A stretch of 35,986 nt of DNA from Candidatus Phocaeicola faecipullorum. Its GTDB lineage: Bacteria; Bacteroidota; Bacteroidia; Bacteroidales; Bacteroidaceae. This document shows, piece after piece, positions 1-35,986 of the stretch. How positions within the stretch are numbered: position 1 is the first letter of the stretch; each line of letters begins with the position of its first letter. The DNA lies in assembly GCA_018884025.1 (NCBI GenBank), contig JAHLFB010000168.1:1-35986 (forward strand). Reading direction: 5' to 3'. The notes beneath the pieces were generated by a model. It had not been told where the DNA came from. It saw nothing but the letters and a program-made list of their open reading frames with translations, and did not search any database. A program made the position numbers and the translations under genes.

Positions 1-78
1 AAAAAGATGAAAATTTGCCTAAGTGTTTTTATACATCATGGTTGTTATATATGCGTAACTTTAAAAATATGACATATT

Positions 79-3000
79 ATGATGTTTAACCTTAAAAAGG
101 CAAACTTGTCGGACGAATGTTCGATAAAGGGTTCAAGAAAGTTTCTTGGGACTCTTCTGGCGTCGGCGTTATTGGTAGCGCCTTTCCAGCAATCTTTTGC
201 TCAGATTAATCTTTCTATGAAAGGCTCCAATTTAGGTGCTGTGATTAAAGAGATTAAATCTCAGTCAAATTACCAATTTTTTTATGATGACGATCTGGCT
301 TCAACGTCGGTAAGTTCAGTAAATCTTTCCAATGCATCAATATCTGAGGCTTTAGACAAGGTTCTTGAAGGAAAGGGAATCTCTTATAAGGTTGATGATA
401 ATGTGGTTTATTTGTCGAGGAAGGGTAAGGCAGATAATTCAGAAAGCCAGATTGCGGAACAGCAGAGAACTGTTTCCGGTAAGGTGGTAGATTCAAAAGG
501 TGAGCCTCTTATTGGTGTAACTGTACTTGAGAAAGGAACAACAAACGGTGCGATTACAGACTTTGATGGAAATTACAGCCTGGAAGTGGCCGGGCCGGCT
601 TCAGTCCTGCAATTCTCCTATGTTGGATACAAGTCGGTGGAGTTCAGTGCGGCGAATTCCATTATAAATGTCACTATGGGCGAGGATACTGAAGTGCTTG
701 AGGAAGTCGTGGTAACAGCGTTGGGCATCAAACGTTCGGAGAAGGCTCTTTCTTATAATGTGCAACAGGTGAATGCCGATGAAATCACTTCCAACAAGGA
801 TGTCAACTTTGTCAATTCTTTGAGTGGTAAGGTTGCGGGTGTCACTATCAACGCATCGTCGTCCGGAGTGGGTGGTATATCAAAGGTTGTTATGCGTGGT
901 ACGAAGTCAATCATGCAGTCGTCCAATGCACTATATGTAATAGATGGAGTTCCGATGTATTCGGCTAACAACAAGGGAGGCACGGAATTCGATTCCAGAG
1001 GAGCCACGGAACCTATAGCCGATATCAACCCTGAAGATATAGAGTCGATGTCCGTCCTTACAGGTGCGGCGGCAGCAGCACTTTATGGTTCCGATGCAGC
1101 AAACGGCGCTATTGTGATTACCACTAAGAAAGGCAAGGAAGGCAGGGTAAGGATAACAGTCAACAGTAACACGGAATTCACAAACGTTTTTGTGGCCCCT
1201 GACTTTCAGAACCGTTATGGAACAGGTAGCTCATGGTCGTCTGCAGATATAACACGCAGCTGGGGCGAGAGACTGAATGATTACAATTATTATGGTTATG
1301 ATCCGGTAAGCGACTATTTCCGGACAGGAATAACGGGTACGGAGAGTATCTCGCTTTCCACCGGTACGGACAAGAACCAGACTTACGCATCCGCGGCTGC
1401 GGTCAATTCAAGAGGTATAGTTTCAAATAATAAATATAACAGATATAACTTCACGTTCCGTAACACGACAACGTTCCTTGATGATAAAATGACCCTTGAT
1501 GTAGGTGCAAGCTATATTATGCAAGGTGACCAGAATATGGTGAACCAAGGTACATACAACAATCCTATCGTAGGAGCATATTTGTTCCCGAGAGGAAACG
1601 ACTGGGAAGATATCAAGATGTACGAAAGGTACGACGCGACACGAAAAATCAATACACAGTATTGGCCTGTTGGTGATGCGGGTATGGTTATGCAGAACCC
1701 GTATTGGATAAATTACAGGCAGCTGAGGAATAATAAAAAGGACAGGTATATGTTTAATGCCAGTCTTAACTATAAGATTTTGGATTGGTTAAGTGTGAGC
1801 GGACGTGTACGTCTTGACAATTCAAACAATACTTATACTGAGAAATATTATGCCGGAACTAATACTCAGATGACAGAATTGTCAACACGCGGTTTGTATG
1901 CCATAGAGAAGAGTTCTGACAAGCAGCTATATGCCGATTTTCTGATAAATATAAACAAGAATTTCGGCGAAGACTGGTCTTTGCAGGCAAACGTCGGAGG
2001 ATCATTTACTGATATGAGATATGATTTCTTGAAGAACAGGGGACCTATTGCCGATGAGACATTTGAAGGTGAAGTTCCTGGGCTGGCAAACGGTTTCTAT
2101 GTTCAGAACTTGAGTACAAGGAAAACGCAAAAGTTGCAAGAAGGATGGAGGGAACAGACACAGTCTTTGTTCGCGTCTGCCGAAGTTGGATATAAGAGCA
2201 CATATTATTTGACTCTCACAGGACGTAATGACTGGCCTTCACAGCTTGCCGGACCTAATTCCAATAGCAAATCATTCTTCTATCCGTCAGTGGGAGCGTC
2301 TGTCGTATTGACAGAGCTGATGCCTAACTTGAACAGAGATTACCTGTCGTATATGAAAGTGAGAGCATCTTTCGCCTCAGTAGGTACTGCTTTTGAAAGA
2401 TATATTGCAAACCCGCGTTATGAATGGATTGAAAGTTCCGGACAATGGAGTAATACTACTCAGTATCCTATGTATAATCTGAAGCCGGAACGTACAGAAT
2501 CATGGGAAGTCGGTTTGAGCATGAGATTCTTTAAAGATTTCAATCTTGACTTGACTTATTATAACACACTGACAAAGAACCAGACATTCAATCCTGAACT
2601 TGGAGTGTCCGGATATTCAAAACTGTACATACAGACAGGTGCGGTAAGGAACCAGGGCGTGGAACTTTCATTGGGGTATGAGAAAACGTGGAACAAGTTT
2701 ACCTGGAACAGCAATTATACATTCTCTACAAACAAAAATAAGATTGTGACTTTGGCCGACAATGCCATAAACCCTGCCACAGGAGAAGCATTCTCTATCA
2801 GCACGCTTAATATGGGAGGTCTGGCTTCCACACGTTTCCTTTTGAAAGAAGGAGGCTCCATGGGGGATGTATATTCTAACATGGATTTGCAGCGTGATGA
2901 CAAGGGGAATATATATATAGCCGATAATGGCAGACCGGTGACGGAAAAGATTGCTAATTCTGATGATTACATTAAGCTGGGAAGTGTGTTGCCTAAGGCA

Positions 3001-3486
3001 AATATGGCATGGAGAAACAGCTTCTCATGGAAGAACTTTAATTTCGGTTTCATGGTTTCTGCACGTTTGGGAGGAGTGGTATTCTCACGTACACAGGCTT
3101 TGCTTGATGATTTCGGGGTATCCGAATCGACTGCCGCAGCAAGAGACCGGGGGTATGTAATGGTGAATGGCAATGACCGTATTACCCCGGAAAACTGGTA
3201 TCGTACGATAGGCAGCGGCGATGCTGTGGCCCAATATTATACTTATTCTGCCACTAACGTACGCTTGCAGGAAGCTTCTATAGGTTATACATTCCCGAAG
3301 AAGATGTTGGGAGATGTTTGCGATTTGTCTATTTCTCTTGTAGGACGTAATTTGTGGATGATTTATTGCAAGGCTCCATTCGATCCTGAAAGTGTGGCGT
3401 CAACGGAGAATTTCTATCAAGGTATAGATTACTTTATGATGCCTTCCACGCGTAATATAGGCTGTAATGTTACTTTAAAATTTTAA
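79..3486 (+). CDS. SusC-like TonB-dependent outer-membrane transporter with N-terminal STN signalling domain
   Basis: Outer-membrane importer that with its SusD lid should take glycans into the periplasm. An N-terminal hydrophobic stretch (about residues 22-41) ending SFA|Q fits a signal peptide, although the n-region is long. Residues about 43-115 resemble an STN (secretin/TonB N-terminal) domain, used by FecA-like receptors to signal to a FecR anti-sigma factor. Residues about 130-212 are a carboxypeptidase-regulatory-like domain (SGKVVDSKGEPLIGVTV), followed by a TonB-box/SusC signature (EVVVTALGIKR, near 209), a plug (YVIDGVPM; LTGAAAAALYG) and a long barrel ending in an aromatic-type C-terminus (LKF). 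At 1135 aa it is 112 residues longer than the paralogue at 12177, which is roughly the STN domain. Two adjacent ATGs (79, 82) make the exact start uncertain. SusD follows after 12 bases. No convincing promoter lies in the 78 bases upstream. Confidence 0.95.
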   Translation: MMFNLKKANLSDECSIKGSRKFLGTLLASALLVAPFQQSFAQINLSMKGSNLGAVIKEIKSQSNYQFFYDDDLASTSVSSVNLSNASISEALDKVLEGKGISYKVDDNVVYLSRKGKADNSESQIAEQQRTVSGKVVDSKGEPLIGVTVLEKGTTNGAITDFDGNYSLEVAGPASVLQFSYVGYKSVEFSAANSIINVTMGEDTEVLEEVVVTALGIKRSEKALSYNVQQVNADEITSNKDVNFVNSLSGKVAGVTINASSSGVGGISKVVMRGTKSIMQSSNALYVIDGVPMYSANNKGGTEFDSRGATEPIADINPEDIESMSVLTGAAAAALYGSDAANGAIVITTKKGKEGRVRITVNSNTEFTNVFVAPDFQNRYGTGSSWSSADITRSWGERLNDYNYYGYDPVSDYFRTGITGTESISLSTGTDKNQTYASAAAVNSRGIVSNNKYNRYNFTFRNTTTFLDDKMTLDVGASYIMQGDQNMVNQGTYNNPIVGAYLFPRGNDWEDIKMYERYDATRKINTQYWPVGDAGMVMQNPYWINYRQLRNNKKDRYMFNASLNYKILDWLSVSGRVRLDNSNNTYTEKYYAGTNTQMTELSTRGLYAIEKSSDKQLYADFLININKNFGEDWSLQANVGGSFTDMRYDFLKNRGPIADETFEGEVPGLANGFYVQNLSTRKTQKLQEGWREQTQSLFASAEVGYKSTYYLTLTGRNDWPSQLAGPNSNSKSFFYPSVGASVVLTELMPNLNRDYLSYMKVRASFASVGTAFERYIANPRYEWIESSGQWSNTTQYPMYNLKPERTESWEVGLSMRFFKDFNLDLTYYNTLTKNQTFNPELGVSGYSKLYIQTGAVRNQGVELSLGYEKTWNKFTWNSNYTFSTNKNKIVTLADNAINPATGEAFSISTLNMGGLASTRFLLKEGGSMGDVYSNMDLQRDDKGNIYIADNGRPVTEKIANSDDYIKLGSVLPKANMAWRNSFSWKNFNFGFMVSARLGGVVFSRTQALLDDFGVSESTAAARDRGYVMVNGNDRITPENWYRTIGSGDAVAQYYTYSATNVRLQEASIGYTFPKKMLGDVCDLSISLVGRNLWMIYCKAPFDPESVASTENFYQGIDYFMMPSTRNIGCNVTLKF

Positions 3487-3498
3487 AATAAGAAAATC

Positions 3499-5124
3499 AT
3501 GAAAAGTTTGATAAACAGTATAATTTTAGGAATGACGACAGTCGCCTTTGTTTCGTGTACGGGCGACTATCTTGAGATAAACTCTAATCCTTACCAGCCG
3601 GGCGACCTCACTCCTGACGGATATGGTTTGAGTTCGGCCATGAGTAATATTGCAGGGTGTGTTGTTTCTCCGGATGTAAATACGGCACAGTTCACCGATT
3701 GCCTTTTGGGAGGTACGATGGGAGGATATTATGCCGATTCCAAGGTAAGCGGATGGGATAATACGATTTCTAACTATAACCCTACGGACAACTGGACTAA
3801 CGTGTTCCTGAAATCGGATAAGATTATACCGGTTTTATATACTAATCTTACGGTGGTTGAAAAACTGTGTGAAGAATCAGGCGATGACATGCCTTTAATG
3901 GTGGCAAATATTATAAAGGTGGCGGCCATGAGCCGTGTGACGGATACGTATGGTCCGATACCGTATTCCCAGATAGGTAAGGACGGAAAGATAGAAACAC
4001 CATACGATCCGCAAGATAAAGTCTATGACAAATTTTTTGAGGAATTGACAAATTCTGTAAATGCTCTTAACGCGAAACTTGTGGATAATCCGGATTACAC
4101 TATCCCTTCTTCGGCTGATTATGTTTACAAGGGAGATGTGAAAAAATGGATAAGGTTCGCCAATTCCCTTAAGATGCGTCTAGCCATGCGAATTGTGTAT
4201 GCTGATAAGGAAAAGGCTCAGGCCAGGTTCGTAGAGGCCATGAATCCTGTTAACGGAGGCATCATGGAACAAAACGACCAGAATGCGATGTGGGATTATT
4301 TCAAAAGCAGCTCAAATCCGATATATGTAGCGTCACGTTACAATTCGGCCGAAGGTTCACTTACAGGTGGTGACAGCCATGCGGCGGCAGACATAATATG
4401 TTATATGAATGGCTATAACGACAATCGCCGTGAAAAGTATTTTGTCAAGTCTGAATATGGCTATCTTGACTATGTCGGAGTACGTAGAGGCATAGAGCTC
4501 AGCACTTTGGGGAAAAACGCGCGTAAGTATTCCGGAATAAATGTTGCGGAATCTGATCCGGTAATATGGATGAATGCGGCTGAAACATATTTCTTGAGAG
4601 CTGAGGCCGTTGCTGTACATGGTTTTACAAATCCGCATGAAACGATGACGGCGAAGGACTTGTATGAAGAGGGCATAAGAAAATCATTTGAACAGTGGGG
4701 AGCTGATTTGGGATATTATCTCGAGGATGATTATAGTACGCCACAAACATATAACGACCCTGAAAGTGTGAACTCGTATTCGGAAAGACTGTCTGAAATA
4801 ACCGTCAAGTGGAATGACGGAGCGGCGCAAGAGGAAAAACAGGAACGCATCATTATACAGAAATGGATAGCCAACTGGACACTCGGGAACGAGGCATGGG
4901 CTGACTATCGCCGCACGGGCTATCCAAAACTGATACCAGCTACGGCTGAGGGAAACAAGAGCGGCGGAAAAGTTGATTCTGAACTCGGTGCACGCCGTAT
5001 GCCTTATCCGGCAGATGAATATGTGAGCAATAAGAATAACGTGTTGGAGGCGGTGTCGGAATATTTGAAAGGTGCTGACGAGATGGGAACATTTATTTGG
5101 TGGGATTGCAAACCTAAAAACTAA
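3499..5124 (+). CDS. SusD/RagB-family glycan-binding lipoprotein (cassette 1)
   Basis: Surface lipoprotein partner of the preceding SusC; in known SusCD complexes it forms the lid over the transporter and binds the incoming glycan. The N-terminus is a lipoprotein signal with a lipobox ending at Cys20 (FVSC), then TGD. SusD-family landmarks include the N-terminal LEINSNPY stretch, DTYGPIPYSQI in the TPR-like core, WMNAAETYFLRAEA, and a C-terminal RRTGYPKLIPA segment. The length of 541 aa is normal. It lies 12 bases after SusC and 27 bases before a GH18-fold gene, so it is almost certainly co-transcribed. The paralogue at 15290 shares the same landmarks (YGPIPYEF, WMNASEVYFLRAEG, RRTGYPNLLPA), supporting a cassette duplication. 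The ligand is not readable from the sequence; N-glycan is inferred from the neighbours. Confidence 0.93.
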   Translation: MKSLINSIILGMTTVAFVSCTGDYLEINSNPYQPGDLTPDGYGLSSAMSNIAGCVVSPDVNTAQFTDCLLGGTMGGYYADSKVSGWDNTISNYNPTDNWTNVFLKSDKIIPVLYTNLTVVEKLCEESGDDMPLMVANIIKVAAMSRVTDTYGPIPYSQIGKDGKIETPYDPQDKVYDKFFEELTNSVNALNAKLVDNPDYTIPSSADYVYKGDVKKWIRFANSLKMRLAMRIVYADKEKAQARFVEAMNPVNGGIMEQNDQNAMWDYFKSSSNPIYVASRYNSAEGSLTGGDSHAAADIICYMNGYNDNRREKYFVKSEYGYLDYVGVRRGIELSTLGKNARKYSGINVAESDPVIWMNAAETYFLRAEAVAVHGFTNPHETMTAKDLYEEGIRKSFEQWGADLGYYLEDDYSTPQTYNDPESVNSYSERLSEITVKWNDGAAQEEKQERIIIQKWIANWTLGNEAWADYRRTGYPKLIPATAEGNKSGGKVDSELGARRMPYPADEYVSNKNNVLEAVSEYLKGADEMGTFIWWDCKPKN

Positions 5125-5151
5125 TCTTACACTCAAAAAAACATTTATAAT

Positions 5152-6141
5152 ATGAAATCTATTTCAAAAATAATAATAGGTGCTGCCATTGCAGGTGGAA
5201 CAGTGTTTTCCGCTTGCAGTGATTGGACCGAAAGCGAAGCGTTTAAGGTAAACGAAACTAATATCGAAGACCAGAATCCGGAACTGTATGCTGAATATCT
5301 GGCGAATTTGCGAGAATATCGCAATACAGACCATAAACTGGTGTATGCCTGGTTTGACAACAGTGTGAAACAGTCGTATTCGAGAGCCAATCATCTTACG
5401 GATATACCTGACAGCATTGATGTGGTGTCGCTGATGTATCCGGATAAGCTGGTAAAGTCGGAGGCGGCCGAGATAGAGCAGATACGTGGCGAGAAAGGTA
5501 TGAAGGTAATATTCAATATCGATTTCGAGGCCATCAAGAGTACCTATGACGCCATGGTGGAAGATGCCACGGAAGAAGAACCGGTGACAATCGATTTCCA
5601 CCAGTATCTGACCGACACCTTGTCTTATTCACTCTCTTTGGTAAAAAAGTACAATTATGACGGCATCTGCATTGACTATCAGGGGCAGGTGTCAATATAC
5701 ATGACAGAAGAGGAGAAGAAAGAGTATAAAGAGAATGAGAACAATTTCATTAACGTGATAAATGATTGGAAAGAACGCAATCCGGAAAAGTTGTTGGCTT
5801 TCCATGGAAGGCCTGAGAACCTTGTTGACGGAAGTTTCATATTGGATAAGTGCAGCGCGATATTCATCTCAAGCGAAGAAGCGGTGAGCGTCAATGAATT
5901 GTCCTATATCTTTAATGAGAGTTGTCTTGATTCTTATGCGGCCAAATATGGCGCCCTTGCCGATGTTGAAAATGATGGACTCACGTTGCAATCTTTTGCG
6001 GAGTGGGCGGCTATGCAGCATAGCGGAAATGACTTAGTGGCTGTGGGCGTGTATAATTTGTCAACAGATTATCATGCCTCAGGAAGAAATTATGAGAATG
6101 TTAGAGAAATGATATCAATCTTAAATCCTTCTGTTAAATAA
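5152..6141 (+). CDS. GH18-fold lipoprotein with degenerate catalytic motif, likely surface glycan-binding pseudoenzyme
   Basis: A 329-aa lipoprotein (lipobox FSAC, Cys22, followed by SDWTE) with a GH18-type TIM-barrel layout. The GH18 catalytic signature DxxDxDxE appears at residues 170-177 as DGICIDYQ: the final Glu, the catalytic acid and the key residue, is Gln177, and the first internal Asp is Cys173. Hydrolysis is therefore not expected. Other GH18-like pieces are present, for example an early strand AWFDNS near residue 65 and KVIFNIDF before the active-site strand. GH18-like proteins without the catalytic Glu occur in Bacteroides N-glycan loci, where they are thought to act as surface glycan-binding proteins; that role is inferred here. 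It sits between SusD (27 bases) and a LamG lipoprotein (15 bases). The paralogue at 16895 is broken in a different way. Confidence 0.82.
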   Translation: MKSISKIIIGAAIAGGTVFSACSDWTESEAFKVNETNIEDQNPELYAEYLANLREYRNTDHKLVYAWFDNSVKQSYSRANHLTDIPDSIDVVSLMYPDKLVKSEAAEIEQIRGEKGMKVIFNIDFEAIKSTYDAMVEDATEEEPVTIDFHQYLTDTLSYSLSLVKKYNYDGICIDYQGQVSIYMTEEEKKEYKENENNFINVINDWKERNPEKLLAFHGRPENLVDGSFILDKCSAIFISSEEAVSVNELSYIFNESCLDSYAAKYGALADVENDGLTLQSFAEWAAMQHSGNDLVAVGVYNLSTDYHASGRNYENVREMISILNPSVK

Positions 6142-6156
6142 AATCGGAGAACAATT

Positions 6157-7347
6157 ATGAATAAACGTTTTATTAATAGTACAATCTTTGGAACATTATT
6201 GTTTGGAGCCGCTTTCCTGGCTGCTTGCAAGGACGATGTGGAGAACTATGACAATAGTGTTTACTTAGGCGAAACAGACAAGGTGGAAATGATACTTGTC
6301 GATATAGAAGCGGGCGAGGTTACGAAGCAAGGCACCGTAAGGACTTATCTTGCAAAGGCCCAAAACAGTGACGTGAAGGTTACTTATGGAGTGGATGGCA
6401 ATTTGGTGGCGCGTTATAATGCCTTGAATGGTGATAATGCGGAACTTCTGCCGGCGGAGTTTTACGAAATCAATGACCCCTCAGTCGTGATAAAAGCAGG
6501 CGAGGTGACTGCTTCAAGCCTTGATATAAACTTTATTAATCTTGATCAGCTTGATTATTCCAAAGTATATGTGTTGCCACTTACCATCGTTTCATCAGAT
6601 GTGGATATATTGGACAGCCAACGCAATATTTATTATGTGGTGAAAAAAGCTTCACTTGTAAACTGGGCGGTGAACATGAACAATAACAATCTGTATGTGG
6701 ATTGGGAAAATGCTGATGTGGTGAACAATCTTACAAAGATGTCGGCAGAGGCATTGATAAAGGTTGATGGGTTCGCTGATGACAGGGATTCGAAGATTTC
6801 CACTATCATGGGAGTGGAAGGCAAGTTCCTTATCCGTCTCGGGGATTCAACGATACCGAGCGACCAGTTGCAGATCGCTGCAGACGGGGAGAATGTGACA
6901 TCATCGGATTGGAAGATAAAGGCCGGTGTATGGACTCACCTTGCTGTAACGTTTGATGCGGATACGAAGACGGTGCAGGTCTATATCAATGGAAATAAGA
7001 AAACAGAGAAGGCATTCCAGAACTTTGCGGGGCCTGTAAATTGGGGTGTAAGATACGCCGAGGAAACGGCAACTGAAAGAGGGTTCTGGATTGGCTACTC
7101 ATATGGAGATTTGCGTTACCTGGACGGCTCCATGGCGGAATGCCGTATATGGAACAAGGTATTGACGGAAGAGGAAATCAATTCAGCCAATCATTTCTAT
7201 CGTGTCGCGGCAGATTCGGAAGGACTTGTCTCATACTGGAAACTTAATGACGGAGCAGGAAATACCGTTAAGGATTATACGGCAAACGGTAACGATGCAA
7301 CGGCATCGAATGATTTGAAATGGAGTAATGTAAATCTTCCGGAGTAA
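6157..7347 (+). CDS. DUF1735-like plus LamG/concanavalin A-like lipoprotein, putative surface glycan-binding protein
   Basis: A 396-aa lipoprotein (lipobox LAAC, Cys24, followed by KDDVEN, a strongly acidic stretch like surface-export signals in Bacteroidota). Residues about 30-165 resemble the DUF1735 / BT_3987-type N-terminal beta-sandwich (AEFYEINDPSVVIKAGE; YVLPLTIVS). Residues about 190-396 form a LamG/ConA-like jelly roll, recognised from the run AGVWTHLAVTFD, VQVYINGNKK, GSMAECRIWNKVLTEEEI and LVSYWKLNDG. No catalytic residues are expected; in N-glycan loci such proteins sit beside the endoglycosidase and are considered glycan binders. It lies between the pseudo-GH18 and the active GH18, within one operon. 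A paralogue with the same two-domain order is at 17929. Confidence 0.85.
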   Translation: MNKRFINSTIFGTLLFGAAFLAACKDDVENYDNSVYLGETDKVEMILVDIEAGEVTKQGTVRTYLAKAQNSDVKVTYGVDGNLVARYNALNGDNAELLPAEFYEINDPSVVIKAGEVTASSLDINFINLDQLDYSKVYVLPLTIVSSDVDILDSQRNIYYVVKKASLVNWAVNMNNNNLYVDWENADVVNNLTKMSAEALIKVDGFADDRDSKISTIMGVEGKFLIRLGDSTIPSDQLQIAADGENVTSSDWKIKAGVWTHLAVTFDADTKTVQVYINGNKKTEKAFQNFAGPVNWGVRYAEETATERGFWIGYSYGDLRYLDGSMAECRIWNKVLTEEEINSANHFYRVAADSEGLVSYWKLNDGAGNTVKDYTANGNDATASNDLKWSNVNLPE

Positions 7348-7368
7348 ATAGTCTAACTTTAAAAAATA

Positions 7369-8862
7369 ATGAATATGAAAATATGTAATTTCAGCAAAAT
7401 AAGTTTATTGGCAATCCTGCTTTCATGCGGCGGGTATGTCTTTACTTCATGCCAGGACACGGAATTTGATGCAGCTCCGGTTGATGAGAGTAATTACGAA
7501 GTATCACAAGACCAGATGGGCTACATCGCAAACAATGATGGCAAAATAAACTCGGCTTCATTGGAAGTGCAGGCGGGACGTCCTGCCGACATGACGCTGT
7601 GTGTGAAAGCTACAAAGCCTTCTGGCGCGGCATCCGATGTCAAGCTGGTATATGACGAGGAGGTTTTGAACAGTTATAACCAGGACACTGAAAACGAGTA
7701 TCTGGCATTCCCGTCAGCGAACGTGACGTTTGAGGTCGGAAATAAGGTCGGAAATACAGTAACGCTTCCGGAAAATTCGCAGAAATCAGGCGAGCTAAAG
7801 GTAAGTTTCACTACAACTGAAGATATGGAAGCGGGAAGCACATATGTCATACCGTTGCGCGCGGAAACCGCTTCCGGCTCTTTGAAGTTCGCGGAAACAG
7901 GAAGTACTTTCCTCATTGTGGTAAAGATAATTGAGAATCTTGGCGATAACTACAAGGGTGATGATGCCGTAAAACTGTTCAGCGTGATTGAGACCAACGA
8001 CACAAATCCTCTTAACCACCTGTGCTTCACCTTGAAGAATACAAAGAAGTATCTGTTCGACTATGTGGTGCTGTTTTCCGACAATGTCATCATAGATGAA
8101 GATGGAAGCGTGCACGCCTTGGTAAACCAGCAGATTGTAAATATATTGAACAACAGGGAAAAATATCTCAAGCCGTTGCAGGACAGAGGCATTAAGGTGA
8201 TATTGGGCATAATGGCGCATCATACACATGCCAGCGTATGTAATATGCTGCCGGAAACGGCTGAGGTTTTTGCAAAGTATATTAAAAACATATGCGAAAC
8301 TTACGAACTCGACGGAATATTCTATGATGACGAGTACGATGCTCCCGCAACTCCTACACCTCCTGGATTTTATGCGAATAAGTCTGTGGAAGCAGGAGCG
8401 CGTCTGGTTTATGAAATCAAGCGTGCAATGCCTGACAAGGTGAACATTGTTTATGCCATGGGTGAATTTATGGATATGAGTTCAGCCGGATGTACTATTG
8501 ATGGTATGACAATAAATGATTACATAGACTATGTAATGGAGGATTATCAGTCTACCTATATGATTAAGTTTGAACGTGATTTTCCGGGAATGCCGCAGAG
8601 CAAGTATGGATGGCGTTCAAGCCAGTTCGCAAAAGGGTGGTGGAGAACTGATGAAGATTTAAAGGGCGTAAAGGATAGGGGAAACTGCCACTTCATTTTC
8701 GCCATGGATCCGTTCAGGGATTCATTTGATACGCCATATAAGAATGGTAGGAAGGATCCTTCAGGCAGTACACAGCTGGAAGAATTGAAAAGGATGGCTA
8801 GAATCTTTTACGATGATGAATTGGTATATGATGAAAAGCCATACTTGCCAGACCATAAATAA
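7369..8862 (+). CDS. GH18 endo-beta-N-acetylglucosaminidase lipoprotein (cassette 1)
   Basis: Predicted to cleave the GlcNAc-beta-1,4-GlcNAc core of N-glycans, releasing the oligosaccharide from protein. Residues about 45-190 look like the DUF1735-type beta-sandwich found N-terminal to the barrel in Bacteroides endoglycosidases; the GH18 barrel follows from about 205. The catalytic motif at 315-322 reads DGIFYDDE: Glu322 is the predicted acid and Asp320 the residue that orients the substrate acetamido group. Phe in place of the first internal Asp is common in this endoglycosidase branch as I recall it. The lipobox is either FTSC (Cys28, followed by QDTEFD) or LLSC (Cys20); I favour Cys28. Organisation resembles B. 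thetaiotaomicron BT_3987, a high-mannose endoglycosidase, but specificity cannot be read here. An alternative ATG lies at 7375. It is 21 bases downstream of the LamG gene. Confidence 0.9.
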   Translation: MNMKICNFSKISLLAILLSCGGYVFTSCQDTEFDAAPVDESNYEVSQDQMGYIANNDGKINSASLEVQAGRPADMTLCVKATKPSGAASDVKLVYDEEVLNSYNQDTENEYLAFPSANVTFEVGNKVGNTVTLPENSQKSGELKVSFTTTEDMEAGSTYVIPLRAETASGSLKFAETGSTFLIVVKIIENLGDNYKGDDAVKLFSVIETNDTNPLNHLCFTLKNTKKYLFDYVVLFSDNVIIDEDGSVHALVNQQIVNILNNREKYLKPLQDRGIKVILGIMAHHTHASVCNMLPETAEVFAKYIKNICETYELDGIFYDDEYDAPATPTPPGFYANKSVEAGARLVYEIKRAMPDKVNIVYAMGEFMDMSSAGCTIDGMTINDYIDYVMEDYQSTYMIKFERDFPGMPQSKYGWRSSQFAKGWWRTDEDLKGVKDRGNCHFIFAMDPFRDSFDTPYKNGRKDPSGSTQLEELKRMARIFYDDELVYDEKPYLPDHK

Positions 8863-8899
8863 TAAATATTATTGATAAAAATGTATAAAACAGATAAAA

Positions 8900-9949
8900 A
8901 TGAAAAAGAAATACTTATATATCAGCTTGGCGCTTGTCTTGTCGGCAGGCTTGTATTCTTGCGATGACGACGATGCTCCGCTTTATCCGGAAGAAAACGA
9001 TGAGCTGGTGGAGGTTTCGGACGATAAGTCGGGAATAACTGTCAGCTCGGAAAAGATTGACATAATAAAAGGTCAGACCAAAACATTCGAGATTACCGCC
9101 GGGGCGGGCGATTACAGGCTCTCAGTTCTTGACAAGACTGTGGCTGAGGCCGCTATTGAAGGAAATGTAGTGACTGTAAAAAGTCTGGCTCAGGGCAAGA
9201 CCGATATAATACTTTCCGATAGCAATGGAGGTTTCAAGAGTGTAAAGGTGGATGTTTATCTTACGGACAATCTTGTAGCGGATGTAGCAGAGGTCAGCAT
9301 AGAACTGCCGTTCGGCAAGCCTTCGGAGAAAATCATTACAGTGACGGAAGGCAACGGGGGATATGAGGTCTCTTCTGCAAACAGCGATATTGCGACCGTT
9401 GCTGTAGATGGAACGGAGCCTTCCAAGATAAGAGTAAGCTCTTCGCAGGAAGGTGAAACGCAGATTACGATAACCGATTCGCATGGATTGACACTTACGC
9501 TGCCGGTAAAAGTGACTGTCAACAATTCCGCATTCAGTCAGGCTGAGCTTGAAGAGATAATGGCAAAGACGGATAAACAATGTGTTTTGTGGCCAGATAA
9601 TGATTTTGTAAAAAGAGGAGCTAGTCGTGTTGCCATAAATGCAGATCTTAAATCAGAAGTAAATTTGGGTCGTATAGGATTAAAGCATACAGGTGTGTAT
9701 CCTCGAGGGAGTGTAGATAAAGCTTTGACGGTAGCTTTCGAAAGTGATATAAATTATGAAGTTGATAAAGAAGAGACAGGTTTCTTGTACATAAAAGAAA
9801 ATTATGAATATGGAGATAAGGACAAATATAAAGGAGCGAAAGATTGTAAATTCAAAGTTATAAAAAAAGATGCGGACAAACTATGGGCAGTTTTTTATGT
9901 TCAAATTGGAGAAGAGATGGTAAAAGGATATATGATACTTCCAATTTGA
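8900..9949 (+). CDS. Ig-like-repeat lipoprotein of unknown function with divergent C-terminal domain
   Basis: A 349-aa lipoprotein (lipobox LYSC, Cys21, then DDDDAP, a strong acidic surface-type signal). Residues about 45-130 and 130-215 look like two bacterial Ig-like (Big_2-type) repeats: each ends in a consensus-like stretch (QGKTDIILSDSNGGFKSVKV; ETQITITDSHGLTLTLPVKV). The remaining 120 or so residues, from about 225 (after SQAELEEIMAKTDKQ), match nothing I recognise and are rich in Lys, Asp and Glu. GC content drops from about 50% in sampled lines of the first part to about 33% over 9601-9950, so the C-terminal domain may have a separate origin. As the last gene before the terminator, it would be expressed with cassette 1. 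An extra glycan-binding or spacer role is plausible but unproven. Confidence 0.75.
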   Translation: MKKKYLYISLALVLSAGLYSCDDDDAPLYPEENDELVEVSDDKSGITVSSEKIDIIKGQTKTFEITAGAGDYRLSVLDKTVAEAAIEGNVVTVKSLAQGKTDIILSDSNGGFKSVKVDVYLTDNLVADVAEVSIELPFGKPSEKIITVTEGNGGYEVSSANSDIATVAVDGTEPSKIRVSSSQEGETQITITDSHGLTLTLPVKVTVNNSAFSQAELEEIMAKTDKQCVLWPDNDFVKRGASRVAINADLKSEVNLGRIGLKHTGVYPRGSVDKALTVAFESDINYEVDKEETGFLYIKENYEYGDKDKYKGAKDCKFKVIKKDADKLWAVFYVQIGEEMVKGYMILPI

Positions 9950-9968
9950 TTTGAAGTTTTATAATAAG

Positions 9969-10014
9969 CGAGGGGCTATTAGCTGTACGTCGGGCTGATG
10001 GCCTCTCGTTTTTT
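9969..10014 (+). terminator. Intrinsic terminator closing operon A
   Basis: A 10-bp stem with two G-T wobble pairs (left arm CGAGGGGCTA at 9969-9978, right arm TGGCCTCTCG at 9999-10008) and a 20-base loop is followed directly by six T residues (10009-10014). It begins 20 bases after the stop codon of the Ig-like lipoprotein gene. This is a classic rho-independent layout and separates cassette 1 from the next transcription unit. Confidence 0.85.
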
Positions 10015-10364
10015 ATGCGTTCCTCTGTCTTTCAGAAACTTCATTCACGTGCCCGAGGAAAACTTGTTTCGTCCGTTCATAATCTATAAACAGAACCTTT
10101 GTCTATGAATAAAGAAAATAACGGGAAGTTTGCATGTTTATATAAGGACTGAAAACTTTTTTACACGGCATGAATGCAACTTTGTCTATTTATAAAAATA
10201 TTCTTGGTCTCGTTTGCGTTTGCTGCTTGGGGGAGCTACCAGTTCCGAGGAAAGAAGTATTGCCAGTTGCCGGAATGTATTTGTTAATATTTATTCATTA
10301 TTTATTCGTTTTAGTGGCCGATTGTTAACTAAAGTTTATATGGTTTAGTTTTATAATAATTTTC
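10015..10364. other. Intergenic region with no gene seen
   Basis: No credible coding sequence or RNA gene is visible between the operon A terminator and the promoter of operon B. The stretch becomes very AT-rich towards its right end. The only structure I can support is a pair of adjacent 11-base direct repeats at 10289-10310, listed separately. Confidence 0.6.
10289..10310. repeat. Tandem 11-bp direct repeat upstream of operon B promoter
   Basis: ATTTATTCATT (10289-10299) is followed immediately by ATTTATTCGTT (10300-10310), 10 of 11 bases identical. The pair ends 55 bases before the predicted -33 element. Short direct repeats at such a place can be activator sites, but the region is AT-rich and a chance match is possible. 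Confidence 0.35.
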
Positions 10365-10395
10365 TTGGTTTTTTTTTTTTCCCTAAATACATTTG
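10365..10395 (+). promoter_or_regulatory. Bacteroides primary-sigma promoter for operon B
   Basis: TTGG at 10365-10368 (close to the -33 consensus TTTG), a 19-base spacer made mostly of T, and TACATTTG at 10388-10395, an exact match to the Bacteroides -7 consensus TAnnTTTG. Transcription should begin near 10400, giving a leader of about 275 bases before the first start codon at 10678. Confidence 0.72.
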
Positions 10396-10401
10396 CGCAA
10401 A

Positions 10402-10677
10402 CAAGACGACTAACTAATTTAAACTTAAAATTTTATGATTATTTATCGATGAAAAATACTAGCCGTCATTTAGAATTTCGATATAAATGAATGTGCGCTT
10501 ATACTCTCTGTTTGTGCATGTACTTTCTTTTTGAAAGCAGATGCTGATAAGGACTTTTTAATTTAAACTAAACTATTAATCCATTTATTTTTTAACTTGT
10601 ATTTCTTATTGATTGTGTATCAATAATTTACATTTTGTTCTTTTGTTATTTTTTTTATTAATCTTAAAATTTTCTTT
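10402..10677 (+). other. Predicted long 5' untranslated leader of operon B
   Basis: If the promoter at 10365-10395 is used, about 275 bases are transcribed before the ATG at 10678. The leader is AT-rich with several T-runs (for example around 10650-10660) and I find no convincing ORF, strong hairpin or known riboswitch. The length is unusual for a Bacteroides PUL operon and leaves room for post-transcriptional control or a second promoter closer to the gene. Start position is approximate. Confidence 0.4.
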
Positions 10678-12156
10678 ATGAGAAACCGTTTAACATTGTT
10701 GGGCGCGATGTTTGCGCTCATGTTTTTCCACTCATGTTCGGATGATGTGGTGAATGGTGTTTTTGTACCGGAAAAAGAAGACGTGGACAGGGAGAAATCT
10801 TCCCTTACCGTCACGCTGGAAAACCTGGAGATTACCGAAGGGTTGGTAGCCGGGGTGCTGGATCGGAATATTTTTGACGAACATGGGGGAGTGGAGGACG
10901 TGTCAAAGTCCGATTTGTTGCTCCAGAAACCTGTGACCTCTTCAAAGGTGGAATTTGACGATTTGACCGCCTATTACAAGTCGAACATTTATGTCAACGT
11001 TTTTAAGGAAGAGGGAGATTTGTTTACTCCCGTCACTAACAGGACAAGCCAGTTGGAATATTTTGTCACTTTCGGCAGGGTAGAAAAGACCATCGATTGT
11101 GGGGCCGCTGACACCGACCCTATCAAGCAGACTGTCATCAGCGGTACGGTGCCTGCCGAATATGTGGGAAAAGACTTGTATTTGGTACTGAAAGAAAACC
11201 GTGAGGCCTTTATCACTTCCATTCAGGCCGGAGGGGATATTGACGAAGGAACTTATGAGGGAAAATGCATTTCGGAGGACACGGAGGTGAAATTTGTGAT
11301 TGATACTCCGTCGTTCGTCAAAAGCTATTCTGTCTTTCTGGTAAGCCCGGAAGAAGGAGTGCCTTATCTGGAGTATGCGCTACAGGACATAAATTACGAT
11401 TTGACGGAGGTAAACTTCACTTTCAAGAAAGAAGAAAAGAAACAGATTGTGGTGACTGCTATAAGAGGAGAAGAGCCTCTTAATGACCATGAAGCATATT
11501 TGATAGAGTCTGAAAAATGGCCAGAGATAAAAGAAATTGTCGAGAAAGAGAAAGGCCGCCCCGAGGAAGGCATGTATGTGGAGAAAAAGACAATAGTAAG
11601 CGGTCAAGTCGTATTCGAAGTATTCTGTACTGAAGGAGAGAAAGAATACAAGGTGTATATTCCGAAATGGAATTCCGGTTATTATGACAGTTATCATGAT
11701 GCTGACGTGACTGTAAATTCCACTGATGCGACATATCCCGTTAACATCGAGTATCCGTATGAACCTGTCGGTGGTGGCGGAGGTATAGAGAAGACTGTGA
11801 GCATAGAAGTCACTCTAAATGAGTTTACTCAATGTAATTTTGGCTTTGACGGTGCTTATGTATATGTGTTGAATGATGCGGAAAAGTTAAAAGATGCAAT
11901 TAATAGCGGACTTGGGGATTTTGAGGGCCTTTATAAATCGGATACAAAGGTTAATAGTATAAATGATTTACCGCTTACTTTTTCAATTAGTCAGGTGAAA
12001 TTTAGCACAGACAAAGATATAGCGATATTTGTATATCCTATTATGGATTTTATAGATTTTGGCCAAAAGATTTCCATAGTACGTGAGCGTGGAGCGAATA
12101 TCACAGATGGATTTAAGGTTAATCTTAGTAGGGAAAATTTTGAATATATTCCTTAA
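10678..12156 (+). CDS. Uncharacterised lipoprotein, first gene of operon B, possible surface glycan-binding protein
   Basis: A 492-aa lipoprotein (lipobox FHSC, Cys20, followed by SDDVVN). I do not recognise a named family. The sequence looks like a chain of beta-sandwich domains: alternating short hydrophobic strands throughout residues 40-350 and a glycine run (GGGGG) at residues 365-369 that looks like an interdomain linker. Downstream of this linker (about 370-492) DNA composition changes sharply: sampled lines fall from about 58% GC near 10801 to 25-37% between 11881 and 12060. This is the only gene of block B without a counterpart in the five-gene cassette, though its position at the junction, lipoprotein signal and AT-rich C-terminus recall the Ig-like lipoprotein at 8900. 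SusC begins 20 bases downstream, so it shares the operon B promoter. Binding a glycan at the surface is a guess from context. Confidence 0.7.
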   Translation: MRNRLTLLGAMFALMFFHSCSDDVVNGVFVPEKEDVDREKSSLTVTLENLEITEGLVAGVLDRNIFDEHGGVEDVSKSDLLLQKPVTSSKVEFDDLTAYYKSNIYVNVFKEEGDLFTPVTNRTSQLEYFVTFGRVEKTIDCGAADTDPIKQTVISGTVPAEYVGKDLYLVLKENREAFITSIQAGGDIDEGTYEGKCISEDTEVKFVIDTPSFVKSYSVFLVSPEEGVPYLEYALQDINYDLTEVNFTFKKEEKKQIVVTAIRGEEPLNDHEAYLIESEKWPEIKEIVEKEKGRPEEGMYVEKKTIVSGQVVFEVFCTEGEKEYKVYIPKWNSGYYDSYHDADVTVNSTDATYPVNIEYPYEPVGGGGGIEKTVSIEVTLNEFTQCNFGFDGAYVYVLNDAEKLKDAINSGLGDFEGLYKSDTKVNSINDLPLTFSISQVKFSTDKDIAIFVYPIMDFIDFGQKISIVRERGANITDGFKVNLSRENFEYIP

Positions 12157-12176
12157 TTATTTAATACTTAAGATAA

Positions 12177-15100
12177 ATGAAAAGCAGATTTATTATATTT
12201 TTGCTCTCCATAATTGGATTATGTGGAGTAGCAAACGCCCAAAACATAGAGATAAAGGGGCAGGTGGTCGATAATCAGGGACTGCCATTGATAATGGTGA
12301 ACGTGATAGAAGTGGGTACTACCAATGGTACGGTGACGGACATGGACGGCAACTATACCATAAGCGTGCCTGAAGGCTCTGTAATAGAATTCTCCTTCAT
12401 AGGTTTTACCAGCATAAAGAAAACCGTTTCGGCCGGCATGTCAGAAATAAATGTCACACTGCTGGAAGACACGCAGGTGTTGGACGATGTGGTGGTTACG
12501 GCATTGGGTATAAAGAGGCAGGAAAAGGCTCTGTCGTACAACGTGCAGAGCGTTAAACAGGATGAGTTGACAAGGGTGAAAGACGCCAACCTCATAAACA
12601 GCCTGAGCGGAAAGATTGCCGGTGTGAACATACAGACCAGTTCTTCCGGAGTGGGAGGAGCCACTAAAGTAGTAATGCGAGGAGTGAAGTCGATAGAAGG
12701 AAGCAACAACGCACTGTACGTGATAGACGGTGTGCCGATGTTCAACTCTGTGGGCGAGGAAGGTTCCGGACTTTATACATCCAGAGGCTCTACCGAAGGC
12801 ATAGCCGACCTCAATCCCGAGGATATAGAGTCGATGACTGTCCTGACGGGAGCGTCCGCAGCGGCGTTGTATGGTTCGTCCGCAGCCAATGGGGCAATCC
12901 TTATCACTACCAAGAAAGGAAAAGAAGGCAAGCTGGAAGCCACATTCTCGTCTTCAATGGAGTTTGCCCATCCTTTTGTCATGCCTGAGTTCCAGAATAC
13001 ATACGGCAGTTTGCCAAACGCGGCAGTAAGCTGGGGAGAGAAGCAGGCTTCCACAGGTTATGAACCGACTGATTTTTTCAAGACTTCGGCCACATATACA
13101 AATGCCGTTACCCTCTCCATGGGTACCGAAAAGAGTCAGACGTATGCCTCGCTGGCCGCCACGAATGCCAACGGCCTGATTCCCAACAATACATACGACA
13201 GGTATAACATGACTCTCCGCAATTCAAGCTCTGCGCTCAACGGAAGGTTGAAGATGGACATCGGAGCGCAGTATATCATACAGCGCGACCAGAACATGGT
13301 GAACCAGGGTGAATACATGAATCCGATGGTCGGAGCGTATTTGTATCCAAGAGGACTTGACTGGGCCGATGCCAAGTATTTCGAGATGTGGGACGAGGAA
13401 CGCGGTCTGCTTACGGCGAGCCCTTTCCCACAGGGTGACTATACGATGCAGAATCCTTATTGGGTGGCGTACAGGAACATACGCACATCGGAAAGGAAGA
13501 GGTTTATAGTTTCATTGGGACTTTCTTATCTGATAAAGGAATGGTCGCCGTCCGAGAAGTGGGATATAGCCGCCAGATACAGGATAGACAGAACCAACCA
13601 GGAGTATAAGGACAAGCGTTTTGTCGGTACTGTGCCGACACTGCTTGATGGCGGAACGAAAAACGGTTACTTCGGCCTGGAAAATTCCACCGACATGCAG
13701 AACTATATTGATGTGCTGACCAATCTGACTAAAAACATAGGTGAGGATTATACACTGGCACTGAACGTAGGAGCCAGTCTTACCGACCAGATAAACGACG
13801 GAGTCATCAATCAGGGACCTTTGAGGGAAGACGGACTGCCTAACGTATTCAACGTGCAGAACATAGAGCAAGGTGCTCAGAAGGCGCAGTTCTACCAGAG
13901 AGGATGGAGGGAGCAGACCCAGTCCGTGTTTGGAAGCATGGAAGTCAGCTGGAAAAGATTGCTGTTCCTCACCGTGACAGGACGAAACGACTGGGCTTCG
14001 CAATTGGCAGGCTCGAACAATAAGTCTTTCTTCTATCCTTCAGTAGGATTGTCCGGGATAATCACCGACATGCTTTCGGAGGAACTGAGAAACAAAATGT
14101 ACAACTCCTTATCGTTTGCCAAAATGAGGGTGGCTTATGCGCAGGTGGCATCTCCATTCCAAAGAGGGCTTACAATGCAGCTTAATACTTTCAGCCAGGA
14201 CGACAAGAAGTGGGTGAAAGAAGGATACTACCCGTTGAAGGAACTGAAACCGGAACGCACCAATTCTTTCGAAATCGGATTGACCACGAAATGGATACGT
14301 AACATACTGAACTTTGACATTACTTATTACAAGACTAACACGAAAAACCAGACAATCAGGGCTGCCATGTCCGCTTCATCAGGATATAACTATACTTATG
14401 TGCAGACAGGTAATGTGCAGAACCAGGGAGTGGAAATAACCCTGGGAGCGACGGTTGACTTCGGAAAGAAGTTCACATGGGATACCAATCTTACATACGG
14501 ATATAACAAGAATGAGATAAAGGAACTTGTGGCAAACGTGAAGAACCCTCAGAATCCGAGCGAACCGTTGTTTGAAAAGGATGAACTTTTGAAAGACAAT
14601 TTCGGTAATGCCCAAGTTATATTACGCCCGGGCGGTACATTGGGAGATATTTATGCCAAGACAGACTTCGTGAGGGACGCTTATGGAAACATAGATGTAT
14701 CGCAGGACATAAAGCCAAGGCAAGAGTATCTTAAACTTGGCAGCCTTTTGCCGGATGCCACTATGGGATGGAGAAATGATTTCAGATACGGAAACCTTAA
14801 CTTCGGATTTATGCTTTCGGCCAGATTTGGAGGTATTGTGATTTCGGGAACGCAGGCTGCAATGGATTATTCGGGCGTTTCTAAAGTCACAGCCGATGCC
14901 CGTGACGCCGGCGGAGTTAATCTTGCTCCGGGTGTGGTGGTTCCGGCACAGACATATTATCAGCTGCAAGGCAGACCGAAAGACTATCTGACACAGTATT
15001 ATACTTACAGTGCGACAAATGTGCGTCTGCGCGAAGCGTACATCTCATATAATATCCCCAGGAAATGGTTGGGCAATGTCCTCGACTTGTCTGTATCATT

Positions 15101-15248
15101 AACAGGAAAGAACTTGTGGATGTTGTATTGCAAGGCTCCGTTTGATCCGGAGGCTGTTTCGTCCACAGGAAATTACGCTCAGGGACTTGACTATTTCATG
15201 TTGCCGTCGCAGAGAAGTTTCGGATTTAGCATAAAGGCTAAGTTTTAA
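12177..15248 (+). CDS. SusC-like TonB-dependent outer-membrane transporter without STN domain (cassette 2)
   Basis: A 1023-aa paralogue of the SusC at 79. A signal peptide (about residues 1-21, ending ANA|Q) is followed directly by the carboxypeptidase-regulatory-like domain (IKGQVVDNQGLPLIMVNV), the SusC signature DVVVTALGIKR near residue 105, the plug (YVIDGVPMF, LTGASAAALYG) and the barrel, ending in KAKF. Shared blocks with the first copy include DQNMVNQG, GWREQTQSVF, GRNDWASQLAG and LWMLYCKAPFDPE, so the two are clearly related. It lacks the STN domain, so it should import without signalling to an anti-sigma factor. It sits 20 bases after an unknown lipoprotein gene and 41 bases before SusD. 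GC content is higher than in block C. Confidence 0.95.
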   Translation: MKSRFIIFLLSIIGLCGVANAQNIEIKGQVVDNQGLPLIMVNVIEVGTTNGTVTDMDGNYTISVPEGSVIEFSFIGFTSIKKTVSAGMSEINVTLLEDTQVLDDVVVTALGIKRQEKALSYNVQSVKQDELTRVKDANLINSLSGKIAGVNIQTSSSGVGGATKVVMRGVKSIEGSNNALYVIDGVPMFNSVGEEGSGLYTSRGSTEGIADLNPEDIESMTVLTGASAAALYGSSAANGAILITTKKGKEGKLEATFSSSMEFAHPFVMPEFQNTYGSLPNAAVSWGEKQASTGYEPTDFFKTSATYTNAVTLSMGTEKSQTYASLAATNANGLIPNNTYDRYNMTLRNSSSALNGRLKMDIGAQYIIQRDQNMVNQGEYMNPMVGAYLYPRGLDWADAKYFEMWDEERGLLTASPFPQGDYTMQNPYWVAYRNIRTSERKRFIVSLGLSYLIKEWSPSEKWDIAARYRIDRTNQEYKDKRFVGTVPTLLDGGTKNGYFGLENSTDMQNYIDVLTNLTKNIGEDYTLALNVGASLTDQINDGVINQGPLREDGLPNVFNVQNIEQGAQKAQFYQRGWREQTQSVFGSMEVSWKRLLFLTVTGRNDWASQLAGSNNKSFFYPSVGLSGIITDMLSEELRNKMYNSLSFAKMRVAYAQVASPFQRGLTMQLNTFSQDDKKWVKEGYYPLKELKPERTNSFEIGLTTKWIRNILNFDITYYKTNTKNQTIRAAMSASSGYNYTYVQTGNVQNQGVEITLGATVDFGKKFTWDTNLTYGYNKNEIKELVANVKNPQNPSEPLFEKDELLKDNFGNAQVILRPGGTLGDIYAKTDFVRDAYGNIDVSQDIKPRQEYLKLGSLLPDATMGWRNDFRYGNLNFGFMLSARFGGIVISGTQAAMDYSGVSKVTADARDAGGVNLAPGVVVPAQTYYQLQGRPKDYLTQYYTYSATNVRLREAYISYNIPRKWLGNVLDLSVSLTGKNLWMLYCKAPFDPEAVSSTGNYAQGLDYFMLPSQRSFGFSIKAKF

Positions 15249-15289
15249 GTAAAAAAACTGATATGTGTAACAGACTAAAAATTTAAACC

Positions 15290-16867
15290 ATGAATAAACT
15301 CTTTTTATTTGGCATATTGACAGGTATGGCTGTAGCGGGCTGTACTGACAACTTTGAAGAATATAACAGCGACCCATATGGCGTGACGGACGAGGTGCTG
15401 GCTTCGGGGGGTATAGCCGAACAGGTTGCCAACGATTGCGGAGTGCTGGCCGGAATTGTAATACCGCTGCAGGAAAACTTGTACCAGCAATCAATCAGTC
15501 TGGGCTGTGAAACCCTTTCTGGATATATGGGACAGACAAAACACAGCGATATAGGACGATATAATTATAATGCCGGTTTTATCGAATATCCATTTACGGA
15601 TGAGGAGTCTTTGCCGAAGGTCATAAAGCAGTATAACTCGTTGTCGCTGGCCACTAATGCCAGTCATGACAATGCTTTTTATGCGTGGGGAACCATACTA
15701 AAGGTGGCTGTGCTGCATAGGCTGACAGACATGTACGGGCCGATACCATATGAATTTTCAGGGACTGAGGCACAGAAACCATACCAGACCCAGGAATATA
15801 TTTATAGGAAAATGATTGAAGAACTTACATGGTCGGGTGAAACTTTGTCAAAAACGGTTTTATCTTCTGTTGAGAAAAGTGCTTGGCTTACACATGACGA
15901 TATTTATAGCGGTGATTTGGACAGATGGGTGAAGTTTGCCAACTCGTTGAAATTAAGACTGGCCATGAGAGTTTCCGGCAAACTGCCGGATGAGGCAAAG
16001 AAATGGGCAGAGGAGGCTGTAGCCGCCGGCGTTATGGAAAGTAATACGGAGAATGCAATGAAGCAGACGTCTGATAATCCTTTTTACAAGATGAGCAATA
16101 ACTGGGGTGACACAAGATGTGGTGCCGATATCATATCTTATATGAACGCGTTTTCCGATCCTCGTAGGGAGGCTTATTTTGAAAAAACAAACAGAACCGG
16201 CAATGACGTGTATTTCGGATTGAGGGCAGGTGTCGAACTGCCGGCAAAGGAGGAACTGATAAACTCGTCTTCGAACATTTACTCAAGACCGAAGGTTAGT
16301 GTGTCTGATCCGATAGTGTGGATGAATGCTTCTGAGGTTTACTTCCTGAGGGCTGAGGGAGCACTGAAAAATTGGAATATGGGTGGTTCGGCAGAGGAGT
16401 TTTATGTGAAAGGCATAGAATTGTCAATGAATATGCATGATGTGCCTATAGGAGACTATCTGAACAATGAAGCTAAGAGAGGCGCATTCTCCGACAGCGA
16501 ATATCCTAAATTCAATAATCCTTCTTTTTCGTCTGATATTACGGTAAAGTGGTCGGACAACGATAATGATAATCTGGCCAAAATCATTACCCAGAAATAC
16601 ATAGCAATGTTTCCATACGGTAGTGCCGAGGCATGGGCTGAATGGCGACGCACGGGATACCCGAACTTATTGCCGGCTGTGGATTATAACCATGACGTGA
16701 ATAATATAAAGAAGGACGATTCCGGAGCCGACATGTTTGGATACAGGAGATATCCGTTGCCGCAGATTGAGTATTCGGTTAATACAACCAATGTAGAAAA
16801 CGCCATAAAGGAGGATTTGGAAGGTAATGACAGTCCGAACACTAATGTATGGTGGGCAAGAAAATGA
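15290..16867 (+). CDS. SusD/RagB-family glycan-binding lipoprotein (cassette 2)
   Basis: Partner of the SusC at 12177 and paralogue of the SusD at 3499. Lipobox VAGC at Cys18, followed by TDNFEEY. Family landmarks: TDMYGPIPYEF, WVKFANSLKLRLAMRV, WMNASEVYFLRAEG and RRTGYPNLLPA. The length of 525 aa is typical. The gene is 41 bases after SusC and 27 before the second pseudo-GH18. Divergence from the first SusD outside these core motifs suggests a different or broadened ligand range, but the ligand cannot be deduced. Confidence 0.93.
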   Translation: MNKLFLFGILTGMAVAGCTDNFEEYNSDPYGVTDEVLASGGIAEQVANDCGVLAGIVIPLQENLYQQSISLGCETLSGYMGQTKHSDIGRYNYNAGFIEYPFTDEESLPKVIKQYNSLSLATNASHDNAFYAWGTILKVAVLHRLTDMYGPIPYEFSGTEAQKPYQTQEYIYRKMIEELTWSGETLSKTVLSSVEKSAWLTHDDIYSGDLDRWVKFANSLKLRLAMRVSGKLPDEAKKWAEEAVAAGVMESNTENAMKQTSDNPFYKMSNNWGDTRCGADIISYMNAFSDPRREAYFEKTNRTGNDVYFGLRAGVELPAKEELINSSSNIYSRPKVSVSDPIVWMNASEVYFLRAEGALKNWNMGGSAEEFYVKGIELSMNMHDVPIGDYLNNEAKRGAFSDSEYPKFNNPSFSSDITVKWSDNDNDNLAKIITQKYIAMFPYGSAEAWAEWRRTGYPNLLPAVDYNHDVNNIKKDDSGADMFGYRRYPLPQIEYSVNTTNVENAIKEDLEGNDSPNTNVWWARK

Positions 16868-16894
16868 ATGTAGTTAATATTTAAAATTGGAAGT

Positions 16895-17920
16895 ATGAAA
16901 AATATCATAAAAATAGCATGTCTTGGAATGCTCATGGCAGGATGCACGGAAATTGAGCCGTTGGAGATGACTGTCGCGTCTGCCGAAAAGAATTTGGAGG
17001 AAATAAAGAACTATAAATCAACAGAGCATTATATCTCAGCCGTGTGGTTCTCCAACTGGAAGGCCGACGGGAATATGGGCTCTTATCTAAGTACTTTGCC
17101 GGACAGTCTTGATATGGTTATCCTGGAAGGCGAATATGAGGAACTTTCGGAAGCGCAGAAGGCTGACATCAAAAGTGTAAGGGAAGACAAGGGCACGAAA
17201 GTATTGATGAAGGTTGATTTTGATAAAATATACGAACAATACGTCGCCGCTATGGAAGAGGCCGATGAAAGAGGGGAAGAAATAGCGGAAGAACTGGCTG
17301 CCGGCGAGGGCAGGGAAGTGACGATGGAGGATATAGACAAGGCCGTAGAACAGGAAAGACAGAAGGTAGCGGATGAATATTCCGGCATTGGAGATGTCGT
17401 TATGGATAATTCTGAAAAGAATATTTCCGAAGCCGGATTTGACGGAATGACCATTGCCATAACAACAACGGGCGATACATTCTTCAAGGAAATAGTGAAT
17501 GGCTTTATTGGAAAAGCAGGTGAAAGGGTGAAGAACGCCGGAAAAATCCTTGTTTTCGAGGGAAATCCGGGATATGTAAGTAATGCATGCGGCTTGTTTG
17601 ATTACGTTGTCAGCACAACTCATGGCAATGACAGGCTTTCCGAAGTGCAGGAAGCGTTCGACAGCTTTATGTTGATGGATGAGGCCCGTCCGGAGCAGTT
17701 TATACTCTACTTGTCATTGGAGGATGATTCTTGGGAAACCCCGTATGAGGATATATTGTCATCCGTGGAAGTGACAGAGGAGAAATACAAATCATTAGGT
17801 TTATGGAAACCTCTTGGAGGGCAAAGGACAGGCGGACTGGCTATCAAAGGGGTTGAGAATGATTATGAAAATAATTATAACATCTTAAGACAGACTATAC
17901 AATATCTAAACCTTAAATAA
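16895..17920 (+). CDS. GH18-fold lipoprotein with fully degenerate catalytic motif, likely glycan-binding pseudoenzyme (cassette 2)
   Basis: A 341-aa lipoprotein (lipobox MAGC, Cys17, then TEIEP) related to the pseudo-GH18 at 5152: both open with a KNYKSTEH / REYRNTDH-like segment, then AVWFSNW / YAWFDNS and VLMKVDF / VIFNIDF strands. The GH18 signature at residues 183-190 reads DGMTIAIT; only the first Asp remains, the catalytic Glu is Thr190 and the neighbouring Asp is Ala188. A charged, helical-looking insertion of about 28 residues (Glu, Ala, Lys rich, between about 118 and 160) is absent from the first copy. Catalysis is very unlikely; surface glycan binding is inferred from the position between SusD and the LamG lipoprotein. 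Confidence 0.78.
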   Translation: MKNIIKIACLGMLMAGCTEIEPLEMTVASAEKNLEEIKNYKSTEHYISAVWFSNWKADGNMGSYLSTLPDSLDMVILEGEYEELSEAQKADIKSVREDKGTKVLMKVDFDKIYEQYVAAMEEADERGEEIAEELAAGEGREVTMEDIDKAVEQERQKVADEYSGIGDVVMDNSEKNISEAGFDGMTIAITTTGDTFFKEIVNGFIGKAGERVKNAGKILVFEGNPGYVSNACGLFDYVVSTTHGNDRLSEVQEAFDSFMLMDEARPEQFILYLSLEDDSWETPYEDILSSVEVTEEKYKSLGLWKPLGGQRTGGLAIKGVENDYENNYNILRQTIQYLNLK

Positions 17921-17928
17921 CGAATATT

Positions 17929-19302
17929 ATGAAAAGATTATCAATAATAAGTTTTTTGATTTTGTTGTTGTTCCAGACCGCTTGCCGTGAAGAATTCGGG
18001 AAGACTTTGTTCGGCCCGGACAAGACCGTTGCACCTGAAGAGACGACGGATAAGGAACTGGTGTTTGTGAATACGACTGAAGTGTCGGACATTTCTTCGG
18101 CAGGAGAGATAACCGTTAATCCTGTAGATGTGATTTTCTCTTCAGCGCAGCCAATAGGTCAGACAAAAGACGTAACCGTATCGGCAAAATTGAAAGATGG
18201 CAGGATGAGCATGGATAACGTGTTCTATCTGAATGTTTTGGAGGAAGAGACAATACTCTCCACATTTAAAGATAATGCAGGTTACGGAGTGGACTTTCTG
18301 CCGGAAACTGCATATAAGCTGGTGAATGATATGGTGGTGTTCGAGAAGGATGGCAAAAACGCTGTAAACAGTTGCTCAATCCGTATAACCAATAGCCAAT
18401 CGCTTCAGATCAATAAGGACTATTTATTGGCGATACAGTTGGAAACTGTTCCCGGTTTCAATATCGAGGAAACCAATAAGATAGTTTTCATACATGTTAA
18501 GAGGAAAGGTGGTTCAGGAGAAATGGAAGGGGCTGCCGACTTCAGACCGATGTCCGGCGATGACAAATTGGATGCTGACGGAGTGGACAAAGGCATCAAC
18601 AGGAATAACTTGTATTATGAGACAGACAAAATTGATGGTCTCAATAGCTTGTCGGCATGTACGATAGAAGGGCTGATTTATGTTGATTCGTTTAAGGACG
18701 AGAGCGAAAGACAGGATGGAACATTGGGTGGCATATCAACGTTGTGGGGATATGAGGAATTTGGTGACAAAGTGAATTTCCTGTTGCGTTTCGGTGATGC
18801 CAGCGTTTCTACAAATATGTTGCAGCTTGTGGTGAACGACAATAAATATATCATAAATTATAAGTTTAAAGAAAAGAAGTGGTATCATATCGCAATGACT
18901 TATGACGGAACGGAAATCAAATTCTATATAGATTATAGGGAACGCTTCTCTACGAACTATTCCGGAAATATAAGTCTTGCAGGCAATTCGTTCAATTTGG
19001 GCCAATCCTTCAACCAATGGAGAGGGTTTAATGGCAAGATGTCGGAGGTAAGGATATGGAATGTTTCCAGGACTATGAAAGAACTGAAAGACAACGCCTT
19101 GGATGTCATCAGCCTGGATGAGGAAAAGAGTAAGCTGTTGGCTTACTGGAAGATGAACAAGGCAATGGTAGGTTCCGATAATAAAATGATTGAGGACATC
19201 AGCGGAAATGACTGCCATATTACGGTGAAACGCCAGGGAGCAAGTGGCTCTTCTGTAGAACCGGTTGTGGTAATTGATAATGATATTGATATTAATATTT
19301 AA
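17929..19302 (+). CDS. DUF1735-like plus LamG/concanavalin A-like lipoprotein (cassette 2)
   Basis: A 457-aa paralogue of the protein at 6157. Lipobox QTAC, Cys19, then REEFG. The N-terminal beta-sandwich covers roughly residues 40-190 (YGVDFLPETAYKL; KDYLLAIQLETV). The LamG domain covers about 210-445, seen from the run FLLRFGDAS, KKWYHIAMTYDG, IKFYIDYRERF, GKMSEVRIWNVSRTMKEL and LLAYWKMNK. The gene starts 8 bases after the pseudo-GH18 stop and ends 12 bases before the GH18, so translation is probably coupled. It is about 60 residues longer than copy 1. A short hydrophilic and then Asp/Ile-rich tail (DNDIDINI) ends the protein. Non-catalytic glycan binding is the likely role. Confidence 0.83.
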   Translation: MKRLSIISFLILLLFQTACREEFGKTLFGPDKTVAPEETTDKELVFVNTTEVSDISSAGEITVNPVDVIFSSAQPIGQTKDVTVSAKLKDGRMSMDNVFYLNVLEEETILSTFKDNAGYGVDFLPETAYKLVNDMVVFEKDGKNAVNSCSIRITNSQSLQINKDYLLAIQLETVPGFNIEETNKIVFIHVKRKGGSGEMEGAADFRPMSGDDKLDADGVDKGINRNNLYYETDKIDGLNSLSACTIEGLIYVDSFKDESERQDGTLGGISTLWGYEEFGDKVNFLLRFGDASVSTNMLQLVVNDNKYIINYKFKEKKWYHIAMTYDGTEIKFYIDYRERFSTNYSGNISLAGNSFNLGQSFNQWRGFNGKMSEVRIWNVSRTMKELKDNALDVISLDEEKSKLLAYWKMNKAMVGSDNKMIEDISGNDCHITVKRQGASGSSVEPVVVIDNDIDINI

Positions 19303-19314
19303 AAAAAGAAAGTT

Positions 19315-21075
19315 ATGAAACTATATAAATCATTGTATCTTGTAATGTTATGCGTCTCGGCCATTTTTATCGGCTGTAAAGAGGATAACCTCACGGCGGA
19401 AGTACCTGAAGCTGGTAATGGCCAGCTTGTCGGCGATCTTCAGTTCGTATTGCCCGGCGAGGAGAATAGTATAAGCCATAGGTTGTCAGGCGAGGAGATT
19501 GTTTTTGAACTAAGGCAGGGAAAGAATGGCAGCCGGGATGTCGTGGCGGAATTTGACGACTCGGAAGAGACTTTGGCTGAACTCACGAAAAAATATGCTG
19601 ATTTTAAAGGTATAAGTTTGTATAAGTTGCTTGACAGGGATAAATATACTTTGCCGGAATCAGTGATTATGAATAAAGAGCAGACTAGTGTCACGATATC
19701 AATAAAGATAAACAATCAGGATGACGGTACGTACGTACTGCCTCTTGTGTTGAAGTCCGGTGATGAGGAAGTGGGATTGCAGTTTGTTGAGATTGTCAAC
19801 TCTGAAGATTTCAACATAGATATGACATGGGTGGACAGGACTCCTACAGTGGAAGAGCCAAGAATTGTGGCCATAGTAGAGGCCACAGAAAATGATTTGC
19901 GCAATATTGGCAATTATATGCTTTATCCTTATGGTGAAAGTCAGCCGGAAAAGAAACGTCCGCTGTTTGACATGGCTGTAATATTTTCCGCGAATGTTAA
20001 CTTTGATGAGTTCTCATGCAAACCGGTATTATATTATAACGAGGATGTGAAACGTATATTGGATAATATTGATATATTTGTAAGACCTTTGCAGGAAAAG
20101 GGAATCAAAGTATTATTGTCCATTATGCCAAACCATCAGGGAATCGGTTTTTCGAACCTTGATATCAGTAATGACCGCAAGATGATAAAGGATTTTGCGG
20201 CTGACATTAGCTCAGCGGTAAGTAAATACGGGCTTGACGGAGTGATGTTCGACGATGAATATGCCGACTATCCTGCATCATTGGAAGCAGTACAGCCCGG
20301 AAGACCTATGATACAGATGGGTAGCTTCCATTTCTTGATAAAGGAACTGAGAGACCTTATGCCTTACGTTGAAGGACAGCAATGGAAAGACAGGAAGAAT
20401 ATTATAACCATGTACAATATAGGCTACAATAGTAATTCCAGAACCGGTGAGAGGGGATGGTGCTTGTTCAGCAATGACTTTGATTATATAAAGAACGGGG
20501 ATGGTAAATGGAATGATGATGATATGAGCGAAAGTCGTAAGGCTGTAAGGGAATGGGTGAAGAATCCGGAGAACCAGCCTGTGCTGGACGAACTGGCTGA
20601 GATAAAAGTAGGTGAATTGCTTGATTATGTTTGGAATGCCAATTATCAAAAAGCAGATAATTATAATCAATCAAACGAGGGAAACAGATCGGATGGAACT
20701 TGGATTGCAGGAATGGACGCAGAAGTGGCAAAACAGAAATTCGGAGTAGCTTCTTTTGAAATGAGCCTTGAAGCTGACCAATATGAGGGAATAAGGCATG
20801 TAAAGATTTACTGGGAAGAACCTGACGGTACAGGAAGCGGGACTCGCACCGAGTCTAAAGGAGAAACTTTGAAAACGCAGAAAGAATCCGGACAGACATC
20901 AATGATAACGTTTAATGTACAGTATGTGCCGGATACATGGAAAGATTCTCCTTTTACTAATATTTATTTACAGGATTATGAAGGTTTCTTTAAGGGATTA
21001 GGAAATACAAACTCACCAGTGGTGGAATTTGAGGGTACAAATTATGATACAATGACACCATCATACCTGAGATGA
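19315..21075 (+). CDS. GH18 endo-beta-N-acetylglucosaminidase lipoprotein (cassette 2)
   Basis: Second intact GH18 endoglycosidase of the locus. Lipobox FIGC, Cys21, followed by KEDN. A DUF1735-like N-terminal sandwich occupies roughly residues 35-180, followed by the barrel from about 185 (PRIVAIVEATENDL; LFDMAVIFSANVNFD). The catalytic motif at 308-315 reads DGVMFDDE, with Glu315 as acid and Asp313 as helper, in the same context as copy 1 (LDGIFYDDEYD versus LDGVMFDDEYAD). The protein is 586 aa, nearly 90 longer than copy 1; the extra length lies after the catalytic motif, including a C-terminal stretch with Gly/Thr/Ser-rich sequence (TGSGTRTESKGET) near residue 505. Different active-site loops could give a different N-glycan preference. 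It is followed after 34 bases by GH97. Confidence 0.88.
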   Translation: MKLYKSLYLVMLCVSAIFIGCKEDNLTAEVPEAGNGQLVGDLQFVLPGEENSISHRLSGEEIVFELRQGKNGSRDVVAEFDDSEETLAELTKKYADFKGISLYKLLDRDKYTLPESVIMNKEQTSVTISIKINNQDDGTYVLPLVLKSGDEEVGLQFVEIVNSEDFNIDMTWVDRTPTVEEPRIVAIVEATENDLRNIGNYMLYPYGESQPEKKRPLFDMAVIFSANVNFDEFSCKPVLYYNEDVKRILDNIDIFVRPLQEKGIKVLLSIMPNHQGIGFSNLDISNDRKMIKDFAADISSAVSKYGLDGVMFDDEYADYPASLEAVQPGRPMIQMGSFHFLIKELRDLMPYVEGQQWKDRKNIITMYNIGYNSNSRTGERGWCLFSNDFDYIKNGDGKWNDDDMSESRKAVREWVKNPENQPVLDELAEIKVGELLDYVWNANYQKADNYNQSNEGNRSDGTWIAGMDAEVAKQKFGVASFEMSLEADQYEGIRHVKIYWEEPDGTGSGTRTESKGETLKTQKESGQTSMITFNVQYVPDTWKDSPFTNIYLQDYEGFFKGLGNTNSPVVEFEGTNYDTMTPSYLR

Positions 21076-21109
21076 TGGTAAGCTATGTGTAAATTAAAAG
21101 AAAAGCAGA

Positions 21110-23122
21110 ATGAATAAATCGGTCATGGTAATTATGCTTGTTTGTATTGTCTTGTTGAGCGGATGCAAACAGCAGGCAACTAATGTTTATTCTCCTGACG
21201 GAGATATAAGTTTAAGTTTTTCAACGGATAATGATGGAAAGCTTTTATATGAGATAAAAGTAAAGGATTCATTGTTCGTGTCTCCTTCAGCGATGGGCTT
21301 GGTGGAGAAGAGTGGATTGTCGCTGTCCGACGGACTTGAAATTGAAAATGTTGATTTTAATTCCGCAGATGATACTTGGACCCAACCTTGGGGCGAAAAC
21401 AAGACTATACGAAACAAGTATAATGAAATGGCTGTTTTGCTTTCCGACGGTAGTACTGTTGGCCTGACAGTACGTTTCAGGGTCTTTGACGACGGTGTAG
21501 GTTTCAGATACGAGTATGATGTCCATAATGTTGACAGCTTGTTCATCACCGACGAGCTGACAGAGTTCAATATTGCCAACGACGGAGTGTCATGGTCTAT
21601 TCCGGCTAGTTTCGAGACCTATGAACTGCTTTACCGTACTTTGCCGATAAGTGGAATTGACAATGCTAATACACCTATGACATTTAAATGTGGCAGTGTA
21701 TATGCAAGTATCCACGAAGCTGCGCTGACGGATTTTCCTGAGATGACTCTGAAACATACTGACGGCTGCCGCTTTAAGGCAGAACTCGCTCCGTGGCCGG
21801 ACGGAGTAAAGGCTAGGATAGCAGGAGGAAAGTTCGTCACTCCATGGAGGACAATACAGATAGGCGGCAAAGCTGTGGATTTGATAAACTCTTCTTTGAT
21901 ACTGAATCTAAACGAGCCTTGCAAACTAGAGACCACGGACTGGATACGTCCGATGAAGTATATCGGAATATGGTGGGGTATGCATTTGGGAGTAGAGACG
22001 TGGTATGACGGCAAAAGGCATGGCGCGACTACGGCAAACGCGAAACGTTATATAGACTTTGCTGCCGCAAACAATATAGATGCTGTAGTCTATGAAGGAT
22101 GGAACAAAGGATGGGAAAACTGGGGAGGCTCGCAGGAGTTCGACTATACTGCTCCTTATGACGACTTCGACATAAAGGAAATAGCGGAGTATGCCCGTAA
22201 GAAAGGCGTGAAGATAATAGGTCATCATGAGACAGGCGGTAATGTATTAAATTACGAACGTCAGCTTGACAACGCATATAAATGGTACTCCGATATGGGC
22301 ATAAACTGTGTAAAAACCGGATATGCCGGTGGTTTGCCGGATGGTAATAATCATCACGGGCAGTTTAATGTACGTCATTACCGCAAAGTCGTTGAAACTG
22401 CGGCTAAGTATCGTACAACTCTTGATGTTCATGAACCGATAAAGGATACCGGTATCCGGAGGACTTACCCCAACATGATGACTCGCGAGGGAGCAAGAGG
22501 TATGGAATGGAACGCCTGGAGCGACGGTAATCCTCCTTCGCATCATGTTATGCTTCCTTTTACAAGACTTCTTTCCGGACCAATGGATTATACACCGGGG
22601 ATTTTCGACATAACATACGAACGCATAAAGAATTCTCCTGATAGGAAGCAATGGAACATGAAGGACAGTAAGGACTGTCGTGTAAATACCACATTGGCCA
22701 AGCAAATCGCCAACTGGGTGATATTGTATTCACCTCTTCAGATGGCCTCTGATATGATTGAAAATTATGAAGGACATCCGGCTTTTCAGTTCTTCCGTGA
22801 TTTTGATCCCGATTGTGACTGGTCGAAGGCTTTGGAGGGGGAACCGGGTGAATATGTTGTAATAGTAAGGAAAGCCAAGGATAGATATTTCCTTGGTGCC
22901 GCTACAGATGAAGAGTCCCGTGAAGTAGAAATCGGTCTTGACTTTTTGGAACCGGGACGTGTTTATGATGCGGTTATTTATGCGGATGCTGAAGATTCAG
23001 ACTGGGAAACTAATCCTGCCGCCTATAGAATAATGAACAGGAAAGTATCTTATGAAGATAAACTCCGGATAAAGATGGCAAGAGGTGGTGGTCAGGCGGT
23101 TTATTTCAGACCTATAGAATGA
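21110..23122 (+). CDS. GH97 inverting alpha-glucosidase-like lipoprotein
   Basis: A 670-aa protein with GH97 layout: N-terminal beta-sandwich (about 25-270), barrel (WWGMHLG, then DAVVYEGWNKGW) and C-terminal sheet domain. GH97 splits into inverting alpha-glucosidases with a Glu base (SusB type) and retaining alpha-galactosidases with an Asp nucleophile. Here HHET gives Glu374 and VHEP gives Glu442, matching the SusB base pair in order and spacing. Glu466 in ARGMEW sits 24 residues after Glu442, the same spacing as SusB Glu508 to Glu532 (the acid). The strand VKTGYAGG lacks the nucleophilic Asp of the retaining branch. The lipobox is LSGC (Cys19), followed by KQQA with no acidic residue, so periplasmic anchoring is likely. 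In this locus it may remove glucose capping immature high-mannose glycans; that is inference. Confidence 0.88.
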   Translation: MNKSVMVIMLVCIVLLSGCKQQATNVYSPDGDISLSFSTDNDGKLLYEIKVKDSLFVSPSAMGLVEKSGLSLSDGLEIENVDFNSADDTWTQPWGENKTIRNKYNEMAVLLSDGSTVGLTVRFRVFDDGVGFRYEYDVHNVDSLFITDELTEFNIANDGVSWSIPASFETYELLYRTLPISGIDNANTPMTFKCGSVYASIHEAALTDFPEMTLKHTDGCRFKAELAPWPDGVKARIAGGKFVTPWRTIQIGGKAVDLINSSLILNLNEPCKLETTDWIRPMKYIGIWWGMHLGVETWYDGKRHGATTANAKRYIDFAAANNIDAVVYEGWNKGWENWGGSQEFDYTAPYDDFDIKEIAEYARKKGVKIIGHHETGGNVLNYERQLDNAYKWYSDMGINCVKTGYAGGLPDGNNHHGQFNVRHYRKVVETAAKYRTTLDVHEPIKDTGIRRTYPNMMTREGARGMEWNAWSDGNPPSHHVMLPFTRLLSGPMDYTPGIFDITYERIKNSPDRKQWNMKDSKDCRVNTTLAKQIANWVILYSPLQMASDMIENYEGHPAFQFFRDFDPDCDWSKALEGEPGEYVVIVRKAKDRYFLGAATDEESREVEIGLDFLEPGRVYDAVIYADAEDSDWETNPAAYRIMNRKVSYEDKLRIKMARGGGQAVYFRPIE

Positions 23123-23130
23123 CAAGTTTT

Positions 23131-23174
23131 AAATAGCGTTTAAATAGTATTTAATGACCGTTTAAATGCTATTT
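23131..23174. terminator. 14-bp inverted repeat after GH97, possible weak terminator or attenuator
   Basis: The left arm (23131-23144, AAATAGCGTTTAAA) pairs with the right arm (23161-23174, TTTAAATGCTATTT) over 14 bp with one G-T wobble; the loop is 16 bases. The stem is AT-rich and what follows is only loosely T-rich, so termination may be partial. It lies in the 158-base gap between GH97 and the first GH92. I see no good Bacteroides promoter in the remainder of the gap. Confidence 0.55.
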
Positions 23175-23280
23175 ATTATTTCTTTCAATATAGTTCTGTC
23201 TTGGATTTTTAATAAACGTTAATAATGTAAGTGTAATAATGGTAATGGTTGTTATTAATATGAAATGATAACTTTTTTGT

Positions 23281-25497
23281 ATGAAACATTTAAGTATTAT
23301 ATGTATGAGTTTTGCTTTGATGTCATTAACTGTGTCATCATGTAATGAAAAAGTGAATAATCAGGCAATAGATTACACTCAGTTTGTAAATCCTTTTATA
23401 GGAACGGATTTCACAGGTAATACTTATCCTGGAGCACAAGTTCCGTTTGGCATGGTACAGCTTAGCCCGGACAATGGTTTGCCCGGATGGGATAGAATTT
23501 CGGGATATTTTTATCCGGATAGTACAATTGCGGGATTCAGCCATACTCATTTGTCTGGTACCGGTGCAGGAGATCTCTATGACATATCGTTTATGCCTGT
23601 TACTCTACCGTATAATAAAGCAGAGCAGCCTTTAGGTATTCATTCTAAGTTTTCACATGACAAGGAGAGTGCATATGCCGGATATTATCAGGTATTTTTG
23701 GATGATTATAAAATCAATGTGGAATTGACCGCTACAGAAAGATGTGGTATTCAAAGATATACATTTCCAAAAGCAGAATCTGCGATATTTATAAATTTGA
23801 AGAAAGCCATGAATTGGGATGAAACCCAGGATTCATATATAGAACAAATAGATTCTGTAACTTTAAGAGGATATAGATTTTCAAATGGTTGGGCAAGAAA
23901 TCAGAAAATATATTTCTATACGAAATTTTCCAGACCTTTTGATAGTGTAGAGTTTGACACTACAGCAATTTTAAAAGATGGTAAGAAAAAAGGCGTAGGA
24001 TATATTGCTAGAATAAATTATAATACGAATGAAGATGAGCGGATTCTTATCAGGACGGCAATTTCAGGGGTAAGCATGGAAGGTGCGGAAAAAAATTTCA
24101 AGGCTGAAGCTCAAGATGATAATTTTGATTCATATTTGTCAAAAGCCAGAAAAATATGGAATGAGGCTTTAGGAAAGGTTGAAGTTACAACAGACAATCA
24201 GGATGAAAAGGTAATTTTTTATACGGCTTTATATCATAGTATGTTGGCTCCTACAATATATGGTGATGTAGATGGTGGATATTATGGACCTGACGGGCAA
24301 ATTCATAAATCAGAAGGTTGGACAAATTATAGTACATTTTCTCTATGGGATACATATAGGGCTGCACATCCTTTGTTTACCATTATTCAGCCGCAGAGGG
24401 TAAATGATATGGTAAAGTCGCTTGTCGCTTTTTCCGAGCAAAACGGCAGACTTCCGGTTTGGAATATGTATGGATGTGAAACGGATATGATGATTGGTTA
24501 TCATTCTGTTCCGGTAATAGTAGATGCTTATCTTAAGGGAATAGGTGATTTTGATCCAGTATCTGCATTAGATGAATGTGTAAAAACTGCCAATATTGAT
24601 GATTATAGAGAAATAGGACTCTACAAAAAAAAGGGATATGTACCATATGATGTGGTAGATAAATATAATAGTGATGACTGGTCTTTGTCAAAAACATTGG
24701 AATATTCTTTTGATGATTATTGTATAGCTATGATGGCTGAAAAGATTGGTAGATATGATTTGGCAAACGAGTTTTACAAAAGGTCTTTGAATTATAAAAA
24801 CGTATATAATGAAAAGATTTCGTTTATGCAGCCCAAAGATAGTAATGGTGATTTTATAAAAGATTTTGATCCTGAAGAATATACGCCCCACATAACAGAA
24901 AGTAATGGTTGGCAGTATTTGTGGTCTGTTCAGCACGACATAGATGGTCTTGTTGACTTAATGGGAGGTAAAAAACGTTTCGAGGAAAAATTGGACAGTA
25001 TGTTTACTCTGATGCCCAAGGGTAATGAAGAATTGCCTATATTTAGTACTGGTATGATTGGACAATATGCACATGGTAATGAACCTAGCCATCATGTCGC
25101 TTATCTTTATAATTATACGGATAATGCATGGAAAACTCAGAAATACGTATCTGAGATAATGCATGAGTTGTATAAAAATACTCCAGCAGGTTTATGTGGA
25201 AATGAAGATTGCGGACAGATGTCGGCATGGTATGTGCTGAGTGCTATGGGGTTTTATCCGGTAAATCCGGTATCGGGTAAATATGAGATAGGTACTCCGA
25301 TGTTTCCTGAGATGAAAATAAGATTTGCTGAGAATAAGATTTTTACGATATTTGCAAAAAATGTAAGCCGTGATAATTGTTATGTTAAATCTGTGAAATT
25401 GAATGGAAAATTGCTTACTGCTCCGGTTCTTAGGCATGAAGATATAATAAATGGAGGGGTATTGGAGTTTGAAATGACAGATAAGGCTGTGCAATAG
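23281..25497 (+). CDS. GH92 exo-alpha-mannosidase lipoprotein, copy 1
   Basis: A calcium-dependent family that removes terminal alpha-mannose with inversion. The protein is 738 aa with lipobox VSSC (Cys21, followed by NEK). Family motifs in order: VNPFIGTDF near 36, PGAQVPFGMVQLSPD, HTHLSGTGAGD, TESNGWQYLWSVQHD with the likely catalytic acid Glu540, YAHGNEPSHH, and GNEDCGQMSAWYV beginning at Gly640, which holds the acidic base region and calcium contacts. The acid motif reads TESNGW rather than the EGxxW of the other three copies. AT-rich compared with block B (about 30% GC in one sampled line). The stop codon is one base before the FecR start. Which linkage it cuts cannot be read directly; the sequence before NEP is HG rather than the HE I associate with alpha-1,2-specific members. 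Confidence 0.93.
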   Translation: MKHLSIICMSFALMSLTVSSCNEKVNNQAIDYTQFVNPFIGTDFTGNTYPGAQVPFGMVQLSPDNGLPGWDRISGYFYPDSTIAGFSHTHLSGTGAGDLYDISFMPVTLPYNKAEQPLGIHSKFSHDKESAYAGYYQVFLDDYKINVELTATERCGIQRYTFPKAESAIFINLKKAMNWDETQDSYIEQIDSVTLRGYRFSNGWARNQKIYFYTKFSRPFDSVEFDTTAILKDGKKKGVGYIARINYNTNEDERILIRTAISGVSMEGAEKNFKAEAQDDNFDSYLSKARKIWNEALGKVEVTTDNQDEKVIFYTALYHSMLAPTIYGDVDGGYYGPDGQIHKSEGWTNYSTFSLWDTYRAAHPLFTIIQPQRVNDMVKSLVAFSEQNGRLPVWNMYGCETDMMIGYHSVPVIVDAYLKGIGDFDPVSALDECVKTANIDDYREIGLYKKKGYVPYDVVDKYNSDDWSLSKTLEYSFDDYCIAMMAEKIGRYDLANEFYKRSLNYKNVYNEKISFMQPKDSNGDFIKDFDPEEYTPHITESNGWQYLWSVQHDIDGLVDLMGGKKRFEEKLDSMFTLMPKGNEELPIFSTGMIGQYAHGNEPSHHVAYLYNYTDNAWKTQKYVSEIMHELYKNTPAGLCGNEDCGQMSAWYVLSAMGFYPVNPVSGKYEIGTPMFPEMKIRFAENKIFTIFAKNVSRDNCYVKSVKLNGKLLTAPVLRHEDIINGGVLEFEMTDKAVQ

Positions 25498-25498
25498 A

Positions 25499-26512
25499 AT
25501 GAAAGATATAATAGAAATGAATGAAAAGATAGGTATGGTTAACTATAAGATGATTTGGAACTTTTTCGAAGGAAAATGTAGCGATGAGGAAAAGAAGACA
25601 GTACTTGCGTGGGTAAATGAATCCAAGCAGAATATGGAGCAATTCTTAAAGTTGGAGGAAATTTATTTTCTAGGTAGGCATAATATTTCCGATGAAAAAT
25701 GTGATAGGGCAAAACAAAAATTTCTGCAAAGGATAGAAAACCAGGAGAAAGGACGTAAGTTAAAATCAATAAGGCTATATAGTATAATGAGATATGCTGC
25801 AGTTTTTGTAGGTGTATTGGTGCTATCTATATTCGCTTATTTGCATTTTAGTAATGAAAATAATAGTATGATAAGGTTTGCTACTGCTGAAGGAGAAACC
25901 AAACAGTTGGTATTGCCGGATGGTAGTAAGGTATGGTTGAACGAGAATACTTCTTTGGAGTATCCTGAGAATTTCGAAGATGATATAAGACTGTTGAGTC
26001 TGAATGGAGAAGCCTATTTTGAGGTTACTTCTAATAAACATAAGCCTTTTGTTGTGAAGGGTTCTACTATGCAGATTGAAGTGCTTGGTACCAAATTCAA
26101 TTTTAAGAGTAGCGACAAATGTAGAATAGCTGAGGCTTCACTGCTTGAAGGAGAAATCAAAGCGAGTGGAAATGCGAACGAGGGACTTATAACGTTGTCG
26201 CCAGGACAGAAAGTTGAGCTGAATGCTTATACAAGACAAATGAAGGTTTCTAATACAGATGCGGAAATAGACGCTATATGGCATAATGATTTTGTTCAAC
26301 TGAAAAATGCAAATATTTATGACATAGCCTTGATGCTGGAAAGAATTTACAATGTAAATATTGTGTTATCTCCGGAAATAAACAAAGGAAATACGTACTC
26401 TGGAGTATTGCAGAAGAAAAAGAATATAGACGAAGTTTTGGACATACTAAGTCATACAATTCATTTTAATTACGTAATAAACAAACGAAATATATTTATA
26501 TCGGTAGAATAA
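25499..26512 (+). CDS. FecR-family anti-sigma factor
   Basis: Inner-membrane regulator that normally holds an ECF sigma factor until a signal arrives from the STN domain of a TonB-dependent receptor. An N-terminal cytoplasmic anti-sigma region (about residues 15-90) is followed by one transmembrane helix (about 97-117, AAVFVGVLVLSIFAYLHF), a FecR domain (about 122-225; LPDGSKVWLNENTSL, GEAYFEVTSNKHKPFVV, EVLGTKFNF) and a C-terminal DUF4974-type domain (about 265-337; FVQLKNANIYDIALMLERIY). The length of 337 aa is normal. It starts one base after the GH92 stop, and further ATGs at 25517 and 25535 could also serve. No ECF sigma gene is in the window. The likely signalling partner here is the STN-bearing SusC at 79. 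Confidence 0.92.
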   Translation: MKDIIEMNEKIGMVNYKMIWNFFEGKCSDEEKKTVLAWVNESKQNMEQFLKLEEIYFLGRHNISDEKCDRAKQKFLQRIENQEKGRKLKSIRLYSIMRYAAVFVGVLVLSIFAYLHFSNENNSMIRFATAEGETKQLVLPDGSKVWLNENTSLEYPENFEDDIRLLSLNGEAYFEVTSNKHKPFVVKGSTMQIEVLGTKFNFKSSDKCRIAEASLLEGEIKASGNANEGLITLSPGQKVELNAYTRQMKVSNTDAEIDAIWHNDFVQLKNANIYDIALMLERIYNVNIVLSPEINKGNTYSGVLQKKKNIDEVLDILSHTIHFNYVINKRNIFISVE

Positions 26513-26527
26513 TAACCTTAAATAATT

Positions 26528-28810
26528 ATGACAATGAATAAATTTTTATTCATGCCTTTATTGGCATTTGTATTGTGTACGTGTAATACTACGAAAATCA
26601 CAGAAACAGATTATGCTAGTATGGTTAATCCGTTTATAGGAACAGGTGGACATGGACACACTTTCCCCGGACCTGTTGTTCCGAACGGAATGATACAGCC
26701 GAGCCCAGATACAAGAATCGACGGATGGGATGCTTGTTCGGGATATTATTATGAGGATTCTTCTATTAATGGATTTTCACATACCCATGTAAGTGGAACC
26801 GGATGTGCGGATTATGGTGATATCCTAATAATGCCTACAGTAGGAGAACAGGTTTATAAAAATCAGGACTTTTCCAGCCAGTCATTGCCATATGCATCAT
26901 CTTTCTCACATGAAAATGAAGTTGCTGTTCCTGGATATTATTCTGTAATTCTGGATAGATATTCAGTAAAAGCTGAATTGTCTGCAACAAAGAGGGCTGC
27001 TATTCATAGATATACATTCCCGGAAAGTACGGAATCCGGATTTATTGTTGATATGGATTATTCTATACAGCGCCAGGATAATCTGGATATGCATATTGAT
27101 GTATTGAGTGACACTGAATTATGTGGTTATAAGCTGACTAAATATTGGGCTTTTGACCAAAGAATATGTTTCTATGCAAAATTCTCAAAGCCTTTCTCAT
27201 ATGAGATTTATACAGATACGCTAACTGACAGCAAAGGGAAACAGCAGGCTTTGTATAAGGCATTGCTTAAATTTGATACAAAAAAGGATGAGCAGGTTTT
27301 TGTCAAAGTCGGTATATCGGCAGTAGATGTAGATGGAGCTAAAAAGAATGTTGAGGCAGAAATTCCAGAATGGGATTTTGATAAAGTTAAGACTGATGCT
27401 TATCAGGCGTGGAATAATTATCTGTCTAAGATAAATATCAAGACTGATAATGCTGATGATAAAGCTATTTTCTATACAGCATTATATCATACAGCAATAA
27501 GTCCTAATCTCTTTACTGACGTTGATGGACGTTATTTAGGTATGGACTTACAGATACACCAGGGAGATCCTGAAAAACCGGTATATACAATATTCTCATT
27601 ATGGGATACTTTCAGAGCACTACATCCGTTGCTGTCTATTATTGACCCGGATTTGAATAATGATTTTATTGCTTCATTGTTGCTTAAGCATAAGGAAGGT
27701 GGAATTTTTCCTATGTGGGATTTGGCTTCTAATTATACTGGTACAATGATTGGTTATCATGCTGTGTCATTGATAGCAGATGCTTATACAAAAGGTTATG
27801 CCAAATTTGATATTAAAGAAGCATACGAGGCTTGTTTACGTGCAGCAGAATATGACACTACCGGTATAAAATGTCCGGATTTGGTTCTGCCTTGCCTTAT
27901 GCCTAATGCAAAATATTATAAGAATACTTTAGGATATGTTCCTTGTGATAAAGACCATGAGTCAGTGGCTAAAGCTTTGGAGTATGCATATAATGATTAT
28001 TGTATTTCTGTTATGGCAGAAGCAAATTATGATTTTAAAAATGCAGAGAAATATAAGGAGTATTCTAAGGCATATCAGATATATTTTGACAAGTCAACAG
28101 GATTCATGCGCGGATTGGATTCTAAAGGTAAGTGGCGTACACCTTTCAGCCCAAGGGCTTCTAACCATAGAAATGATGATTATTGTGAAGGAACTGCATG
28201 GCAGTGGACCTGGTTTGTTCCGCATGATGTAAAAGGATTGATTGAACTTATGGGAGGTAAGACTAAATTTACCGAAAAACTGGATTCATTGTTTACAGCA
28301 GATTCTTCTTTGGAAGGAGAGTTGGTTTCTGCTGATATCACAGGACTTATAGGACAATATGCTCATGGAAATGAGCCGAGTCATCATATAATTCATTTGT
28401 ATAACTATGCTGACCAACCATGGAAAACTCAGGAGTTGGTTGATAGTGTTTTCCGCAGTCAGTATCACAATGCGCCGGACGGGCTTTCAGGAAATGAGGA
28501 TTGCGGACAGATGTCTGCATGGTATATCATGAACTCTATTGGTTTCTATCAGGTATGTCCAGGAAAACCGGTATATTCTATCGGACGTCCGTTGTTTGAT
28601 GAGGTTATCATTAACCTGCCTGGAAATAAAAAGTTTACCGTTAAAACTATAAATAATAGAAAAGAAAACAGATATATAGAGAAAGCAGTGTTGAATGGAG
28701 TTATACTTGAAAAGCCGTTTATCAATCATAAGGATATTATGAATGGAGGAATCATAGAATTTACGATGACTGATAAGCCTACACAATGGGGATATATTGC
28801 TGAAAATTAA
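26528..28810 (+). CDS. GH92 exo-alpha-mannosidase lipoprotein, copy 2
   Basis: A 760-aa GH92. Lipobox LCTC (Cys19), followed by NTTKIT without early acidic residues, which may mean inward-facing attachment. Motifs: VNPFIGTGGHGHTFPG, QPSPDTRIDGWD, SHTHVSGTGCADYGD, CEGTAWQWTWFVPHD with likely acid Glu554, YAHGNEPSHHIIHLYNY, and GNEDCGQMSAWYIM. Closest in style to copy 1 but with a normal EGxxW acid motif. It lies 15 bases after FecR and 27 before copy 3. ATGs at 26528 and 26534 are both possible starts. The linkage preference is unknown. Confidence 0.93.
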   Translation: MTMNKFLFMPLLAFVLCTCNTTKITETDYASMVNPFIGTGGHGHTFPGPVVPNGMIQPSPDTRIDGWDACSGYYYEDSSINGFSHTHVSGTGCADYGDILIMPTVGEQVYKNQDFSSQSLPYASSFSHENEVAVPGYYSVILDRYSVKAELSATKRAAIHRYTFPESTESGFIVDMDYSIQRQDNLDMHIDVLSDTELCGYKLTKYWAFDQRICFYAKFSKPFSYEIYTDTLTDSKGKQQALYKALLKFDTKKDEQVFVKVGISAVDVDGAKKNVEAEIPEWDFDKVKTDAYQAWNNYLSKINIKTDNADDKAIFYTALYHTAISPNLFTDVDGRYLGMDLQIHQGDPEKPVYTIFSLWDTFRALHPLLSIIDPDLNNDFIASLLLKHKEGGIFPMWDLASNYTGTMIGYHAVSLIADAYTKGYAKFDIKEAYEACLRAAEYDTTGIKCPDLVLPCLMPNAKYYKNTLGYVPCDKDHESVAKALEYAYNDYCISVMAEANYDFKNAEKYKEYSKAYQIYFDKSTGFMRGLDSKGKWRTPFSPRASNHRNDDYCEGTAWQWTWFVPHDVKGLIELMGGKTKFTEKLDSLFTADSSLEGELVSADITGLIGQYAHGNEPSHHIIHLYNYADQPWKTQELVDSVFRSQYHNAPDGLSGNEDCGQMSAWYIMNSIGFYQVCPGKPVYSIGRPLFDEVIINLPGNKKFTVKTINNRKENRYIEKAVLNGVILEKPFINHKDIMNGGIIEFTMTDKPTQWGYIAEN

Positions 28811-28837
28811 TTTTTAACCTATAAAAAAAGACTGACC

Positions 28838-31126
28838 ATGAGAAAACTTTTGTTACCTATATTTATGTTATGGGTTGCGCTAACTGTATATGCAAATGAT
28901 TACGCTGATTATGTGAATCCGTTAGTGGGTACACAGTCGGCATTTGAGTTGTCAACCGGGAATACATATCCGGCTATAGCAAGACCTTGGGGTATGAACT
29001 TCTGGACTCCACAGACCGGCAAGATGGGCGATGGATGGCAATATACTTATAATGCCTATAAAATAAGAGGATTTAAACAGACGCATCAGCCAAGTCCTTG
29101 GATAAATGATTACGGACAGTTCTCTATAATGCCGGTCGTAGGTAAACCGGAATTTGATGAGGAAAAACGTGCAAGCTGGTTCTCTCATAAGGGTGAAGTG
29201 GCTAAAGCATACTACTATAAGGTATATTTGGCTGAACATGATGTTGTAACAGAACTTACACCAACGGAAAGAGCCGCAATGTTCAGATTTACTTTTCCGG
29301 AGAATGAAAACTCATATGTGGTAATCGACGCATTCCATAAAGGAAATTTTGAGGAAAGTCCTTATATTAAAGTTGATGTTGAGAAAAACAGGATTTTAGG
29401 TTATACCACAAGAAACAGTGGAGGAGTTCCTGCGAACTTTAAAAACTATTTTATCATAGAATTTGATAAGCCTTTCTCTTATACAGCTACAGTGGCTGAT
29501 GGAAAATTGGATAAGAATGCCAATGAACAGCATGCAGATCATGTTCATGCTATAATAGGTTTCAGTACAAAGAAGGGAGAGAAGGTACATGCACGTGTAG
29601 CTTCATCTTTCATCAGTTATGAACAGGCTGAGATTAATCTTAAAGAATTGGGTAATGACAGCTTTGACAATCTTGTTGCAAAAGGTAAAGATGCTTGGAA
29701 TGAGGTGTTAGGTAAGATGGAGGTAGAAGGTGGAAATCTGGATCAGTATAGAACTTTCTATTCATGCTTGTACCGTTCTTTGCTTTTCCCAAGAAAGTTT
29801 TATGAAATAGATAAAGACGGACAGGTTGTTCACTATAGTCCTTACAACGGTAAAGTCTTGTCTGGATATATGTACACAGATACAGGCTTCTGGGATACTT
29901 TCAGATGTCTGTTCCCATTGCTTAACATGATGTATCCGTCAGTAAACAAAGAAATTCAGGAAGGTTTGATTAATACTTATAAAGAAAGTGGCTTCTTTCC
30001 GGAATGGGCTAGTCCTGGTCACAGAGGCTGTATGATAGGTAACAATTCGGCTTCTGTACTGGTAGATGCCTATATGAAGGGAGTAAAGGTTGAAGATTTG
30101 GAAACTCTCTATAAGGGGCTTATTCATGGAGCTAACAATGTTCATCCTGAAATATCTTCTACAGGACGTTTGGGATATGAATATTACAACAAACTCGGAT
30201 ATGTCCCTTACGATGTAAAGATAAATGAAAATGCAGCACGTACATTGGAGTATGCCTATAATGACTGGTGCATTTACAAATTGGCGAAAGAACTTAAGCG
30301 TCCTAAAAAGGAGGTGAATCTTTATGCCAAACGTGCAATGAATTACAAGAACCTTTTCGACAAGGAATCTTGCCTGATGAGGGGACGCAAAGAGAACGGT
30401 GAATTCATGAAACCTTTCTCTCCTCTTAAGTGGGGAGATGCCTTTACAGAAGGTAACAGCTGGCATTATTCATGGTCTGTATTCCATGACCCACAAGGAC
30501 TGATTGATTTGATGGGAGGTAAGGAACAGTTTGTTGTTATGCTTGATTCCGTATTCTCTGTTCCGCCAGTGTTTGATGAAAGCTATTATGGTCAGGTGAT
30601 ACACGAAATCCGCGAGATGACTGTGATGAACATGGGTAACTATGCACATGGCAATCAGCCTATACAGCATATGATATATCTGTATAATTATGCCGGACAA
30701 CCATGGAAGGCACAGTATTGGTTAAGAGAGGTGATGAACAGAATGTATTCTGCTACTCCTGACGGCTATTGTGGAGATGAAGATAACGGACAGACTTCTG
30801 CATGGTATGTGTTTACTGCATTAGGCTTCTATCCGGTATGTCCGGGAACAGATGAGTATGTATTGGGAGCTCCACTGTTTAAAAAGGCTGTATTGCATCT
30901 TGAAAATGGAAAAGAAGTTGTTATCAACGCAGACGGAAATAATGATGCGAACAGATATATCAGCAGTATGAAGTTTAATGGTACAGACTATTCTAAGAAT
31001 TATATTAACCATTCAGAATTGATGAAAGGCTGTACTATAGATATACAGATGGATAGTAAACCTAATATAAAACGTGGTATAGAATTGTCGGATGCTCCAT
31101 ATTCATTCTCTAACGAAAAGAAGTGA
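28838..31126 (+). CDS. GH92 exo-alpha-mannosidase, copy 3, predicted periplasmic
   Basis: A 762-aa GH92 with an ordinary signal peptide (residues 1-20, cleavage near VYA|ND) and no lipobox, so probably soluble in the periplasm. Motifs: YVNPLVGTQSAFELSTGNTY, RPWGMNFWTPQTG, THQPSPWINDYGQFS, TEGNSWHYSWSVFHD with likely acid Glu538, YAHGNQPIQHMIYLYNY, and GDEDNGQTSAWYVF. The mannose-site region differs from copies 1 and 2 (NQPIQH in place of NEPSHH; QPSPWIN in place of the SGTG loop), which marks a separate GH92 subgroup and probably another linkage. It is followed 5 bases later by the preferred MFS start codon. Confidence 0.92.
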   Translation: MRKLLLPIFMLWVALTVYANDYADYVNPLVGTQSAFELSTGNTYPAIARPWGMNFWTPQTGKMGDGWQYTYNAYKIRGFKQTHQPSPWINDYGQFSIMPVVGKPEFDEEKRASWFSHKGEVAKAYYYKVYLAEHDVVTELTPTERAAMFRFTFPENENSYVVIDAFHKGNFEESPYIKVDVEKNRILGYTTRNSGGVPANFKNYFIIEFDKPFSYTATVADGKLDKNANEQHADHVHAIIGFSTKKGEKVHARVASSFISYEQAEINLKELGNDSFDNLVAKGKDAWNEVLGKMEVEGGNLDQYRTFYSCLYRSLLFPRKFYEIDKDGQVVHYSPYNGKVLSGYMYTDTGFWDTFRCLFPLLNMMYPSVNKEIQEGLINTYKESGFFPEWASPGHRGCMIGNNSASVLVDAYMKGVKVEDLETLYKGLIHGANNVHPEISSTGRLGYEYYNKLGYVPYDVKINENAARTLEYAYNDWCIYKLAKELKRPKKEVNLYAKRAMNYKNLFDKESCLMRGRKENGEFMKPFSPLKWGDAFTEGNSWHYSWSVFHDPQGLIDLMGGKEQFVVMLDSVFSVPPVFDESYYGQVIHEIREMTVMNMGNYAHGNQPIQHMIYLYNYAGQPWKAQYWLREVMNRMYSATPDGYCGDEDNGQTSAWYVFTALGFYPVCPGTDEYVLGAPLFKKAVLHLENGKEVVINADGNNDANRYISSMKFNGTDYSKNYINHSELMKGCTIDIQMDSKPNIKRGIELSDAPYSFSNEKK

Positions 31127-31131
31127 TAATT

Positions 31132-32478
31132 ATGAATAATGGAAATACTAACCGAAAGAGCCCTATAGTATGGGTGCCGTCAGCATATTTTGCCATGGGA
31201 CTACCTTTTGTAGTCCTTAATATGGTGACGGTGCTTATGTTCAAGGGATTGGAAGTCGATGATAAACTTATCACATTCTGGACATCATTGATTCTTCTTC
31301 CATGGACATTGAAACCGCTGTGGAGCCCATTTCTGGAATTATTTAAGACTAAGAAGTTCTTTGTCGTTGCTACACAGATGATAACCGGTATAGCCTTTGG
31401 ACTTGTAGCATTATCTTTGAATCTTAACAGTTTCTTTACTATCTCCATTGCATTGCTGGCAATAGTTGCATTTAGTGGTGCTACTCATGATATTGCGTGC
31501 GATGGAGTGTATATGAGTGAACTGACAAACTCCGAGCAGGCTAAATATATTGGATGGCAAGGAGCTTTTTATAATATCGCCAAGATTGTAGCTACAGGAG
31601 GGCTTGTTTATCTTGCAGGGTATTTTATTGAAACTTATTCTTCAGCCGGGACCTTACTTGAAGCAAACAAAAAATCGTGGATGACAATTATGCTGATATT
31701 GTCTGCTGTAATGATATTGTTAGCTTTATATCATATATTCGTACTTCCTTCATCGAATAGTGCAAAGACAGAAAGACAAAGAAGTGGAAAAGAAACTTTA
31801 TCAGAACTATATAATGTATTGTCTGATTTCTTCCGTAAATCCCATATCGTATATTATATCTGTTTTATTATATTGTACAGATTTGCTGAGGGGTTTGTGA
31901 TGAAGATTGTTCCTTTGTTTCTGAAAGCCGGTAGAGATGCAGGTGGATTGGGATTATCAGAAAAAGAAATAGGACTTTATTACGGTACTTATGGTGCTGC
32001 TGCATTTGTCTTAGGGTCATTGCTTGCAGGATATTATATATCTGCCAAAGGATTGAAGAATACTCTTTTTACTTTATGCTGTATATTTAATCTGCCGTTT
32101 GTGGTGTATGCCTTCTTGGCATTCTTCCAACCGGAGAATGGTTTGATTATATGTAGCGGAATAGTATTCGAATATTTTGGATATGGCTTCGGATTTGTAG
32201 GACTGACGCTGTTTATGATGCAGCAGGTAGCTCCCGGTAAACATCAGATGGCACACTATGCTTTTGCTTCCGGTATTATGAACCTTGGTGTAATGATGCC
32301 GGGAATGATGAGTGGTTGGGTATGTGAGACATTGGGAGAATGGTTCAACAGGCCTGGAGGGTATGAGCCGTTCTTCATATTCGTTCTGATAGCTACGATA
32401 CCGGCATTTCTGATAACTTATTTTATACCGTTCAAGTATAATCAAGACGGTACACTTATAGAAGGACAGAGAGAATAA
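31132..32478 (+). CDS. AmpG-like MFS transporter, probable mannosyl-GlcNAc importer
   Basis: Inner-membrane carrier of the major facilitator superfamily. It is highly hydrophobic across about 12 segments and has AmpG/PAT-type features: WVPSAYFAMGLPF at the start, LLPWTLKPLWSPFLE, and ATHDIACDGVYMSEL in the fourth or fifth helix region. I chose ATG 31132 (MNNGNTNRK); an in-frame GTG at 31123 would overlap the GH92 stop codon and adds only three residues. About 448 aa. It lies directly upstream of GH130, the arrangement in Bacteroides loci where Man-beta-1,4-GlcNAc is imported and then phosphorolysed. The substrate is inferred from that context, not visible in the sequence. Confidence 0.9.
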   Translation: MNNGNTNRKSPIVWVPSAYFAMGLPFVVLNMVTVLMFKGLEVDDKLITFWTSLILLPWTLKPLWSPFLELFKTKKFFVVATQMITGIAFGLVALSLNLNSFFTISIALLAIVAFSGATHDIACDGVYMSELTNSEQAKYIGWQGAFYNIAKIVATGGLVYLAGYFIETYSSAGTLLEANKKSWMTIMLILSAVMILLALYHIFVLPSSNSAKTERQRSGKETLSELYNVLSDFFRKSHIVYYICFIILYRFAEGFVMKIVPLFLKAGRDAGGLGLSEKEIGLYYGTYGAAAFVLGSLLAGYYISAKGLKNTLFTLCCIFNLPFVVYAFLAFFQPENGLIICSGIVFEYFGYGFGFVGLTLFMMQQVAPGKHQMAHYAFASGIMNLGVMMPGMMSGWVCETLGEWFNRPGGYEPFFIFVLIATIPAFLITYFIPFKYNQDGTLIEGQRE

Positions 32479-32511
32479 TTTTTTATTATATAACATTTAA
32501 ATCTAATAAAT

Positions 32512-33483
32512 ATGTCAGAGAAATTTAATATGCCATGGGAAGAACGCCCGGCTGGTTGCAACGATGTAATGTGGAGATATTCAAAGAATCCTGTTATCGG
32601 AAGATATCACATTCCAACTTCAAATAGTATATTCAATAGTGCAGTAGTCCCTTTCGGTGACGGTTTCGCAGGAGTTTTCCGTTGCGATAACAAAGCTGTG
32701 CAAATGAATATTTTTGCCGGTTTCAGTAAAGATGGAATCAATTGGGAAATAAACCATGAACCGATACAGTTTAAGGCAGGCAACACTGACATGATAGAGT
32801 CTGAGTATAAGTATGACCCTCGTGTTACATGGATTGAAGACCGTTACTGGATTACATGGTGTAACGGATATCACGGACCAACTATCGGAATAGCATATAC
32901 TTTCGATTTCAAGGAATTCTTCCAGTGCGAGAATGCTTTCCTTCCATTTAACAGAAATGGAGTACTGTTTCCACAGAAGATAAACGGTAAGTATGCAATG
33001 TTGAGCCGTCCGAGTGACAACGGGCATACTCCGTTCGGTGATATTTATATCAGCTATAGTCCTGATATGAAATATTGGGGAGAACACAGATGTGTAATGA
33101 AAGTAACTCCATTCCCTGAAAGTGCATGGCAGTGTACCAAGATAGGTGCCGGTTCTGTTCCTTTCCTTACAAATGAAGGATGGCTTATGTTCTATCATGG
33201 AGTAATTACTACATGTAACGGATTCAGATATTCGATGGGAGCTGTAATATTGGATAAAGACAATCCGGAGAAAGTATTGTATCGTACCCGTCCTTATCTT
33301 CTTGCTCCTGCTGCTCCTTATGAGCTTCAGGGAGATGTGCCAAACGTAGTATTTCCGTGTGCAGCTCTACAGGATGGAGAAAGAGTAGCTGTATATTACG
33401 GGGCTGCTGATACTGTCGTTGGTATGGCATTCGGTTATATATCAGAAATTATAGATTTCGTTAAAAACAATTCTATAGTATAA
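32512..33483 (+). CDS. GH130 beta-1,4-mannosyl-N-acetylglucosamine phosphorylase
   Basis: Cytoplasmic enzyme converting Man-beta-1,4-GlcNAc plus phosphate to alpha-mannose-1-phosphate and GlcNAc. The 323-aa protein has no signal peptide. The five-bladed GH130 pattern and the sequence are very close to the N-glycan-type subfamily (GH130_2; UhgbMP): [32 protein letters not shown], the proton-donor Asp102 in [56 protein letters not shown] and [12 protein letters not shown], with YYGAADT near the end. Asp102 corresponds to the catalytic Asp near position 104 in UhgbMP as I recall it. It is 33 bases after the MFS gene and 27 before the fourth GH92. This gene is the strongest indicator that the locus degrades N-glycans. 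Confidence 0.93.
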
Positions 33484-33510
33484 AATAGTATCATCGCTAC
33501 TACTAATATC

Positions 33511-35739
33511 ATGAATAAATTGCTATTATATATCATTATTTCATTATCTGCCGGAGTTGTGTTCGCACAACAGCCGGCAGATTATGTAGATCCGTTTATT
33601 GGTACTACTAATTTTGGTACATGTAATCCCGGTGCTGTATGTCCTAATGGAATGATGTCTGTGGTTCCATTCAATGTTATGGGCTCTGCTGATAATGTGT
33701 ATGATAAGGATGCACGCTGGTGGTCCACTCCGTATGATTATACAAATAGTTATTTTACAGGATTCTCACATGTAAATCTTAGTGGGGTAGGATGCCCTGA
33801 ACTTGGCTCGTTGCTTTTGATGCCTACGACAGGAGTACTTGATGTTGACTATAAGAATTATGGCAGCAAGTATGAAAAAGAGACAGCTTCGCCTGGATAC
33901 TATAGTATATACCTGAAAAAGTATGATATATTGGCTGAGGCAACTGCAACTTTGCGGAGCGGGTTGACAAGATTTACATTTCCTAAAGGTAAAAGTAATA
34001 TCCTGTTAAATCTTGGTGAGGGACTTACAAATGAGACTGGAGCTTTCGTTCGGAAAGTAAATGACAGAGAAATAGAAGGTATGAAGTTTTTGGGTACTTT
34101 CTGTTATAATCCTCAGGCTGTTTTTCCTATATATTTTGTAATGAGACTTAGCAAGAAACCTGATGACTCAGGATATTGGAAGAAACAGAGAAAAATGTAT
34201 GGCGTTGAGGCCGAGTGGGATAAGGACAATGGAAAGTACAAGATATATAATAAGTATGGAAAAGATCTGGCGGGAGATGATATCGGAGCATGGTTTACTT
34301 TTAATACTTCTGAAGGAGAAGAAATTGAGGCGGCTATAGGAGTTTCCTTTGTAAGTATAGAAAATGCCCGTGAAAATCTGGAACAAGAGCAATCAGGAAG
34401 GCATTTTTCTGAAATACGGGAGGAAGCAAGGAAAAAATGGAATGATGATTTAGGTAGAATTATGGTAGAGGGAGGTACGAAGGAGCAGAAAACAGTATTC
34501 TATACAGCTCTTTATCATACACTTATACATCCTAATATTTTGCAGGACGTAAACGGACAGTATCCGCAGATGGAAGGAGATGAGATCCTTGTAACAAAAG
34601 GTGACAGATACACAGTATTTTCTTTATGGGATACATATAGAAATTTACATCAGTTGATGACTCTCGTGTATCCGGAAAGACAGATTGAGATGGTCAGAAC
34701 CATGATTGATATGTATAGAGAACACGGTTGGCTTCCTAAATGGGAACTTTATGGCAGGGAAACCCTTACGATGGAAGGCGATCCTAGTTTACCTGTAATA
34801 GTAGATACGTGGATGAAAGGACTTAGAGATTTTGATATTAATTTAGCTTATGAGGCTATGTATAAGTCCGCTACAACTTCCGGTAAAGATAATCTCATGC
34901 GTCCGGATATCGATGATTATATATCAAAAGGATATGTTCCGTTGATGGGGCAGTTTGACAACTCTGTATCTCATGCATTGGAATATTACATTGCGGATTA
35001 TTCTTTATACACATTGGCAAAGGAATTAGGGAAAAAGGATAATGCCAAAATGTTTTATGAACGTTCTATGGGATATAAAAAGTATTATTGCAAAGAGTAT
35101 GGAACATTACGCCCTATTTTACCTAATGGCGATTTTTATAGTCCTTTTGACCCTAAACAAGGTGAAAACTTTGAACCAAGTCCTGGATTTCATGAAGGAA
35201 ATGCGTGGAACTATACTTATTATGTACCCCACGATGTGAAAGGATTGGCTAAATTGATGGGTGGCAAGAAAAAGTTCGTAGATAAACTGCAAATGATTTT
35301 TGATAAAGGGTATTATGATCCGGCTAATGAACCGGATATAGCGTATCCATATTTGTTCAGTTATTTCAAGGGTGAGGAATGGAGAACACAAAAGCTCGTA
35401 AAGGAATTGTTGGAAAAATATTTTAAGCCAGCACCTGACGGAATACCTGGCAATGATGATGCCGGAACAATGTCTGCGTGGGCAATATTTAGTATGATGG
35501 GATTCTATCCTGATTGTCCTGGAGTTCCTGAATATACGTTGACTGCTCCTACATTCGATAAGATTACTATCAATCTTAATCCGGATTTCTATAAACAGAA
35601 ACAATTGGTTATTGAAGTAGTGGACAGCGATGAGTCAGACGGTTACATTAAGAAAATAAAAATGGGAGATACTTCTTGCGGATACAGAGTAAATCATAAT
35701 TCTTTAGTAAATGCAGGTGTCTTAAGATTTTATAAATAG
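33511..35739 (+). CDS. GH92 exo-alpha-mannosidase, copy 4, predicted periplasmic
   Basis: A 742-aa GH92 with a cleavable signal peptide (about residues 1-19, VFA|QQ) and no lipobox. Motifs: YVDPFIGTTNFGTCNPG, VCPNGMMSVVPFN, ARWWSTPYDY, SHVNLSGVGCPELGS, HEGNAWNYTYYVPHD with likely acid Glu562, and GNDDAGTMSAWAIF at residues 647-660. In place of the HGNEPSHH block it has NEPDIAYPYLFSYF, so the subsite around the aglycone must be built differently. This matches another recognised GH92 branch and suggests a separate linkage specificity. Last gene of the rightward run; it ends 19 bases before the ribD stop on the other strand, with a shared hairpin in between. Confidence 0.92.
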   Translation: MNKLLLYIIISLSAGVVFAQQPADYVDPFIGTTNFGTCNPGAVCPNGMMSVVPFNVMGSADNVYDKDARWWSTPYDYTNSYFTGFSHVNLSGVGCPELGSLLLMPTTGVLDVDYKNYGSKYEKETASPGYYSIYLKKYDILAEATATLRSGLTRFTFPKGKSNILLNLGEGLTNETGAFVRKVNDREIEGMKFLGTFCYNPQAVFPIYFVMRLSKKPDDSGYWKKQRKMYGVEAEWDKDNGKYKIYNKYGKDLAGDDIGAWFTFNTSEGEEIEAAIGVSFVSIENARENLEQEQSGRHFSEIREEARKKWNDDLGRIMVEGGTKEQKTVFYTALYHTLIHPNILQDVNGQYPQMEGDEILVTKGDRYTVFSLWDTYRNLHQLMTLVYPERQIEMVRTMIDMYREHGWLPKWELYGRETLTMEGDPSLPVIVDTWMKGLRDFDINLAYEAMYKSATTSGKDNLMRPDIDDYISKGYVPLMGQFDNSVSHALEYYIADYSLYTLAKELGKKDNAKMFYERSMGYKKYYCKEYGTLRPILPNGDFYSPFDPKQGENFEPSPGFHEGNAWNYTYYVPHDVKGLAKLMGGKKKFVDKLQMIFDKGYYDPANEPDIAYPYLFSYFKGEEWRTQKLVKELLEKYFKPAPDGIPGNDDAGTMSAWAIFSMMGFYPDCPGVPEYTLTAPTFDKITINLNPDFYKQKQLVIEVVDSDESDGYIKKIKMGDTSCGYRVNHNSLVNAGVLRFYK

Positions 35740-35745
35740 TAAATT

Positions 35746-35781
35746 GCGTCAGCCATTATTAATGTATATAATGGCTGACGC
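35746..35781. terminator. Bidirectional hairpin terminator between GH92 and ribD
   Basis: A perfect 14-bp stem (left arm GCGTCAGCCATTAT at 35746-35759, right arm 35768-35781) with an 8-base loop, followed by ATATTTTAT on the right. The ribD stop codon (35759-35761, minus strand) and its last four sense codons fall inside the hairpin. It can serve both convergent transcripts, though the T-tract on the right is imperfect and the left side is AT-rich rather than a clean A-tract. Confidence 0.8.
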
Positions 35782-35986
35782 ATATTTTATCTCTGAATAC
35801 TGTTTTAAAAATTGTCCCTTTTGGAATAATAGGAGACTTTACGCCCTCATAAAGGACTTTTTCTGAATGCTCTACAAAAATCTCATCCCATAGCTCTGAG
35901 TCGATGAATGACTGAAGTAATGTGGTGCCACCTTCCACTAATAAAGACTGTATCTTCCTATCGTAAAGTACGGTACATATTTGAGG
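35759..35986 (-). CDS. ribD: Riboflavin biosynthesis protein RibD, C-terminal part (cut by window edge)
   Basis: The reverse strand is open from the window edge to a TAA at 35761-35759, giving 75 residues. The sequence contains SLLVEGGTTLLQSFID and LWDEIFV, the conserved end of the RibD reductase domain (reduction of the ribose side chain of 5-amino-6-ribosylamino-uracil phosphate in riboflavin synthesis; the full protein also has a deaminase domain). It runs opposite to the glycan locus and is a housekeeping gene, so it marks the right edge of the polysaccharide utilisation locus. The 5' end lies outside the window. Confidence 0.88.
   Translation of the reverse strand, partial: PQICTVLYDRKIQSLLVEGGTTLLQSFIDSELWDEIFVEHSEKVLYEGVKSPIIPKGTIFKTVFRDKICVSHYIH

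Follow-up and report, generated by a model that had tools for sequence, protein, structure and literature searches.

A probable composite high-mannose N-glycan locus with two capture cassettes of different lineages in Candidatus Phocaeicola faecipullorum

The window analyzed here is a whole contig of 35,986 nucleotides from a draft genome (86% complete, 5% contamination), and it contains two complete capture-and-cleave cassettes of common descent, A and B, adjoining a single GH92/GH130 set (Table 1). The window is most likely a composite locus for high-mannose N-glycans, consisting of a PUL72-type frame and an inserted cassette of another lineage (X2 and B1-B5). The frame would be of the kind seen in PUL72 (BT3983-3994), with an ECF sigma factor gene on another contig (C104), cassette A plus X1, and the series GH92-FecR-GH92-GH92-MFS-GH130-GH92. 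The autonomous unit X2 plus B1-B5, which elsewhere occurs without adjacent mannosidases or FecR, would have entered between X1 and the first GH92 gene.

Gene content and relatedness of the two cassettes

As the initial annotation had noted, genes for SusC, SusD, a catalytically dead GH18 protein, a DUF1735-LamG protein and a live GH18 enzyme occur twice in the same order, at 79-8862 (cassette A) and 12177-21075 (cassette B). The coordinates of all ten ORFs were confirmed, and all are located on the same strand. One additional lipoprotein per cassette had been overlooked in the first reading, X1 after A and X2 before B.

Table 1. Features of the window and their predicted functions.
Feature	Position	Strand	Description
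A1	79..3486	+	SusC-type transporter with STN domain, 1135 aa
A2	3499..5124	+	SusD-type lipoprotein, BT3984 kind, 541 aa
A3	5152..6141	+	Catalytically dead GH18 (PF16141), presumed surface glycan-binding lipoprotein
A4	6157..7347	+	DUF1735 + LamG lipoprotein, architecture as described for BT3986 in PMC11216935
A5	7369..8862	+	DUF1735 + live GH18, EndoF1/BT3987 kind, 497 aa
X1	8900..9949	+	Ig-like lipoprotein; homologs 3' of GH18 in many A-type loci
Weak terminator-like hairpin and T run, 3' of X1	9992..10004	+	Consensus only
X2	10678..12156	+	Lipoprotein, probably Ig-like beta domains, ahead of B-type cassettes
B1	12177..15248	+	SusC-type transporter without STN, 1023 aa
B2	15290..16867	+	SusD-type lipoprotein; nearest solved relative 4mru
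B3	16895..17920	+	Catalytically dead GH18 (PF16141)
B4	17929..19302	+	DUF1735 + LamG lipoprotein
B5	19315..21075	+	DUF1735 + live GH18, 586 aa; nearer Streptomyces EndoH than EndoF1 or BT3987
C1	21110..23122	+	GH97, SusB-type alpha-glucosidase
C2	23281..25497	+	GH92 alpha-mannosidase
C3	25499..26512	+	FecR-type anti-sigma factor
C4	26528..28810	+	GH92
C5	28838..31126	+	GH92
C6	31123..32478	+	MFS transporter
C7	32512..33483	+	GH130 mannoside phosphorylase family
C8	33511..35739	+	GH92

The suggested relatedness of each gene pair was borne out, since the counterpart was the best partner within the window for all five genes. The two SusC proteins match TIGR04056 (742 and 652 bits) and are 49.5% identical over 1030 aa (50% over the whole alignment), followed by SusD with 34% over 553 (36%), the dead GH18 with 33% over 93 aa (E 2.6e-12; 24%), LamG with 26% over 309 (E 3.8e-21; 25%) and the live GH18 with 28% over 251 (E 1.5e-15; 22%). 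Family matches common to both cassettes were PF12741 for SusD, PF16141 for the dead GH18, and BT_3987-like_N/DUF1735 with Laminin_G_3. The shared gene order is not due to chance. The differences described within the pairs were also recovered: the STN domain is present in A1 only, the live GH18s comprise 497 and 586 aa, and the dead GH18s lack the DxE motif in different ways, with DGICIDYQ in A3, where the E is replaced, and DGMTIAIT in B3.

Comparisons to solved structures gave 703 bits for A2 to 3cgh (“SusD homolog”) and 700 bits to 8uwv (BT3984), while B2 scored 299 bits to 4mru, which is BT1281 of PUL16 (PMC11180146), 268 bits to 4puc and 4f53, and 259 bits to 8uwv. A3 matched 6q64 (“Endoglycosidase”) with 47 bits and 8uwq (“BT1282”) with 44 bits. 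X2 precedes B1 in all fetched B-type loci whose sequence covers this position; it matched no Pfam family and no PDB sequence at E 1 or better. In its predicted model (pTM 0.42), Ig-like domains follow one another in a chain; the fold matches all had low TM, and most of those ranked highest were pilin-like proteins. The GH97 protein C1 scored 596 bits to an alpha-glucosidase structure and 493 bits to SusB; its role in the locus is a guess. No GH97 gene was found in the 308 bp of contig that follow B5 in the sister genome, G334, and it may have been gained here or lost there. Promoter and terminator scans of the window gave matches near chance level, with 4 terminator-like sites in the scanned region as compared to 2.1 expected.

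Separate histories of cassettes A and B

In trees inferred from 52 rows in all, the nine B-type rows formed a single branch for each of the five genes, with support values of 99-100, and cassette A was placed elsewhere. An AU test on 23 of the 52 rows rejected a clade of A and B from the window and the sister genome for all five genes (p 1.1e-8 to 0.0016); this clade was derived from the hypothesis of tandem duplication, yet tested after the trees had been seen. The copies are thus not each other's closest relatives. The old tandem duplication at this locus proposed in the initial annotation is not supported, and a recent or local duplication is rejected for all five genes. A and B do descend from an older shared ancestor, but nothing puts their split at this locus. 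Dating by synonymous divergence of A versus B (window genome, G000, versus G334) was useless, with sites near saturation (pS 0.53 for bamA, 0.50 for ompH and 0.67-0.83 for other genes). The A cassettes of these two genomes are 47-81% identical, against 97% for BamA, and the cassette may have been replaced in one of them.

B-type cassettes were found apart from A in other Phocaeicola and Cryptobacteroides-like genomes, with B5 orthologs at 58% identity or more in 6 of the 61 genomes of the genus. In two of these (G182 and G097), there is no A-type match within 10 kb or more on both sides of B, and no match to the C block was identified in the approximately 10 kb downstream of B5 in four loci (L121, L122, L123, L125). 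In G305, where an RNase E/G gene precedes X2, B and A are on separate contigs and may be convergently arranged across the contig ends; in G210, the contig ends inside B3. A and B occur together in only two genomes, in series in both G000 and G334, with another cassette, D, in between in the latter. In G334, B is probably linked to the mannosidases, to judge by two contigs, one ending 308 bp past B5 and the other with an end about 350 bp ahead of C2. A1 is 81% identical to its homolog in G334 and 79% to that in L072.

Conversely, A is found with mannosidases in the absence of B. In G013, the order is sigma factor, A1-A5, a BACON protein, GH92 (C2), FecR, GH92, GH92, MFS, GH130 and GH92, and in a Muribaculaceae locus (L191), A1-A5 are followed by C2, C4, C5 and C6. 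A GH92 gene was present within the fetched stretch in 11 of 31 other A-lineage cassettes, as compared to none of the eight other B-type cassettes, of which three (L063, L124, G334_B) are on stretches that end within about 0.7 kb of B5. These distributions weaken the duplication hypothesis further. Entry of B and X2 into a PUL that consisted of A plus mannosidases is most likely, with the direction of insertion inferred by parsimony; B may instead have been lost from G013 and others.

An old tandem duplication could be retained if the copies diverged at this locus, after which relatives lost one copy and the other spread. The same five genes in the same order and on the same strand in near neighbors, the best in-window partners, and the identical A-versus-B split in all five trees are in line with such a history, which is nevertheless highly improbable in our view. 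Other genomes carry B-type cassettes at different sites, the A-B split is at least as deep as that of A versus PUL16-like and other lineages in trees rooted at the midpoint rather than by inference of the root, and an ancient event would require many losses. Furthermore, all five genes, from SusC onward, are on one strand in 62 of the 96 clusters found (a count for which the script did not enforce gene order, L195 having a different one), which argues that the gene set was inherited from a much older ancestor.

Several other loci contain two or three adjacent cassettes of this type, and the description of two capture systems with one trimming set as unusual was therefore too strong. Of the two high-mannose PULs in B. 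thetaiotaomicron, one lacks mannosidases (PMC11180146), and tandem SusC/D pairs occur in some 3% of predicted loci (PMC6499787).

The most novel part of the analysis concerns the 34 A-lineage cassettes, in which the histories of SusC-SusD and of the trio of dead GH18, LamG and GH18 are for the most part distinct, the breaks being located close to the SusD/dead-GH18 junction, although some tests are weak. Nearest-neighbor agreement was 24-25 of 34 within the trio and 14-18 of 34 between modules, while that for SusC-SusD (16 of 34) was no better than between modules. The AU tests, for groups picked after the trees were seen, rejected {L106, L064, L070} for the dead GH18 and the GH18, with a borderline result for LamG (p 0.052); neither SusD (p 0.38) nor SusC (p 0.068) rejected a grouping of L084 with L085. 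It is about an even chance that the trio has been swapped between bacteria as one block joined at this junction, serving as a recognition head for various SusC-SusD pairs, and that the GH92 core serves any cassette in the slot in front of it. If so, the dead GH18 would be a structural or targeting partner of the trio, which would account for the loss of catalysis being so widely kept. Under this reading, the slot in front would be occupied by A, A+B, A+D+B, another SusC-SusD pair, or none.

Glycan class and proposed mechanism

The live enzyme A5 scored 223 bits to EndoF1 (2ebn) and 175 to BT3987 (3poh), and B5 121 bits to EndoH, 78 to EndoF1 and 69 to BT3987; both were below the cut-off of 300 for the NCBIfam EndoH model (100 bits for A5, 157 for B5). 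The catalytic motif is DGIFYDDE in A5, with DxE intact, and DGVMFDDE in all nine B-type rows, including the window. Residues N230, N245 and H277 of BT3987 are described in the available text of PMC7021837 as reading the alpha-1,6 arm of high-mannose glycans. Equivalents are present in A5 (N239, N253, H285) and B5, in 8 of the 9 B-type rows (L124 has NNR), and in 41 of the 52 rows overall. With its closest relatives, A5 shares only 41-48% identity, and its specificity could therefore have shifted.

The initial annotation suggested that A and B perhaps serve two N-glycan classes. In one such split, A would act on high-mannose glycans and B on complex or plant N-glycans. Arguments for such a split are that the GH18s are 22% identical over the alignment, with extra segments in B5, that the SusDs are 36% identical, and that active members of PF16141, the family of both dead GH18s, act on complex-type N-glycans (PMC11180146). 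It is nonetheless unlikely, because both GH18s have kept the N, N and H residues, as have most rows. In addition, complex-type GH18s of Bacteroides belong to other clusters (PMC11180146), and no sialidase, galactosidase, hexosaminidase or fucosidase families were among the Pfam matches of the 20 genes. The PF16141 assignment also counts against the high-mannose reading of the locus as such.

A likelier alternative, for which we consider the odds to be evenly balanced, is that both cassettes target the same high-mannose glycan under different conditions, such as pH optimum, access to buried glycans or timing of production. These are properties in which BT3987 and BT1285 differ, and Alfi_0882 and Alfi_0894 of A. 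finegoldii provide a second precedent (PMC11180146); judging from locus numbers, the latter two genes are probably near each other. The A locus has an STN domain and a sigma/FecR pair, and B-type cassettes have neither STN nor FecR, which is in line with different conditions. On the other hand, B5 falls outside the BT1285-like clade. This alternative is compatible with the composite locus and would refine it.

From the sequences, we infer the activities, binding, shared periplasmic trimming and regulation of the composite locus as follows. The surface GH18 of each cassette would release high-mannose or hybrid glycans from glycoproteins by cutting at the chitobiose core, with the dead GH18 and DUF1735-LamG lipoproteins as putative holders of the glycan or glycoprotein, and each SusD-SusC pair would import the oligosaccharides. 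Periplasmic GH92 enzymes would then trim the products of both cassettes, as would GH97 if glucosylated ends occur, and the core would be processed onward by the MFS transporter and GH130. Contig C104, placed ahead of cassette A by synteny with G334, carries the ECF sigma factor gene at its end, and the presumed partner of this factor is the FecR protein C3. Cassette A would be sensed via STN, FecR and the sigma factor; B has no STN domain and lacks its own FecR. Among 48 cassettes, 26 have the long N-terminal (STN) extension together with an upstream FecR and 14 have neither, including 7 of 7 of the B-type; sigma factor genes beside B were sought by eye only.

Implications and comparison with known systems

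A composite origin would mean that N-glycan loci can be assembled by stacking separately descended cassettes before a constant trimming core, rather than by local doubling, and that A and B could both feed one set of sugar-trimming enzymes. The redundancy of two high-mannose ENGases in one cell and the role of the conserved dead GH18 become testable, and the numerous GH18 relatives are a source of deglycosylating enzymes.

Cassette A and the C block resemble PUL72 of B. thetaiotaomicron, which is described in PMC11216935 and PMC11180146 as containing SusC, SusD, DUF1735-LamG, DUF1735-GH18, GH92s and sigma/anti-sigma factors. Shared features are a SusD of the BT3984 kind, a TIGR04056 SusC (a family-level match, BT3983 itself not being compared), a DUF1735-LamG protein followed by a DUF1735-GH18 ENGase with DxE and N/N/H, and GH92s with an ECF sigma/anti-sigma pair, the sigma factor being placed by synteny with G334. 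The window differs by a second complete capture cassette, GH97, GH130 and an MFS transporter. Cassette B resembles PUL16 (BT1278-1285) as a second high-mannose capture system without mannosidases (GH92 in 0 of 8 other cassettes, of which 3 are on stretches that end soon after B5), and the nearest solved relative of B2 is from that PUL. However, B has one DUF1735-GH18 and no second live-type GH18 gene, whereas PUL16 has a stand-alone GH18 without DUF1735 (BT1285) and a dead BT1284-like protein, and B-type cassettes differ further in lacking FecR and an STN domain in SusC, and in the placement of B5 outside the BT1285-like clade.

The trsusCD PULs (PMC6499787) likewise combine two same-strand SusC/D pairs in a single locus, but there the pairs directly adjoin each other and their synteny is strictly conserved, whereas the cassettes of the window are separated by other genes and paired in two genomes. 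The Gpd complex of Capnocytophaga canimorsus, as described in the available text of PMC3128124, similarly combines a SusC-like porin, lipoproteins and an endo-beta-N-acetylglucosaminidase acting on glycoproteins; by that description, rather than by sequence comparison, it is a single system for IgG and sialylated glycans.

Gene content and upstream edge

The window is one contig (C119) of a draft genome (3.8 Mb, 289 contigs) that is 86% complete with 5% contamination. The plus strand of the window holds 20 open reading frames of at least 120 amino acids. As the initial annotation had stated, two five-gene sets are present in identical order, and the gene pairs are related: each cassette gene has its counterpart in the other cassette as its best partner within the window, with whole-alignment identities of 50% (SusC), 36% (SusD), 24% (dead GH18), 25% (LamG protein) and 22% (GH18).

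Features of the window (X1 and X2, extra lipoproteins; C1 to C8, genes downstream of cassette B)
Feature	Positions	Strand	Remark
Cassette A (A1-A5): SusC, SusD, dead GH18, DUF1735-LamG, DUF1735-GH18	79-8862	+	X1 next
X2	10678-12156	+	728-base gap between X1 and X2
Cassette B (B1-B5): five genes as in A	12177-21075	+	preceded by X2
GH97 (C1)	21110-23122	+	family match; starts 34 bases past B5
Palindrome	23131-23174		after GH97
GH92 (C2), FecR (C3), GH92 (C4), GH92 (C5), MFS (C6), GH130 (C7), GH92 (C8)		+	family matches

In the SusDs, dead GH18s, LamG proteins, GH18s, X1 and X2, acidic residues follow a lipobox cysteine (identified by eye), as expected of surface lipoproteins. X2 is an orphan lipoprotein, predicted to form a chain of Ig-like domains, and was found only ahead of B-type SusC genes among the fetched loci. 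C1 belongs by sequence to the SusB-type GH97 alpha-glucosidases; a possible role, which is a guess, would be the removal of glucose from glucosylated (Glc-capped) high-mannose glycans.

An ECF sigma gene is cut off by the end of contig C104 of the same genome. This contig aligns to G334, the sister genome, as far as position 8465 of locus L060, in which the window starts at position 8551. Because these positions nearly adjoin, the window most likely follows directly on C104, which would place the sigma factor that belongs to cassette A just beyond the window edge.

Lineages of cassettes A and B

Stretches around PF16141 and B5 matches were fetched from genomes at the family, genus and order levels, together with named loci from one scan (79 distinct among the best 80; 177 stretches confirmed in that scan). 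All five genes were present in 62 of 96 SusC-anchored clusters, which gave 52 rows for the trees after removal of 10 near-copies. In all five trees, one side of a branch consisted of the nine B-type rows (those of the window, G334, L048, L049, L063 and L121-L124), with a support of 99 for the dead GH18 and 100 for each of the other genes, while cassette A of the window fell within a large A lineage. A single clade of the A and B cassettes of the window and G334 was rejected for all five genes in an analysis of 23 of the 52 rows (p = 0.0016 for SusC, 1.1e-8 for SusD, 6.9e-5 for the dead GH18, 1.2e-5 for LamG and 4.8e-7 for GH18). The initial annotation had read the repeated order as an old tandem duplication and had suggested trees of the five pairs with Bacteroidales homologues as a check; these trees point to separate histories and leave the duplication unsupported.

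A5 scored 223 bits against EndoF1 and 175 against BT3987 of PUL72, and A2 scored 700 bits against the structure of BT3984 (8uwv). B5 matched Streptomyces EndoH (121 bits) ahead of EndoF1 (78) and BT3987 (69), and B2 scored 299 bits against 4mru, identified as BT1281 in PMC11180146, 268 against two other SusDs and 259 against 8uwv. Given the trees, the clade rejection and these scores, cassette A is PUL72-like, and B forms a lineage of its own, a little closer to PUL16 by its SusD but not by its GH18.

Cassettes and mannosidase genes in other genomes

Among 61 genomes of the genus, six carry a B5 orthologue with at least 58% identity, and the best match outside the window's genome among 393 genomes drawn from the order was 34% over 306 residues. 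B-type loci accounted for 10 of the 79 listed named loci; uncultured Bacteroidales or Candidatus Cryptobacteroides are the source of five. Beside X2-B1-B5 in L048, L049, L121, L122 and L123 (the last with only 0.4 kb upstream) there were no matches to A-type genes, FecR or GH92; sigma genes beside B-type cassettes were searched by eye. In G182 and G097 the search was extended by 12 kb upstream and by 17-20 kb downstream, and neither cassette A nor the C block was found there, the sole exception in the G182 flanks being one distant SusC (36%) upstream. In G305, B is located on contig C134, where X2 is preceded by an RNase E/G gene, and A on C118; the tandem order of the window is ruled out there, and a convergent arrangement may exist because B5 sits at the contig end.

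Conversely, G013 has the order of the window without B (sigma, A1-A5, BACON protein, C2, FecR, C4, C5, C6, C7, C8), and in a Muribaculaceae contig (L191) A1-A5 are followed by C2, C4, C5 and C6. Of 31 other A-lineage cassettes, 11 had a GH92 gene within the sequence fetched around them (downstream in 8, upstream in 3), as compared to none of eight other B-type cassettes, three of whose stretches end within about 0.7 kb of B5. Since B is found away from A, and A with mannosidases without B, the simplest history is the entry of B into an A-plus-mannosidase locus, where it would have been inserted between X1 and C2. C2-FecR-C4-C5 also occur in G305, G182, G097, G210 and G312, and the sequence fetched from G305 and G312 contains C6-C8 as well; C2 is preceded by a divergent sigma-like ORF in G305 and G312 (by eye), by a distant SusC-SusD pair in G182 and by other genes in G097 and G210. 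In L077 (G339) and L078 (G273), a solitary GH18 adjoins a C2-type GH92, MFS and GH130, and no SusC-SusD cassette was matched in these fetched stretches.

Contig C4 of G334 (L060-L062) carries three N-glycan cassettes in series: A with X1, a further cassette D, and X2 with B. Cassette D has its own FecR and sigma-like ORF; its SusC clusters with Cryptobacteroides loci and L090, and its SusD with Cryptobacteroides loci. It also encodes BACON-domain GH18-type, LamG and CotH proteins. The match to the window resumes from 10278, about 200 bases past the last D-side ORF. The C block of G334, 80-98% identical to that of the window, is on contig C62, which stops about 350 bases ahead of C2. No GH97 was found in the 308 bases between B5 and the end of contig C4, and the best GH97s anywhere in G334 are 45-46% identical to that of the window. 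A short repeated sequence at this contig end (L062 end, L215 end) resembles an insertion element end, and a palindrome similar to that of the window lies about 130 bases past B5. Between the two genomes, A proteins (window 79-9949 versus L060) are 47-81% and B proteins 73-94% identical, against 97% for BamA; for A, replacement and fast evolution are indistinguishable because synonymous sites are near saturation.

Modules, predicted functions and known loci

Exclusion of nine B-type and nine more distant rows left 34 A-lineage cassettes. Their pairwise distances correlated at 0.70 between SusC and SusD and at 0.80-0.81 within the dead GH18-LamG-GH18 trio, as compared to 0.22-0.40 between the two modules; in the nine B-type cassettes all gene pairs gave 0.86-0.94. 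Among the ten possible 2+3 splits, this division came first by rank correlation (0.49-0.51; next 0.10), with a row bootstrap of 0.32-0.69 for non-independent rows, and nearest-neighbour agreement and several AU tests for it were weak in the A-lineage cassettes. In all three pairs examined, each picked as an outlier, the DNA alignment breaks near the boundary of SusD and the dead GH18. The match is confined to SusC and most of SusD in L070/L106; in L076/L072 it covers the sigma gene, SusC, the greater part of SusD and a portion of C2, with the trio unmatched. Between X1 and a point close to the start of the dead GH18, the DNA of L084/L085 is 82% identical; the trio is 81-88% identical in amino acids (synonymous divergence 0.9-1.0), but SusC only 56% and SusD 44%, both saturated at synonymous sites; faster trio evolution cannot account for this pair. 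The sequences thus suggest largely separate histories of A-type SusC-SusD and trio. SusC/SusD variation alone is reported to alter fructan use (PMC5967196), and PULs to be swapped between core genes (PMC8845570); searches of open-licence papers, judged by title, opening of the abstract and selected passages, yielded no description of trio exchange. Module exchange is a lead worth following, the locus itself being of moderate interest.

Both window cassettes are among the 46 of 52 rows whose fifth gene retains the catalytic DxE motif; of the other six, five are PUL16-like or related rows in which a dead GH18-like protein occupies the position, and one lacks the region. In the third gene, the catalytic pair is missing from 51 of 52 rows. 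At the positions equivalent to N230, N245 and H277 of BT3987, which read high-mannose glycans (PMC7021837), 41 of 52 rows have N, N, H, again including A and B of the window, with NNW in A of G334 and NNR in one B-type row as deviants. A5 and B5 keep both features, and the predicted substrates of the two enzymes are therefore high-mannose and hybrid N-glycans. The dead GH18s fall in PF16141, active members of which act on complex-type N-glycans, and dead BT1284 of PUL16 did not bind a high-mannose substrate (both from PMC11180146), which counts against a simple high-mannose account.

A long N-terminal SusC extension was taken as STN, Pfam being run on the two SusCs of the window only. Among 48 rows with enough upstream sequence, 26 had both the extension and an upstream FecR, 7 the extension alone, 1 FecR alone and 14 neither, the last including all seven B-type rows. 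As the two go together and are absent from all B-type rows, cassette A could sense its substrate via the usual STN-FecR-sigma route, which cassette B apparently lacks.

Two capture systems in one locus, initially considered unusual, have parallels: at least two related cassettes lie close by in G032 (L033-L034), G257 (L035 and L037), G027 (L039-L040), B. congonensis L183 (divergent), Proteiniphilum L187 and L182, mostly of other lineages with a similar gene set, and tandem SusC/D pairs account for 1028 of the 30,951 loci predicted in PMC6499787. No description of a composite locus like this one was found in the same searches of open-licence papers; PMC11180146 describes one genome with two high-mannose PULs, one without mannosidases. 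The locus is a new composite form of known high-mannose N-glycan PULs.
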